DNA from: Stentor roeselii
Lineage: Eukaryota > Ciliophora > Heterotrichea > Heterotrichida > Stentoridae
Length of the DNA: 64,000 bases
Reading direction: 5' to 3'
Assembly (NCBI GenBank): GCA_006503475.1
Contig: RSEH01000233.1
Coordinates: 1 to 64,000, forward strand
Shown here: positions 1 through 64,000 of the stretch, in pieces
How positions within the stretch are numbered: the first letter of the stretch is position 1
Layout: every line of letters begins with the position of its first letter
The notes under the pieces: generated by a model
Database searches by the model: none
What the model was told of the DNA's origin: nothing
Seen by the model: the letters and a program-made list of their open reading frames with translations, nothing else
Made by a program: the position numbers and the translations under genes

Positions 1-539
1 GAATGCATATCATTCAATTCTATCATCAATTGTTTATTACAATAAATTAGATTTGATATATTAATAGCAAACTCAATCTAGTTTTACTTCCTATTTAAAT
101 TAATTATAATCACTTAGATGCTCTATAATTTTTCAAAAGTTTGCAATTCGTGAAGTTTTTAATAAATAAACTTTTCTAAATATTCTTCAATTTGAGTCTC
201 ATATTGTTTCACTCCACATTCTCATAATTTTCGGTTAAAAATTGACCAAAATGATTATAAATATTGAGAATCAGATTTATTATCTCAACGATTCATAAAT
301 TTGTTGGGTGAATTAGCTTTTTATGATCAACAAGCCGCATTTCAGAAAGAAAATCCTTTAAGTTTACTTATGCTTCCATGAATCACTAGAATTCTCACTG
401 CCTGGCTTTATCCTCCTTTTACTAGCTTCATTTAAATTTCTTCACTTCTATCACTTACAACTTCAATTAAACACTAAGTATTATTTACTCTTGAAATTGC
501 CTCGAAATAATCAAGTTTTATCCTTTAAAAGCTCTTTCT

Positions 540-655
540 TTACTATATGATAATATCTTTTGCTATATTTAATACCCTTCGCTATATAATAATACCCTTT
601 ATTATATGATAATATCGTTACTAAATAAAAATCTCCTTTATTATATAATAATATT
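540..655. repeat. Imperfect tandem array, six units of 18-20 bp
   Basis: Six consecutive units are visible at 540-557, 558-577, 578-597, 598-616, 617-636 and 637-655. They follow the pattern TTTxCTATATAATAATACCC with substitutions and 18-20 bp lengths. Units ending in ATACCC, ATATC or ATCTCC suggest divergence after amplification. No function is evident; it looks like an old AT-rich minisatellite. Confidence 0.65.
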
Positions 656-1353
656 AAAGCTCGGCGCTGGGTATTTTTGCATCAATATCCTTACTTTTCC
701 AAGCTATACTGAGTCCTTTTAACACTTTAAGCAAATTGGATAAATATTATAATCTATATATTCTAATACTATTCTAAGGTTTTTATCTCAGTAATCATAA
801 TCTCAAATAAATCTATTCATCTCATTTATATAAAAATTAAAAAATATGAAGGCTAACTAACGGTAAATTAAAGATTCCAGAGACCTATGAACAATATATT
901 TAACTCTGAATTATCAATCGATTCAATTCTAACAGAATATATCTTATAGAAACTTTGATAAAACTGAAAAAGTTGTTTGATGTAATTTTTGTTTTATATA
1001 CTTATTTAATATAGAAGAAAGTATTTTATTTTTTATATCTAATTAAGTAGTGAAAGGTATACCTTTACTATGTTTTGAATAAGATCAAGTTTTTAAATAT
1101 TATCTTCTCAATTTTACAAGACTAGCACATCTTACTTCCTAACGCTTATTAAAAAAATTTATCTCAAATAGCATAAATTAGCTACTTTACTGGGAGGTCT
1201 GTTATGTCAATTATGCTGATTAAACTTACCCTTACCACTCTTTTCCCTACTTTTGCTATGATTCATTAAGTTTAATCGTAAAATAAATTACTAATCAACC
1301 ATATCCTCAAATATACAGTAAACCCCTCTAATAATATTATAAGTATTAAAACT

Positions 1354-1424
1354 TTTATTACAATATAAAGGATCTCACATATTTTAACTATTTATTACAA
1401 TATAAAGGATCTCACATATTTTAA
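1354..1424. repeat. Two-copy direct duplication, 37 bp period
   Basis: A 34 bp sequence beginning TTTATTACAATATAAAGG occurs perfectly at 1354-1387 and again at 1391-1424, separated by three bases. The perfect identity means it is recent. It lies between gene relics and the 3' end of the 1493-2041 gene. Confidence 0.9.
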
Positions 1425-1492
1425 TCTATTGACTATCTTTATAAAACTATTAAACAAAAAATTTATTCCATAGCAAATGATTACTTATCCCT

Positions 1493-2041
1493 TTACAAAT
1501 ACTTATTTTTTATCTTTTCAAGATTTTCATTTGACTTTCTAACATTTTCCACAATAAGGTCACTCTCTTGAGACAAAGAAGCAGACAAAGAGCTAGCCAG
1601 ATCTTGCTTAGTCCTGCTGTGAATTTCTCCAGTATGACTCGCAATATCAAGCAAATCAGTATCTTTGATCATCGATAAAACCTTAAAAAAATACTGATGG
1701 TATTCCTGTTTTATAAAAATTTGATTACCCGGTCGACTTTCTTTCGCTCTTTGAATAAAAATCTCATATTTTTCATTAACTTCCTGTAAAAGACTTGATA
1801 TTTCTTCCAACTGCTGAAGTTTTGCTTCCAGTTTAGAAGGTTGGATGAATTCCCCGACTTTTACTAAATCTGAGTCTTCTTTAAGAGCTGCTGAAAGTTT
1901 GTAGTAAGTGTCCATGGCTGATAAGATTTGACTTTGGTAGTCACAGATTTGACTTGGAACATTAAATCTTTCAACTTCAGCAAGGTCGAGGTAGTCTGTC
2001 AGATCTTTTGGACCAAGTTTGTTGTTCCCCCAAGGATTCAT
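1493..2041 (-). CDS. Hypothetical 182-aa coiled-coil protein
   Basis: The reading frame starts at ATG 2041 and ends with TAA. I do not recognise the family. The protein is soluble and mostly helical, with no signal peptide or membrane segment. Residues about 65-100 contain a heptad-like segment rich in L, E and Q (KLEAKLQQLEEISSLLQEV), and the C-terminus (about 145-182) is Ser/Lys/Glu rich. The sequence composition is clearly coding, with higher GC than the flanks. It stands apart from the dense gene runs and is flanked on both sides by decayed DNA. It could be a small structural or scaffold protein, but nothing in the sequence decides this. Confidence 0.7.
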   Translation of the reverse strand: MNPWGNNKLGPKDLTDYLDLAEVERFNVPSQICDYQSQILSAMDTYYKLSAALKEDSDLVKVGEFIQPSKLEAKLQQLEEISSLLQEVNEKYEIFIQRAKESRPGNQIFIKQEYHQYFFKVLSMIKDTDLLDIASHTGEIHSRTKQDLASSLSASLSQESDLIVENVRKSNENLEKIKNKYL

Positions 2042-2789
2042 GTTTAGTAAATTTATAAAGAGGATAAATATTGGAATAGGTGAAAATTTTCTAATTACTC
2101 AAAGTCTTTCTGTGAGACTATGATATACAGTTTCAGTCCTGAGATGATACTAGGATTGTACTATTTCAAAGAAATTATTATCGAAGGAATATTTAGCCTT
2201 GATGATTTAAAGAATGTAGTTTAAGACTACTAAGCAAAGATTACTTCTACTAATATTTCAAGTTATAATTTAAAGATCTATTCTTCTTATAGAATTTGAT
2301 TTCCTTCTAAGACTTGGTTTTGACAAATCGAGTTTATGATAAAATAAATTTAAATTCTTACCATTATATTTAAAGTAGCTTAAACAAAATAATAGTCCTT
2401 ACCTGGCTCATAACGATGTTTAGGTATGAGTATTCTTTTTATAATATATAAAATTATATTTCTATCACTGGATAATTATATCTTTTTATTGTTAGCTATG
2501 AATAATTTTCCACTTTAATCACTTTGAATCTAAATACTACAAAAGATTTGCATAATCTTCAAAGATTTTTCAATTACATCTTTTTTATAAGAAATATTAA
2601 TATTCACTGAAAAATTCACCGGAAAACAATTCATAGACTTGATATTATAGATGTAACTTTTTGAGAATAATTAGAGTATTAAATTTGTAAATTAGATGCT
2701 TACTTGGATTGTGTTGTTCAAAAAATGCTATTTTTTAATATCTCTGGATTTATAAATAAGTTTAAATGAATTATTACTAACTGAATAAT
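2042..2789. other. AT-rich spacer with a possible small relic
   Basis: No gene of normal length is present. A short open stretch on the + strand, from ATG 2120 to TAA 2224 (34 codons including the stop), reads like protein (MIYSFSPEMILGLYYF...). It stays open upstream to about 2074 without a start. It may be the tail of a decayed gene. The rest shows nothing recognisable. Confidence 0.4.
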
Positions 2790-4450
2790 ATGGAATCAAG
2801 AACAGGAACTCTATTCTCAAAGAAACGAAGAAAAAGTATACCTTTAAAGACAAGCCTATACAGAGCAACCAATTTTAAGGGTAAATGTTCACCACCTCAC
2901 GAAGTAAAGTTTTATAAGTTTTTATATTGATTCTGCTGGCAATAGGCCTTGGAATAATTTTTTCACTTTTATTGAAAAAGTGTGAATATTGAGTTGGTTA
3001 CTGAAACAGAAAACTATACAACCTACTTGTCATGACTTATATCACAAAACACTGAACAACTCAGTACAAACTACTCATGATGGCTTTTGAGCTATTTTTT
3101 TGGACATGCAGGATTAAAAGATTCGATTATTAGTCACTAAAAGTCATTTTAAATCAGTTTGAATCAAAATAATAAGGATGTGACTCCATCAGTCATACTG
3201 TTTCCATGGAAGTCACTTTAAGATGGAAAATCATTTTGCTCAATTTTAAAATGCAACTCTAGACAAATGTACAATCAATTTACTAACTGGTATAACTGAA
3301 TTTTTTGTATTGGACAAGAAGAATTAATAGGATTATTAATCAGATTGCAAAGGAAAATGAAAAAAAGGCCAAGGTTGTTCTTAAAACTATAAACAATCAG
3401 ATTGAGACTCATCTGTTTACTGCAAGTATGAGAAAACTGATGATTAGCATATTGCAGATGACATCATTTTGAGCACCATTCAAGAAATCAACTCAATAAA
3501 GAAGGTAAAGTTGAATTAAAAGGAAATTTCAAGAATTCTCTTTATTAAGATGAAAAATCTAGCAAGATTGAATTTCATGTTCAGGCTCATTTTGAGGTTT
3601 CATCATCTGATAACTAACGAAGGATATGCTAGCCAGATTGATAAAGCTGATCAGAAAAAAACTCACTCAAAGCTACTTTCAGTGAATTTAATAAGAAATG
3701 TATATAAATATGAAATAAAGAACTTCCTGATTGACTTAAGTGGGTAATCTGAAGAGTGCTACTTTCCCAAAAGCTTCATCACCAAACTAACAAGGAATGA
3801 ATTGAAACCACAGAGAAATATGTGGTAAAATATTTTCAATACAAAATATTAATTGAATTCTGATATCTTGACAGACCATAATCTAGATTATATATTCATA
3901 TCTTATAACAATTATTCATATAGTGATCACTTAATATTAATGCTTTTGAAGCTGGACTATCTTAAAGCTTTCATATACTGAAGGTTTTTCGAAACAAAAT
4001 AGGATTACCATTTACAATTGAAGAGCAAAGCTTCGATTGATACTTTAAGTATGCTATGTTTACCATGTCAATAACAGAATATTTATCTTCTTATTTCTAA
4101 GTTAAAAATTATTACTCTAAATTTACTAATAGTCTAAAGTATAACTTTTAATACCTGGAGAGGCAAGTATTAAGTCTTCTGAATGTTGAGTCGTGTTTTT
4201 AAGCAAATTATTTTAAATATGACTTAATAGTTTGGTATTAATTTATTTTACTGCTTTACTATCTCTCGATAGATCTTTTAGAGGAAAATTCGAAGTTTTG
4301 GTTGATAAAGCCTTGATTTAAAAATAAAATAATATTTTGAGTAAGTTTTCGCATACCTTAAGAAAGAAATTAGTCAAGAAAGAATTTTAACTGTAGACTA
4401 TAATTATGAGGGCTCTTAGAAGAGTTGATATAGAGATTATTCCAGGATAA
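2790..4450 (+). pseudogene. Decayed tandem copy of the 4745-6514 membrane-protein gene
   Basis: This stretch aligns along its whole length with the gene at 4745-6514. The transmembrane segment is recognisable near 2920-2975 (compare 4885-4940). The region around 3085-3140 matches 5045-5110. The best match, 3340-3620, aligns with 5320-5613. A block near 4255-4330 matches about 6300-6385, and the tail near 4395-4445 matches about 6450-6500. Many in-frame stops and several indels interrupt it, and several stops sit where the intact gene has CGA or other codons one change away. It is therefore a dead host-gene duplicate. The longest surviving open piece is about 3550-3747. One in-frame TAA (3382-3384) is shared with the better-preserved copy. 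Confidence 0.85.
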
Positions 4451-4744
4451 GGTATTTAGACATGATAAAATAAATATACCTAAAAATACATATATACTTC
4501 CATATAATAATGCTATCTCTATAATATAAAAATATGTAGAATAAACTAAATAAATTTGATCTATGATAAAACCTCAATGTGATTAGTATAATTTCAAAGA
4601 TTAATCACTATTTGAAGGCAATCAATTAGTATTAAGAAATAAGATAATTTCTAATTTATTATTCAGTCGAGGTACTGAGTCTTTCAAAATTCGTGAGTAT
4701 AATTAATTAATTTTCTTGCAATTTAAACTTCAATATAAAAATTA

Positions 4745-6514
4745 ATGGACATCATGTATGAAAATGAAGACCAAAGCCCAAGGGGTAAAGTTAATAGCCA
4801 CGCCTTAGAAGTCCAGGGCTTAGAAGAACCGAAACCTGTTAAAAGAAAATGCACTATGACCCGTTTTCAAAAAGTTCTAATAATCGTTCTCCCGATTCTG
4901 TTAGTGATCGGGCTTGGAATATTTTTACCAATCTGGATTAGAAAAAAAGACAATAAAGTTGATTCCTACGAAGAAACCCAGTACAACTTGATCATCAAGA
5001 CTGAGATAACCACCACAGTCAATAATTCAACAACTACCACGCATGATGATTTTCGAGCCACTTTCTTTGCTCTTGATATGCAAGGGGAAAAATATCGACT
5101 GCTAGTCTCCAAAGGTTCTTTTGAGTCAAATCAGGAGCATCAGTCATTAGGTTCAGTTCCTTCAGACATCTTTATTTATTTGGAAGCCAGCTCTAAAGAT
5201 GGAAAAATTCTATTGTCCAAGTATAAAAATACAACTCTAGACGAATATACAATCAACTTACTGACTGGTATAACTCAATACTTTGTAGTTGACCAAGAGT
5301 CTTCGTGGGATTATTCATCAGATTGCAAAGGAAACTTCAAAAAAGGCCAAGGCTGTTCATAAAACAGTAAACAATCAGATGGAGACTCAACTGTTTATTA
5401 CAAGTATGAGAAAAGTGATGATCAGGATATAGCAGATGACATCGAATATGAGCATCATGCAAGAACTAAACTCAATAAAGAAGGCAAAGTTGATAAAGTT
5501 GAATTAAAAGGAAACTTCAAGAATACTTTTGATTATGGTGAAAAATCTAGCAAGATTGAATTTCATGTCAAGGCCCATGTTGAGGTTTTATCATCTGATG
5601 ATCTGACCAAGGATCAAATTAAAGAACTTAACCAAATTGCTGACCAGCTGCCTCAAGCTGATCAAAAGAAAACATACTCAAAAGCTAGTTTTAACGATTT
5701 CGAAGAAGAAATCGGAGATAATATTGAAGATGAAAATCTTCCTGAAAGTTTAAAACTTAGTAACCCGAAAAGAGAGCTTTCCCAAAATAATAATGATATG
5801 CGAAGATCATTGTTTTATTCAACAAAAAACTACGAATTTTTAAAATATTTTGATGAATCATTTTATCTCGATACTTCCCTAATTAAATATAAAGATGATG
5901 ACTACAGATACTGGCTATGCGCAGAGCATCGGTATTTATTCGGTCCTCTTGAATTAAAATTACTGAAAAACATAGTCTGCTTCAGTTCACATTACTCTAA
6001 AAACTACGAAAAATCAAAAGTTAAGTCATTGTCTTACAAGGGTGATGCAAAAAAATACATTGATACTGTAACTTTCAGCATTTTTACTATAAAACTTACT
6101 GCAAAAGTGAAAGTTGATAATACTCCCTATTTCCAGGTATATTATAACACGTATAAAAATACTGTTGCGAATTTAAGTACTAAATCGAAAATTTCAATTT
6201 CAATCACAGGAGAAGCCAGTTCTGGATCTTCTAAGTGCGGAGTTGAATTTTCAAGTAAGATTACTGCCCATGTGAATGATTATATGATTGGATATACTTC
6301 TCCTTTTTATGCTGCTGTTTATGCCGATAAAACTTTTGAAGGAGAATTTGAAGTATGGGTCAAGAAAGCAACAATTTCAAAAGATTGTTATGATATTTTT
6401 GGAGTTGAATTCTGTATTTCTGGTGTTCAGAAAACTGATAAAAAGACAACTTTCAAGGAAAAGTATGATTATGAAGAGTTTCCTAGTGAAGAGATATTTT
6501 ACGGATCATTTTAG
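4745..6514 (+). CDS. Single-pass membrane protein with one in-frame TAA
   Basis: ATG 4745 opens a frame that stops at TAA 5360-5362 after 205 codons. The same frame then stays open for 383 further codons to the stop at 6514. The first part has a basic cytoplasmic N-terminus, one transmembrane helix at residues about 43-65, and a Ser/Thr-rich ectodomain, giving a type II topology. The second part is rich in beta-prone sequence and has paired cysteines (SSKCGVEF, KDCYDIFGVEFC), as in an extracellular domain. I do not recognise the family. The TAA could be read through, removed by a non-standard 24-nt intron (5355-5378, GT...AG, frame kept), or be a first lesion. The decayed copy just upstream has the same TAA. 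No 15-nt intron matching the local consensus can remove it. Confidence 0.6.
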
Positions 6515-6714
6515 TTTAGGGATTATTTAGAACTTAGTATTAGAATTATTTCGCTTGTTTTGATTTTAATTTTTTGAATCTTGTTATTATTATTCGATGA
6601 TTAATGGGAATTGGGATCTATTAATAATGCATATCTCTTCATTTCATCATATCAATAATTAAATGAAAACTTAATGTTAAACTAATCAATTAATCAAAAT
6701 CCAACCTTTAAAAT

Positions 6715-7074
6715 TTACTCATCAATCCTCAATTCACTAACTTTAAAATCATCAAACCTTCCATCAGGTAAAAATCTTCTAACAACAAAAGGAATTTTTT
6801 TTTCCCTGAGTTCAAGTTCCGCAATATCAAGCGGATCAACCAAATTTCCAACCTTCACAAAAACCGGAGCATTTCTACTGATCTGTGCAGCCCTAGTTCC
6901 TAAAATTTTCGCTTTTTCATATTTAGTCATGACAGGGCGAGTGATCCTTTCACCGATCCTATCAACTTCTTTAAAATTTCTCTCCTGCAAGTCTTCAATA
7001 TAATCATCTTCCGGTACCGAAGAGCATTCAGAAGGAAAAACAACTAAAGTAGGATAAGGAGGACTTTCAGTCAT
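6715..7074 (-). CDS. RNA polymerase subunit RPB6 (RPABC2)
   Basis: This is the small subunit shared by nuclear RNA polymerases I, II and III, the eukaryotic counterpart of bacterial omega. The 119-residue protein carries the conserved core from about residue 45: TRPVMTKYEKAKILGTRA, then NLVDPLDIAELELREKKIPF, and the C-terminal motif VRRFLPDGRFDDFKVSEL. The acidic N-terminus is shortened but present, and the length fits the family. The start is ATG 7074. The gene lies only 8 bp downstream of the stop of the Nudix-ankyrin gene on the same strand. No intron is evident. Confidence 0.95.
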   Translation of the reverse strand: MTESPPYPTLVVFPSECSSVPEDDYIEDLQERNFKEVDRIGERITRPVMTKYEKAKILGTRAAQISRNAPVFVKVGNLVDPLDIAELELREKKIPFVVRRFLPDGRFDDFKVSELRIDE

Positions 7075-7082
7075 ATTTATTA

Positions 7083-8081
7083 TTAATCATTCGCGACGAT
7101 GTCCATCGGGGTAATGCCCTGCATGTTAAGCGAATGTGGATCAGCTCCATGTTCAACAAGCAAATCCCAGCTTTCCGACTTGCCATTCATTCCAGCAGCG
7201 AAGTGCAAAGGGGTATCTCCAAGATCATCTTTATGGTTAATTATTTCCACTGGACTTGGGCATCGATAAAGTGCGATGATCACACTTTGAAGAATTTTTA
7301 AACTGCTTTGAGCTGCAAAATGAACAACATTCCGATTTTTATGAGTTTTCATGTCGATGTCTGCTCCTGATATCAGCAAAAGATTGACAACGTCTTCTTG
7401 GTCACTGTGGCAGGCAAGGTGCAAGGGTGTCCAGTCTTTGCCTCCGATTCTGACGTTTGGGTTGAAACCGGAAATTAAGAACTTTTGCACGATGTCGATG
7501 TTTCCGCTTTCTAAGGCGTTTACGAAGCCTTGGATGTCTTTTGAGTTAAAATCTTGGTTTCCTGAAACTGTTGGAATGCTTTTTGGAGAGGGGATAGGCT
7601 CGTCTTCTCGACATAGAAAATTTATTGGAGCGATTGAACCTCCTTTTTCGATGTAACTGCCCCATTCGTAAAGCTCGGGACCTCTTAGGCCTGGAAGTCT
7701 CTTGGCTAAGGCTTTGAGGTCTTCTAAGGATACCCATCTGGCTTCTTCACTTTCTTTGTCGGGAGTCGATTTTGGCAACTGGGTGGGGTCGATTGGTTCT
7801 GCATAAAAAACAACTCTCATCCTCGCATGTGTCGGGCCATAGACAGAGTGCTCGACTCTCAGAATTCCTTTCAACTTGATTCGAATGAGTGCTTCTTCTA
7901 AACATTCACGATGGGCTGCTTGAGAAAAGTCTTCCCCAGGATCAACGAGACCTGCTGGAAGCCACCAACCTCGATTTCGTGTTTCTTTCACAGCCAGCCA
8001 TTTTCCTTCTGCATTTCGAACAACTACTACTGAAAAGCCGTGGGTGGAAAAAGGAACCCTTTCTGACATATTTGAATGCAT
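7083..8081 (-). CDS. Nudix hydrolase fused to ankyrin repeats
   Basis: The protein, 332 residues from ATG 8081, begins with a Nudix domain. The full Nudix box is visible at residues 44-66 with G44, E50, R58, E59, E62 and E63 (PAGLVDPGEDFSQAAHREC), so it should be an active Mg-dependent diphosphohydrolase. The substrate cannot be told. Residues about 185-332 are ankyrin repeats (DWTPLHLACHSDQEDVVNLL, DTPLHFAAGMNG). The frame is open further up to 8183, but that part would run into the divergent RAB5IF gene. ATG 8081 or ATG 8069 is therefore preferred. The ankyrin tail probably sets partners or location. Confidence 0.85.
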   Translation of the reverse strand: MHSNMSERVPFSTHGFSVVVVRNAEGKWLAVKETRNRGWWLPAGLVDPGEDFSQAAHRECLEEALIRIKLKGILRVEHSVYGPTHARMRVVFYAEPIDPTQLPKSTPDKESEEARWVSLEDLKALAKRLPGLRGPELYEWGSYIEKGGSIAPINFLCREDEPIPSPKSIPTVSGNQDFNSKDIQGFVNALESGNIDIVQKFLISGFNPNVRIGGKDWTPLHLACHSDQEDVVNLLLISGADIDMKTHKNRNVVHFAAQSSLKILQSVIIALYRCPSPVEIINHKDDLGDTPLHFAAGMNGKSESWDLLVEHGADPHSLNMQGITPMDIVAND

Positions 8082-8149
8082 TGGCCTTGCCCTGAAAATG
8101 ACGGATGTTTTTGGGATTTTATTTTGGATTAGAAGATAATAATTCAAGT
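8082..8149. promoter_or_regulatory. 68-bp divergent promoter region
   Basis: This is the only sequence between the chosen starts of the Nudix-ankyrin gene (minus strand) and the RAB5IF-like gene (plus strand). It must hold both 5' ends. The plus-strand ATG is preceded by AGATAATAATTCAAGT. The extent depends on the two start choices. Confidence 0.4.
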
Positions 8150-8467
8150 ATGGCCTCCAAAGCAGCTCTTGGAAGCTTTTCACAACAAGAAGAAAAAGAT
8201 ATGGTTCTTGACTCGTTGTACTGGATCAAACAGGTAGTTGCCCTACTGATCGGTCTGACAGTAGGTTCCCTTCACCTAACAGGATTTGTGATAATCCTCG
8301 GTTTCGGAATCCTAATATCAGTAACCTCTCTATTTTACGCTTGGCAGATAGTAAGAGCAAACGACTTAGAGCCATGGGAACTAGTGACAGAAGCCTTCGG
8401 CCCTTCTTTTTTCTGCTTCATGCTGAGCTGGGTGCTGACTTTCACCTTTGTCCAGCCGATTAGCTAG
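8150..8467 (+). CDS. RAB5IF / OPTI-like small membrane protein
   Basis: The 105-residue protein resembles human RAB5IF (C20orf24), a small ER/mitochondrial membrane protein. Shared features are LDSLYWIKQVVALLIGLTVG (compare the human DVIYWFRQIIAVVLGV), a central hydrophobic hairpin, the WELVTEAFGPSFFCFML segment (human WELTKEGFMTSFALFMV) and a short hydrophobic end. Two to three membrane segments are visible. ATG 8150 is preferred because it is preceded by the AT-rich context seen at other starts; an in-frame ATG at 8105 would add 15 residues. A role in membrane-protein insertion or respirasome assembly is inferred from the family only. Confidence 0.8.
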   Translation: MASKAALGSFSQQEEKDMVLDSLYWIKQVVALLIGLTVGSLHLTGFVIILGFGILISVTSLFYAWQIVRANDLEPWELVTEAFGPSFFCFMLSWVLTFTFVQPIS

Positions 8468-8494
8468 ATAATTCTTTCTTTATAATAATCTTCC

Positions 8495-8944
8495 ATGAAA
8501 AACATTCATCATCCACCTTCCAAAAAACACCCAGAGCCTCCAAAAGACCTGAACCTTTCCAATCAAAGGTTCGACGAGTCCAGCATAGAAAGAAGGACAA
8601 GTAAAGAAAGCTGGTCCAAGCTTTTAAACTCAGATCTCGAAATTTTAAATCAACTTAAATCCCCGTCGGTAAAGTTCAAGCCTGTTGAATCGAAAGACTT
8701 GCAAAATATTTTGAATGAAATGCAAAATTTGAAATTGGAAAATCAGATACTTCGGAAGAAACTTGAAGGAAAAAACAGAAAAAATTTTAAGTCTTTGTCG
8801 AGGGCGAGAGCACATGTTGAGAAAAATGGGAAGTTGAAACATTGTAAGACTTGTGCGCAACTGTTGAGTAAAGGGTTCACGACACGCTTTTGTCCTACTC
8901 ATGGACATTCTTTTAAACTACTCAGTAGTGCGAGTTTGATTTAA
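8495..8944 (+). CDS. Hypothetical 149-aa coiled-coil protein with C-terminal Cys/His cluster
   Basis: The protein starts at ATG 8495, 27 bp after the RAB5IF stop. The N-terminus is Pro/Lys rich and disordered. Residues about 70-95 form a short coiled coil (LQNILNEMQNLKLENQILRK). The C-terminus has KHCKTCAQLL and RFCPTHGHSF, so a C-x2-C...C-x2-H arrangement could bind one zinc ion. I do not recognise a named family. It converges on the RING-H2 gene with 45 bp between stops. Confidence 0.75.
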   Translation: MKNIHHPPSKKHPEPPKDLNLSNQRFDESSIERRTSKESWSKLLNSDLEILNQLKSPSVKFKPVESKDLQNILNEMQNLKLENQILRKKLEGKNRKNFKSLSRARAHVEKNGKLKHCKTCAQLLSKGFTTRFCPTHGHSFKLLSSASLI

Positions 8945-8989
8945 TGTAAATTAAGCGAAGTTTGTGGGTTTATGAGGTATCGGATTAGA

Positions 8990-9397
8990 CTAATTACGGG
9001 CACTTCTTCGGCAGTTTGGACAATCGATGCGACATCGAAGCCATCTGACGATGCAGTCATAATGAAAGATATGGCCACAAGGAAGTTTTAGCCCGTCAAA
9101 GGAGGAGCTTAAGCATATTGAGCATTCGCGGGAGGTACCCTTGACTTTAACCAGCGCCTGAATTTCACTTTCACTAAGGCCAGTCGATGTGCAATCATAA
9201 GAATCCCTCATCAGAAACTCGACCTCTGAAAGTGGAACATCAAAATAAGGGTTATCTTCATACGAAAGTCCACTGACTGCTTAGCCCTTACTTAAATTTC
9301 CAGAAATATGATCCATGACTGACTCATACTCATTATCCCAGTCGACGAAGTTCAAATTATACTTCCCTGAAGACTTGATCGGTCTTTCCCTTTCCAT
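8990..9397 (-). CDS. RING-H2 finger protein, two exons
   Basis: The gene is complement(join(8990..9276,9292..9397)) and encodes 130 residues. Removing a 15-nt intron (9277-9291) joins an upstream exon starting at ATG 9397 to the RING exon in frame. The C-terminus is a complete RING-H2 finger with C87, C90, C102, H104, H107, C110, C121 and C124 ([25 protein letters not shown]). It is therefore a probable RING E3 ubiquitin ligase of the small soluble kind. The N-terminus is acidic and has no membrane helix. The start lies only 23 bp from the divergent TRIM-like gene. Confidence 0.88.
9277..9291 (-). other. 15-nt intron of the RING-H2 gene
   Basis: The sense sequence is GTAAGGGCTAAGCAG. It brings an in-frame TAA, and its removal restores the frame. 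It matches the local consensus with TAA at positions 9-11. Confidence 0.88.
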
Positions 9398-9420
9398 GAA
9401 TATATCCAACTGCCTAATAA
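9398..9420. promoter_or_regulatory. 23-bp divergent intergenic region
   Basis: Only 23 bp separate the ATG of the RING-H2 gene (minus) from the ATG of the TRIM-like gene (plus). The 5' untranslated regions must be almost absent or the transcripts must overlap. The sequence ends in CCTAATAA just before the plus-strand ATG. Confidence 0.5.
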
Positions 9421-11295
9421 ATGGAAGACTTATACTGCGGGGTCTGCAAGGCAGTGCCTAAATTTCCTCTTCTCCTTCCTTGCTGTTCGAGAACTATCTG
9501 CAAAGACCACAAATCATCAAAGTGTCAATTTTGTTCTACTTGTTTAGATGGTTTGAATGTTTCTAGTAATACTATTTTGATGCAGTTTTTTAACTCAAGA
9601 ATTTCTGAAATTTGTGATCGATGTGAAGAACTTCCTAGTAATGTCAGCTGTCATCAGTGCAGGGCTTCGCTTTGTAAGGAATGCTCTTTGTTTATTCATG
9701 CTGATGGAGTCTATGCCCGGCATGTCTTATCGAATTGTTCGCAACTTATCAATAGCTTTGATTTTAATGAAATTTGCTCTGCTCATAAACTTCCTCTTAA
9801 GTTTTTTTGTGAAAAAGATTGGATTCCTTTGTGTAGAAGGTGTAAAGATTCTCATGCTAATCATTCACCTGCTACTATTGAAGAGGTTTTTCATGCGAAA
9901 GTTGAGGAGTTTCAGGAGAAAATTGAAGGATTTGATAGAATGGCAACACAAGTAAACTCAAATCTAAACAGATGCCGAACCTTCCTAAACAACTTAAACG
10001 ACAACTACGACCTGAGCAAAACCAATTTACAAAAAAAATTCCACCAACTAAAGCAATCACTCGACTGGAAGCAAGAAGAAATCCTACGAGAAATCGAAGT
10101 GATATACAAAAGAAAGCAAATAGAAATCTCATACTTTCTAGACCCGCTAGAAAAAACCAAAGAAAAACTAGAAGAAATCTCAAAATTTCTCTCAACCTTA
10201 AAAAATCTATCCCCATCCTCAGTCCTATCAAACCTATCCTACATTTCCCATCTAATCTCCCAAGCAAGTCATTCAGACCCAGTTCTATTCCCAGGTTCAA
10301 AAATAAACTTTCCCGTAAAATTCGAGATCCAAGCCTTACAAAGCCAAATCGATTCTCTAATCATTTCCGACGACGCTCTATCAATAAACTCATCAGTTCT
10401 AAACACGAGTTCCCTTCCATCAACAACTCCTTCAATAATCAAATCTCCTCAACTTCGTATAAAAACAAGTGAAAAGCCTTCATCAACGACTCCAGTGAAA
10501 TCTCGTTCAAACTCTCGTGAGTCAATTCAAGGAAACTTAGAAGAAAACCCTTTAGAGCCTCGTTTATTTAAAAAAAAACTTCAAAGTGCGACAGCGATTC
10601 AAGTGTCTTGGACTCACCCTCCACGGGCAGTTCAGGGTCTTAATTATCATCTTGAATACGGTGTTGGCATGAAGCTGAACAACGTGGAGCAGTTCAGACA
10701 AGTCTACAAAGGAACTGCCCACACCTGCATCATCACTGACCTGCTTCCCAAGACTTCCTATCGCTTTCGAGTCGCTGCCGCCTTGGCCGAGACCAAAGGT
10801 GACTGGTCAGAAGTCGTCACAGTCCCAACTTTCGACTACCAAAAAATCGACCCCGGGTCTTTCGCGGCTCACGCAAGCGAAGTCCTTCGAGGACAGGAAA
10901 AATTTCTTCAATTTGACAAACCTGGACTGGTCCTTGCTGCGAATCCTTATTCTTTTGGAAGATATGCTTGGGAAGTCAAGATTTTTAATAATGCACTTTC
11001 ACCTGCTGATGGAAAAGTACTGAGAATTGGAGTCTGTGCAGCGAAAAGTAAAGTTGTTCATGGAATTGATGTTGAGTTTCAGGTACTTAGGGGAAATGCG
11101 AAGGTGAAGGTTAAGTTAGATGTTGAAGGAAGAGCTTTGAATGTGGTTAACTCTTGGAATGGAAGTGAATCGAATTTTTCATTGCCTGATGGGCCTTTGA
11201 TACCTGCAGTGCAGTATAAAAATAATAAGAATTGCACTGCTCCTGTTAGACTGGTTATTGATTTTGATGTTGACTACTCCGAAGCTATTGCTTAG
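9421..11295 (+). CDS. TRIM-like protein: zinc fingers, coiled coil, FN3, SPRY-like end
   Basis: The 624-residue protein starts with a Cys-rich RING-like segment (residues about 6-43). A B-box-like finger follows at about 65-110, then a clear B-box at about 118-150 (CSAHKLPLKFFCEKD, CRRCKDSHANH). A long coiled coil spans about 155-290 and a low-complexity linker follows. A fibronectin type III domain sits at about 385-475 (VSWTHPPRAVQGLNYHLEYG, TSYRFRVAAA). A SPRY/B30.2-like region (SFGRYAWEVKI, VLRIGVCAA) reaches the end. This order is that of TRIM proteins with FN3 and SPRY. The N-terminal RING is degenerate, so ligase activity is uncertain. No intron was seen. Confidence 0.85.
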   Translation: MEDLYCGVCKAVPKFPLLLPCCSRTICKDHKSSKCQFCSTCLDGLNVSSNTILMQFFNSRISEICDRCEELPSNVSCHQCRASLCKECSLFIHADGVYARHVLSNCSQLINSFDFNEICSAHKLPLKFFCEKDWIPLCRRCKDSHANHSPATIEEVFHAKVEEFQEKIEGFDRMATQVNSNLNRCRTFLNNLNDNYDLSKTNLQKKFHQLKQSLDWKQEEILREIEVIYKRKQIEISYFLDPLEKTKEKLEEISKFLSTLKNLSPSSVLSNLSYISHLISQASHSDPVLFPGSKINFPVKFEIQALQSQIDSLIISDDALSINSSVLNTSSLPSTTPSIIKSPQLRIKTSEKPSSTTPVKSRSNSRESIQGNLEENPLEPRLFKKKLQSATAIQVSWTHPPRAVQGLNYHLEYGVGMKLNNVEQFRQVYKGTAHTCIITDLLPKTSYRFRVAAALAETKGDWSEVVTVPTFDYQKIDPGSFAAHASEVLRGQEKFLQFDKPGLVLAANPYSFGRYAWEVKIFNNALSPADGKVLRIGVCAAKSKVVHGIDVEFQVLRGNAKVKVKLDVEGRALNVVNSWNGSESNFSLPDGPLIPAVQYKNNKNCTAPVRLVIDFDVDYSEAIA

Positions 11296-11325
11296 GATTG
11301 TATTTTAGTAATTTTGGTTATTATT

Positions 11326-12720
11326 ATGTGTAAGGGATGCTGTAAACTTCATCCGGTTTATCTTTTGGTTTTTTTGACTCTTGTTAATGTACTCATTTAT
11401 ACGGATAGAGGGGTACTTGCTGCTGTTGCTTCTACTATTGAGTCGAAAAAGGATGGATTGGGACTTGAGGTTCAGGAAATTGGAGCTGTCGGGTCGTTTT
11501 TTATGCTTGGGTATATTCTTGCTGGGCCTATCTTTGCTCATTATGCTCAGAGAAGCCACCCACTAAACCTGATAGCGATCGGTTTAGTAGTCTGGGGACT
11601 AGCGACATCAGCAACAGGTTATTCCAATTCCTTCTGGACACTATCTCTATCCAGAGCGCTAACAGGTGTAGGAGAGGCTTCATTTGTCTGTCTTGCACCT
11701 CCCTACATCCTAGACAACGCTCCACCCTCAAGTAAAACGACCTGGATCGCAATATTTTACTCAGCAATCTCAATCGGAAACGCCGTGGGGTACGTTTACG
11801 GTAACATCACAAATGAAGTTCTTCACGGTTGGTTTTGGCCTTTTTACATCGAGTCAATCTTAATAATCCCCTTCATTCTAGTCTGCATCTGTGGAAAAAA
11901 AGACCACATTCAAATAACCTCCGAAGAAACCCTGAAACCTGAAGTTTTTACCGTGACCCAGCAACTAAAAATCTTAGGAAAAAATTTAACTTACGACTTC
12001 CTCGTTCTCGGCTTCGCCGCCTTCATCTTCACAATGGGAGGCCTGAGCATGTGGGGTCCTTACATAGTCGAAAAGCTCTTCAACCAGACGGCAAGAACGG
12101 CGAACATGGTACTTGGAGTTATTATTTTAAGTTCAGGGATTTCAGGAACCCTTATCGGTTCTTTTGTTTTTGACTGTTTCATGAAAAAATACGTGGCTTT
12201 AGCTTCAGCTGGAAAAATTTCTAAGGAAACTTTGACGAACATTACAACAGAAAAGGCGAATTTTTTTCTAACAATCACGACTTTTTTTTCAATGGTCTTT
12301 GGAGTGGCTGGGTTACTTTTCGATGATTTTCTATTTTTCCAGGTTTGCATTTGGTTCTTTTTGTTCTTGATGTACATGTAAGAGATAGGAAGGAATAAAG
12401 GACCTGTGGCAATTGCTTTGATGAGTTGTGTTCCAAATCAACTTAGGGGCCAGGCTAATGCAATTGCAATTTTTTTCATGCATTTGTTTGGCGACTTCCC
12501 CTCGCCTTTCTTCATCGGGTATATTATTTCGTTTGATTTGTTTTGGGGAGTCATGGTCACTATTCTTTGGTTGTTTTGGGCTGTTTTTTTCTGGAGTCTT
12601 GCTTGGAATGTCTCTGTAAGGCTTATTTAGAGGTTTTATGGGAAAGATAATGGGTATATTTTTAAGAACTTCTGCAAAAGGCTTCAGGAAAATGACTTGA
12701 AACACTTAATTGGGGCTTAG
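11326..12720 (+). CDS. Spinster-type MFS transporter, three exons
   Basis: The gene is join(11326..12377,12393..12615,12631..12720) and encodes 454 residues. Two 15-nt introns hold the in-frame stops that otherwise split it. The protein has the twelve-helix MFS layout and spinster (SPNS) motifs: NVLIYTDRGVLAAV near the start, RALTGVGEASFVCLAPPYIL, and after the first intron NKGPVAIALMSCVPNQLRGQ and HLFGDFPSPFFIGY. Spinster proteins export sphingosine-1-phosphate or lysophospholipids, often from late endosomes or lysosomes; the substrate here is inference. Splicing across the first intron rebuilds the family motif MYMNKGPV exactly. Confidence 0.92.
12378..12392 (+). other. 15-nt intron 1 of the spinster gene
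   Basis: The sequence is GTAAGAGATAGGAAG. It introduces an in-frame TAA, and removal joins two halves of a conserved MFS motif. The usual internal TAA is TAG here. Confidence 0.88.
12616..12630 (+). other. 15-nt intron 2 of the spinster gene
   Basis: The sequence is GTAAGGCTTATTTAG, in phase 0, ending in an in-frame TAG. Without removal the protein loses its last 29 residues, which continue in the same frame. Confidence 0.85.
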
Positions 12721-12744
12721 ATGATTTTAATTAAGTTATTATAA

Positions 12745-14064
12745 ATGGAACCTACCAACGAACTGGAAAAGCCTGAAGAACTTGTTAGTCCTCCTGCTGA
12801 TGTCAAGGCCGTTGAGGAGAATAAGAAAAAGAAAAAGAGAAGGGCGAAGAAGAAGAAACCGGCTGATGGCGGACCTTCTGGTCAGGAAGCACCTTTGCCT
12901 GATGTGCCGATGTTTGATAAATTTCAGGATAATAGTCACCTGCGTCGAGTCAAAAACTGGTCATCAGATCCTTCCTACAAGCAGACATATCCTCCAACAG
13001 TTCCCATCTCCAAGCAATTCGCAGAAGGCACCTTTCCAAAAGGTGAGGAAATGAGCTACACTAGCCGAGAAACACAAGAAGAGCATCGAGAACGTGAACG
13101 AATGACGTTTTACAACTATGACTCAATGAGAAAAGCCGCAGAATGTCATCGTCAAATCCGAAGATGGGCTCAAAGTGTTCTAAAGCCAGGTATCGAGCTC
13201 CACGATTTCTGCGAAGAACTAGAAAACTACACCCGAACCCTTCTCGAAAACGACAGCGTAGAAGCCGGAGTAGGTTTTCCAACAGGTGTATCCTTAAACC
13301 ACTGCGCTGCTCATTACACTCCAAATCCAGGAGACAAGGTTTACTTAGGAGTTGACGACGTATGCAAAGTGGACTTCGGTACCCAAATAGGAGGACGTAT
13401 AATCGACTGTGCCTTTACCGTTGCCTTCAACCCAAGATACGACAATTTAATCCAAGCGACTCAAGAAGCGACAAACGAAGGACTTCGACAAGCAGGTATC
13501 GACGCAAGATTCAGTGAAATCGGAGCAGCGATTCAAGAAACAATGGAAAGTTTCGAGGTAGAGATCGATGGAAAGACTTATAAAGTGAAAGCAATTCGAA
13601 ATCTAAACGGACATCTAATCGAGCCTTATCACATCCATGCAGGAAAAAGTGTTCCAATAGTAAAAAACAACGACACTGGAAGAATGGAAGAAGGCGAAGT
13701 TTACGCGATTGAGACTTTTGGAAGTACTGGAAAAGGTGTTGTTCATGATGACATGGAATGTAGTCATCATATGCTTGATTATGAAAGTTATGGAAAACCT
13801 GTCGCAATTAGAGACCCTAAGGCCAGGGCACTTTTAAAACATATTGAAAAGAAATACGGGACTTTGCCTTGGTGCAGGCGACATCTTGCTCGTGATGGAG
13901 AGACTAAACATTTGATGCCTTTAAGAGGACTTATTAATGCTGGCATCGTTGTACCTTACCCGCCTTTATGTGATGTGAAAGGTTGTTACGTGTCCCAAAT
14001 GGAACACACGATCTTGCTGAGACCCACTTGTAAAGAAATCATCAGCAGAGGAGATGATTATTAG
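12745..14064 (+). CDS. METAP2: Methionine aminopeptidase 2
   Basis: This enzyme removes the initiator methionine from nascent proteins in the cytosol. The 439-residue protein has the type 2 hallmarks: a polylysine N-terminal block (residues about 27-38, [14 protein letters not shown]) and the pita-bread catalytic fold. The five metal ligands are visible at D210, D221, H290, E323 and E420, and the substrate histidine at H190. These sit at a near-constant offset from human METAP2. The motif [17 protein letters not shown] is intact. The start is ATG 12745, preceded by TTATTATAA and 24 bp after the transporter stop. No intron or lesion is seen. Confidence 0.97.
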
Positions 14065-14092
14065 ATAAGTTAGATAGTCTGCTATAAACTTC

Positions 14093-16056
14093 ATGAAATC
14101 AAATTTCATTCAAGTTGTCTCTAATGTCGTTCCTAAAACACGAAAGGTTTTTGATGCACTTAATATTCCTTTTGGACTTGTCCTTACTCCTAACTTACAA
14201 ATGACTCTTCCTCGTGTACAGTTCCCGGTTGGTGCTATTGTCAGATGTTTAAGCTGCAACTCGTACTTGAGCCTTTATAGTTCTGTTGATTATTCAAGTA
14301 AAAACTGGAAATGCGCGATTTGCAGCTATGAAAATAACTTTCCTGATAATTATTTTCCTAGTCTTCACCCGAACCGGATAGAGATTTCTGCTCAAAATTA
14401 TGAGATTTATGCTGAAGAGAAGTATATGGAAAGAGCTCCTATGTGTCCTTGTTTTTTATTTATTTTAGACATCTCTGACCAGAACAACAGTTTTTTTCAA
14501 TCTGCAGTTATTAACATTCAAAACTCGTTGAAAAGACTTTTGAATGAAGAAAGAACTTTAGTCGGGTTTTTACTTTTTGGGCAAAATGTTCATATTGTCC
14601 GAAATTCTCCTGAGTTTCAAGTGGTTCAATACCCTGGAAGTCTTTCAAACCCATGGCTTCCTCTACCACCAGACCATCTCCTATTCAATTTTTTCGAAGA
14701 CCATTTGAAACTTTTCAATATCTTAGAAAAAATCAAGACTTTTCCATTAGAACCTTCAGGAAAAGCTTTTAAAAAAGCATTAAAAATCTCTCAATTAATT
14801 TTAGAAAACAACGGAGGAAAAATTCTCTGTTTTTTAAACAACCCAGTCCAAGAGTCCGAGCATCCAAAAAAGCTGACATTTTTACCAACAAACGATTTTT
14901 ACCACAAGTTATCTGAAGAACTAGTCGATTCTCTTATTTCCGTCGATCTTTTCATGGCAGGTAACAAATTCTGCGGTTTTTTCACCTACTGTGAAATGTC
15001 TCGTCGTACTGGAGGCGAGTCTTTTTACTACAAAAACTTCGAAGAAAGCCAAAACGAGTCCTTTCAAAGTAACCTTGACCGAGTCCTTCTCAGTGAAAAG
15101 GCCTGGGAGGCAGTTGTACGTCTTCGAGTCAGCACTGAATGGAAGCTTTACAACCACTACGGTCATTTTTCAGCGAAAAAAGACCTTCTCCACATTCCTT
15201 GCTATCAAAACCTCAGCTTAACTTTTGACCTTGCTCCGAAATTATTTGAAAATTCTGACAATTTCGTCACTTTTCAAGCTTCTTTGCTTTTCACGTCCTC
15301 TGAAGGCATTCGGATTATTCGAGTGATGAACTTTCAGGTCATGGCAGAAGACAACATCGACGAAATCTTAAAAAGTATCAACTGTGAAACTCTGGTAAAC
15401 TTGTACCTAAAGCATGCAGTTGGCCTTGCTTTTAAAAGAAGCATGATTCTAGCTGTTGGGAAATTTTTAGAAACGAAAACTACGGAAGTTCTAAAAGTTT
15501 GTCTTGTTGCTTTCGGAAAAATGCCTTTAAATCTCCAGGATTTCACTGTTCGGATGCTTGGACTTACGCGACATGAGCTTTTTTCAGCTTCTCATATTCC
15601 ATGTAGGTCTAAATAGACAACTCAAATTTGGACTTCTTTTCTTGCACGGCCTGGAAAATCATGTCTTTGGCTCCTGCTGAGACTTCTTGTTGGTCTTATC
15701 CTCAGCTTTTCAACTCTCAAGGCACTTTACTTAAACTCACTCGAAAAGTACTCAAGGAAGATTTATTTGTTTTAAATGACGGTCTTCAAATCGTGGCATT
15801 TTTCAGTAGTTTTTAAGAAGATTGCGAAAAAAATCAAGAAATTCAAGAAATTTTTAAAAGTCGATTGAAAAGTTTAAGGTATTCTGGAGGTTTTTTTCAA
15901 GAAATTATTGAAATTTCTGGAATTTCTTCTGAAAATTCGCAGTATTTTTTAAGTAGAGAGTTTTGGAAACGACTTGTTGAGGATAGGTTCAGTTCTTACC
16001 CAAGTCTTGTCGAGTTCGAAGCAGTGATGCGCAGGGTGGCTGAAAAAAGAATATAA
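14093..16056 (+). CDS. SEC24-like COPII coat subunit, three exons
   Basis: The gene is join(14093..15602,15617..15805,15821..16056) and encodes 644 residues. A zinc finger is visible near residues 44-70 (VRCLSCNSYL, WKCAICSYEN). The trunk domain follows (ERAPMCPCFLFILDIS) with the helical part after it. The tail (SCTAWKIMSLAPAETSCWSYPQLF) contains a gelsolin-like end. SEC24 binds cargo for ER export together with SEC23. The protein is shorter than animal SEC24 because the long Pro/Gln-rich N-terminus is missing. The two introns are 14 nt (15603-15616) and 15 nt (15806-15820); the 14-nt length is required to keep frame. SEC23 is a weaker alternative. Confidence 0.82.
15603..15616 (+). other. 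14-nt intron of the SEC24-like gene
   Basis: The sequence is GTAGGTCTAAATAG. It ends in an in-frame TAG, and the downstream exon is in a frame reached only if 14 (not 15) bases are removed. The internal TAA keeps its normal distance to the 3' end. The missing base lies between the 5' splice site and TAA. Confidence 0.7.
15806..15820 (+). other. 15-nt intron of the SEC24-like gene
   Basis: The sequence is GTAGTTTTTAAGAAG, with TAA at positions 9-11 and in frame. Removal joins two parts of one open frame. Confidence 0.85.
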
Positions 16057-16066
16057 TAAGTAAATA

Positions 16067-17269
16067 ATGACGGACCTTGAAATTGATAAAGACTTTTTGA
16101 ATGACTCTGAATCGAATGATGAGTTTGACAGAAAATTCGAGGACTCCATCGTCGCCCATCGCGAAAGCTCTCGACCGTCTAGTTCTTCGTCGAGACCGAA
16201 GACCGCCTCGAGGTACCGCGATGAGAGTGAGTCTAGAACTAACCTTGTATCGACTAATACTTATCAAATTTATTTGAGACTTGCTAAGTTTATTGCTTTT
16301 AAGAAAATTTCTAGGAATGAACTTGGGTTTAAACTTGGAGACTACTTTACTGCGAATAAGTTGAAAGAGGTTTTTTTGGCTCTTGGATTTGATATTAGTG
16401 AAGGGGAAGTTGTTTTTATTTTTAGAGACTCTGGAATACCCAAAACTGGAGTCTTGAGTCTTGCCTTGTTTTGCTCAAAGGTCATTGAAGAGGAAGAGTT
16501 AGAATCTGAAGATGAATTCACCGACGACAGTAACGATTTAACCAAAACTCTACTAAAAGAAGCTCAAGAGTTAATAGAAAAACCCTCAAGAACCAAAAAA
16601 TCAAAAAAGAAGAAAAATAAAGCCGGGGTTGCGAAAATTGAAAAATTTTCTAAAATTGAAAGGTCTGGAAAAAGTGAAAAAATGACTGGCAGGAGCTTTT
16701 CAAGAGGTTCGGCTTCACAGCGACCGCCTTCAGGGTTTTCAATGTTAAAAAATACTTTAAGCAGAAATTATTTAAAGGAGAATAAAGTGAAGAGCCATCA
16801 GGAAAAAGCTGAACTTCAAAATACTGCTAATCTTTATAGAAGGGAATTTGAATTTGATTGTATTCAGAAGATGGGAGAAGCCAATGAAATATTACAAAAT
16901 CATGGGTCTGATGTAAGTTATCGTTGTTTGAGGAAAGATGATAAGAATCTCATGTGCCATATTTACATTAAAGAAAAATTCCAAGAAGAAATTTCTCTTC
17001 AAAACTTTTTGAGAAAATGGAAAAAACTCAAAGAAAGAAAAGCCAAAATTCTTAAACCCCCTGCTTCTCAAACTAGTTCAAAAAGTGCGTCAATAAACAA
17101 CGCAAAAGTGAACAAAACAGAAAGGCAAGAAGAAGTAAAAAAGTTACTCTTAGAGACTCGAGAGTTGACAAACAGTTTGAAAGTCCAGGTGAAAATGTTA
17201 GAAGATAAAGGAATAGTAAGAAGAGTAGTAGAGAAGGATAGTTTAGTGATGCTTAATTCTAGGATGTAA
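16067..17269 (+). CDS. Hypothetical 400-aa Lys-rich protein with EF-hand-like region
   Basis: The start is ATG 16067, only 10 bp after the SEC24 stop. The N-terminus is acidic and Ser-rich. Residues about 65-140 look like a helix-loop-helix calcium-binding-type fold (FKLGDYFTANKLKEVFLALG, VVFIFRDSGIPKTGVLSLAL), but the loops lack canonical acidic ligands. A Lys/Ser-rich stretch with a short KKKKN run follows, then a helical C-terminus with coiled-coil tendency (about 340-390). Paired degenerate EF-hands followed by coiled coil are common in ciliate basal-body and axonemal proteins, but I cannot name a family. Confidence 0.75.
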   Translation: MTDLEIDKDFLNDSESNDEFDRKFEDSIVAHRESSRPSSSSSRPKTASRYRDESESRTNLVSTNTYQIYLRLAKFIAFKKISRNELGFKLGDYFTANKLKEVFLALGFDISEGEVVFIFRDSGIPKTGVLSLALFCSKVIEEEELESEDEFTDDSNDLTKTLLKEAQELIEKPSRTKKSKKKKNKAGVAKIEKFSKIERSGKSEKMTGRSFSRGSASQRPPSGFSMLKNTLSRNYLKENKVKSHQEKAELQNTANLYRREFEFDCIQKMGEANEILQNHGSDVSYRCLRKDDKNLMCHIYIKEKFQEEISLQNFLRKWKKLKERKAKILKPPASQTSSKSASINNAKVNKTERQEEVKKLLLETRELTNSLKVQVKMLEDKGIVRRVVEKDSLVMLNSRM

Positions 17270-17287
17270 TTTTCGAATTGATACAAA

Positions 17288-17677
17288 TTAATTACTTACC
17301 TTGAAAGTGAGACGAAACGTTCTTTGTGACTTGTTTCTTCTTTGAAGGAGTGAGGAGCAGGCTGTATTATTCATTTTTATTGTCTTGGTTGACTGGTCAA
17401 GTAATTCTGTGGGATTCAGGCTTAACTCTGCATTAAGTTTAGACATCAAATAGTTTAACTGTAGGTAATCTGGACTTTCTTTAGGCCTGTCGAATAAGCT
17501 TGAGACTGGAGTGACTGGACTTCTGCAACACAGCAGTAAAATCTTTTGTTTATCAAAGGAATGATGTCGCTTTTGTCTTCTTCCAATCTTAACACCTTCA
17601 ACATAAGTAATTGAACAGAATTTTTTTCTTATCTTTACTTTATCCTGGTCCTTGAGAACAGCTTTGGCACTTTCCAT
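17288..17677 (-). CDS. Hypothetical 129-aa basic protein
   Basis: The first ATG in frame is 17677, preceded on the sense strand by GTGAATAAT. The frame ends at TAA 17288, 18 bp from the stop of the convergent upstream gene. The protein is basic, with RRQKRHHSF and a Lys/Arg-rich tail, and two adjacent cysteines (LLLCCRSP). No known domain was recognised. Because it is short and unmatched it could be a rapidly evolving small protein. Its composition fits its coding neighbours. Confidence 0.6.
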   Translation of the reverse strand: MESAKAVLKDQDKVKIRKKFCSITYVEGVKIGRRQKRHHSFDKQKILLLCCRSPVTPVSSLFDRPKESPDYLQLNYLMSKLNAELSLNPTELLDQSTKTIKMNNTACSSLLQRRNKSQRTFRLTFKVSN

Positions 17678-17734
17678 ATTATTCACAGTTACCTCTTAAA
17701 ATTACTTAACTTCTAAAATAGTATCAAAAAACTC

Positions 17735-20700
17735 TTAAATGAGTATAATCCATAGAAAGACAATCAAGACAGCTGAGTGATTAATGCTAAAAGTTGACCT
17801 AGGAGGTTTCGGGTCAGTTGTCCAGACAAGTTTAACAACCTGACTATCATCCATTTTTTCAACATACCCAGGATTGTTATTAGTACAAATAACATACAAA
17901 TGATAAGTCGTATTATCATTAATCTGCGTAAAAGTCAAGTTATTCGTGATTCCAGCTGATGAAAACTGATAAGCAAGAAGAGCAGGCCGATTCAACCTAT
18001 CATTCCCATCAAAAACCTGAAACGCAAAAGGAATACCAGGATCTTGATCAGCAATCAAAGCAATAGCATAAACAAACCCATCTTCCTTCAAACTCGCAGA
18101 AAGCGAGATATTCCGATAGTCACTAGTTTCATTAACAACCGTTGGAAAAGCATCAAAAAAGCAAGGGTTAACCTTAACTTCTTTTCCATAAATCTTGAAG
18201 CTTTTATCAAAATTATTCAATTTTTTTTCAAATTCTTTCTGAAAACCTGCTAATCTTTGAATCATCTTAAAAGGTGAAGGATACTCTTCCGTATCAACCT
18301 TATCAATAATAAAAAAAGCAACTTCAGGCCATTGAGCTTGTAAAGAATAAACTTTATTCGAGTCCATCTGTAAAGTTTCTTCATAATTTCTAATAACTCT
18401 CCAATCATGAAGACTCAAGTAAAGTTGAATCACTTCTGAAGTCTTCAAGATTTCAACATCATTTAAATAAACTTGAGTAAACTTCAACCGAACCTGACTT
18501 GTTTTAAAGATTTGATCAGTATCAAAATCGATCTGAGAATAAGAAGAGCTTTGAACTCCAGTCAAGTCTTCGGCCCACAAAAACAAAGAATACCGAGTCG
18601 ACGCCTTCAGCCCTGTCAAGGTAAAAGTTGTGGTCGTCGAGCCTGCGACTCTTAAAGTTCCGTATCGAGTCTCAGTCGTCACAAAACTTGCAGGCCCTTG
18701 AGACTTGGTCTCTTTGAAAGAAGGAGGCTGGGTGCCTCGCAAGGCAAAGGCGTAGTAAACCCAACAGAAAATCGTAGTTGAAACTGTAAAAGTCGCATTT
18801 GTTCTACTTGTCTTTACCACCCCAGCACCCAGGACTTCAGGTAATAAAGACTCTTCTTGAACCTGAAAATTGATAAAGGACTTTAACAGGTTAAAAGCTT
18901 CTGCATTTGTACCTGAAAGTGATAAAGTCACTTTTGATTGCATTCTAGAAACATCTAAATTTACAGAAAGGGTGAAATTTTTAGAAAATTCTCCGGATTT
19001 GAAAGTTATTTCTTGTGATGATAACTCTACTCCTGTGATAGTGTCAGGAAGTGATAGGTGAATGATCAGGTCTTCGCTTGGGGCTTGGTCGAGTTGGATA
19101 ATGACTGGCAATGAGGAGAATCCTTTTGGAATCGGCATGATTTCTTCAGTTTTCACAGGAATCAAGTCGTCTTTTGTCACTTCAAACTTGGTTTTCAGTA
19201 AAGGAGTGTAAAAGGGTGGGTCTATTTCTCCTAAAATACTCCAGGTTATTATGTATTCTTTGTCTTCGCTGTTAAATGGAATGTTTATTCGGAAGAAGGT
19301 CTTTGATTCACCCAGGAGAAGAGGAATTTGGGATGGGATGAACTGAAATGGGTCACTTTTTGGAACTAGTGTCAGGTTTAAGGCTGATGGGTATGATAGG
19401 GTTATTGGGATAGGTTTTGAATAGGTACCTCTTCTTACGTAAAACTTTTCGTTGGTGTTTACGGAAAGAAGTGGCCCGCGGTAGTGGTACTGGAAACGAC
19501 TTGGATCGAGATTTGGGTATGAACGGGCAATAATCAAGTTATGAAAAGTATCAGCAGCTTCCACAGTAACATAATCCGCAAGTACATCAAAGAGTGGATT
19601 CGGCAATCCTTGAACCACGACCATTAAATTACCTTGAAAGCTGTTAGTCTGTCCTTCCATAACAACCTTCGAGTAAATAGTAGAGCATTTAGGAGTTCCA
19701 TTAGCCCAAAAGCTGCTGCTAGCGCAAGTTAAAAAGCTATCAGTAAGAACATAATCCTCAGAGAAGTCGACCCAAATCTGTCCTCCACTAAGAGTATCAG
19801 GAATGGTGAGATTACAAGTGACATTAAAACTCAAATCCTGGACTTCCCGAGCATAAAGACTTCCAGGCAAGCTTCTAATAATTTCCAAGTACTCCGGAGC
19901 ATCTTCTACCAAGACACTTCCAGCGAATTCATTTAATTCAATAAAAGTGTTTCCTTCGAGGATACCCAGCAAAAATTGCCCAGTTTTTCCTTGTCTAGGG
20001 TTAAAAATACCAGAAACATACAAAACAATTGAACATGAAGTGCAAGGAGAGAAAGAATCGTGTTTTTTTACTATCAAAGTCCAAGCGTGGAGTAGTTCGC
20101 ATTCTAAAAAACCTTGAAGGCCTTCTGACCAGCAGTGAAGGTTGTCGCCTAAGTGATGGTCGAAGTCTTCAGGAAATTTGATGATTATGTTTTGAGAAAG
20201 AGATACTCCTGATACGGGACTGAAGTAAAACTCGAATGTTGACTTTTCTGCCTCGTTTTTTGGGGAAAATAAAATGTTGGATACTTGCAGTTTACCTGCC
20301 TGGGAAGTGGTTGTTACTGTTGTTGAGATTGTTGAAGATGAAGTTGATTGGACTAGGACGTCGTCGTAGTAGCTGCTTAGGCCAAACGACTCACTTGTCC
20401 CTTCATCAAAGTTCTTCAGCCCAATAACTGAAACCGACAAGGGCTTATAAGGCAAGTCTTTATCCGTGATAATAAAAAGATCACTCGCTGAAACAGTACA
20501 ACTCGCAAAAGTCGTAACTTCTCCAGACAATCGGCATGTAGGTGAAGAAGGCAGACTTCCAAACTGTTTCAAAGGAAAGTCAATCTTTAAAGTAGACCCA
20601 GCTCCAAGTAACTCACTAGGAGTAAAAGTAAAAACATATTCCGCTGAAGCATTAGCATTAGTCGGAAATATTTCAATATTCAAAAATTCTAAATTTATCG

Positions 20701-23700
20701 TTTCAAATTCATTTTCAAGTAAAATTGACCCACTTTTCGAATTTTCATCAATAATTTGGTCATTTTTATTCTGAGTTCTTATCTGAAATTGAGATGTTTC
20801 AGATACTGAAGGATTTTTCACTCCTTTCACCCACACGACTATTATGTTTCCTGCTGGCACTGATTGGAAGTCGGAAAGTCGAAGCGTGTTCGATGATAAA
20901 GAACATGACACTGACGAGGACACCGCGTGAAGGTAGCCAGATGAACAGGAAGGCTCTGGAGAACTGCTTGGTAAGGAATAGTCTGATGGGAATGTTATCT
21001 CGATTGAACCGCCTGATGGGATTAAGTGCTCAGCGGAGAAGACTACGGAATAACCTACGAATACTGTGCCTTGACGTGAATCTGAAGGTGTTATTTTTAC
21101 TTTTGATAATTTTCCTGCCTCTAGTTGTGGAATTTTACCTGAAAAACTTGAATATTCTTTTACTGATCCACTTCCTATTATGTAGAGAAGGAGGTCGTCG
21201 TTTGAGGATGGAACACTCTCCGGAGTCACTAGGCCGGAGATCTGCATTGTATGACTGCCAGCAACAAAAGAACTCGAAAGCGTGATTAAAATCATATCAG
21301 CCTTATAATAGCAAATACAATCCAATACCACCGAATCCACAATACACCTCAACTCCGCATTTTCACAATACCCTCCATCATGAGTTTGAAAAATATGTAA
21401 AATCAAAAAAGCATCAGTATTTCCCGAAGCCGTACTAGTTGTAAACGAAGTCCCAGTCGACAGGGTAGTCGAACTCTGAACCTTTTTCTCGGATAAAGTC
21501 AAAGTAACGGCATAAAACGACTTACTAGGCATATTTACCCCAGCAGGGAAACTAGCAGTTCCACTTTCAAGGTCATACCTGATCCTATTCGAGACCTCAT
21601 AAGTCGTAACCCGAACATTTCCACTCTGCGCACTTTTCACATAAAAAATTCCAGCAAAGTCAATTTTCACCGAAGCCGGTGCATGAATCATTTCAAATCC
21701 CGAAATCGTTACAACGACCGGCGTTGTCTCAGAGGCAGAAGCAGGAGAAGTACTAACAAAACATGTGATTTTTTCAGTAATCCCTGAAATTCCTCGACAA
21801 GGAACCACATCTGAGTCAAGTCCTAAATTCACAGAAAATAACTCGTCAGTTCCAGTCATTGTCGGGAATTCAACTTCGAAGTAACTGACAGGGTCAGTGG
21901 TTACTTTTCCTGGACTTCCTGAATGTAAGTCTTTGTTAAGGTCTGCTGTTATGCTGAAGATTGTTGCAGTGTTTATACCTGCATGGACCACAGTCGCTGA
22001 AACTGACATTGAAGAGGAAGTCAAAGTACCCTTCGCTGTGCCTGACTCTATCAGAACCCCTTCATTGTTGAGGGTGTCGAAGTAAAAGTAATAATTTCCT
22101 GATTTTGATGGAGATAGTAATGATGTGATTCGAATTGATGAAACTTGACCTGTTTCGAACTTTCCGAAGACTCCTGGTGAGTCGCTGAATAACTGTATGT
22201 GGACTTTTCCTTCTTGGTAAAAACAGGAAGGACTTGATGACTCGGACTCGTGGGTTGGCTTTGAGTAACAGGTTTGAGATTGACTTTCTGTTGTGAAACC
22301 GTAGGGAAGGGTTAATATTATCCAACCTGATGATGGAATTTCGGATTGAGGGGTTATGGAAAGCTTTAAGTTTATAGGACTTCCTGAGGCGGAGTTTCCT
22401 GAGGGAAATGAAATTGATGATGTTGAAGGGCTTGTTAATGACTCAATATTCACAAAAGCCGAGTCACTATTTTCATCAACAAGATCCCCATTCGAATTAA
22501 AAGTTCTAATAATCAAAGGATCAGTAGGTCCAGAAGTACTAGGATTAATCATACTAAAGATCAAAACAATAAATTCATCCTTCAGTCCAACAAAATTACT
22601 AATTGTCAGCACATAACTGCTAGAATCATACGAAAAATTTACAATATCCGTATCAGAAACATCCATCAATCCCATTTCCACAAGAAAAAATCCAGAAAAC
22701 TCAAAACTTTGAGTAGCTAAAATTTTAATCAATCCACCCTGTTCAACAGGATTACTAATCAAAAAGCTAAGTCGATAAATAACTTCCTTTCCCTGACTAA
22801 GAACAGTCTGATTACAAGATTCCATTAAAACATGAGTAATCATTCCAGGTTTAACAGTAATTCCAGGTATTCCAAACATTTCATCATAAACCGTATTAGT
22901 CAAATTTTTCCCAGTTTCAACAGCAAAACTTCCAGTTTTCACTGAAAATGGAGGATTTCCAGCAGTGACCCTGACCCCGACATGTGAAAAAGCAGGTACA
23001 TCTTCATTAAACCCAACTAAAGTAACCCGATTTCCTTCCGAATAGCACTCCAAGTCGCCCTTCAAGACAAACCCTTCAACCTTAAAGCCGGTGCAAGTCG
23101 GTTTTTCAGCGAAACTGAACCCGTCATCAGGGAAAGTAAATCGAATCCAGCTCCAAGCCAGAAGATCCCGATTCAACTTAAACTTAAACTCAAACCTTGC
23201 AGAAGCGCCAGCCGTCAAATCATCATCTTGGACAAGATTCACTCCAGCAGAAATAAAATTTCCTACTTTCTGTGCGATTCCAGCGACGCCAAACCTGGAA
23301 TTGCTATCAATTAAGTTTTCATTTTCAAAGGTTTTCAAACGAAAGTTGCCAGTTCCGCCTTGATTTTCAGGGTTTTGAACTGAGTAGATCACAAGTGAAG
23401 TTAACTTTAAACGGTAAAGGGCTGAGGTTATCTGAACTTTTACTGTCGTGTTGCTTGTAGTGCATGGGCCTAAGGATGACTTGCATGAGGACTGTCCGAG
23501 ATTTTCAGGGAACTGTGAAGGGAACTCGACTTGGATGATTGAGTCTTTGGGTAACGAGTGGTCAGTGTAAAACGTGAAGGTGTAATCGCTTAGTTTCAAA
23601 GCATTTGTGTAAGAATTGGAAATCGGCAACTTTCCTGAAGGCCAAACTGACCCCAGCTCGTCAAAACCGAGAGAAGAGGCCAGGCTGAAAAGAGTGAAAA

Positions 23701-23710
23701 ACAAGATCAT
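17735..23710 (-). CDS. 1991-aa secreted repeat protein, probably surface-anchored
   Basis: The single-exon protein starts with a signal peptide (residues 1-14, MILFFTLFSLASSL) and ends in a hydrophobic tail (about 1974-1991) with no cytoplasmic part, as in GPI-anchored proteins. In between are about eight to ten copies of a roughly 130-residue beta-sandwich-like unit. Each unit carries a strand of the type GGSIEITFPSDY, a cysteine pair, and a VKGVKNPS..TSQFQIRT-type strand. An FN3-like segment lies near residues 1690-1780 (TTTTFTLTGLKASTRYSLFL). Many Asn-x-Ser/Thr sites are present. I do not know a named family. A coat or adhesion role is inference. Ten or more segments on the opposite strand look open but are shadows. 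Confidence 0.85.
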   Translation of the reverse strand: MILFFTLFSLASSLGFDELGSVWPSGKLPISNSYTNALKLSDYTFTFYTDHSLPKDSIIQVEFPSQFPENLGQSSCKSSLGPCTTSNTTVKVQITSALYRLKLTSLVIYSVQNPENQGGTGNFRLKTFENENLIDSNSRFGVAGIAQKVGNFISAGVNLVQDDDLTAGASARFEFKFKLNRDLLAWSWIRFTFPDDGFSFAEKPTCTGFKVEGFVLKGDLECYSEGNRVTLVGFNEDVPAFSHVGVRVTAGNPPFSVKTGSFAVETGKNLTNTVYDEMFGIPGITVKPGMITHVLMESCNQTVLSQGKEVIYRLSFLISNPVEQGGLIKILATQSFEFSGFFLVEMGLMDVSDTDIVNFSYDSSSYVLTISNFVGLKDEFIVLIFSMINPSTSGPTDPLIIRTFNSNGDLVDENSDSAFVNIESLTSPSTSSISFPSGNSASGSPINLKLSITPQSEIPSSGWIILTLPYGFTTESQSQTCYSKPTHESESSSPSCFYQEGKVHIQLFSDSPGVFGKFETGQVSSIRITSLLSPSKSGNYYFYFDTLNNEGVLIESGTAKGTLTSSSMSVSATVVHAGINTATIFSITADLNKDLHSGSPGKVTTDPVSYFEVEFPTMTGTDELFSVNLGLDSDVVPCRGISGITEKITCFVSTSPASASETTPVVVTISGFEMIHAPASVKIDFAGIFYVKSAQSGNVRVTTYEVSNRIRYDLESGTASFPAGVNMPSKSFYAVTLTLSEKKVQSSTTLSTGTSFTTSTASGNTDAFLILHIFQTHDGGYCENAELRCIVDSVVLDCICYYKADMILITLSSSFVAGSHTMQISGLVTPESVPSSNDDLLLYIIGSGSVKEYSSFSGKIPQLEAGKLSKVKITPSDSRQGTVFVGYSVVFSAEHLIPSGGSIEITFPSDYSLPSSSPEPSCSSGYLHAVSSSVSCSLSSNTLRLSDFQSVPAGNIIVVWVKGVKNPSVSETSQFQIRTQNKNDQIIDENSKSGSILLENEFETINLEFLNIEIFPTNANASAEYVFTFTPSELLGAGSTLKIDFPLKQFGSLPSSPTCRLSGEVTTFASCTVSASDLFIITDKDLPYKPLSVSVIGLKNFDEGTSESFGLSSYYDDVLVQSTSSSTISTTVTTTSQAGKLQVSNILFSPKNEAEKSTFEFYFSPVSGVSLSQNIIIKFPEDFDHHLGDNLHCWSEGLQGFLECELLHAWTLIVKKHDSFSPCTSCSIVLYVSGIFNPRQGKTGQFLLGILEGNTFIELNEFAGSVLVEDAPEYLEIIRSLPGSLYAREVQDLSFNVTCNLTIPDTLSGGQIWVDFSEDYVLTDSFLTCASSSFWANGTPKCSTIYSKVVMEGQTNSFQGNLMVVVQGLPNPLFDVLADYVTVEAADTFHNLIIARSYPNLDPSRFQYHYRGPLLSVNTNEKFYVRRGTYSKPIPITLSYPSALNLTLVPKSDPFQFIPSQIPLLLGESKTFFRINIPFNSEDKEYIITWSILGEIDPPFYTPLLKTKFEVTKDDLIPVKTEEIMPIPKGFSSLPVIIQLDQAPSEDLIIHLSLPDTITGVELSSQEITFKSGEFSKNFTLSVNLDVSRMQSKVTLSLSGTNAEAFNLLKSFINFQVQEESLLPEVLGAGVVKTSRTNATFTVSTTIFCWVYYAFALRGTQPPSFKETKSQGPASFVTTETRYGTLRVAGSTTTTFTLTGLKASTRYSLFLWAEDLTGVQSSSYSQIDFDTDQIFKTSQVRLKFTQVYLNDVEILKTSEVIQLYLSLHDWRVIRNYEETLQMDSNKVYSLQAQWPEVAFFIIDKVDTEEYPSPFKMIQRLAGFQKEFEKKLNNFDKSFKIYGKEVKVNPCFFDAFPTVVNETSDYRNISLSASLKEDGFVYAIALIADQDPGIPFAFQVFDGNDRLNRPALLAYQFSSAGITNNLTFTQINDNTTYHLYVICTNNNPGYVEKMDDSQVVKLVWTTDPKPPRSTFSINHSAVLIVFLWIILI

Positions 23711-23730
23711 TATTAAGAGATTTTGAATAA

Positions 23731-24072
23731 CTAATCATTTAATTTCCGGTAACACTCTAAACTGCAAAAAGGTGAAAGGGTTTTTGGCTTTTTATACTTC
23801 GCTGGCCTTCCACAGAAACAAGGATTTTTTTCTGTTGATTTTGGTTTTATGAAGAGCTTTGAGATGTTGTATGTGAATGGAACTTTTAGAACTGTTTGCT
23901 TTGAGTTGCTTATGTAGGTCAGACAAGGGGGAAGGAGAACTTTTGCGGCACGTTTTGCTGGAAGTTGCTTTTTTTTCTTGTTGTTGCCGAGGATTTTGTT
24001 TATTATGCTCATGTCCATGTGGTTCTTGCTCGTCTCTTCTACCCTGATTTGCTCGATTTCAGTGTCAGACAT
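23731..24072 (-). CDS. HIT-type zinc finger protein, possibly INO80B/Ies2-like
   Basis: The 113-residue protein ends with a HIT-like finger: PCFCGRPAKYKKPKT followed by SPFCSLECYRKLND. This carries four cysteines, the KYKxP motif and the CSLECY signature typical of HIT fingers. The preceding segment (TYISNSKQTVLKVPFTYNI) resembles the linker before the finger in INO80B/Ies2, a chromatin-remodelling subunit. The protein is short and the PAPA-1 region is not clear, so the INO80 assignment is tentative. The gene starts at ATG 24072, 12 bp from the stop of the FAM50-like gene and 20 bp from the start of the giant surface-protein gene. Confidence 0.7.
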   Translation of the reverse strand: MSDTEIEQIRVEETSKNHMDMSIINKILGNNKKKKQLPAKRAAKVLLPPCLTYISNSKQTVLKVPFTYNISKLFIKPKSTEKNPCFCGRPAKYKKPKTLSPFCSLECYRKLND

Positions 24073-24084
24073 ATTCTAAGATTA

Positions 24085-24645
24085 TTATTCAGGTTCGAAG
24101 ATTGTCCATTTGGATGCTGGGAAAATGTGTCGGTTTTTCTCGTACCATTTCCTTTCTAACACTTTTATTAGGTAGCCCTTGTCAACCCAGCGATCATCAA
24201 CCTTTTCTAAGGTAAATAATGGGCCTTTACTTCCTACCGCCTTGTTCATAAGCAGGTCTAAAAAGCGGTATTCGTGAGGGATTATCTTGTTTTCCTTTAC
24301 AAACATTAAAAAGACTGACTTTTCTAAACGAGGGTGATCTTTCTTTAAAATTTTCTTTGCCTGCTGCAGAAACTCGCCGATTGTTATTTTCTTTTGGACT
24401 ATTAAAGAGTTTTTGATGTTGGAACCATCCCAGTAGGTGAAAATTAACTCTAGTTTGTCCTCGCCTTCTAATGACTGCTCTTGGGTAAAAGAATTTTTCA
24501 AATCTTGAAGAAATTTTGTCTCTTCATCTAATTTAGCTATTGCAGCTGCTGGATTTGATTGAAATTTTTTTAGTTTGATCGGCTCTTCTTCTTCATCAAT
24601 AAAAGAAATACATGAAATTTTTGGTCTCTTTTTGGGAATTTCCAT
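24085..24645 (-). CDS. FAM50/XAP5 family nuclear protein
   Basis: The protein matches the C-terminal XAP5 domain from about residue 60: LELIFTYWDGSNIKNSLIVQ, the FLQQAKKILKKDHP segment, NKIIPHEYRFLDLLMNKAVG, and the end motif WYEKNRHIFPASKWTIFEP. Family members are nuclear, linked to splicing and transcription. At 186 residues it is much shorter than human FAM50A (339), having lost most of the charged N-terminal half. The start is ATG 24645. It precedes the HIT-finger gene on the same strand with a 12-bp gap. Confidence 0.93.
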   Translation of the reverse strand: MEIPKKRPKISCISFIDEEEEPIKLKKFQSNPAAAIAKLDEETKFLQDLKNSFTQEQSLEGEDKLELIFTYWDGSNIKNSLIVQKKITIGEFLQQAKKILKKDHPRLEKSVFLMFVKENKIIPHEYRFLDLLMNKAVGSKGPLFTLEKVDDRWVDKGYLIKVLERKWYEKNRHIFPASKWTIFEPE

Positions 24646-24754
24646 TATTTATAATTTGGTTTATATTTATAAATTTGAACTTGAATCGATGATAGTTAAA
24701 ACAACAAAATACTCCAAAAAACATAAACCTCCTTAAACCTCTTAATAATCTAAA

Positions 24755-26233
24755 ATGATACCCAATCACACTTCTCCAAAATTCAATTTAAACGGAAACC
24801 TACTCCCACCAAAGCCCGACTCTCCAAAGTCGACTAAAAAAGACCCATGGCCATCATCAAGCGAAACCAAGACCTTATCCGACCTTCATCAAAAGCGTAA
24901 AAAAGCTTTATTGCCAGACCCATCCTTCGACCTAGACAAAGACGGGTTCGTTGGAAATCTCGACCTATTCATCAGCAAGCGTTTCGACAAAGACCAAGAC
25001 GGTAAACTAAACAAAGAAGAGCGAGAATGCGCAGAAAAAGCTTTAAATTCCGGATTTTTATCATCCTTTAAACTAGGCCTTGAAAGAAAAGGTCCGACAT
25101 CACAACTGCGAATGATCCAAAAGCGAGGAGTGATAATCGAAAACGACGACATCAGCAGTTTGAAAGAGACTTACCCGATAATAAGACATTCCTCTCTTCC
25201 TTCTTTCACATCAAGGACACAGTTGCTCAACGCTCGGAAGTCAGGACAACAGACAGCCCGACCAATTGAAAACGTCTTCAGAATTGAGGTGAGTCAACCC
25301 ATGTGCGACGTGCCGAATAAAGAGCCAAAGTTCACTTCTCCCGAAGCCATCAAAGCCGCTTATCGAAACAGCATCAGGGAAAAAATGGGAATGACTGAAC
25401 CTAAAGATATTAAAAATCAAACAAGTCTTGGACTTGAGTATGTTGAAGTCCCCAAGTACCCTTCTCAGAGCTTGATGAATCAGATGAAAAAAAAGGAACT
25501 ACTTGGAAGTCTTCATGAAAATGCAAATTATGATCATGTTAATCGTGAAAAACAACTACTTGAAAGGGAAAAATTTCTTATTTCACATAAAGAAGGAAAG
25601 ACATTAGCGGAAATCAAAGAGAAAAAAAGACTTGAAACTAATGAGTATAATCAGAGGGTCTTTTCTAATATCGCTATTGGCGTGCATGGAAAGGAACTGC
25701 CTAAGTTCACTGAAAATATTCAGGAATACTGGAAAGTAAAGGATCAGTGGGTGGAGCACCCGAATGTTCCAGTTAAAACCTTATCATCTCCTACTATGTT
25801 TAAAGTGAATCAAATTCAAGAAAGTCAAAATGAGTTTAAAAGTAAATCCCCGCCGTATAGGTCCAATCCTCTAAAGCCTAAACAAGTTGAATTGACAGAT
25901 AAGCCGAATCACATAATACCATACGGCACATACACCCCAGTAGAAATAACAGACTCTTCTTATAAGATCCCAAACATCAAATACCGAATGAGTACAATTT
26001 TCGGTCATTTCTTAGAAAGTGCAGCAGAAATGGGTATAAACTTTTTACCTCTTTCTGAAAACCTTCGAACAGAAAAGCTAAAAAACCACGGCCTCGAAAC
26101 GTCAATAGGTCCAGCTTCAGAAGTGCCAAAAACATCTCAATCAATAATGAAGAAGCAAACCGCAAGAACAGTGATCTCATCAAACCCTTTAAGAACAACA
26201 GGATTCACATTGAAAAGGCCAGAGGAAAATTAA
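24755..26233 (+). CDS. EF-hand protein, 492 aa
   Basis: The protein has two canonical EF-hand loops in tandem, at D59-D70 (DLDKDGFVGNLD) and D78-E89 (DKDQDGKLNKEE), so one calcium-binding pair is likely. The rest is mostly extended, charged and Pro-rich, with a helical stretch at about 270-310 (KTLAEIKEKKRLETNEYNQR). No enzymatic domain is seen. Proteins with a single N-terminal EF pair and a long basic tail occur in alveolate cilia and cortex, but a specific role is inference. The start is ATG 24755, about 110 bp from the divergent FAM50 gene. No intron was seen. Confidence 0.8.
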   Translation: MIPNHTSPKFNLNGNLLPPKPDSPKSTKKDPWPSSSETKTLSDLHQKRKKALLPDPSFDLDKDGFVGNLDLFISKRFDKDQDGKLNKEERECAEKALNSGFLSSFKLGLERKGPTSQLRMIQKRGVIIENDDISSLKETYPIIRHSSLPSFTSRTQLLNARKSGQQTARPIENVFRIEVSQPMCDVPNKEPKFTSPEAIKAAYRNSIREKMGMTEPKDIKNQTSLGLEYVEVPKYPSQSLMNQMKKKELLGSLHENANYDHVNREKQLLEREKFLISHKEGKTLAEIKEKKRLETNEYNQRVFSNIAIGVHGKELPKFTENIQEYWKVKDQWVEHPNVPVKTLSSPTMFKVNQIQESQNEFKSKSPPYRSNPLKPKQVELTDKPNHIIPYGTYTPVEITDSSYKIPNIKYRMSTIFGHFLESAAEMGINFLPLSENLRTEKLKNHGLETSIGPASEVPKTSQSIMKKQTARTVISSNPLRTTGFTLKRPEEN

Positions 26234-26268
26234 TTTTACGGAAAAGGCTTAGTTAATAGTAAATCATG

Positions 26269-26442
26269 TCAAGTGTCTTGCTTATGTTCAGGCAAGACAA
26301 TTATTCCTCCTCTTCTTCCGTTGCGGTCGACTTCATGTCCTAATCTGGCAAGATCTCTCAATTTCCCAAGACACTCTTCACTAATTTCAACACTTTCTCC
26401 TTCAGACTCGTCGATGGTTGCTTCAGTATCGTTGTCAGCCAT
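26269..26442 (-). CDS. Small 57-aa acidic protein
   Basis: The frame runs from ATG 26442, preceded by AATTATAA as at many other starts here, to TGA 26269. The N-terminal half is acidic (TEATIDESEGESVEISEECL). The C-terminal half has a basic, ordered-looking end (LARLGHEVDRNGRRGGIIVL). Coding-like composition, a proper start context and its fit into the gap between two genes support it as real. I cannot name it. Confidence 0.6.
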   Translation of the reverse strand: MADNDTEATIDESEGESVEISEECLGKLRDLARLGHEVDRNGRRGGIIVLPEHKQDT

Positions 26443-26515
26443 TTATAATTAAACTTGGCTATTTATTCCCTCTCTAACTTTCCCTTATTCAACATCATCA
26501 ACAGAAAAAATAGAA

Positions 26516-26998
26516 TTAACAGTTATTCAGATATGCCACTGTAGGAATAAATGCGATGAAATTACGAGAATGCTTTTTTAGGTCTTTTTTCCCGAATTCT
26601 TTAAAGTGACTTGCTTTGTTTTTACGTATTTCAGGAAGGACTTGCTTTAAAGATGATTTAAAAACTGGTTTCAGTTCATTTTCGTTTTTTTCGTTTTTTT
26701 CTGCATTGGCATAAGGAAGGACTTTGAAGTCGATCAAGCTTTTTTGTTTCCAGTCGATTTCCATGAACTTGTGGAGGACTGGAGAGATTGACCTGAACAT
26801 TTCCTTTCTTTTTGAACTGTAAGATGAGATTTCGGCTTTTGGCGATTTCAGGTCTTTTGAGTCGTGTTGGATTGTGTTTCTACGACGGTTTAACTGGAAA
26901 CTTTTTAAGGGTTTTAATGGTGTGAAGCTGTTTTTCACGTTTATTTTTCGGGCGATTTCGTCGATTCGTAGCTGTTCGTGTTCGAAAATAAAGTCCAT
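26516..26998 (-). CDS. Hypothetical 160-aa basic protein
   Basis: The start ATG 26998 lies 9 bp after the EXO70-like stop on the same strand. The protein is Lys/Asn-rich without membrane segments. The N-terminus is helical (FEHEQLRIDEIARKINVK) and the middle is basic and Ser-rich. A short run NEKNEN lies in the C-terminal half. No family was recognised. Base composition and tight packing suggest a genuine gene. Confidence 0.65.
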   Translation of the reverse strand: MDFIFEHEQLRIDEIARKINVKNSFTPLKPLKSFQLNRRRNTIQHDSKDLKSPKAEISSYSSKRKEMFRSISPVLHKFMEIDWKQKSLIDFKVLPYANAEKNEKNENELKPVFKSSLKQVLPEIRKNKASHFKEFGKKDLKKHSRNFIAFIPTVAYLNNC

Positions 26999-27007
26999 GG
27001 ATTATTA

Positions 27008-28654
27008 TTATAGAGGTTTGAATGAGTACATGTTTGCTAGACCTCTTTCAACGTTTTCTAAGGGGAATAAGGTGTATTTTTCTCTTCTGGTTGTGAAGTC
27101 TACTGAGAGGTATCTGTTTAAGAACTCTTTGTAGGCTGGGATTATTGTCATCATGTGTTTTTTTCGAAGTAGTTGTAGAATATCTCGGTTGTAAATCGAG
27201 AAGTTTTTATGGTAGTTAAAAATTTCAGGAAAAATCAAGTTGAAGTTATTAAACTTCTTCTTAACCTCATTCCTCGATTTATTGGTCAAAACATTACCCT
27301 TCTTAAACTCAATAACATTCGGATTTTCACTTAAAACCGGAGCCAATCTAACCCAGGTATTTTTCGAATACTCTTCAATTTCAGCCAGCATCTCTTTTTC
27401 AATCCGAGTCATAGCATCTTCATTTCCGGAAAACCCAAGATCATTCATCAAACTGATTAAAAAGCTCATATTATTGATGAGAAAAATACTTGTCAACCCC
27501 TGTTGTTTATTCGCACTAGACTTGATTTTGATCTTATAAGAATCACTAAGACTAGTGATTAAATTAACCACACTTTGCTCAAGTTTCGCAATAGCAACGC
27601 TTTCCGGGTAGGCATAAACCTCTTTCAAGTCCTTAGCCAGCAAAAGGCTCATCTCATGAACATTATCCCCGAAGTCCACCTTGGCCGATTGAATATTTTG
27701 AACGTAATCCCTGTACCACCCTTGACATTTCTGTAGAACAGTAGTGAAAGTCTTGGAAATCGCGTAGTATTTTACTGTCTTTCCTAGAGTTGCTTCGATT
27801 TTAGGAAGAGCCGCGTTGAAATGTGAGAGACAGTCGAGTAGATGTTGAATGAGAGGCTTTTTTCCCAGAGTTTGGTCTACCAGGCTGTTGAGAGTCTGAA
27901 AAGGCAACTCGAGGACTTCGGAGACTTGGTCTTGGACGGTAGAAGAAGAGAGTAGAAGAGTGAGAAGCTCGCTTTCGACCTCGGCTGAGTGAACGAAACG
28001 TGTCAGGACTTGGATCACTGGGTGGCTTGACTGGACGTATGGACTGCTCACTGTGCTGGTAATGTTGAGGTACTTGCATAGCAGGGAAGACCTTAGTTTT
28101 ACGTAAGCGGGCCAGTAGCCGGAGGACTTTGATTTGCAGGTCTCGATCAACTCTTTTATTGTGTTTAGTAACTCTACCTGGGCACTGCTTGTTTGGATCA
28201 CTCGAGATACTGAGTAGATTTCGTTGTACTTCGCCACCTGCTCTTCCATCAACTTCACACAGCCTGAATACCCAGAAGCTATCGCTACTGGAAGATCTGC
28301 CAACAACCTTTCACTCTCACCAACATCTGGGTGGTTCTTAAAGTACATCAACAACGACGACGCCTGTTCCAAATTTTTCAAATGACTTCTAGAATCCAAA
28401 GGACTTTGCAGTTCATTTACCAACGAATAAGCTTGCCTTACAATCGCAGCTTCATCTTTAACCTGATTCAAATGCTTATCAATTTTCTGACTTTTTTCTC
28501 CTATTTGATTCACAGTTTTTTGCAAAGGTTCTAAAATAGCTACAAACTGATCAAGTTTTTCAACAGCTTTATCTAAACTTCTAAGAACTTCTCCTCCACT
28601 AAGAGAAGTTTCTCTAATCTTTTTCCGTAATTCATCTTTGATACAATTTTTCAT
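27008..28654 (-). CDS. EXO70-like exocyst subunit
   Basis: EXO70 is the exocyst subunit that binds PI(4,5)P2 and Rho GTPases at the plasma membrane to tether secretory vesicles. The 548-residue helical protein begins with a coiled-coil segment. The middle contains FLINNMSFLISLMND, matching the family's conserved NN core. The C-terminus matches best: FNLIFPEIFNYHKNFSI, LLRKKHMMTIIPAYKEFLNR, and EKYTLFPLENVERGLANMYS, which parallels the family's PAYxxF and kYxxYxxexxE...F motifs. It is slightly shorter than animal EXO70. It starts 4 bp from the stop of the MyTH4-FERM gene. A COG complex subunit was considered and is less likely. Confidence 0.83.
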   Translation of the reverse strand: MKNCIKDELRKKIRETSLSGGEVLRSLDKAVEKLDQFVAILEPLQKTVNQIGEKSQKIDKHLNQVKDEAAIVRQAYSLVNELQSPLDSRSHLKNLEQASSLLMYFKNHPDVGESERLLADLPVAIASGYSGCVKLMEEQVAKYNEIYSVSRVIQTSSAQVELLNTIKELIETCKSKSSGYWPAYVKLRSSLLCKYLNITSTVSSPYVQSSHPVIQVLTRFVHSAEVESELLTLLLSSSTVQDQVSEVLELPFQTLNSLVDQTLGKKPLIQHLLDCLSHFNAALPKIEATLGKTVKYYAISKTFTTVLQKCQGWYRDYVQNIQSAKVDFGDNVHEMSLLLAKDLKEVYAYPESVAIAKLEQSVVNLITSLSDSYKIKIKSSANKQQGLTSIFLINNMSFLISLMNDLGFSGNEDAMTRIEKEMLAEIEEYSKNTWVRLAPVLSENPNVIEFKKGNVLTNKSRNEVKKKFNNFNLIFPEIFNYHKNFSIYNRDILQLLRKKHMMTIIPAYKEFLNRYLSVDFTTRREKYTLFPLENVERGLANMYSFKPL

Positions 28655-28658
28655 ATTA

Positions 28659-30410
28659 TTACTTAAAAATTTTCATAGGAAGTGGTGGAAACTTAGTGGC
28701 TAACACCCTAGACAATCCTATTTCTCTAGCTTTGTGTGCAGGACTCAAGTGATTATCAATCGGCTGGTTTAATATGAGACTTGTGTAGCCTTTTAAGAGA
28801 CTTGTAATCACTTGACTTTGAAGTGTCTTGAATAAAAACTCGACTTGGTACCCGCTGATCGAGACAAAGACTGCAAGACGGTCAGTGCTCGCTCCCCAGG
28901 AGCTTATTTGAGAGTAATCGAATTTCATTAGTTCTCGCTTTGAAATCGTTGAGTAAAAGATCACGTTTGAGCTGTTGATACTTAGAAGGACTTCTTTTGG
29001 AAGAGCGTAACGGCCACTTGCTTCGTGGAAAGACAGGTAAAATAATGTGCAACCTACAAGGGGACTTTTACTTGCTAATTCTACGTATCTAGCCTGGGCT
29101 TGGGCTTTTGAGTAGTCGCTTAGGGAGTTGTAGTGTTTTAGGATTTTTGATATCAGCTTCTGGGTGTCTGGCAAGTCTTTTGTTGAGTTTGCAGGGATGT
29201 AGAAATGAAGGTTGTCTTGTAAAATGTTTTCTACCATTCGGCCCTTACCCATGTCACAGAATAGCTTTAGGGATGCTAGGATTGTTAATACCTTTTCTGA
29301 GTATTTTTGAAGACCTTTTAAGATGTCAAAAACACTCTGCATATATACGAATGGGAGAAGAGGGTCTTTTGAATTGGTTTCCATCACGAATCTTAGCTTT
29401 AGTAGGATTTTGTAACCGCCTGTACGGCCTGTCCATGAGGAGACCAGGTCCATGACCAGTTCATTATCTTCAATATACCTTTCATTAAACTCTCCATCCT
29501 GCCAAATCTCAAATAACCCAAACCTACAAAACTTACTCATAGGAATTTTAATTCTTTTCATCAAAGAAATCTTCAAATCATTCGCATTACTAAAGCTTTC
29601 AACAAAAATAATCAAACTTGATCCACTTAAAGTAAAAACCTTAACAGGAAAAGGTTTCAAAGCTTTCATATGTTCAATTTCATCCTCATTCGGTAAAACA
29701 ATTCTAGACCCATTTTCATAAGTTTTCTCAAGTCTCGAAATGCAAAATCTCGCCAGTTTCGAAATTTCAGCAGATTCACTTTCTTCAATAACAACCAAAT
29801 GATTCAAAAGGGGAAGTCTCAGTTTAGAACTAGGTCCAAAAACTCCGCTGCATATACCAAAAAGTTCAAAAGCTCTTAAACAAGACTCACTTCTTACAAC
29901 TTACATAGAAGGGTTGTTGTTAGTTTGCTTTACCAGCTGACAAAAGACTTCATCACGCATTTCAGGAGAGGAGCCTACTCCAATTTTAAGTATCTTTGAA
30001 ATATGATGCAAGGGAGGCCTAGAGCTGCTTCTTTCTCCCATATACGAAAGAATATCTGCTTATCAGTCACTTTTAAAAGTCTGCCTCGCTTGCTTCGAGT
30101 CCTTATCTTTCAACTTGGTTAAAGACTTACTGATAAGAGACTCACTAAAACTCATGACTTCTGTCAAAGGAATCTTCAGTCCCCATGACGTGAAACTTCT
30201 GAAGTTTAATTCGCAAAACTCTTCAAAACTGTACTCACGGATCAACCCGATCTTCTCATTCGACAGGCTCAGGCCTGTCGCGGTCTGAGATATCTGAACA
30301 GCTTCGAAGATTGGAGCTATTTCTTGGTAGTTTTGGTCGATCACTGCTTCTGCAAGTGAGTTGTTTTCTACTTTTTTATATGATGTTTCTAAAGTGCGAC
30401 GGCCGATCAT
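28659..30410 (-). CDS. MyTH4-FERM protein without a myosin head, three exons
   Basis: The gene is complement(join(28659..29889,29905..30055,30071..30410)) and encodes 573 residues. Two 15-nt introns split an otherwise continuous frame. Residues about 58-200 form a MyTH4 domain, recognisable after splicing by FKNILSYMGERSS, PEMRDEVFCQLVKQTNNNPS and IESCLRAFELFGICSGVF. A FERM domain follows to the C-terminus (lobe 1 near PVKVFTLSGSSLIIFVE, lobe 3 near YALPKEVLLSINSSNVIFYS). In animals and amoebae this pair forms the cargo-binding tail of myosin VII, X and XV and of plant KCBP kinesin. Here there is no motor. It may be a free adaptor. Confidence 0.88.
29890..29904 (-). other. 15-nt intron of the MyTH4-FERM gene (second)
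   Basis: The sense sequence is GTAAGTTGTAAGAAG. Removal rebuilds the MyTH4 motif NNPSIESCLRAFEL across the junction. Confidence 0.9.
30056..30070 (-). other. 15-nt intron of the MyTH4-FERM gene (first)
   Basis: The sense sequence is GTGACTGATAAGCAG, with GTGAC rather than GTAAG at the 5' end. Removal joins FKN to ILSYMGE in frame, as the MyTH4 fold requires. Confidence 0.88.
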
Positions 30411-30583
30411 TGAATTACTTGAAAAGAAAAGGAAAATAATGAAATTTTAAGTAAGCTACGGTTGGTATGTCTGATTCAGAAGTTTAAATGAAAAAGGTGT
30501 CATAATTTACGGGTTTCCTTCAATTTCCATTTATTGTTACTTCATGATAAGATTACGTCACCCTCGTCATGAGGTTATAAACT

Positions 30584-31195
30584 ATGTCGAAAGACGTGAA
30601 AAAACCTTGGAACCAACTTGAAGACCTCGCTTTAGCTGAAGTCGTCAGTGCCTTCGGCATTCAGAACTGGACTCTAGTTTCGAAGGAACTAAAAAAAAGA
30701 TTCGCTGTCACATGTCGCAGTGGAAAGCAATGCAGGGAAAGATGGCACAACCATCTTAACCCGAGTGTTAAAAAGACTCCTTGGACCAGTGAAGAGGACC
30801 AGACGCTTTTTAAAATGTATCAAAAATTAGGCAAGACGTGGTCAAATATTGCAAGTTTTTTGCCTGGCAGGTCTGACAATTCAGTGAAAAACAGGTTTTA
30901 CTGCACTTTGAGGAAGAAACTCAGAAAGTTTAATAAAGTCAGACCGCATTCTCAGAGAATCATTGGATCTGCAAGAAGTATTCTCAGAGATGATCGAGTT
31001 ATTGATTTTCTTTTAAATCTCCCTTCGGGGCAAGACGATGGGAAAGAGGTTCAGAGTCAGATTAATGCAAAGGAAGTGATTGTTAAGCCTCAGGTTCAGA
31101 AATGTTTGTTGGCTTTAACAGTACCGGGTTATGTAAATGACGACTCGAGTCTGGAAGATGCGAAACTTCTTTGTTTTCTTTCAGGTCGGGGATAA
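30584..31195 (+). CDS. Two-repeat Myb (R2R3-type) DNA-binding protein
   Basis: Two Myb repeats occupy residues about 6-60 (KPWNQLEDLALAEVVSAFG, then CRSGKQCRERWHNHLNP) and 62-112 (KKTPWTSEEDQTLFKMYQKL, then FLPGRSDNSVKNRFYCTLR). Each has the spaced tryptophans and recognition helix needed for DNA binding. The first Trp of R2 is kept and RERWHNHLNP matches the animal and plant R2 closely. The remaining 90 residues have no known domain. It is a probable sequence-specific transcription factor. The start ATG 30584 is preceded by TTATAAACT. The gene is divergent from MyTH4-FERM with 173 bp between. Confidence 0.93.
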   Translation: MSKDVKKPWNQLEDLALAEVVSAFGIQNWTLVSKELKKRFAVTCRSGKQCRERWHNHLNPSVKKTPWTSEEDQTLFKMYQKLGKTWSNIASFLPGRSDNSVKNRFYCTLRKKLRKFNKVRPHSQRIIGSARSILRDDRVIDFLLNLPSGQDDGKEVQSQINAKEVIVKPQVQKCLLALTVPGYVNDDSSLEDAKLLCFLSGRG

Positions 31196-31300
31196 GACTA
31201 AGATGTAAGTTAAACAACTCCTTCATAATAGTGATTAGTTCAGCCATTATAAATCACTTTAAACTAATTTCATTATTTCTCCAGTTACTAAAAAAATAAA

Positions 31301-32683
31301 TTAAGTCTCAGCTGCTTCTTCATCTTCCTCCAGCTCTTCCTCCTTGACATCCTTATCTCTAAAGCAACACATAATTTCTGCCTTTTCTCCCTTAGGCCCA
31401 ATAATAACTTTTTTCAAACCAACAAGTAACAGAGTAATAAAAACACTTCCAACAAAAACCCAAATCCAAACCTTATAACAACTTCCAGTTTCATCATCAT
31501 CAGGGCAATACTCATACAAGAGCAGTCCAGAAGTCGCTCCAGTGACAATCATTCCGAAATAAAAAGGACAATTACAAAGAGCAAGATAAATGCCTTCCCC
31601 TCCTTCAGGAGCTACTGAATAAGTGTAATCCAAGACACGAGGCACCCAGATGGACTCGCCAGTTGAAATAAAAAGAACGAACAAGACATACCCGAGCATA
31701 TTTTGAATGAAAATCAGCCAAATACTTCCTAAGGACCCAATAGCAGCGCCAATTAAAATCAAATCATAGCTTTCAATATAATAAGTCAAACTAGTCAAAA
31801 ACAAAAGGCCGATCATCATGTTAAAAGAATGCACAGCGAGCATCATTCCAAAATGCGCATCATCCCCTTCCATCCTCAGCATAAACTTCGGTAAAGTCGC
31901 ATCTAAATGTCCGAAACTCGAACTTCTGAGCATGATCAGAATGAAAATAAGAAGACAATACCTCCAAAACTTTTTAGTCTTCAGAACTTCTTCACTATTG
32001 CTTCGCTCTTCTTCGATATTTGACACGTCTCTACAGAAAAAAAGGCATATTGCAGCGATGAAAAGTAAAGAAATCCCGACACTTGATATCAGGAAGTAAA
32101 GGCTTTGCTTATTTGATATCGAAGACCACAGAGAGTCAATTGTGACTCCTGTGACTATCCCTGCCAGGTACTGCGACATGTAAAAGACTGAAGTGGATAA
32201 GGTCCTGATTTCTGTCTGGGAATACATTTTGATACCGTATTCGATGTATGGCCAGGTAATTGAACAGGATACTGCCTGGAATACTAGAACTGAAACTAGG
32301 CTTAGCCAGACGTTGTCTGCTAGAATTAAACCGAAACCGATGCAGCCAAGGGTGAAAGAAACGTAAAGTCCTCTTTTGAAACTGATTGAGTGGATATTAT
32401 GAGTCAAGTAAATCGACGACAATCCAATCACAACTCCAAATCCTCCAAAAATAACTCCAGCCTCCACATCCGAGAACCCATGTTCATCAGTAAAATACAA
32501 CGGAATGAGAGTAACCAAAATATAATACTGAACACTAGTGCTAAAGTTGATCATGATAGTCAAAAAGTAGCTAGTTTCACTTTTCAATAGCAAAGGAAAC
32601 GAATTTTTATACGCTGAAAACTTTGACTCAGGGACTTGATTTTCCTTCGTATTGATCAGCGGCTTATCTTCCTTGTTTGACAT
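31301..32683 (-). CDS. Major facilitator superfamily transporter
   Basis: The 460-residue protein shows twelve hydrophobic segments. The first loop has GFGVVIGLSSIYLTHN, the usual MFS location of the A-like motif. The two six-helix halves are separated by a charged loop (SNIEEERSNSEEVLKTKK). The C-terminus is acidic (KEEELEEDEEAAET). The sequence is most like the MFS branch that includes SLC18B1-like vesicular transporters, but I cannot assign a substrate. The start ATG 32683 is preceded by GGCATTATA on the sense strand. No intron was seen. Confidence 0.85.
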   Translation of the reverse strand: MSNKEDKPLINTKENQVPESKFSAYKNSFPLLLKSETSYFLTIMINFSTSVQYYILVTLIPLYFTDEHGFSDVEAGVIFGGFGVVIGLSSIYLTHNIHSISFKRGLYVSFTLGCIGFGLILADNVWLSLVSVLVFQAVSCSITWPYIEYGIKMYSQTEIRTLSTSVFYMSQYLAGIVTGVTIDSLWSSISNKQSLYFLISSVGISLLFIAAICLFFCRDVSNIEEERSNSEEVLKTKKFWRYCLLIFILIMLRSSSFGHLDATLPKFMLRMEGDDAHFGMMLAVHSFNMMIGLLFLTSLTYYIESYDLILIGAAIGSLGSIWLIFIQNMLGYVLFVLFISTGESIWVPRVLDYTYSVAPEGGEGIYLALCNCPFYFGMIVTGATSGLLLYEYCPDDDETGSCYKVWIWVFVGSVFITLLLVGLKKVIIGPKGEKAEIMCCFRDKDVKEEELEEDEEAAET

Positions 32684-32708
32684 TATAATGCCTCACTATC
32701 TTAATTTA

Positions 32709-34520
32709 TTATATAAGAGAATATCTTGGAAAAGCCTTCTTCGGCGAAATCAGCGGACTTTTCTTGTTTATCAGCTGGACCCGCGAGTTTTTACTTTTCA
32801 CGAAAAATAACTGAAGAAAGACACGACGAGCGACAGTTTTCAAGACTTTATTCAAAATCCCTGCAGCTTTTGGATATGCGAAGATGTTGTTATTTAGTTT
32901 GAAGTCATAACTCAGCTTTTTTTCAGCTTTTATCTGAAGTTTCTTGGAAAGTTGCATTGAGTACTCAAGTCGTCTTTCAGTAGCACAAGAGTTGAACTTA
33001 GGTGAATTGTTTATGCTTTTCACGTAAAATAAAGAGTTTTTCTTTTGAAACTTAGGAGAACTCATTGAGTTCTTCATTAAAACCTTTTCTTTCTGCTTTT
33101 TTAGTCGCACGTTGTTGAGAAGTCGGTCGACTGTGATGAAGGATTTTTTGCCTTTTGGCTGGAAATTAAAAATTGTAGTAAAAGCCCAGGAAAGGTGTTT
33201 TCGGTTAAAGACTTCAGATAAGATCCACAAGTCTTCAGTTAAATTTTTCATGCACCCATGAAAGTACTCCAACTTTATCACATAAAAGTACCCCGCAAGT
33301 CTTTCCAGGTAGATACTCGAGAAACTCTGTTCAACCTTCACAGAAACCGAATGATTCTGAAGAGTTTCTAAAGTCTCAAATTTCAACCTAAATCCAATTT
33401 TCGTCAAAATAATAATAAAACTATTGAACCCAAAGGTAAAATGACTAAGATACTCTTTAAAATTCTTTAACTTCAAAAGACTTTCACTTTTTTTATAATT
33501 TTCCCATTTTTTTTCCAGTTTTTCACATATCTTCAAAAACCTTTCAAAATTTTTCAAATCCCATTTAAATTCTTGACTTTCCTTCAATTTTGGTTTAGGA
33601 AAAAACTGTCCAAGGCTAAACTGAAACTCTTCATGAACAGTTTGATCTTCTTTATTCTCATCTTGAACGAAATCGACCATTACAATGACCTGAGCTCCAG
33701 AAAAAATTCTAACTTTTCCTACATGTTCAAAGACGACTTTCACAAACTTTTTTTCCGCAGGTTCAAAAACAAGACAGGCGAGAATTCCTGAGTCAGCAGC
33801 GAATACCAAAGCTTTTGCTGAACAAGCGACAGAGACGACCCACAAGTCATGACATTGAGCAGGAAGTTCATTTCCTCCCGCGTCGAAACAGTGAACAACA
33901 CCCGAGTCGCTGAGACAGACAAAAAAATCATCAGCAGCTGCTAAGGAACTGATGAAAAAAGCACTTAAAGAAGTCAGTTTATTCGGGCGAATTCCGCTTG
34001 GACCGTAGAGATAAACAGAGCCTCCACATGTTGAGACTGCTGTGAATTGTCTTCCACAGACAAGCTGACGAGGCACGAATAGATTTTCAGTCTTTAAGGC
34101 AACTGGAGTACTGCTTCGGATACCTAAATGCTTTAAGTTACCGAAAACGTATAAAACTCCGTCATTTTTCACGGCACCCAGATGAGTGGCTGAAATACTG
34201 CACCCTGTGAATGAACCTCGAAGAAGATGTTGAAGGTTCGATTCTTTTGATTGAGATTCAGAGTTTTCTTCGAGGTCTTTTGAGGATTTCAAGGATTTTT
34301 CTTTTAGATTTCGTAAGAATAAAGTGAATAGCCCACAGGATGTTATAAATACGAGAAGGTCTTTGTTTCCGGAAAAGTGGAGAACTGAGTCTTGTAGGAT
34401 GTCGTTTTCTAGAGTTTTTAAATGGTTTTCACGTGTTAGGATCACGTGTTGTGTTTCGGTTAATGTGCAGGAGAGGATGTCTTCTGAGTTTTCTTGAATG
34501 GAGAGATGTGAATAATCCAT
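32709..34520 (-). CDS. 603-aa protein with RCC1-like propeller region
   Basis: Residues about 90-260 contain short repeats that resemble degenerate RCC1 blades (GVLYVFGNLKHLG, SVYLYGPSG, GVVHCFDAGG), each followed by a conserved-looking strand. This suggests a beta-propeller but without the regular GQLG spacing. The rest is helical and basic, with a Lys/Ser-rich C-terminus. No kinase or other enzymatic domain is seen. The RCC1 assignment is weak; WD40 is a less likely alternative. The start is ATG 34520, about 150 bp divergent from the coiled-coil gene at 34669, and the gene precedes the MFS gene by 25 bp. Confidence 0.7.
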   Translation of the reverse strand: MDYSHLSIQENSEDILSCTLTETQHVILTRENHLKTLENDILQDSVLHFSGNKDLLVFITSCGLFTLFLRNLKEKSLKSSKDLEENSESQSKESNLQHLLRGSFTGCSISATHLGAVKNDGVLYVFGNLKHLGIRSSTPVALKTENLFVPRQLVCGRQFTAVSTCGGSVYLYGPSGIRPNKLTSLSAFFISSLAAADDFFVCLSDSGVVHCFDAGGNELPAQCHDLWVVSVACSAKALVFAADSGILACLVFEPAEKKFVKVVFEHVGKVRIFSGAQVIVMVDFVQDENKEDQTVHEEFQFSLGQFFPKPKLKESQEFKWDLKNFERFLKICEKLEKKWENYKKSESLLKLKNFKEYLSHFTFGFNSFIIILTKIGFRLKFETLETLQNHSVSVKVEQSFSSIYLERLAGYFYVIKLEYFHGCMKNLTEDLWILSEVFNRKHLSWAFTTIFNFQPKGKKSFITVDRLLNNVRLKKQKEKVLMKNSMSSPKFQKKNSLFYVKSINNSPKFNSCATERRLEYSMQLSKKLQIKAEKKLSYDFKLNNNIFAYPKAAGILNKVLKTVARRVFLQLFFVKSKNSRVQLINKKSPLISPKKAFPRYSLI

Positions 34521-34668
34521 TGTTTACTTTTTTATTCATTATATCCCGCTACCTTACAAATCTTTGCCACATTCCTCAAAAACCTTCGAAAACATCAAAC
34601 TATTTATCCATCTCTCCTCATTCCAAAAAAATCTCATCTGCCAGATTTAAACTTCAACCTGATAATAA

Positions 34669-36612
34669 ATGGAAGATTATTCAAAAGAAGAAAGCCCAAG
34701 TCTGAAACACGAGGTAGCCTCACTGTCAGAGGTGAACCAGCGACTAACACGAGAACTGCGCCGATATCAACTATCCGCTCCAAAAGACCCTCAAAAGTTT
34801 CCCGACTCTCTAATAGACGAGGGTCTTCCTCCATGGGCGGCAAACGTTGTTTTAATGTCTCCTCTTCTAATGGCTTACGACAACAGAGTCCATGAACTTG
34901 AAGTGAGTTTAGACCGTTCAAGGTCCCATCTCGAAGAAATGACTGAAACAATAAAAAAACTCACAGCGGAAAATTCTGCTCTTCGAGATGAGATGGAGCG
35001 GAAATGGCGAGAAATGATTGAAAAGGAAAAAAAAGGCCTTGACTCTGGATTCATGGGAATGAGTTTTCACGTTGAAGAGAAAAATGAACTCCAGAATCGT
35101 CTGGACTTGCAAACTACTGAAAATACGATTTTATTGGAAAAACTCGACATTTTCAAGAAAAGAAATGAATTTTTAGAAGCTTTCGCAAGGGAAAAAGATG
35201 AAATTGCAGAAAAAAATGTGTATGAGGCAAAACAGCTGAAAAGTGAACTTCGTAATTTGCAGATGATTGAAGAAGATGTCCGTGCACAGAAGGAAATCGC
35301 GGAGGATAAGTTGAAAAGAGCAAGTGAGCGATTAGGGACTTTAGAAAGAGAACGTGAACAGCAAATCACTGACTTGAACAAGATGCAAAACGACTTACGT
35401 ATTATAAAACAACAGTCAGAACATTACAAAAACGCTTTTGAAGATATCGAAGCGAAAAAAACTGAAGAAATCGAAATTTTAGTCCAAGATGCTCATAATT
35501 TTTCAGCGAAAGAAAAGGAAATCGCGAATAAGTCCTTGATGCAGGAACGCGAGTTAGAAGAGGCTAAAGAACAAGCTTTTCATTATAAACGCGAATTCGA
35601 AAGTATTCGAAGTGAATGTGATAATATCTTGAAAGTCATGGAGGACTATGAACAAAAAATCGTCAACTATCAGCAAAAGGAAGAATCCGTCAACGCCTTA
35701 ATCCGTGAAAGCAAACAAAAGGTCGAAGAGGCTTATTTAGAAAGAGACAGGGTGTTACTCAAGGAACAGCAGTACCAGAAAAACATTGAAAAGCTCCAAG
35801 AAGCCTTGAAACATGAAATGAAAGACCAACGCGATAAATATGAAGGACTCTTAGAAGGCCTAAGAAGTAAAAATCGCGCCATGATCCAAAAGCGTGATGA
35901 AGAAATTCAAGAACTTCAAGGAAAAGTCATTTTAGCTAACTCTGAAAGTGACAGGGCGATCAGAGATGTGGCTCTTCTTAAGTCTGAAAATAATAAACTT
36001 GAAAATTTACTTGAGGAAGAACAGAGAAGGTCTTTGATACGTTTTAATGAGTATGATAAAAAATTTAGGGAAAATGAAGAAAGTCGTGTTAGTGAAAAGA
36101 GAGTCTTGGAAATGCAGACTCATAATGTTTTGAATGAGAGAAATGATTGGGAAAGGATTAAAAAAAATCAGGAAAATAGCATTGCTGCATTTTCAAGGGA
36201 AATTGAAACTTTAAAGGCTAGTCTTAAGAGGAATAGAGAGGATTGTCAAAGACTTGAAAATCAAAAAGATGATCTGTTGAGAGAACGGGAAAGTCTTATT
36301 AGAGAAGTTGGATTTTTGAAGGAAGACCTTTTTGTTAAAGTTGAGGAAGTTAAGGAGGTCTATAGTGCAAAAATTAATAGTCTTGAAGCTCAGTTGCAAG
36401 AAGTCAGAGACCGACACAGGGAAAGTGAAGAAAAGGCTTATGAGCTGTATAGGGCACAAGAGAAAGTAAGTGAAAAGTGGAAAACTGAACATATGAGCAC
36501 AGTCGGTTACTTCGAAAAACTAATCCAAGACCAGAACTTCGAGATCCGGCGACTCGCCAAGCGGAACAAAGACCTAGGAGACTCTTTTCCAATAAAAGAA
36601 ATGCAAGTCTAG
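34669..36612 (+). CDS. 647-aa coiled-coil protein
   Basis: From about residue 75 almost the entire protein is heptad-rich coiled coil with K, E, Q, R and L. The N-terminal 70 residues are Pro/Ser-containing with the segment LPPWAANVVLMSPLLMAYDN, which may be a conserved docking motif. Long coiled-coil proteins with such an N-terminus include CEP89-like basal-body proteins; this is a suggestion by resemblance only. No EF-hand or motor domain is seen. The start ATG 34669 is preceded by TTTAAACTTCAACCTGATAA. It converges with the next gene with 17 bp between stops. Confidence 0.8.
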   Translation: MEDYSKEESPSLKHEVASLSEVNQRLTRELRRYQLSAPKDPQKFPDSLIDEGLPPWAANVVLMSPLLMAYDNRVHELEVSLDRSRSHLEEMTETIKKLTAENSALRDEMERKWREMIEKEKKGLDSGFMGMSFHVEEKNELQNRLDLQTTENTILLEKLDIFKKRNEFLEAFAREKDEIAEKNVYEAKQLKSELRNLQMIEEDVRAQKEIAEDKLKRASERLGTLEREREQQITDLNKMQNDLRIIKQQSEHYKNAFEDIEAKKTEEIEILVQDAHNFSAKEKEIANKSLMQERELEEAKEQAFHYKREFESIRSECDNILKVMEDYEQKIVNYQQKEESVNALIRESKQKVEEAYLERDRVLLKEQQYQKNIEKLQEALKHEMKDQRDKYEGLLEGLRSKNRAMIQKRDEEIQELQGKVILANSESDRAIRDVALLKSENNKLENLLEEEQRRSLIRFNEYDKKFRENEESRVSEKRVLEMQTHNVLNERNDWERIKKNQENSIAAFSREIETLKASLKRNREDCQRLENQKDDLLRERESLIREVGFLKEDLFVKVEEVKEVYSAKINSLEAQLQEVRDRHRESEEKAYELYRAQEKVSEKWKTEHMSTVGYFEKLIQDQNFEIRRLAKRNKDLGDSFPIKEMQV

Positions 36613-36629
36613 CTAGTAAATAATATAAA

Positions 36630-38090
36630 TTAAGAGTCATCTTTCTCCACCAGCTTCAAGTCCTGGTCATAAAGTGACGACACTGAAAACAACGGCTTAA
36701 CATTTTTCGTGTACTGACTGAGAATCTTCGCTGATTTACTTACCAAAGAGTTCGACGTCAAATAAGACCTTGGCTGATTAGTCGGCACATCTCGGGCAAG
36801 GCTCTCAGAAGTTATTTTAAACTTCGTAATACTTTGCATCGATCGCTTCAAAGGACTAGAAGTTTTAAATCCCAGACTAGAACTATAAGCACTTGAAGGG
36901 TACTTCACCTGCAACACCTGACTTTTCGATACAGAAGGAAAAGTCTCAAAAGAAGTCTTTTTTGTTAATTTTTTCGCGTCTTTTAGGTACTCTTGGACCT
37001 TTTTTGACTTGTTTTTAGTTCTCCGGAGTTCATCTCGGCTTTTTGCGAGTTTTTCTGCAATGGAAGCTGAAATTTTTTGACTTTTTGAGATGTCGTTGAA
37101 GTGAAGTCGAATTTTTTTATCAAGTAGTTCTTTTTCCTGTTCCTTTTGAATGAGTAGGGTGTTAAACTCTTCTTGATTTTTTACTAAAAGAAACTGGTTT
37201 TCCTTTGCTTGTTTTTTTATCAATTTTTTCCTTTTCTTCTCATTTTCCTTTAAAATAAGGTTTTCCACACGGTTCTGTTCAGTGACTTCCAAGACTTTCA
37301 GTTCATTTCTAATGATCTGAGCCTCGCCGTACCTTTCATTAACAGCGACGAGTTTTTCCTTGACTTGAAGACTTTTGAGGATAGCTTTGGGTTTGATTCT
37401 TCTTAAGACTTACCTCAAGTGTTCAGATGACTGAAGAATTTCTTCTTCAAGTTTCAATCTTTCAGATTTATGAGCCTCGAACAGGTCTTGCATACGTGAT
37501 TGACAATTTCCTTCAAAGACTTGAAAACGTCTTTCCCAGTCTTTGTTGAACTTTCGAAGTTTCTCGTCTCCTATTCGATGATAAGCTGCGATTTCTTTCT
37601 TTTGAGTCCGATTTCGAAGGATTCTTTGGTAGTTGTAAATGTCGAACTCCAGTAGTCGAATCGATTTCATCATTTCGCGGAAAAGGGAATATTCTTGGAC
37701 TTTGCATAAATCTTCTGAACTTGATTGCATTCGCTCTTTTATTGCTGAAAAGATTAAAAGTTGCTCGTCTTCGTTTAAGAAACCGTCTTCGTCTTCGTCG
37801 AAAAGGTCTAACAGGTCTTCTACTGAACGGATGAAGAGAAGCTCGGCGAAATGCTTGCCTTGCTTTTCTAGAAGAAGTTTTAAGGCTGAATCGTTTAGAA
37901 TACCGGATTTTTTGTAGTCGGCTAGTTGAAGGGATATCCAGATTTCTTTACTTTTTAGGTGGCCTTCGAGCAGGGGTCGAGCCTCGCTTATCACTTTTAT
38001 TCGGGTCTGCATTTTAGCTGATGTGGAAAAGTTGGTGTTTGGAGTTTGGAGGTGTTTTAAGGTCGATCCTTCAGCTGTTTTTAGCTTCAT
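36630..38090 (-). CDS. EF-hand and coiled-coil protein, two exons
   Basis: The gene is complement(join(36630..37398,37414..38090)) and encodes 481 residues. A 15-nt intron (37399-37413) removes an in-frame TAA and joins HLR to IKPKAILK in frame. Residues 98-109 are a canonical EF-hand loop (DEDEDGFLNEDE), probably paired with a weaker one at about 58-70. The rest is coiled coil, especially about 180-330 (EKLVAVNERYGEAQIIRNEL). The C-terminus is basic and Ser-rich. This layout suits a calcium-regulated cytoskeletal or basal-body protein. No specific family was recognised. Confidence 0.85.
37399..37413 (-). other. 15-nt intron of the EF-hand coiled-coil gene
   Basis: The sense sequence is GTAAGTCTTAAGAAG, the best match to the local consensus. 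It contains an in-frame TAA and joins two open halves of one frame. Confidence 0.88.
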
Positions 38091-38404
38091 TAGAATGGAT
38101 TATTTGACTTCATTTTGATGTAAATTGATTGAGAAATTTTCACAAGGATTCAAGACTTAATACACAAAGTTCACTAGGCATCATCAGAATAAAATGAATT
38201 AAAGATTATATTACCAACTGCAACATTTATAATCAAAATTTAAACTTTTTTTAAAATAAATCTTGAATACTAAATGATCAATATAAAAATTTGATTATTC
38301 ACAAATTTTAAAAACATCCTCGCTCTCTTCACCAACTTCCTTTAAAAAATCCCTCATAATTACTCTCTTCAGTAAAAAAACTTCAATTTAACTATTTAAT
38401 AAAC
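38091..38404. other. Divergent intergenic spacer, no gene seen
   Basis: This AT-rich spacer lies between the starts of the EF-hand coiled-coil gene and the VAP-like gene. The right-hand 100 bp are C/A/T-rich and poor in G on the plus strand, as upstream of other plus-strand genes. No gene, tRNA or repeat is visible. Confidence 0.55.
38384..38399 (+). promoter_or_regulatory. Shared 16-mer upstream of VAP-like gene
   Basis: CAATTTAACTATTTAA ends six bases before ATG 38405 and occurs identically at 50630-50645, upstream of the RNF213-like gene. A shared start-proximal element is possible but untested. Confidence 0.35.
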
Positions 38405-38983
38405 ATGGAACAACAGCAAAATCCCCGTCTAGTTTCCTTCGACCCACCCGAAATCATCCCATTCAAACTCTCCTCATCAAGTATCGAGTCCACATCTTAC
38501 CTAACAATAAAAAACCTGAGCGATCTTCAAGTTTCCTACAAACTAAAAGTCTCCAGTCCCGACGTATTTTTCATAGAAAACGCTTCAAACACGATCCAAC
38601 CTTTCAACAGCACAAAACTAAAACTAGTCTATTTACTATCAAAAGACAAATCCAAGCCAATTCACAAGTTTTTAGTCCAAATCTGCCCATTTTCAGAAAC
38701 TCGAAACTGGGAAAAAAACCAGCAAATTTTCAAGTTCTGGGCAAATTTTTCAGAGAGTGATTCGAAACCTTCTCTTGAAAGTGAAAAACAGCAGCTTTTA
38801 TCGAAAAATCGAGTTTTAAGGGATAAAATCACGAAGAACAAGGAAAAGTTGGAGGAAAGTAAGAACTTGAATTATTTGACTAAGGAAAAAATGGGAGCCT
38901 TTGGCTTGACCGAGTTGGTCCTGCTCTTCGTTTTTGGCTTTATTTTGGGCCTGTTAATAAATATTTTTATTAAATCTCGATGA
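38405..38983 (+). CDS. VAP (VAMP-associated protein)-like ER membrane protein
   Basis: VAP proteins anchor membrane contact sites to the ER by binding FFAT motifs through their MSP domain. The 192-residue protein has an N-terminal MSP domain (residues about 8-110, with LTIKNLSDLQVSYKLKVSSP and SKPIHKFLVQICPF). A short coiled coil follows (about 122-155) and a C-terminal tail anchor (about 168-188, LVLLFVFGFILGLLINIFI). The tail is followed only by KSR. This order and length match VAP closely. The stop overlaps the ATG of the TPR gene by four bases. Confidence 0.9.
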   Translation: MEQQQNPRLVSFDPPEIIPFKLSSSSIESTSYLTIKNLSDLQVSYKLKVSSPDVFFIENASNTIQPFNSTKLKLVYLLSKDKSKPIHKFLVQICPFSETRNWEKNQQIFKFWANFSESDSKPSLESEKQQLLSKNRVLRDKITKNKEKLEESKNLNYLTKEKMGAFGLTELVLLFVFGFILGLLINIFIKSR

Positions 38984-39714
38984 TCAATGAACTCGAGTCG
39001 ATCGTCTTGAAGTACAACAGCATGGCAATGGAGTACTTGAAACATGAAGGCTTTAAAGAAGCTTTCGCGTTGTTGAAAAAAGCGGAAAATTTGTTGAATG
39101 AGGATTTAAGTCAAGATGTGCCGAATCGGTTGAAACTTTTAGGAATTACTTTGAATAATTTGGGATGTTTTTATAAGAAGAGAAAACAACCGAAAGTTGC
39201 TCTTGGGTTCTTGAAACAGGCACTTGATGTTGAAATGCAAACTGAAAGGGACTTTTTAAATCTTGCTGGGTCTTATTTGAATATTTGTGTTGTTTTTTCA
39301 TCACTTGGAATGCATCAGAAAGCTCTTAATCATGCTAGGACTGCTTTGGAATTGCTGAATAAGGTTAATGAAGGGCAGAATATGTTGACGAAGGAAAGGG
39401 TGAGTAATTTGGTTACAACTATGGTTATTGTTCATTACAACCTGGCTGTAGAACTGGAATATTTGAAACAATTTAAAGAAGCAGTGACTTTTTATGAAAC
39501 CGGATACGAGTTGTCAGCTTTTGAACTCGGCTCAAGACATCCTCTGACCTTATCTCTCGCTGAAGCAGGATTAAAAGTAAATAAAAAAATGCAGAGTATG
39601 AAAAGATCAACCCAATTAAACTTTTTCCAAGAAAACGCAGGATTCAGTTACGACACCAAATATCGTCTTCCATCAGTGAAACGAAGAGGAAGCGATTTTT
39701 ACGATATAAATTAA
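38980..39714 (+). CDS. TPR-repeat protein, 244 aa
   Basis: At least four tetratricopeptide-like helical pairs are visible. They include AFALLKKAENLLNEDL, LGITLNNLGCFYKKRKQPKV and ALGFLKQALDVE, then AGSYLNICVVFSSLGMHQKA and LNHARTALELLNKV, and a later pair near YNLAVELEYLKQFKEAVTFY. The TPR fold binds peptides, so the protein is an adaptor of unknown partner. The first in-frame ATG (38980) overlaps the VAP stop as ATGA. ATGs at 39022 and 39028 would begin the TPR part (MAMEYLKHEGFKEAF) and give a more ordinary 38-44 bp gap. Confidence 0.85.
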   Translation: MINELESIVLKYNSMAMEYLKHEGFKEAFALLKKAENLLNEDLSQDVPNRLKLLGITLNNLGCFYKKRKQPKVALGFLKQALDVEMQTERDFLNLAGSYLNICVVFSSLGMHQKALNHARTALELLNKVNEGQNMLTKERVSNLVTTMVIVHYNLAVELEYLKQFKEAVTFYETGYELSAFELGSRHPLTLSLAEAGLKVNKKMQSMKRSTQLNFFQENAGFSYDTKYRLPSVKRRGSDFYDIN

Positions 39715-39794
39715 AATCTTTAAAATTCCATCAAAAACTACTAATCCCCAAATCTTCAATAATTGAAATAACAACAAAAATCAAAGCATTATAT

Positions 39795-41822
39795 TTATCT
39801 AGCAGTAAAATACGCCATTTGCGGTGATTTTCTCGTCATCTCATCAAACTTTCTCTCCATTTTTTTATAGGCCTTGATAAGTTTCGCCATTTGTTTTTTC
39901 AAGTCCTTTTTATCTTTTTCATACATGATGATGGTATCTCTATGATTAGAATACTCATTATTATACTTGTCAACCACATCACTTAGTGCATTTTCTAGAT
40001 TTTCGATGATATTTTCCTGTCTTGAGACCTGCTTTAAGAATTCCTCGCATTTTTCACATTTAAAATTCGAGTTTCTTCTAAAACTGGTATTGGGGATGTT
40101 ACACTTTGCCTTCAGATCATTAATATCAATCATTCTCGGACTTGGAATAGGTGACCTGATTTTACTGCTTAACAAAATAGAACTACATCCAGAAGTAACA
40201 CTAGAAGTATTCGACTTTCCAATAATTCTCATAATCTCCTTGTTAAAATTATCCTTATCATGAAATCCTATTTCCTTCAATTCATAAACCTCAGAAATAA
40301 GTCTTTCCTTATCAATCCTTTCCTTATCAACTTCTTCCTGAAGTTTTCTATAATCAAGACTTAAACTTGAATTAATAGCTTCAAGTTCTTGAATACGACT
40401 TTCAAGACTTAAAATTTTCTCATCCTTTTCCGACATGGCAGTTTGAACCTTTTGTGAATATTTTCTAAAGTCGTCTTCTTTATGTTCAATTTTTTTGCGA
40501 TAATAAATTTTTATCTTTTCACTTTCATCAGAATCTCCAAGCATCATTGACAAGTCAAGTCCATGTTTATGTCCATCTAAAATTTTCTCAAGTTTTTCCT
40601 TTGAAGACTGATACCTGTCCTTATCAAGAGTGACTCTTTCAAGTCTTTCCTTCAAAGCCTGATTTTCTTCAACAAGTTTATCAAGTTCAATATTCGAGAT
40701 ATTTTTATTATCATTCACTTTATCAATCTCTGCCTGAAGTTTCGAACATAAAGCTTTGTAGTCAATTGTCATGTTCACCTTTGGAATATTTTGGATCTTC
40801 ATTGCCCGTACTGCGAATTGCAAAGAAGATAAAGTTTCTTGAAAGTTGTTTGGTGAAGGGCCAATTGTGACAATCATGGAAGTTTTCGAGTTGCCTCCGA
40901 GTGACTGTTCTAAGATCCTTGTCAACTTCGAGTCCCGGAAAGGAATGAACTTTGACTTGCCATCAGACAATGCCTGAATCACGTTGCCCAAGGCAAGAAG
41001 TGACAAGTTGATATTTTTTGCCTCATCAAGTCGATTTCCTGAGATTTTAGTCTTACTGACCCGTTCACTACCTGCAAGATCAACAAGATAAAGTGTAGCT
41101 TTAGTCATAATTGATTCACGTTTTTTCACAGGGGATTCAGGAAGATTCAAGTCTTTTTTCAAGCGTTTCTCGATTTTTACCATGAACACTGCATGTGAAC
41201 GACTTGACTGAGCGTTCATGTTGGTGAAGGCTATTGAACGGTTCTTGTCGCCCATTGATAAAAAATTCATGCAGTCCTCGACGGTAAACACGTCCATCCA
41301 GGCCAGTCCTGAAAAAAAAACTCCTTCGTCGGAGTCTTCTCGGATTAGAATTGGGTTGTTGGGCTTTAGCAGGTCTTGAAGGACTTCATTGTAAAGTTGC
41401 ATGAAGGCGACTTTTATTGAGTAGGAATGGGAAAGGTCACAATGAGTTGATTTAAAGACTTGTTTAACACTTCTAGGAATTATTCCTTTTTGCTCTGAGG
41501 AGCCAATCATCGTGAAGGTCTTCCCTGTACCGGTCTGACCATAGGCGAGGACTGTTGAGTTGTAGCCGTTTAAAACGCTTTCGACTACTGGAAGACCTAC
41601 TTTTTGGTAAATTTGTTTTTGTGAGATGGACTCGTCAAAAAGGGTATCAAAATTAAATGATTTGAGGTCTGAGTCTTTTTTCACTGTTATTACGCCACTT
41701 GATAAGTTGGCTTCCTCTATTATGGAATCTTGACCTGAGGTTTTGAGGTCTTCGCTTGTTATGGGACGAACTCGCACACTGACTTTTACCCTTTCTAATG
41801 TTTTTTTCTTATCATCAGTCAT
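39795..41822 (-). CDS. Kinesin motor protein, N-terminal head
   Basis: The 675-residue protein has a full kinesin motor in residues about 10-345: P-loop GQTGTGKTFTM (95-105), switch I NAQSSRSHAVFMV, switch II VDLAGSERVSKT, and the microtubule-binding LIPFRDSKLT-type segment (KFIPFRDSKLTRILEQSLGG). After the neck comes a long coiled coil (about 360-540) and a C-terminal coiled tail. The segment after the head (NIPKVNMTIDYKALCSKLQA) resembles the ARK/kinesin-1-like group, but the subfamily is not certain. The first ATG in frame is 41822. It should drive plus-end transport along microtubules. Confidence 0.94.
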   Translation of the reverse strand: MTDDKKKTLERVKVSVRVRPITSEDLKTSGQDSIIEEANLSSGVITVKKDSDLKSFNFDTLFDESISQKQIYQKVGLPVVESVLNGYNSTVLAYGQTGTGKTFTMIGSSEQKGIIPRSVKQVFKSTHCDLSHSYSIKVAFMQLYNEVLQDLLKPNNPILIREDSDEGVFFSGLAWMDVFTVEDCMNFLSMGDKNRSIAFTNMNAQSSRSHAVFMVKIEKRLKKDLNLPESPVKKRESIMTKATLYLVDLAGSERVSKTKISGNRLDEAKNINLSLLALGNVIQALSDGKSKFIPFRDSKLTRILEQSLGGNSKTSMIVTIGPSPNNFQETLSSLQFAVRAMKIQNIPKVNMTIDYKALCSKLQAEIDKVNDNKNISNIELDKLVEENQALKERLERVTLDKDRYQSSKEKLEKILDGHKHGLDLSMMLGDSDESEKIKIYYRKKIEHKEDDFRKYSQKVQTAMSEKDEKILSLESRIQELEAINSSLSLDYRKLQEEVDKERIDKERLISEVYELKEIGFHDKDNFNKEIMRIIGKSNTSSVTSGCSSILLSSKIRSPIPSPRMIDINDLKAKCNIPNTSFRRNSNFKCEKCEEFLKQVSRQENIIENLENALSDVVDKYNNEYSNHRDTIIMYEKDKKDLKKQMAKLIKAYKKMERKFDEMTRKSPQMAYFTAR

Positions 41823-42996
41823 AGGATTTATTGGTTTCAAAAAAATTAGAATGTATTTGAATGGTTTCTTTGGGTTGATTTAGGTTATTTTTGTTTTACT
41901 TTTTAAAGGAATTTAAATTGGAGCTTGCTTGGTCCAAGGGATGTTTTTAGTTTTTCTTCTGTAAAAAGGAAATTTTGAAGAAGTGGTTTTAGGTTTTTTG
42001 GAAAGGATGAGGTTTGGGTTTGAAGATTGAATTTTAGAACTTTTTGAAGGAGAAAAGGATGAAAGGATTTTATTAGATTGGAAAAGATCGAATTAAATTT
42101 TATTAGAAATTTATTGACTGCATTGGAATTTTAGTTGATTAATGAATATTTCTAATATTTTATCATTTGAAGAAATTCTGAATGATGATGCTGTGATTAA
42201 TAAATTTAGACTCTAAATGATATTTTAAGATTATTTGTTTATCTTCAATATTGGCTAGATTAACTAAGGATGCTGAGTCGGCATATAAAATTTACTTCTT
42301 GTAAAGTTAATGTTTATTCGAATAAATCTTATATTGAACAAATTTTTCTAAGATTAATTGATAATCTGAAGAAATAATCAAGAAACAAGACCAATATATA
42401 ATAGAAGCTATAAGATTTTAAATATTTTTTATGATGTAATTTAAATTTTTTGTTTCCTTTGATACATAATTTTTATAGCGTGGATTCTTAAATATTATTA
42501 AACCCAACTCTCGATCAAATTTCATTTCCATTTGAAATTAAATCATTTCGCTATGAATCAAAAAATGAAATTAAGTATTAATAAAGCTAATACTTAAGCT
42601 GAAATAATTATTAAAAATCCTCAAAAAATTGCATCTGATTCTAGCCAGTCTTCTATAATCCTTATAAAAAACAAGCAAATTTAAAACTTTTCTCAACAAA
42701 CTAAAAATTATCCAATTCAAAAGTCCCAAAAGTAAATATCTAAAAATCCAAATCTCAAAAACCAAAAAAATCTTCAAAATTCCATGAATTTTTCTAAAAC
42801 TCAAGGATCAACAATCCCAGCTAATCTTCTAAATCTTTCCATATTTTCCCCATTAGTTAAAAATGATATAAAAAACTCTTTTACAACAATTTCCAAAAAC
42901 CCTTGAAAATCATTTCTTACTTAGAATTTCTTAAAAAACCTTAAAAATATTAAAAAACCAGACATGGCTTTAACTTATTGATTTCAAAAAAAATTA
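41823..42996. other. AT-rich divergent spacer, no gene supported
   Basis: The spacer lies between the starts of the kinesin gene (minus) and the 863-aa gene (plus). On the plus strand the left part (41860-42080) is G/T-rich and the right part (42600-42990) is C/A-rich and G-poor. On the sense strand of each gene the 5' flank is therefore A/C-rich. A weak minus-strand open stretch at 42571-42804 has hydrophobic composition but no support. No tRNA or repeat was seen. Confidence 0.55.
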
Positions 42997-45588
42997 ATGG
43001 TAGAAAACACAAAAATCATCAGCGATAGTTTGGAAGACCTTCTCCAAAACGACCTGAACTTCTTAGAAAACAACGAAATCAACCGTTTTTCACTAACCCA
43101 AAGCGAAACATTCCCCTTGAAAACCAATCCAATCATCGATTATTCCGATTCCAATCGCCTCCTCGAAATTCCAGAACCGGAATTCGAAAAAGACGATCAA
43201 GACACTGAAAAAATTCATCAAAAGACTGATGAAAGTTCTTCAGGATCCACGTTTTCAAATCGCAATCCTGAAGTCACGATAAATGAAAAGTCTTTCCCGA
43301 TATTTAAATACAAGAAAAAGTCTCGAATGGACTACTCGATCACGCCTTTTCGGGCAAATCTTTTCAAAGACACGACTTTAGGACTGACGCCTTCAAGTCG
43401 AGGAGTGACTTACAAGTCAGTGAAAAGTCGGATAAAAGACCATCTTGAGTTTACTTTGAACCTGCTTCGCAGGTTCCAACAGCTCGACAAGCAGCAGTAT
43501 TCAGAAATGATTAAAAAGAAAGCATATTCAAATCATGTGAAAAATGTTTTTAATCAGTTTTTTCTGCTAAACAAGAACTTTTTCGACCATTTTCTAGTCT
43601 TTTTTTTAAATTCTTATGAAGAAGAAGGACTTTGTAGGCTTTTTGAATCGTTTTTCTTGAGTTTCGATTTAAATTCAGATAAAAAAATGCAGATGAAAGA
43701 AATGATCAAGTGTTTTGAGTGCTTGTCGCAGGAGCAGCATGTTGGGAAGATGAAGATGAAGGAAACTTTTAAGGAGATTGAAGTTTATGTTAAAGATCCG
43801 ATGAATTGTTTTCAGGAAAAGTCTACTCATTCGAGATATTTTAGTGAAATGACTTATATCAATTTGTTTAACAAGTTTAAATTCGTACTTCCTCATAAAA
43901 AAAAACTACTGGACGAGAGTCAGTTTATTGATTTTTTTAAACTCTCTCCTTTGATGATTGTTTTTTTCTTGGAATATAAAAATAAGCTTTTTCTTAGTAA
44001 AAAAGAAGCTAGTGAAAATATCATGGGTGTTCCCAGAAAACTTAGCATGAGAGGAAAACTTGTTTTTGATCCTTCAGGAGATGCAAAAGGTTTATTCCGA
44101 GTATTCGTAAAGCTACTAAACGGAGAAGCCGATATAAAAAAGCCTCTAATATCCTACCGAATAGTTTGTCAAGCAGTGATCGAATACCGAACCACAAACT
44201 TTCCCCAAGCCTTAACAACCGACTCAATCGAGAGAATCTTAAAAGACCTAAAAATTTTCATGGACGTTGACCCAGTCTCATTAGAATCCAGACGAAAATT
44301 CTCATTAAAAGAGCTTCTTCCAACACTATCAGGGAAAATCTCTTCAGAAATCAAATGGAATTCAACAACCTACAACAAAAGCATCGAAAAATACGATGAA
44401 CTTGTCAACTCAATGGGAGGTTCAGTCTGTTACCAAGTGAATAAAAAAGTTATTCACAAGATGATGTCTGAGGCGTTTAAATTCCTTCATTTTCCCTTTT
44501 TCGACCAGTTCGTGAAAGGTCTTGACTACGTCCTTCACCGCGCAATTCCTACTTTAGTCACTCCAGCTGCGGTCTTCATTGCAACAGGTCTGATAAAAAC
44601 CCCGGACTGCGCCATAATTGATGAAGAAGGCAGTGAAAATAGAAATATCAGGTTTAACCTGCCCTTTATTCTTCAAAACGACAACCTCTTTGAACGACTT
44701 CTGCATTTTACGACGAATACGAAACTTACGCTTCTTTTCGCTAGAATTCTTTACAAAGATCATTACAGTTCAGTGAAAAAACATAAAAAAATCAACAGAC
44801 AGATCTTTGTTTACAACCAAATCATTAAAAACACTTCACTTTTCGATGAACTCACGCCAGGGCTTTATGGACAATTCGATGACGTCTCTTTGGCATTGAT
44901 CAAGTCAAGAGACCCGAAACAAATCAAAAAGGATGAAAAGTTAAGAAAAGAACTGAAAATGAAAAGATTTTTAGAGTACATCATTCATAGAGACAATAAA
45001 CGAAAAGAGAAAATCATTGCAAAGAGATTTGCTTTAAAAACTCTTCACACTTTCACAGAACGTGAAGGAAAATCACCGAACCTTGCCCGGATCAGTAAAC
45101 TTTTTTCACTTCAACTTGAAGCCACGTCGATTGACCAGAAGATCGACTCGAAAGAAAGGGAAAAAAAAGCCTTTGAAAAGACTTTAAGAGAAAGTAGCGC
45201 ATATCCAAATACAAAAGACATCACTCCTGACATCATCTTTAATTGTATCCAGAATTCAAGTCATAACTCTTCAGATGTGGAAGAACTGGCAAGATTTATT
45301 TACATGGAACGAGAAAGAATCAACTTTCAAGACATTCACAAGTTTATCATTAATCAACATCTGGTAAAAACAAGTGGGGAAAAAGGAGAATTGATTTCAG
45401 GGCCATCTGTTTATCAGGTCCCAGAAGTGAATTTACTCAGTCAAGGCGATGGAGAAGAGTCAGACGAGAACAGCTTTGAAGAGAAGTATTTCACAGAAGT
45501 CGCTAATCGCAGGAGTATGTATTTAAAAGTCGACATTCCTGAAGAGAAGCGAAGAAAGTTACGAGGATGTTGTTGTACAATTATTTAG
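42997..45588 (+). CDS. 863-aa protein with a CaaX-like C-terminus
   Basis: The single-exon protein starts at ATG 42997. I do not recognise its main domain. The N-terminal 100 residues are disordered and acidic. A mainly helical region follows, and an acidic loop (FDLNSDKKMQMKEM) looks like a degenerate EF-hand near residues 225-240. Later helical blocks are Lys-rich. The last residues are EEKRRKLRGCCCTII: a polybasic stretch, three adjacent cysteines and a CTII end that fits a CaaX prenylation motif, with the two preceding cysteines as possible palmitoylation sites. This suggests membrane attachment by lipids. The next gene starts only 14 bp downstream. Confidence 0.82.
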   Translation: MVENTKIISDSLEDLLQNDLNFLENNEINRFSLTQSETFPLKTNPIIDYSDSNRLLEIPEPEFEKDDQDTEKIHQKTDESSSGSTFSNRNPEVTINEKSFPIFKYKKKSRMDYSITPFRANLFKDTTLGLTPSSRGVTYKSVKSRIKDHLEFTLNLLRRFQQLDKQQYSEMIKKKAYSNHVKNVFNQFFLLNKNFFDHFLVFFLNSYEEEGLCRLFESFFLSFDLNSDKKMQMKEMIKCFECLSQEQHVGKMKMKETFKEIEVYVKDPMNCFQEKSTHSRYFSEMTYINLFNKFKFVLPHKKKLLDESQFIDFFKLSPLMIVFFLEYKNKLFLSKKEASENIMGVPRKLSMRGKLVFDPSGDAKGLFRVFVKLLNGEADIKKPLISYRIVCQAVIEYRTTNFPQALTTDSIERILKDLKIFMDVDPVSLESRRKFSLKELLPTLSGKISSEIKWNSTTYNKSIEKYDELVNSMGGSVCYQVNKKVIHKMMSEAFKFLHFPFFDQFVKGLDYVLHRAIPTLVTPAAVFIATGLIKTPDCAIIDEEGSENRNIRFNLPFILQNDNLFERLLHFTTNTKLTLLFARILYKDHYSSVKKHKKINRQIFVYNQIIKNTSLFDELTPGLYGQFDDVSLALIKSRDPKQIKKDEKLRKELKMKRFLEYIIHRDNKRKEKIIAKRFALKTLHTFTEREGKSPNLARISKLFSLQLEATSIDQKIDSKEREKKAFEKTLRESSAYPNTKDITPDIIFNCIQNSSHNSSDVEELARFIYMERERINFQDIHKFIINQHLVKTSGEKGELISGPSVYQVPEVNLLSQGDGEESDENSFEEKYFTEVANRRSMYLKVDIPEEKRRKLRGCCCTII

Positions 45589-45602
45589 CCTTATATTAAA
45601 CT

Positions 45603-46601
45603 ATGAGTGAAATTATCTCTATTTTTCATCGATTTGAAGAAAAATTTGATGAGTCCTCTGATGACTTGACATTAAAATACAAGGATGAAATTTTTCAGCA
45701 GGTCATTCGACCCACCGGGGACCATTGTGATGTCTTCAAAGAACTCACCTTTATCCTTGTCAGGTACTCAAGCTCAGAATCTTACTACAAAGATCTCGAC
45801 CCTTTTTTACCGCCACAAAAAAATGACTGGATTTTGCAACTTTTACATTCTTTAAGAAGTTTTTTGGCTAATCGCATCATGAACTTGTTTCAATATGCTT
45901 TGAACAGGTCGAAAATCATGGTGAAAAAATTTGTAAAAACAGGAATTTTGATTTCAACTAATTTTTTATTGTTTGTGTCTTCTTTGGATTTGCCGGGTTT
46001 GGGATTCAAAGAAAACCTTCAGTTTCAGACATCTTTGATTGAATTCTGTGAATTTGTCTCGGTTTTTAAAAAAGTTGGCAAATGTGGAAAAGTTGATTCG
46101 GATGATTTGGAATTTTTATTCGCATGTTGTGTGCATTTCGGGTTTAATCATTATTTTAAGTTGGATCGTTGGAGAGTGTGTCTTGGGAGGTTTGAAAGTA
46201 TTTTTGAGAAGTATTCTGATGAGTTGAAAAGAGAGAATGTTGACTTCAGGTGCTTCTTGATTTATTCAACTTTTGATTCTTTTAGCAATGTAAAGCAAAG
46301 TACTTTGAAAGATGTAGCAGATTGTATTTTTAGTTGTTATGATAAAGTTATACACCAGGCTCGAAAAGGGATTTATAAAGCTCTTGAAGATTTTGAAGTT
46401 TTTAAAGGATTCGATGAGGAGACTTTCACTAAACAATTCAGCGAAAACCTTCTCACCTGGGACATAATCACCAAGAACTACCTAAAAATCAGTCATTTCC
46501 TGAACTGGAAAATCAGTCGAAAAACCTTAAAATCCGATGCACTATCTCTCCGCAATTCCTTTCGAACCCTAATAAACCATTTAAAAGTCCATAAAAGATA
46601 A
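45603..46601 (+). CDS. Hypothetical 332-aa helical protein
   Basis: The start ATG 45603 is preceded by ATATTAAACT and lies 14 bp after the stop of the 863-aa gene. The protein is mostly helical, with no signal peptide, and a hydrophobic segment near residues 110-130 (GILISTNFLLFVSSLDLPGL) that is too short and mixed for a confident membrane helix. No family was recognised. Tight tandem spacing with the CaaX-ended gene may mean co-expression. It converges on AP-2 mu with 23 bp between stops. Confidence 0.75.
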   Translation: MSEIISIFHRFEEKFDESSDDLTLKYKDEIFQQVIRPTGDHCDVFKELTFILVRYSSSESYYKDLDPFLPPQKNDWILQLLHSLRSFLANRIMNLFQYALNRSKIMVKKFVKTGILISTNFLLFVSSLDLPGLGFKENLQFQTSLIEFCEFVSVFKKVGKCGKVDSDDLEFLFACCVHFGFNHYFKLDRWRVCLGRFESIFEKYSDELKRENVDFRCFLIYSTFDSFSNVKQSTLKDVADCIFSCYDKVIHQARKGIYKALEDFEVFKGFDEETFTKQFSENLLTWDIITKNYLKISHFLNWKISRKTLKSDALSLRNSFRTLINHLKVHKR

Positions 46602-46624
46602 TCTAGTCTCATTAAATATTGCAT

Positions 46625-47899
46625 CTAAATTCTATGTTGATAAGACCCTGCTTTTGTGATATACCTGATCCACTTAATAGGTTTATAATTACTTTTCTCA
46701 ATAACCCTCAAAAATCTCACCCGAAGTCCACTAGCAGTGAACATCGGGACTTGAAAGTCAATTGAAATAGGAGGCTTGCTCCAGACTTTTTCAGTTGCAG
46801 TAGCGACTAAATTAACACTTCCTCTCAAGCTATACTCTGAATCACCAGGGAATCTACGAATTCTCCAAACAATTGCACTTTGTTCTGGTTCATACTTGGC
46901 TTTTCCACTTACAACAAAAATATTAGTTTTTCCTGTATTTCTAGGAGTAGGTATTTTCACTACAACATTAGTAGAAAACAAGTTCCTATCAAACATCGAT
47001 TTAATTTTCAAAGAAATTTCAATTTTCGAGTTGCCATATTCCTGGACGATTGGCATGATTTTGAAAGGAAGGTTAATATTTTCAGTAACTCTATAAGTCA
47101 TAAGTTCAAAAACTCCATCAGGAGGGATAAAAGTGATAGCTCGGTCCTTATCAAATTTTCCAAGTCTTACACATTGATGAAATTTGATATCATCTATTGC
47201 GATTCCTTTGTCCATGCTATGTGATTCATTAGCCATCGCGAGTTTATCATTCATTCCAAATTTACATTCAGGCATGAAGCTGAGTTGACTTTTCACCATG
47301 ATCTGTCCAGTCACGTCACTTCTGAGGACAGTCCCCTTGCTAGACATCAAGACGTTCACGTTTTCAATGACATCAATGTAGACCTCATTTCTTTTGTACT
47401 TGATTCCTTCAGCCCTCCAGCTAGTGGCGCCTGTGGCTTGAATAAGAGCTCCAATGATTTGTTCTTCTTTCACTTCTTTTTTAATCCCACCTTGTGTGAT
47501 GAACTGTTTCAGGACTTCAGGTTCAGTCATCTGTGGAAGTCCGAAATCTACGATTTCATCAAGTAACTCATAGATAAGCACGTAGTTCTTTCGAATTGCG
47601 ACTTCAGTGAAGTCGCCTGAGAAGTACGCCTTGAACAACTCGATCAGTTTGTATAAGAACTGGACGATCATTGCAACGTTCACGTTTGAAGAAGAAGCCG
47701 CCACCAGAGTTATTGAGTTCTGGCTTATGTGCACGTAATGAACCCCGTTTAAGGTCACTATTGGACGCTCTGATGCTTCTTTTGCGGCAACTACTTGGGT
47801 GCAGAATTGAGAGACCTCTGTGCGAGAGACGTCGTCGCGGTAAGAGCGGTAGATTAACACCTCGCCTCGAGAGTTAAGAAGGAGGATGGAACTTGCCAT
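46625..47899 (-). CDS. AP-2 clathrin adaptor mu subunit
   Basis: The mu subunit of the AP-2 adaptor recognises Yxx-phi sorting signals in clathrin-coated pits. The 424-residue protein has a longin-like N-terminal domain (MASSILLLNSRGEVLIYRSY), then a linker (FGLPQMTEPEVLKQFITQGG), and the C-terminal mu homology domain. Diagnostic matches are GIKYKRNEVYIDVIENVNVL, MPECKFGMNDK, IDDIKFHQCVRLGKFDKD, TFIPPDGVFELMTYR and the end IKWIRYITKAG. The linker and FHQCVRL motif fit AP-2 better than AP-1. No lesion is seen. The start is ATG 47899. Confidence 0.94.
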   Translation of the reverse strand: MASSILLLNSRGEVLIYRSYRDDVSRTEVSQFCTQVVAAKEASERPIVTLNGVHYVHISQNSITLVAASSSNVNVAMIVQFLYKLIELFKAYFSGDFTEVAIRKNYVLIYELLDEIVDFGLPQMTEPEVLKQFITQGGIKKEVKEEQIIGALIQATGATSWRAEGIKYKRNEVYIDVIENVNVLMSSKGTVLRSDVTGQIMVKSQLSFMPECKFGMNDKLAMANESHSMDKGIAIDDIKFHQCVRLGKFDKDRAITFIPPDGVFELMTYRVTENINLPFKIMPIVQEYGNSKIEISLKIKSMFDRNLFSTNVVVKIPTPRNTGKTNIFVVSGKAKYEPEQSAIVWRIRRFPGDSEYSLRGSVNLVATATEKVWSKPPISIDFQVPMFTASGLRVRFLRVIEKSNYKPIKWIRYITKAGSYQHRI

Positions 47900-47971
47900 T
47901 TATTGGGTGTTGTTTGGGGAAGATGGAAGTTAGTTAGGATGAAGGAAGAATTAGAGGATTGGGTTAAATTA

Positions 47972-49522
47972 TTAATTTTGGTTAAGATTTTTCTCTTTTT
48001 CATAACTTTGGATTAAAGCAGTTTGTAAATGGCCTAAACCCAGCAAGTGACTTTTTTTACGTTCGTTGATCTCTTCCATCTTTTCTTGTGAAAAATTTTT
48101 GAATTCGTCTTGCAAGTTGCAAGAAATAATCTCGTAAAAATAACTGTCGAGAGTTACGAGGAGACTTTCAGCGTCTTTAAAAACTTTTGTTAGGACTTCG
48201 AATCTTTCTTCTAACTTGTGGATTTTTTGATTTTTTATAGAAATAATCTTCTTTTTTTTCTCTGCATTTCTTTCAGAAGAACGAATTGATTTGATGAGTT
48301 TTTTTTTAATATCTTTGAAGATTCTGTTCATTTCTGCCCTGTTGGATTCTTCTTCTTCAAATTTTCCTTTAAAGGTAAAAATTTCATCATCAAGGTACCC
48401 AGATTTTTCCTGTATCAGATAATTCTGTCCTTCAAGATCCCTTATTTTTTTTTTATTCGTGAGTAAAGTGGACTGAGTACTCGTCTGAAGTTTGCTTTTC
48501 CCGCTTTGCAAGTCCTCCAAATGCCATTCAGACCCATTATCAACAACTTTTTCAACCAGGTTAAAAACGTCCATCCCGACATAGCCTTGTCCGAGTCCTC
48601 CACAGATAAGTATCTGGTCCAAATTTTTCTTATTTCTTCCAAAAGCGATTCCAGCGCCATATCTCGGCGCTGGGTAAAACCCTGCAATGAACGGGCTGGA
48701 CCAGTACAAATCAACCAGATCAAGAATAAAGATATCACAAAGCAGTTCATTATTAGAAGACTTTCCCGCAAAAACAATCATTTTCGCATTGTCAGTCACT
48801 ACAGCCGAGTGATAAGCTCGAGGACTAGGACTCTGTCCGAAGATATGTGGAAAAACAAAAGAGTTATCCGGAGGACTGATGCACGACACGTCATTCAAAC
48901 AACTTCCTCCATTAGACCCTGCGAAGATATAAACAGTATTCAAATAAGCGATCATTGAATGACCTTTCCGCCGTTCTGGAGTATTGAAAGTTTCAAGTTG
49001 TGTCCAGCAAGGCAGATGATTTTCCTTTTCAGCTGTTTTCCAGTCAACTTCATTGAAAGGGTAGCACCAGAGGTCATTCGTGACAAGGCTGGAAGGATGT
49101 GTGGCTCCTCCGAAGAGATACAAGAAGTTGCGCAGGATGCATCCTGCGCTGTTTATTCGGCCTGATGGCTTCTCTAGAGGGCCAAGCTTCACCCATTTCC
49201 CGGAAGAGATGCACAAACTGTGCATGTCGTACATCGGCTCACGCTTTGTGCCTTGACCGCCGAAGATAAACAAACGGTTTGACGATGGCTCCAACCAACT
49301 CACGTGGTAGGCCCGCTCTAGTGGAGGCTTGGAATTGTTTAAACGAGACCATTTCCCTGAGGATGAATCAAAACTTGTTGTTTCACTTGTACGGCCGGAA
49401 CTCACTCCGCCGAATAAGACGAATTCTCGAGATTTTGAATTGTATTGGAAAGAATGACCTTCTCGACTTGTGGGCAACTCGCTGCCTTGAGTTTCTAGCT
49501 TTTCCCAAAACCAAACTTGCAT
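47972..49522 (-). CDS. Kelch-repeat protein with C-terminal coiled coil
   Basis: Residues about 1-335 form kelch blades: EFVLFGGVSSGRTS, SNRLFIFGGQGTKRE, LYLFGGATHPSSL, TVYIFAGSNGGSC, MIVFAGKSSNNE, and ILICGGLGQGYVG. Each has the GG plus spaced Trp/Tyr pattern. This is a six-bladed beta-propeller, a protein-binding platform. Residues about 345-516 form a coiled coil with Lys/Glu-rich heptads. The same order is found in kelch proteins such as LZTR or tip-elongation types, but no specific function can be assigned. The start is ATG 49522; the spacer on its 5' side is long and gene-free. Confidence 0.9.
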   Translation of the reverse strand: MQVWFWEKLETQGSELPTSREGHSFQYNSKSREFVLFGGVSSGRTSETTSFDSSSGKWSRLNNSKPPLERAYHVSWLEPSSNRLFIFGGQGTKREPMYDMHSLCISSGKWVKLGPLEKPSGRINSAGCILRNFLYLFGGATHPSSLVTNDLWCYPFNEVDWKTAEKENHLPCWTQLETFNTPERRKGHSMIAYLNTVYIFAGSNGGSCLNDVSCISPPDNSFVFPHIFGQSPSPRAYHSAVVTDNAKMIVFAGKSSNNELLCDIFILDLVDLYWSSPFIAGFYPAPRYGAGIAFGRNKKNLDQILICGGLGQGYVGMDVFNLVEKVVDNGSEWHLEDLQSGKSKLQTSTQSTLLTNKKKIRDLEGQNYLIQEKSGYLDDEIFTFKGKFEEEESNRAEMNRIFKDIKKKLIKSIRSSERNAEKKKKIISIKNQKIHKLEERFEVLTKVFKDAESLLVTLDSYFYEIISCNLQDEFKNFSQEKMEEINERKKSHLLGLGHLQTALIQSYEKEKNLNQN

Positions 49523-50262
49523 TTTTTTTTTGGTTTATTTGGGAAGATTGGATTTAGGTGGAAGGTTTTTATTTTTTGATGGGTTTTGGAGATTGATGTT
49601 TGGAGATTAGTTTTAGAGTGTATAAGTTTATCTTGAAGTTTTAGATAGATTAATGAAATTTATTACATTTAATTAGAAGATCATTTCAGTATGTGATAAT
49701 ATTATCATCTTATATCTTCTTCATTGTTATCAATTTTAAGTAATCATTTATGATTTACACTGGCTTAATAAGAAAATTGTTTTTTAGCTTACTTGAAAAA
49801 ATTATATATATTGTGAATTGGTATATCATTCAATATATGCATTTATATAAGAAAGCATCTAGCACTGAATAAGATTAATATTCCTTGAATCGATAAATTG
49901 ATGTACTCAAATATTAATAATAACTAGGAATGTAGTTGGAATATTTAGTTCTTTGACTGCTTTAATTTAGCTATCCAGTTTTACCCTATAAGAAATTTGC
50001 ACTGATATAATTGGCTTGCATAGTAGAATGATTTTTTAATACAAGAAATGCAAAATTTTAGATGATAATATATTTTTAGATATTATTATGGCTTGATACA
50101 ACTTAATAATGAAACTATGATTATAGATACATACAAGTTAAAGTAAACTAGATTAATAATCGATTAAATTAAACTGTCAGTAGGCTTTTTATACCTTTTT
50201 AAAAATTAACCTGGATATGAATGAAATTAATTCAAGTAACAAATACCTGAATGTAAATTATA

Positions 50263-50343
50263 ATCTTTAATATTCAAAGAGATATTTAACTTTAAGTTTG
50301 ATTATTATCTTTAATATTCAAAGAGATATTTAACTTTAAGTTT
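50263..50343. repeat. Two-copy direct duplication, 44 bp period
   Basis: A 37 bp sequence beginning ATCTTTAATATTCAAAGAG occurs identically at 50263-50299 and 50307-50343. The intervening bases give a 44 bp period. The perfect identity points to a recent slippage or duplication event. Confidence 0.9.
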
Positions 50344-50629
50344 ATAATATACTCTAAAAATACTGAAATCAATCTTATAAATCATCTTTACCTTAGTATA
50401 TAAAAATACAATTATTCAAATAAACAAATGCAAAATCTTAGAATAGGATTCCTTTATCTAAATTAATTTGAAAAAAATACTAAATCATATTTTTGAAAGA
50501 TAGTCTACATTTTGAATAATAAATGCAGTAATATTTGATATAGTGAAGTAGACTAAAATTTAAAGGGTAAAAGTTATCGATTTATTAGTCAATTTTCCCT
50601 CTGTTCTCCTCAAAAACTCCAAAAATTTC

Positions 50630-50645
50630 CAATTTAACTATTTAA
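50630..50645 (+). promoter_or_regulatory. Shared 16-mer upstream of RNF213-like gene
   Basis: CAATTTAACTATTTAA is identical to the copy at 38384-38399 before the VAP-like gene, but here it lies about 140 bp before the ATG. Chance in AT-rich DNA is possible. Confidence 0.3.
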
Positions 50646-50784
50646 CCCGATCAACAATAGATTAAAATATTTTCAAAAATTCGGAACAATAGATCTTCAA
50701 TTCCCTAACCTTGAACAATTCTCCTAGTCTCAACCATTCTATTCCCAAAGCTAATATTCAATAGCCCCATCTAATTACTATAAA

Positions 50785-53700
50785 ATGAATGGTTTCAATA
50801 GTTCTGAAAGCCAAGCGCGATCCCCAGATCCTCATGCAGAGGAAAGGAACAAAGAAATAAGTATCTTAATGCAAGAATCCAAGAAGGTGAAAACCGACTT
50901 AGAGTCAACCTTTAATCTAGAAGTCCAACTTGAAATCATCCCTCTGATGAGTTTGGTCGCTGATATGTCTAAATTCAGTGAAAACATCCAAGCATTTTGG
51001 AGACATGTAAAGGTTTTTGACCAGATAGGACCTGTTTGGAATGTGAAGGTGTTAAATTCAGCTTTAGATTATTCGATATCTCAAAAAACTTCAGAAGAAA
51101 TGGTTTTATCGATCCAAGATTTTGTCAAGGGACGATTTTTCATAGTTAAGCAGGAAGAATATTGGATTGAAGTCAGAATGCTACTAGAAACAAGTTTAAG
51201 TTATTTTGGGCTTATTGTTATTGATTTTAACTTAGATTTTGAAATTACGATTCTTGTTTGTGCTGGAAATGAGGATAGTAAAAATATGGTAAAGCAAGAT
51301 TGTTTTCTGGAGTATCAAGGATTAGGTAAAAGACTTCTTCCTCTGGAATTGATTGGATTTGATCGTTTGGAAAGGCTGATCGTTAAAGTTGATGATTTTT
51401 TGATACCTGGGAGAATTTCTGAACATGAAATGGAAAATATTGGAAAAATAATCGATGATGATTTTAAGGTGAATCAAATGAATTTGGATTTTGAAAATGA
51501 TTTAGGAGAAAAGAATAAAATGCAAATTGATAAAGAAATTGAAAAAAATGATACAGATCCAAAAAATATTGAAAATTTAGAAAAAAAATCTGAAGAAAAT
51601 CTATTACTCAGAAATCAATTAGATGAAAAAGAAGAATATTGGTATGAGAAACAATCAGAAATTTTAGATGATAATCCGAATCGTGAGAATTTTAATTATA
51701 ATGAGATTATGAAAGACTTAAACGATAAATCAAAGCAAAATAAATCACCTGATTCTCCAAAAGAAAATAAACTACCAGTTTTATTTGAAGACTCTAAACA
51801 ACAATCGGTAGGCTTAAATTTAACTGATGATTTAAAAATATTGAAAGAAAACATAGAAAATAATAAAGAAAAATATTTGAATCTGATTAATCGAAGTGAA
51901 TACTTTGAAAGTTGGATAAGATTTATTCTCTTTTACCATAAATATGAAAAATATTGTTCAAAACACTTTGATCTGTATTCAAATTTGGATTTATTATGGA
52001 AAATATCAGTTTATGATGATTTTTTTGAGAACTTAATAAGTTTTGGAGAAGAGGATTTTTTGGTCTATTTACATAAAATTCTTATAATTGCAAAAGGATA
52101 CATCCCAGAAGATATTGAATCATTTCATGAAAAAAATCAAATAAATTATATTATGGCTCCAATAAGAATAGACAAAATAAACTTAAGACCTTTATTATCT
52201 GTATTTTACTTTGAAGAATCAATGATATCCATAACTCCAACTATTTCAATCCTTGGGTTTTGGGATGAATCGAAAAATAAAGAGCTTTTGAATAACTTCG
52301 AAAGAGATCATAAGAATATAATAAAAATTCAAGAGGTGTTTGGAAGAAAATCTACTTCACAAATGGTAATTGTTGAAAAAAATGAAAGACTTATTCCAAT
52401 CAAAAACATTTCAAGAAAATCATCTAATAGCGAAGCAATTATTCACTTTGTGGTAAATATGAGTAGATTCAAAGAAAATTCTCAGATTAACTTGGTTGAT
52501 GAGCACATTGAAGAAATCATTCCTGCATCACTAGTAATGACACAAGGGAAAAGGAGCTTATCACTTTTTAAATCTTCAATAAGGAAGAGTCAATCTTTTA
52601 AAATTCAAATTGTTGAGCCTGGATTGATGTATAATAGTAAAAAATTTGAAGCATTAGAATTTCGAAGATATACTGGGGATTATGAGTTTCTTTTTGATGT
52701 AAATTTTAACTTTAGTTGGAGCTGGAAGAACTATGAAAAAGTTACTATGGCTCAGCATTTCACTGTTTATTCCCAATATTTACTCAATTCTTCAGATCAA
52801 GAACTTTTGGATCACTTTTGTGAAAAGTTTTCTTCAGAGCTGAAAGAAAGTATTTTTAACTATGAAACAGAAAAAAATGTAATTTGCTTTATTAATGAAG
52901 CTGTTGCAATGAATGAAACACTTAATTTCCATAAGACTTATACAATTTTAGTTCTACTGTCATTTCTAAAGATTTTTCCATTCAAAAATTTTGAACTAAA
53001 CATCAGTTCGAACGTGATAAATTGTTTAATGATTCGTAAAAATGATTTAATGCAATCTTTCCGAGAAAGGCACTCTTTTCCCAATGCATTCAAAGGGCTA
53101 GTCAAATTAATTATATACAACAACCTAAAAAATAACCATTTTTATGATATACTTTATACTATAACTGATTATCGAGTACTTAAAAATATCCTGATGAATT
53201 TATTCCAAGAATATGCAGATAAAAAGCAATTTTTTACAGACTCAGATTTCCAAATTTACTTTAACTTTATCGTAAAAGTCTCTTCAAAGTTCCAATTATT
53301 ACTTACTCAAAAACTCATCTCACAATACAAAAATCTTTTAGTTATAACAACTTATTTTATTGAGAATGAAAAATTTACTTTAGAAAAAGCAGGAAAACTT
53401 AAAATTTTTATAGATGCTTTAAATAATATAGAAGTTACAAATGCTGAATTTTTAGAATTTTTAATAATTATGAACTCGAAGCAAGAATCATTTATTTTCC
53501 AAGGAGATCATATTACAAAATTTATATCAAAACATTTTAGAAATATAATTAAAATCAATCAACAAGAACTACCTATAATAAAGAAAATATTATATAATTT
53601 AGTACCTAAATATCTAGACTCATTTGATAAAAAAGCATTTGTTGAAAAAATGATAAGATTTGTTTCATTCTCAACAAGTTATGAATATATTGAAATAATA

Positions 53701-56700
53701 GGATTAAATCCTTCCTCTTTTTTCTTGAGCAGTTTGGATTCAGACTATCCTAAAGTAAATATAAACGAAAAAATTAGAAGAGCAGATAAAGAAATTATCA
53801 ATCTTTACGAACATGACCAGAGAAAAATATCTGAAGTCTTTTTTACATTGATACAAGATCTTGATTACCTAAAAATTATAAATTCTTTTTCTGAAGTAAA
53901 ATGCTCTATTTTCAAAGAAACTTACATCGAAAAATTTAAATACTTGATTTTGACAGAACCATCAGTTCGGAACTCTGTAAATAAAGAAAGAGTTAAAACT
54001 AAGGGAAAAACTGATGAAATGTTTAAAGAAATTTTTATGTGTGCTGTTCATGGATGTTGCACTTCAGAATCTGAACTTTATGAAAATTTGATTGTCAACC
54101 CATCAGAGAGTCACGCTCTGTTTAAATTCATAAAAAACTATAAAACTAATAATACTCTTGAATCATATAAAAAAATATCGAAGTTTTTAATAGACTTCTT
54201 TAATGAAATCGCTCAGCAAACAATAATATTAAGAAAATCAAAAATTTTGTATGATCATTCTGAAGATCAAAAGAATACATTTATGAATTTTGCAAAATTT
54301 ATTTTGAATAATTCAATTGAAAATGAAAAATTCATTGAAAAATACAAAATTTTACTTGAAAATTATAAAAACATTGTGACAAACCTACATAATTTAAAGA
54401 TTTTTATTTATAAGTATTTTGTAAGAGACTCAGGTTTAAATTACTATTTACAAGAATTTGAAAATTTTCTCTTTGAAGTGTGGGAAATGAAACTAGGATC
54501 TATAAATTTCAGTCAAAACCTTCAAATGATTATTGATTTCTTTTCTTCGAAACTCATCCCTTTAAATTCCCGTATTTTTATTTCACTCTTCGATGGGTTT
54601 GAAACTGATAATTTCCAACATTTCATCACCGATAATTTCAACTACATCAAAAAAATTATACAAATGATAGAAAGTGGCCAAATCCTTCAAGACGAAAAAA
54701 TGATGAAATACTTTGTTTTGATAACAGAAGAAAATGAAATAGAAAAAGAATCAAAATTACTTTCAATATTTTTCTCATCACCTGATTCATCATTCAATTT
54801 CAACCAAACAACTATGTCTATTCTTTATTTTAATAAAGTAGATCATCTCATCAAATGCATGAAAGACTCAGCAAAACTATTAGAAATCGATGAAAATCTT
54901 CTTCAGCCTGATTATCAACAATTTGATGAAAGTTTAGACAGAAACTCAAACTTTTTGAATAATTTTATAGAAAAAAATATAACATCTGAAACTTTCAAAG
55001 AAATCGAAAAACTTTATGTTTTTTTCAAATCAATCAGAGAATCTCATAAGGCAATATTTTTAGTCAACAGTTTGCAAGATGACGAGTTAAGCTTCTGGCA
55101 GGAATGTTTTCAAGCAAACAGTGAAAATAAAAGACTAACTTTAGAACTAATCCAAACATTTTCAAATGTTTGGACATTTTGCCATATTATTAAAGGATCA
55201 AAAGAAAACCTGTTAAATTATTTCCAAAAAATTTTTGATTTATTGAAAAACCCAAGATACCAAAATTTTATTGAAGAACTTTGCAGATGTGATGATAGTG
55301 TTGAGGTTTTGGAGGATTATCACAAGTCTCTGAACAATCAGGAGCAAGGAAAATTGAATAAAATAAAAAATATTGCAAATAGATCAGGATTTCGCATTTA
55401 TTCATTACATTCAAAATACGATATCAAATTATATATCCTTAAAGAAAATAATGAATATGATATGAATTTGTTAGAACTCTCTGATTTGCTTGAGTTACGT
55501 GATCGAGCTCATCTTAGTAAATATATTATTGATCAAAAGTCAGAAAGTAAAGAAATTATTCAAGATGTTGAAGTTTATGAAAAATTTATAACATTTGTTG
55601 GCACCATCACTGAATTTATTTTGATTCTTGATCAACTATCTCAATCTTTATATAGAGATCGAATCAATCTTGATATCGACTTTTATGTTGAGAGAGGAGA
55701 ATATCCTGGGTTGATTTATTACTTTGAAGCATATAAAATATTGAGAGATGCTTATTTAATGGAGTCATTTAAACCTGCTACTAAAAGAAGTTATTGGATT
55801 AATTTTCTTAGTGGCGAAAGAATTATTTTGATGGATAAGTTTATTTTTAATACAATTGATCAAAACTTACAGAAAATAAGTAGTCTTCTTTATTTTATGC
55901 AGAAGATACCACCTCCAGTTACTTACATGCAAATGGACCCTCCAAATGAAATGTCAGAGAGACTCAACATAATTGCAAGCCAAATAGAATCCTATCAATC
56001 TTTTTCCAATCCCAAAGACTTAAACTTAAGAGGAGTAGAAAAAAAAGACCTTCCTTCCGGCCATTTGATAATAATTGAAAGCAAAGAGTACTACCGAGCG
56101 ATTCTCTCAATCTACGCAATATACGAGAACTTAATTCCGACCATTGACATAATTTTCTTTTGTTACCTGTCATCAAGTTGGGAAGAGCTAAAAATGTTCA
56201 TAAGTCGATGTTTCCTAAGTCCAAAAAAGCATATTTACTCTCTTATATACCCAGAAAACCTTTCCTTAGAAAACCAGGCAAAACTCGAGTCAAAAATAAT
56301 GAAATCCTTCAAAAGTTCCAGTGAAAGATGCCTTGCAATAGTGACTTCAGACCCTCGAAGCAAAATAGTGAATAACTTGAGATATCAAATCGTAATTCCA
56401 ATCGAAAGGTTAAACTCTTACACCCTTCTTAAAAATGAGCAGATTCTTGAAATAATTCACTTAGTCGGCGCTGGCATCCACATCGTGAGTTCAGAAAAAT
56501 CAGGTCTAGGCAAATCGATGTTCATTCAAAGAGACTGCTTGAACCACAGAGCAAGTTTCAAAGAAATTGATTTATCAGGAACTTATGAAAGTTTCGATCT
56601 CGGCCAGAGCCTCGAAAGAGTTTTTTCTCCTGATCCAACAATTTACCACATTCAAGTGAGTTTCTTGTCATACCCTGACCATTTCGAGCACCTTATATTT

Positions 56701-59700
56701 TCTTTATCGATATTTAAACAACACTATTCCCAGAAGTCACTTTTTCATCTTCCAGGTAATTCAAAGCTGTACATTGAACTGGCTAACACCTTTAAAGACA
56801 GATTATCGACTTCTTTACCTTTTTTAAAACTGATGCCGAATCGAAAACATATCAAGTCCTTTGACCTGAATGATTTAGTCTTGACTCCGGACATGATTTA
56901 TGTGAGCAAGTATTTAGCCAGTTATGACTTCGGCACCATCAACTTTTCTGACTTTTCATATAAAAAAGATTCTCAAAGTACTTCACCCAACATGCAAGAA
57001 ACCAAAAACTTGCTTCAAAAGCATTTTTTAAATGGAAAAAACGAAACAAATTTCCACCAACTTCAAACTTTCATCAAGATTTTATCAAAACTTCTGCAAA
57101 ACTTCGAGCGCAGCGTTTTTTCCGCTGAGTTCATGAAAATCCAAATGGAGGAGTTTCAAGGAACTGACGGAAAAATACTATTTCAAGATATCAGGTCTTC
57201 AATGTTAGAGAGCATGATTGAAACCACCAAGGAATTCACCTCGAAATGCACTGAAGGTGTCTTTAAAGGACAGACTTCCGCGTTGAGAAGAGCTGAAAAC
57301 TCTGAAGTTGACGAAGAAGAGCAGAACCTGGCAGACTGTAGCATAAAATGGGAAAATTCTAACCATTTCATTGTTCTTTTCCTTGAAGAAGGTGACTTCC
57401 TGAGTATCTATCGTGACGGGAGCATGATTCCTGACAATATAAGAAGATTGATTCTAAGTCAAAACTTCATCGAAGAGTCAGTCTCTAAAGGTAGAATAGC
57501 GAATTTCAAAAAATCATTAAGAGACAATGTGACAGGACGAGGCCAAATCAAAGACTATTCCCAAATCCCCAGTTCTCAGCTAATCGAAGAAGTTCTTTCA
57601 TTTTACATAAAATATTCCTTGCGAAAACAAAGAGAAAACTCCGCACGTTCCTCTATCTCTTCAAAAAGAAGCTTTTTCGAAGACATAAAAAGTGAGAGAA
57701 TCTTAGAACTGGTTGAAACTGGGTATATTTTAACCCCAGACAACTTTTTAAAAATGAACTTGATCTTCCTGAGGTGCATCTCTAACTTGCCACTGATCAT
57801 CATGGGCGAGACAGGCTGCGGGAAGACCTCTCTTCTGAGGTTTTTCATAAGAGAAGTACTTCAAGAGACCCTGATAATTCTTTATATTCACTCAGGGATC
57901 ACAGTGGACCTGATAAGAACCCATCTTCAAGAAGCTAACACCCAAGCATCACAAGTCCCGACTCAGCGAGTCTGGATTTTCTTCGACGAGTTCAACACAA
58001 GTGACTTCATCGGGGTCATAGTCAACATTCTCTGTGAAAGGAAATTCGAAAACATGAACTTTTGCCAGAACTTGATTTTCGTCGGGGCTTGCAACCCTTA
58101 CCGTGTGAAGTCAGCCGTGACCTATCAGGAAAACGTGGGTATCAAGAAAAAACAGCTGGGCAAAGCCCAGCTGGTGCATTTGGTAAAGCCCTTGCCGGAC
58201 AAGGCCATTGAGTTCGTTTGGGACTTCGGGGCGTTGAAGGAGTTAGAAATCAAGGAATACGTAAAAAGCATGCTTCTCAGAGTTCAAATCTCAAAACTGG
58301 AAATGTTCGTCGAGTTGATCTGCGCAGTTCACAGATACTTTCAAGAAAAAGAAGACCTGAGCAGTGTAAGTTTGAGAGACGTTCACCGGTTCATTCAGTT
58401 ACATGAGTGGTTTTCGAACTCTATCAATAAAAGAGACTCGTTAAAGGTCGACCATCCGGTCGACCTGGAATATGAAAATTTAAAGGAAGAGCTTCAAGAG
58501 TTAAGAGATTTAAGAAATATCAGGGCAGGACTTCTCGCTTTGCTTCATTGTTACTATCTCAGGATTTCCTCCACCAAGCAACGAGAAGAGTTCTTCCAGG
58601 TGATCATTGAAATCATTCAGTTTTACATGCACCAGGCGAATCAGGACCATATCGAAAAACTGATTCGCTTTGAACAACTGGATTTCATCAGCAGAATGGT
58701 CATTCCTGAAGGAATCGCACTTAATCAAGCCTTGACTGAAAACGTTTTCGCGATTTTGCCTTGTTTAATGAACCAGATCCCGATTTTCATCTGTGGAAAA
58801 CCTGGATGTAGCAAGTCTCTCGCCATTCAAATCATTCAGTCGAGTGTGAGAGGAGAAAAAAGCACTGACGGGTATTTAAGAACTTTGCCTGAACTCAATG
58901 TTGTGTCTTTTCAAGGGTCGGACTCTTGCACGTCTGAAGGAATTGAAGAGGTTTTTAAAAAAGCTGAAAAATTGAAAAGTTATGGAAAATCTATTCTGCC
59001 TGTTGTCTTGTTTGATGAAATCGGACTTGCTGAAGTCTCGAGATATAACCCGCTTAAGGTACTTCATCGACTTTTAGAAGCTGAAAATTGCACTGTTGGG
59101 TTTATTGCCATTTCGAATTGGAGACTTGATGCTTCCAAAATGAACAGAGCGCTTTATCTTGCAAGGCCGGACCCTGAACAGGATGATTTGGAAAAAACAG
59201 CTGCTACTTTGTTTAAGTCTTTGAAAGTGACGATTGATGAGAATTATATGAAGAGTCTTGCAAACGGTTATTTTAATTTAAAGAAAATCCACGAAAAAAC
59301 TTCATTCCAAGATTTTTATGGATTAAGAGACTTTTACCACATGATAAAGTTCATCGGCAATAAACTAAAACAATCAGAGCTCCAAGAGCAAGACGAAGAA
59401 TCTTTCAAACAAATAGTCCAACATTCTCTTCTCCGTAATTTCAACGGTTTAGAATCCACAAAAACAGCGATTTCAAAAAGTTTCAAATCATTCCACCAAG
59501 AAAATCTCCAACGCCTTCCAGTTTTCACCTTAATCGAAGAAAACCTATCAGAAAAGGACTCAAGATACCTGATGATAATCTGTGCAAAAGACGTATCTCT
59601 TTACCTTCGGTCAACTCTAATAAAAGAAAAGCTTCCAAAAGTGAGGTTCATCTTAGGAAGCACTTTGGAAAACGACATCCTCGAAGAAAGCACTCGATTT

Positions 59701-62700
59701 CGAGTACTATCAAACATCATCGGGTACATGGAGCAAGGAATTCCGATAGTGATGCAAAACATGGACATCATCTACAGTTCTCTTTATGACCTCTTCAACC
59801 AGAACTTCATTAAACTTGGAAATTCTCGAAAGTACTGCAGAATCGCTCTTGGCACACAGTTCAACCCGAAATGTTTTGTCAATGACTCGTTTAAAGTAGT
59901 TGTTTTTCTTGATAGTGATGATGAAACTTTGAAATCTGCAGATGCTCCTTTTTTGAATCGATTTGAAAAACACTTCGTTTCAGTTAAAGAAATTTTATCG
60001 GAAAAATGTGTTAAACTTGCTTTGAAAATCATGGAGTGGGTTGAAAAAGCTTTGGATATTGGAAAGGAAAATATTTTGGATCCTGTTGCAGTTTTTCCTT
60101 GTTTTTCACAAGAAACTCTTAATTTACTGATCAAATTGTTTGAAAATAATCCAAATGTTGAGGAAAAATGCAAAAAGTTCCTTCTTAGAAATGCTTCTAT
60201 GGACTTGCTGATTTTAGGAAAAATGAACAAAATGTCAAGAGAAGAAAATGAAGAAATTTTAAATAATTGGAAAAATCTTCATTCGATAAGTTTTTCTCAG
60301 TATTTGTTAAATTTGATGATTTCTGATGTTTCTAAAAGAGTTAAAATGATTTCAGTCACTTATGACCCTCTGAGCATTGATGAATGGAAAATGGACTGGC
60401 ACGAAAAGCTGCAGATAGAAAAATGCAGCAATTTTAAATCCGAAGAAGACCTAAGAAAAAATTTTCACTCGTTTATAACAAGCCCTAAAGTCTTATATTT
60501 GTTTGAAGTCGAATACCAGAAAGAATCTCAGCACATCAGATTCATTGTCAATGTCTTTGATGAAATTTTTTCAGAATTTGACGAAAGAGGTGCAAAAGCT
60601 ACAAAAAATTTAATCATTTTAGTCAGAATGGCAAGAAACAATGAAAAAAGACAACCTTTAGGAATTTTTCAAGGCTGGAAATTCAGGATGTTTGAAGATC
60701 TTCACATGAGTCCTTTAGAAATCGCTGAAGAGATTTTGGAGCTTGACACAAAAACAATTGTGACTAATGAGAAGTTTTTTAAATTTGAAGAAAATATTGG
60801 AGAAATCAGTCAAAAGGCAATTGAAACTATCTCTTATGACAGCAACATCTTTTCATTTGATCAGATTGTTGCTTATAAGGGTTCAGTTCAAGAAGCACTA
60901 AATGAAAACCTGGAATTGGTTAAAGCTTTCAAAGAGAGGATTTTAACTTTGATGGAAAAGTTTCTGTTAAGGTCAAGAGAAAAATGGTATGTTTTACTAT
61001 TTACAAGCGAAAAAATCATTAGTCAGGCATTGTCTGTAAAAGACGCTCTGAAAATTTATGTTTTTGAGAAGTTTTTCACGGAATTTACGAAACTCATCGT
61101 TCTTTGTGAGAAAAAAGGAGTACTGTCTCAAATTATATCCTTGAAAGGAAATGACTGCTTTTCGTTCTACTGGGTTCAATACTTTAATAACTTGATAACC
61201 AGCAATATGAAGGTGCAGCTGATGCCTGAAAGTAATCAACTTAAATACACTGGAATATTACTTACTCCATTTATTTATGAAGATATATTAAAACTTCTTA
61301 CTTATTCAGAAGAACTGATGGAAAGTAACACAGAACAAAATGAGTTTTCGAAGTTGATTAAAACTTATCATGCTGAAAAATGTATCTGGAAGGAATATAG
61401 TCTCAATTTTTATTCTAGTCCTGATTTTCTCAATTACTTTATATCAGACTTTGTGAGTATTGTTCTCTTGAATCAGCAATATAATGCTTTTATTAATTAT
61501 TGTGTCCATTTTATATCTATTTACTACCTTTCTCAGTTTCCTCAAGAAGAAAGAATCCCTCGAATACTGCTTTTTAAAGAAACAATTTTAAATTTTTATA
61601 AAGTTTTCGAACTTTATTTTAAAATTTCTTGTTCAGATACAATTACTTCATATTTAAATTCATGTGATACAAGCCAGCCTGATTACCTTGAAAAAATTCC
61701 TGGACTATTCGACATCATGGCTTTTGACCTTTTCCCAAGTGAAGAAAAACTCCAAAAAGCTGGAAGTTTGAAGGACTATTCAAGAAAAATCTTTATTTTT
61801 CAAGAACTCGTTGAAATGATATTACCTGAAAATTCTGAAAATCTTGAAAACTTTGAAAAACTAGAATTTTGGGCACAACTTGCAAGACTTGATAATCTTG
61901 ACTTGATAATTTATGTATCAGGTAAAGTTTACAGTGAAAATTTTGAAGTTTTATTTGAAGTGGAGACTATCAACCAGTTTATTGAAAATTTAGGAGAAGA
62001 AAACATTGCAGTAAGTAGATTCAAAGTTTTTTATTTTAAGAGTTTGTTAGAAAGAAATCCAATATATCTGAAAATTGTAATTCGAGAAATTATTGAAAAT
62101 GATTTATGGAAATATGCAGGAGTACTGATTGAGTTAATACTGGAAATGACTGAACTTAGAGAAAGGATTTTGAAATTAGAAAATAAGGAGTTTCAAATTT
62201 TGGGTTTTTTATCAGAAAAAAATGATTATTTAAGGATATTGACTGAAATTCTTCAAGAAACAAATCCTGACTCCAACTTTTCGATACTTTTATCTGATAA
62301 AATTAGTCAAATCGATATTATTGATGGTTTAAAGCATTATAATGGGATATGCAGAGATTACTTTAACATGATTGATGGAGAAGACTTTTTTAATGAGTCT
62401 AATTTAAAAGCAATCATTGCATGTGGGAGACTAAAACGTTATCTCTTTGAATTTTCTCAAGTTTTAATCAAAGAAAGCAATGGCTTCGAGGTTGAAGAGG
62501 AAGACATGGTCAGAGACCTGAAAACTTTACTTGAAGAAACCCAAATGATGGAATACGAACTCTACATAATGAAAGTTTTGAAGTCTTTATGCGGAGATAC
62601 CTTATTTAAACTAACCCAAATAGTGAAAACAATAAAATACAAGTGGAAACACGACATAAACCAAATTTCAATCCAGTCAAATATGCATATATTCCCTTTC

Positions 62701-64000
62701 TTCGATATAAACAACGATTACTACAAACAACTTTCTTTGAAACTCTCTCAAATCGACCAAGACTTCAACGCAATCGACCAAGAAATCAATTCAGCCTTGA
62801 CCCCTGAACTAAAACTTCTCTTCGGACTAGCCTTCATCAATCAAGTTTACCTTCAACACCGTTTCAACACCTTCGACTCAAGCAAGTTCAAAGCCTGGTA
62901 CGAATTAAAGCAAGACCATCTTTCTAAAGTCCTTGGTCCAGTCTACCTAAGATTAATATATAGTCTCATTTACAACTTTCCCAGTAGTCCAATGCTTTCT
63001 ATCAATCCAAAGATAGAAGAAGGGCACTTCTACAAGGCCCAAGCAATGATAACTTCAATACTTTTAGCGATTTCCCATCAACAGTTTCCAAATCCTCTTT
63101 CAAGTCTCTTATTCGAAGGCGATTCTAACCCAACAAGAAATATTTTCAATAGAAGTGAGTCTCTTTTCATTCCAGGCAGCGAAGTAAACAAAATGCAAGA
63201 CTTTTTAAAGCATCACAGAGAAAACTTCGAAATCAACAAAAGTACTACTTTCAGCACGAGTTATTCAAAAGGAGGGTCTTACGTGTGTTCAAACACTTGT
63301 GACTATTTTTACATTGTCAGCAACTGCGGAGGGACAGTCCAAATCAGCCGTTGTCCTTTTTGCAATTCAGAAATCGGAGGAACCGGGCATCGGTCTGTTC
63401 AAAGACCTGGACATCGGAACTTGTCAGACGATGAAGCAAGACAATTCCTTCAACAAAGATGCGAATTTTACAAAAGAACTCAAGTTAAAGGACTGAATGT
63501 TTCAGGAAACAACAACTGCATCACAGCTCCAAGAGAACTGAAACTTCGTCTTTCTTATTTTTTTCTGAATTTTTGTGTTAATTCGATTTTTTACTTTTGT
63601 AAAGCTTCTCGAATTTACCCTGATGAACAAATTGCTGAAATTTATAAGGTGAAAGAGTTGGGAATGCTTGAGATGAGGATTTGTGAGTTGATTGATGAGG
63701 ACTTTAAGGAGGTTTCAGGGTTTTTGAAAGGAGAGGACTGCTTCTACTGGGTTCTTGCTTGTGTCACTGGGGTGAAGAGGGTGATTGACGTTCATCGAGT
63801 GGAGCCGAGGACTGATGAGATAAGAACTGCCTTTGAAAACGACTTTGAACGGCTTATCACGTCGACTGACTTCAACTCGCTGATCAACTCTTACAAAAAA
63901 GCGCTTAACACCCAGCTTCAGCCTTCAAACCTCATCAAGTACTTAGACGAGCTGGAAACCCCTCCTAATGACTCTTATTCTTTTCCTTTTTACTTCAGAG
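50785..64000 (+). CDS. RNF213 (mysterin)-like giant AAA+ protein, 5' part
   Basis: A single open frame runs from ATG 50785 to the right edge (4405 codons, no stop), so the 3' end is missing. The first about 1850 residues have no recognised domain. A degenerate P-loop follows at residues 1902-1912 (SSEKSGLGKSM). The next AAA module has Walker A GETGCGKTS (2341-2349) and Walker B WIFFDE (2397-2402). The next has Walker A GKPGCSKS (2671-2678), the GxPGxSKS form special to RNF213, and Walker B VVLFDEIGLAE (2740-2750). RNF213-type signatures KMNR, FYGLRDFYHM and LNRFEK follow. Residues 4168-4202 are an RZ-type finger (C4168, C4172, C4181, C4190, C4193, H4202, IGG). No RING was found between AAA and RZ. 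Human RNF213 (5207 aa) is an E3 ligase in immunity and lipid droplets. Confidence 0.93.
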   Translation, partial: MNGFNSSESQARSPDPHAEERNKEISILMQESKKVKTDLESTFNLEVQLEIIPLMSLVADMSKFSENIQAFWRHVKVFDQIGPVWNVKVLNSALDYSISQKTSEEMVLSIQDFVKGRFFIVKQEEYWIEVRMLLETSLSYFGLIVIDFNLDFEITILVCAGNEDSKNMVKQDCFLEYQGLGKRLLPLELIGFDRLERLIVKVDDFLIPGRISEHEMENIGKIIDDDFKVNQMNLDFENDLGEKNKMQIDKEIEKNDTDPKNIENLEKKSEENLLLRNQLDEKEEYWYEKQSEILDDNPNRENFNYNEIMKDLNDKSKQNKSPDSPKENKLPVLFEDSKQQSVGLNLTDDLKILKENIENNKEKYLNLINRSEYFESWIRFILFYHKYEKYCSKHFDLYSNLDLLWKISVYDDFFENLISFGEEDFLVYLHKILIIAKGYIPEDIESFHEKNQINYIMAPIRIDKINLRPLLSVFYFEESMISITPTISILGFWDESKNKELLNNFERDHKNIIKIQEVFGRKSTSQMVIVEKNERLIPIKNISRKSSNSEAIIHFVVNMSRFKENSQINLVDEHIEEIIPASLVMTQGKRSLSLFKSSIRKSQSFKIQIVEPGLMYNSKKFEALEFRRYTGDYEFLFDVNFNFSWSWKNYEKVTMAQHFTVYSQYLLNSSDQELLDHFCEKFSSELKESIFNYETEKNVICFINEAVAMNETLNFHKTYTILVLLSFLKIFPFKNFELNISSNVINCLMIRKNDLMQSFRERHSFPNAFKGLVKLIIYNNLKNNHFYDILYTITDYRVLKNILMNLFQEYADKKQFFTDSDFQIYFNFIVKVSSKFQLLLTQKLISQYKNLLVITTYFIENEKFTLEKAGKLKIFIDALNNIEVTNAEFLEFLIIMNSKQESFIFQGDHITKFISKHFRNIIKINQQELPIIKKILYNLVPKYLDSFDKKAFVEKMIRFVSFSTSYEYIEIIGLNPSSFFLSSLDSDYPKVNINEKIRRADKEIINLYEHDQRKISEVFFTLIQDLDYLKIINSFSEVKCSIFKETYIEKFKYLILTEPSVRNSVNKERVKTKGKTDEMFKEIFMCAVHGCCTSESELYENLIVNPSESHALFKFIKNYKTNNTLESYKKISKFLIDFFNEIAQQTIILRKSKILYDHSEDQKNTFMNFAKFILNNSIENEKFIEKYKILLENYKNIVTNLHNLKIFIYKYFVRDSGLNYYLQEFENFLFEVWEMKLGSINFSQNLQMIIDFFSSKLIPLNSRIFISLFDGFETDNFQHFITDNFNYIKKIIQMIESGQILQDEKMMKYFVLITEENEIEKESKLLSIFFSSPDSSFNFNQTTMSILYFNKVDHLIKCMKDSAKLLEIDENLLQPDYQQFDESLDRNSNFLNNFIEKNITSETFKEIEKLYVFFKSIRESHKAIFLVNSLQDDELSFWQECFQANSENKRLTLELIQTFSNVWTFCHIIKGSKENLLNYFQKIFDLLKNPRYQNFIEELCRCDDSVEVLEDYHKSLNNQEQGKLNKIKNIANRSGFRIYSLHSKYDIKLYILKENNEYDMNLLELSDLLELRDRAHLSKYIIDQKSESKEIIQDVEVYEKFITFVGTITEFILILDQLSQSLYRDRINLDIDFYVERGEYPGLIYYFEAYKILRDAYLMESFKPATKRSYWINFLSGERIILMDKFIFNTIDQNLQKISSLLYFMQKIPPPVTYMQMDPPNEMSERLNIIASQIESYQSFSNPKDLNLRGVEKKDLPSGHLIIIESKEYYRAILSIYAIYENLIPTIDIIFFCYLSSSWEELKMFISRCFLSPKKHIYSLIYPENLSLENQAKLESKIMKSFKSSSERCLAIVTSDPRSKIVNNLRYQIVIPIERLNSYTLLKNEQILEIIHLVGAGIHIVSSEKSGLGKSMFIQRDCLNHRASFKEIDLSGTYESFDLGQSLERVFSPDPTIYHIQVSFLSYPDHFEHLIFSLSIFKQHYSQKSLFHLPGNSKLYIELANTFKDRLSTSLPFLKLMPNRKHIKSFDLNDLVLTPDMIYVSKYLASYDFGTINFSDFSYKKDSQSTSPNMQETKNLLQKHFLNGKNETNFHQLQTFIKILSKLLQNFERSVFSAEFMKIQMEEFQGTDGKILFQDIRSSMLESMIETTKEFTSKCTEGVFKGQTSALRRAENSEVDEEEQNLADCSIKWENSNHFIVLFLEEGDFLSIYRDGSMIPDNIRRLILSQNFIEESVSKGRIANFKKSLRDNVTGRGQIKDYSQIPSSQLIEEVLSFYIKYSLRKQRENSARSSISSKRSFFEDIKSERILELVETGYILTPDNFLKMNLIFLRCISNLPLIIMGETGCGKTSLLRFFIREVLQETLIILYIHSGITVDLIRTHLQEANTQASQVPTQRVWIFFDEFNTSDFIGVIVNILCERKFENMNFCQNLIFVGACNPYRVKSAVTYQENVGIKKKQLGKAQLVHLVKPLPDKAIEFVWDFGALKELEIKEYVKSMLLRVQISKLEMFVELICAVHRYFQEKEDLSSVSLRDVHRFIQLHEWFSNSINKRDSLKVDHPVDLEYENLKEELQELRDLRNIRAGLLALLHCYYLRISSTKQREEFFQVIIEIIQFYMHQANQDHIEKLIRFEQLDFISRMVIPEGIALNQALTENVFAILPCLMNQIPIFICGKPGCSKSLAIQIIQSSVRGEKSTDGYLRTLPELNVVSFQGSDSCTSEGIEEVFKKAEKLKSYGKSILPVVLFDEIGLAEVSRYNPLKVLHRLLEAENCTVGFIAISNWRLDASKMNRALYLARPDPEQDDLEKTAATLFKSLKVTIDENYMKSLANGYFNLKKIHEKTSFQDFYGLRDFYHMIKFIGNKLKQSELQEQDEESFKQIVQHSLLRNFNGLESTKTAISKSFKSFHQENLQRLPVFTLIEENLSEKDSRYLMIICAKDVSLYLRSTLIKEKLPKVRFILGSTLENDILEESTRFRVLSNIIGYMEQGIPIVMQNMDIIYSSLYDLFNQNFIKLGNSRKYCRIALGTQFNPKCFVNDSFKVVVFLDSDDETLKSADAPFLNRFEKHFVSVKEILSEKCVKLALKIMEWVEKALDIGKENILDPVAVFPCFSQETLNLLIKLFENNPNVEEKCKKFLLRNASMDLLILGKMNKMSREENEEILNNWKNLHSISFSQYLLNLMISDVSKRVKMISVTYDPLSIDEWKMDWHEKLQIEKCSNFKSEEDLRKNFHSFITSPKVLYLFEVEYQKESQHIRFIVNVFDEIFSEFDERGAKATKNLIILVRMARNNEKRQPLGIFQGWKFRMFEDLHMSPLEIAEEILELDTKTIVTNEKFFKFEENIGEISQKAIETISYDSNIFSFDQIVAYKGSVQEALNENLELVKAFKERILTLMEKFLLRSREKWYVLLFTSEKIISQALSVKDALKIYVFEKFFTEFTKLIVLCEKKGVLSQIISLKGNDCFSFYWVQYFNNLITSNMKVQLMPESNQLKYTGILLTPFIYEDILKLLTYSEELMESNTEQNEFSKLIKTYHAEKCIWKEYSLNFYSSPDFLNYFISDFVSIVLLNQQYNAFINYCVHFISIYYLSQFPQEERIPRILLFKETILNFYKVFELYFKISCSDTITSYLNSCDTSQPDYLEKIPGLFDIMAFDLFPSEEKLQKAGSLKDYSRKIFIFQELVEMILPENSENLENFEKLEFWAQLARLDNLDLIIYVSGKVYSENFEVLFEVETINQFIENLGEENIAVSRFKVFYFKSLLERNPIYLKIVIREIIENDLWKYAGVLIELILEMTELRERILKLENKEFQILGFLSEKNDYLRILTEILQETNPDSNFSILLSDKISQIDIIDGLKHYNGICRDYFNMIDGEDFFNESNLKAIIACGRLKRYLFEFSQVLIKESNGFEVEEEDMVRDLKTLLEETQMMEYELYIMKVLKSLCGDTLFKLTQIVKTIKYKWKHDINQISIQSNMHIFPFFDINNDYYKQLSLKLSQIDQDFNAIDQEINSALTPELKLLFGLAFINQVYLQHRFNTFDSSKFKAWYELKQDHLSKVLGPVYLRLIYSLIYNFPSSPMLSINPKIEEGHFYKAQAMITSILLAISHQQFPNPLSSLLFEGDSNPTRNIFNRSESLFIPGSEVNKMQDFLKHHRENFEINKSTTFSTSYSKGGSYVCSNTCDYFYIVSNCGGTVQISRCPFCNSEIGGTGHRSVQRPGHRNLSDDEARQFLQQRCEFYKRTQVKGLNVSGNNNCITAPRELKLRLSYFFLNFCVNSIFYFCKASRIYPDEQIAEIYKVKELGMLEMRICELIDEDFKEVSGFLKGEDCFYWVLACVTGVKRVIDVHRVEPRTDEIRTAFENDFERLITSTDFNSLINSYKKALNTQLQPSNLIKYLDELETPPNDSYSFPFYFR

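Follow-up and report, generated by a model that had tools for sequence, protein, structure and literature searches.

The sampled genome of Stentor roeselii is built of units of about 1.1 kb in which either strand drifts from A+C-rich to G+T-rich composition, with sharp resets between units that are blind to gene direction. On the plus strand, the smoothed track climbs gradually from A+C-rich to G+T-rich over some 1.1 kb and then falls back abruptly, and when both strands are read 5' to 3', each unit is A+C-rich at its 5' end and G+T-rich at its 3' end. The window, which is the whole stretch of 64,000 nucleotides analysed here, comprises positions 1-64000 of a 74,115-bp contig (RSEH01000233.1) from an assembly of 44.39 Mb in 522 contigs (GCA_006503475.1). 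A set of 28 hand-chosen ORFs was used first, for autocorrelation and step scores, and automatic sets with cut-offs of 90 to 150 aa were used later. The earlier junction fit covered the window and stretches L011-L030, and the later one the window and L011-L034; orientation and later junction fits drew on 25 sequences totalling 304 kb. The window's long frames stay open under the standard code, and a reading of TGA as Trp was set aside as unneeded by them.

The signal is carried by the K residual, defined as third-position G+T minus A+C corrected by codon family, across the 28 ORFs (16,900 codons). Its autocorrelation runs at 0.05-0.10 for lags of 1-40 codons (z = +6 to +34 against 100 synonymous shuffles), falls to 0.03 for 41-80 (z = +24) and turns negative, at -0.02, for 121-260 (z about -24). 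At third positions, a given G+T or A+C state persists for about 240 bp, and its opposite prevails at 360-780 bp. The switching between G+T and A+C claimed in the original prediction is therefore real, and neither amino-acid composition nor shuffled synonymous codons, the explanations against which it was to be tested, can account for it (z up to 34). In the same ORFs the purine axis has almost no autocorrelation overall and the GC axis behaves differently. Measurement on the plus strand across genes of both directions leaves the autocorrelation curve unchanged, which bears out the claimed independence of gene direction, the plus-strand orientation being common to genes of both strands. Codon positions 1 and 2 track the pattern only faintly, in agreement with the claim that the choice falls mostly on synonymous third positions. 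The pattern had been placed within coding sequence; it is indeed present in ORFs, but this placement is too narrow, as noncoding bases correlate with adjacent third positions and the sample from the whole genome carries the pattern too. A nearly identical curve was obtained from 20 further 10-kb stretches on 17 contigs, and the pattern thus belongs to the genome at large, not to a single locus.

The pattern had also been described as alternating blocks, of which the switching stands and the symmetry does not: changes from G+T to A+C are sharp resets while changes from A+C to G+T are gradual, giving sawtooth units. A segment model with a linear rise from A+C to G+T in each unit followed by a reset, applied to coding third positions only, scored 1841.5 log units over the 25 sequences, as opposed to 1147.3 for the mirror-image down-ramp, a difference of 694; five synonymous shuffles gave -564 to -635 and -601 to -669 for the two ramps. 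The up-ramp orientation is preferred in 23 of the 25 sequences, the exceptions being L019 (-0.2) and L021 (-4.5). Step skewness is +0.57 in plus genes and +0.75 in minus genes, with 30 shuffles lying about 0 (maximum 0.19), and the steps over threshold comprise 28 drops and 24 upward steps, the strongest scoring 7.3 and 5.5, respectively. This asymmetry bears on a scrambled germline. Segment scrambling is known from other ciliates, and neighbouring segments placed in opposite orientations would turn a uniform germline bias into alternating somatic blocks. Such blocks, however, would be square and sharp both ways, and the advantage of 694 log units for a ramp with one sharp edge makes scrambling highly improbable as the origin of the pattern. 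The mean fitted unit is 1141 bp (5-95% range 359-2118; n = 226 units, later fit), a length that depends on a prior with a mean of 1000-1100 bp; prior means of 800 and 1300 bp scored 28 and 4 units lower in an earlier run.

The features of the window are given below, where a junction is a sharp drop from G+T to A+C, has no strand, and is accompanied where available by paired counts of third-position G+T:A+C in the 150 bp to the left and then to the right. All 11 of the 11 junctions tested reach p < 3e-4, the junctions having been chosen from the same data.

9421..11295, plus strand: ORF with sawtooth, G+T-rich to 9936, then an abrupt drop to A+C and a renewed rise
9926..9948: junction, step score 7.3, posterior-confident at 9938; 38:11 to 6:42 at 9936
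11540..11562: junction, step score 6.4, posterior-confident at 11550; 40:9 to 16:32
12933..12955: junction, step score 4.7, posterior-confident at 12945, later fit 12937
16413..16475: junction, step score 4.9 at 16424, earlier fit 16423, later fit 16470
17735..23710, minus strand: ORF with four sharp internal drops, its sawtooth blind to gene direction
19512..19539: junction by step score and both fits; 36:14 to 16:32
20372..20392: junction by step score and both fits; 40:10 to 12:38
21200..21250: junction by step score and both fits, outside the posterior-confident set; 39:11 to 10:38
22430..22450: junction by step score and both fits; 37:12 to 7:42 at 22440
25900..25920: junction, step score 4.2, posterior-confident at 25911
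27206..27226: junction, step score 7.3; 41:7 to 11:38
28217..28237: junction, step score 5.4; 36:13 to 14:34
29444..29464: junction, step score 5.8; 32:15 to 11:35
32385..32405: junction, step score 5.2; 35:13 to 10:40
33228..33275: junction, step score 4.5, earlier fit 33254, later fit 33228
46393..46436: junction, step score 4.9, earlier fit 46426
50785..63999, plus strand: putative RNF213-like frame (a name from the original prediction) of 4405 aa, open at the window end
59275..59325: junction in the 4405-aa frame, step score 4.7; 34:14 to 13:36
62405..62474: weaker junction in the 4405-aa frame, step score 3.3 at 62464, fits at 62405 (earlier) and 62431 (later)

Each of the block edges that had been read from the letters (19490, 20390, 21240, 22430, 9935, 59290 and 60350) has a fitted junction no more than about 40 bp away (19522-19529, 20381-20382, 21210-21240, 22439-22441, 9936-9943, 59285-59323 and 60350-60381, respectively). 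The sawtooth is present but weaker in the long frame at 50785-63999. A DNA search of this assembly with the ORF at 9421-11295 returned its self-match alone. The AT-richer first 7 kb of the window also holds a duplicate of about 0.7 kb (2929-3625 and 4894-5614, 74.7% identity).

The later fit places 251 junctions in the 304 kb, and posterior mass gives one per 1022 bp, a density that is partly prior-dependent. The posterior mass amounts to 179.7 within ORFs and 117.7 outside them, and 113 of the 205 junctions of the earlier fit are confident. Junctions occur once per 1256 bp deep in ORFs and once per 915 bp in the remaining sequence. Where ORFs are separated by at least 60 bp, a drop is commoner in the gap (0.33-1.00, n 5-18) than in interior controls (0.16-0.23) in 11 of 11 classes, these being the small orientation-by-size classes with data. 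ORF pairs less than 60 bp apart form four classes, of which one lies slightly above its control (0.27 vs. 0.22) and three lie below. In minus-minus gene pairs 200-800 bp apart upward steps equal drops in frequency. Of six paralogue pairs, two differ in phase (L018/L023, -0.17; L037/L039, 0.11), as expected from gain and loss of junctions; the other four have positively correlated phases (0.87, 0.79, 0.42 and 0.41), which counts against the explanation favoured below. GC content is about 0.32 at junctions and 0.35 at 400 bp, an AT-rich dip that is tied to noncoding junctions, and is flat across deep-ORF junctions. Nucleosome-linked repair had been offered as one cause of the pattern; the scale of about 1.1 kb and the flat composition at deep-ORF junctions argue against it. 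Scans of k-mers near junctions yielded no convincing motif among the many words tried, the weak leads at deep-ORF junctions being TATA (15.1 vs. 10.4), GGCA/TGCC (12.5 vs. 6.8) and TGCA (17.1 vs. 11.2).

From the start of a unit to its end, A and C give way to G and T, at four-fold sites of plus and minus genes alike and also in noncoding DNA. From left to right at four-fold sites of plus genes, A goes from.466 to.239, C from.227 to.065, G from.066 to.189 and T from.240 to.507; in noncoding DNA, C goes from.174 to.087 and G from.092 to.173. Since these amplitudes come from the data already used for the fit, they are upper estimates. GC at four-fold sites stays between 0.25 and 0.35 along the unit. 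Over the same course the log-odds of T/C are -0.17, 0.51 and 1.46 and those of G/A are -1.34, -0.69 and -0.33, and noncoding T/C rises in eight of eight one-sided contexts. Third positions and noncoding sites thus display a transition asymmetry that is graded along the unit, as in a deamination gradient. Purine-ending codons fall from left to right in six four-fold families (log-odds 0.06, -0.36 and -0.72), which indicates that transversions take part and that transitions do not act alone. A context signature of a specific deaminase was considered as well; the coding data suggested a mirror-image cytosine signature, but noncoding DNA has no context preference and the candidate was dropped.

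Because the pattern is nearly GC-neutral, is shared by noncoding DNA, ignores gene direction and touches codon positions 1 and 2 only faintly, strand-specific mutation fits best among the three causes first suggested, and we infer a mutational origin for the bias. Selection on codons or mRNA, through translation speed or folding, could instead favour A+C or G+T codons in alternating stretches, and several observations speak for it. The signal is strongest at synonymous sites, context effects are confined to coding sites, and the glycine codon GGT goes with the A+C side in coding and the G+T side in noncoding DNA (window and L011-L034); for Gly in coding sequence, the T/C and G/A ratios shift as expected, yet purine-ending codons gain. 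In addition, a tubulin-family ORF (PF00091; L041 33-1382) is A+C in 11 of its 12 third-position bins and has no ramp, perhaps owing to codon selection in a highly expressed gene. However, noncoding DNA carries an identical ramp, plus- and minus-strand genes are alike in plus-strand orientation, and drops are also found in gaps between genes. As the main cause, such selection is disfavoured and we regard it as very unlikely; mRNA-structure control, which had also been proposed, is disfavoured by the same noncoding pattern and the likeness of both gene orientations. The GGT exception and the rampless tubulin-family ORF point to some codon selection on top of the mutational pattern.

The sequenced genome looks like a heterotrich ciliate macronucleus. 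Searched for as three tandem copies, CCCTAACA, which we take to be the heterotrich ciliate telomere repeat, matches the assembly 220 times in forward and 327 times in reverse orientation, as opposed to none for the reversed control, and most of the positions among the matches listed are contig ends. The whole genome holds 12 Piwi-domain matches, 11 of which lie within open frames of more than 750 aa. Together with the telomere repeats, these are in keeping with a nuclear-dimorphic ciliate equipped with a small-RNA system. Two probable 15-nt introns (GTAAG...AG), recognised by eye near 12378-12392 and 12616-12630, break the transporter-like frame that starts at 11314; in Blepharisma, introns are reported to be predominantly 15 and 16 bp (PMC9942806).

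The strand whose 3' end points at a junction is the G+T-rich one. The drift may record the equilibrium of a heritable mutation process that is polarised by strand, consists largely of transitions and takes its polarity from the nearest junction. Germline DNA would be recurrently opened at junctions, most likely at internal eliminated sequences (IESs), which are excised from the macronuclear genome, or at other break sites. Resection from 5' to 3' would then expose up to several hundred bases of the 3'-ended strand on either side as single-stranded DNA, and deamination of the exposed strand (C to T, perhaps A to G) would make it G+T-rich at the end facing the junction. Purifying selection would restrict the visible outcome mainly to synonymous and noncoding sites. 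As a whole, this explanation of junction-set germline mutation by opening, resection and deamination is the one that we tentatively favour, at somewhat less than an even chance. IES excision takes place in the developing macronucleus, a nucleus that is not inherited; a heritable effect would thus require cutting or repair at junctions in the germline, which is assumed here.

We would tentatively equate the junctions with the positions of IESs or of recurrent germline breaks. In Blepharisma, 39,799 IESs are reported in 41 Mb, or one per 1.03 kb, of which about 70% are intragenic and three quarters are TA-bound (PMC9942856). The junctions described here, at one per 1.0-1.2 kb and mostly intragenic, come close to that density. 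At the exact position and with +/-5 bp omitted to avoid a composition artefact, TA at coding junctions is 11.1 where 11.7 is expected and where about 16.6, our own estimate from posterior sharpness, would be seen if all were TA; all-TA coding junctions are thereby rejected. At noncoding junctions TA is 14.5 vs. 12.5 (all-TA about 15.6), and AT is also up (15.8 vs. 14.4); within +/-15 bp of deep-ORF junctions the TA ratio is 1.09. A first gain of +67 log units for TA at junctions was discarded, its coding part having vanished once split by codon phase. With junction-adjacent bases omitted, the gains are +4.0 (coding) and +6.2 (noncoding) for TA and +1.6 and +7.3 for AT, a shrinkage that marks the TA gain as mainly an adjacency artefact; simulated coding TA gains are +10 to +13 if all junctions are TA and -2 to +4 if none are (three simulations each). 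TA is therefore not enriched at coding junctions, which leaves the IES anchor unproven. Among transposase domains, DDE_3 (PF13358) has no match in the genome, and PiggyBac (PF13843) has none there or in 14 control genomes, a result that does not imply absence.

The main rival to opening and resection at junctions is that each unit is a tiny replication domain, with starts that vary in its interior and ends at the junctions, so that a linear change in fork direction combined with leading/lagging asymmetry produces the ramp. The ramp is equally well accounted for in this way: scaling it to the length of the unit gave a score of 2008.5 and a fixed-length decay one of 2000.5, the two models handling sequence ends differently, and a linear ramp and an exponential decay lie too close to be separated. 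The leading strand is usually G+T-rich, and forks moving outward to junctions would normally leave the polarity observed here. On a large scale, the sawtooth skew of human N-domains is a counterpart. Such domains, however, would need a fixed terminus about every 1.1 kb, and the eukaryotic replicons known to us are far sparser. The lack of a convincing junction motif and of an AT dip at deep-ORF junctions also weighs against them, and we consider this reading unlikely. Alternatively, germline non-coding transcription converging on junctions could expose the non-template strand to mutation. This too would yield G+T-rich 3' ends on both strands irrespective of gene direction, and the 12 Piwi matches make small-RNA precursor transcripts plausible. 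Convergent transcripts with precise ends would be needed about every kilobase, though, and we know of none at such spacing, which makes this source of the bias quite unlikely. A bolder reading, plausible but less likely than not, divides the nuclear genome into strand-polarised mutational units of about 1 kb, some forty thousand in all if the 304 kb sampled stand for the whole 44.4 Mb. The germline would handle each unit like a separate linear piece with exposed 3' ends, recurrently cut, resected or replicated unit by unit, and the sites of germline breakage would show in the somatic sequence by itself.

Changes in strand asymmetry normally go with replication origins or transcription and span much longer distances; in this genome a reset occurs within genes about every kilobase, and gene direction is irrelevant. 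If IESs are what the resets mark, a somatic assembly could suffice for reading germline architecture; if breaks or replication units are, the resets would reveal a germline process of which we know no description. Caution is also called for with synonymous codons, whose choice in this organism is strongly dependent on position within the unit. No description of a kilobase-scale strand sawtooth in a nuclear genome was found in a literature search by title and abstract opening in which subscription journals were thinly covered. The sawtooth could thus be new as a genome feature; a more cautious view is that it could be a thousand-fold smaller variant of sawtooth strand asymmetry.

Several known systems resemble the present one in part. 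N-domains are of Mb scale and have an upward plus-strand jump at their borders, which are replication origins, with gradual change between. In the human genome they form a replication-linked sawtooth skew (PMC3320577 and others). Like them, the units described here form a repeated sawtooth of strand composition with one sharp edge, which recurs at fixed sites. They differ in being about a thousand times smaller and inside genes, with sharp edges that are G+T drops about 1.1 kb apart; these drops have the opposite sign to the upward origin jump, and no origins are known here. Organelle genomes offer graded bias at third-position and noncoding sites, as seen here. The mitochondrial heavy strand has a deamination gradient. 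The comparable gradients of chloroplast DNA are linear at third-position and noncoding sites, run from the centre of a region to both ends and are attributed to time spent single-stranded (PMC2695485). The present genome, unlike these, is nuclear, has one unit per 1.1 kb or so in the sampled stretches, and its single-strandedness is something we infer.

Closer relatives share other aspects. Blepharisma IESs likewise occur in a heterotrich, with a site per 1 kb or so, mostly inside genes but somewhat depleted there. They differ from the junctions in that the latter are known from somatic sequence only and are not enriched for TA in coding DNA, and the portion of the Blepharisma IES paper available mentions no compositional sawtooth (PMC9942856). 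For Halteria, the authors discuss cytosine deamination of a single-stranded strand (PMC7858049), and Nyctotherus nanochromosomes have a purine vs. pyrimidine bias within about 130 nt of telomeres (PMC2633312). Unlike Nyctotherus, Stentor has G+T vs. A+C as its main axis, and the bias spans the whole unit, runs through coding sequence and is found without telomeres at the junctions. As in the skew of ciliate nanochromosomes, however, it is strand-symmetric and set by the ends of DNA units, and it may share a purine component with them: six codon families have more purine at 5' ends, against a purine axis that has almost no autocorrelation overall.
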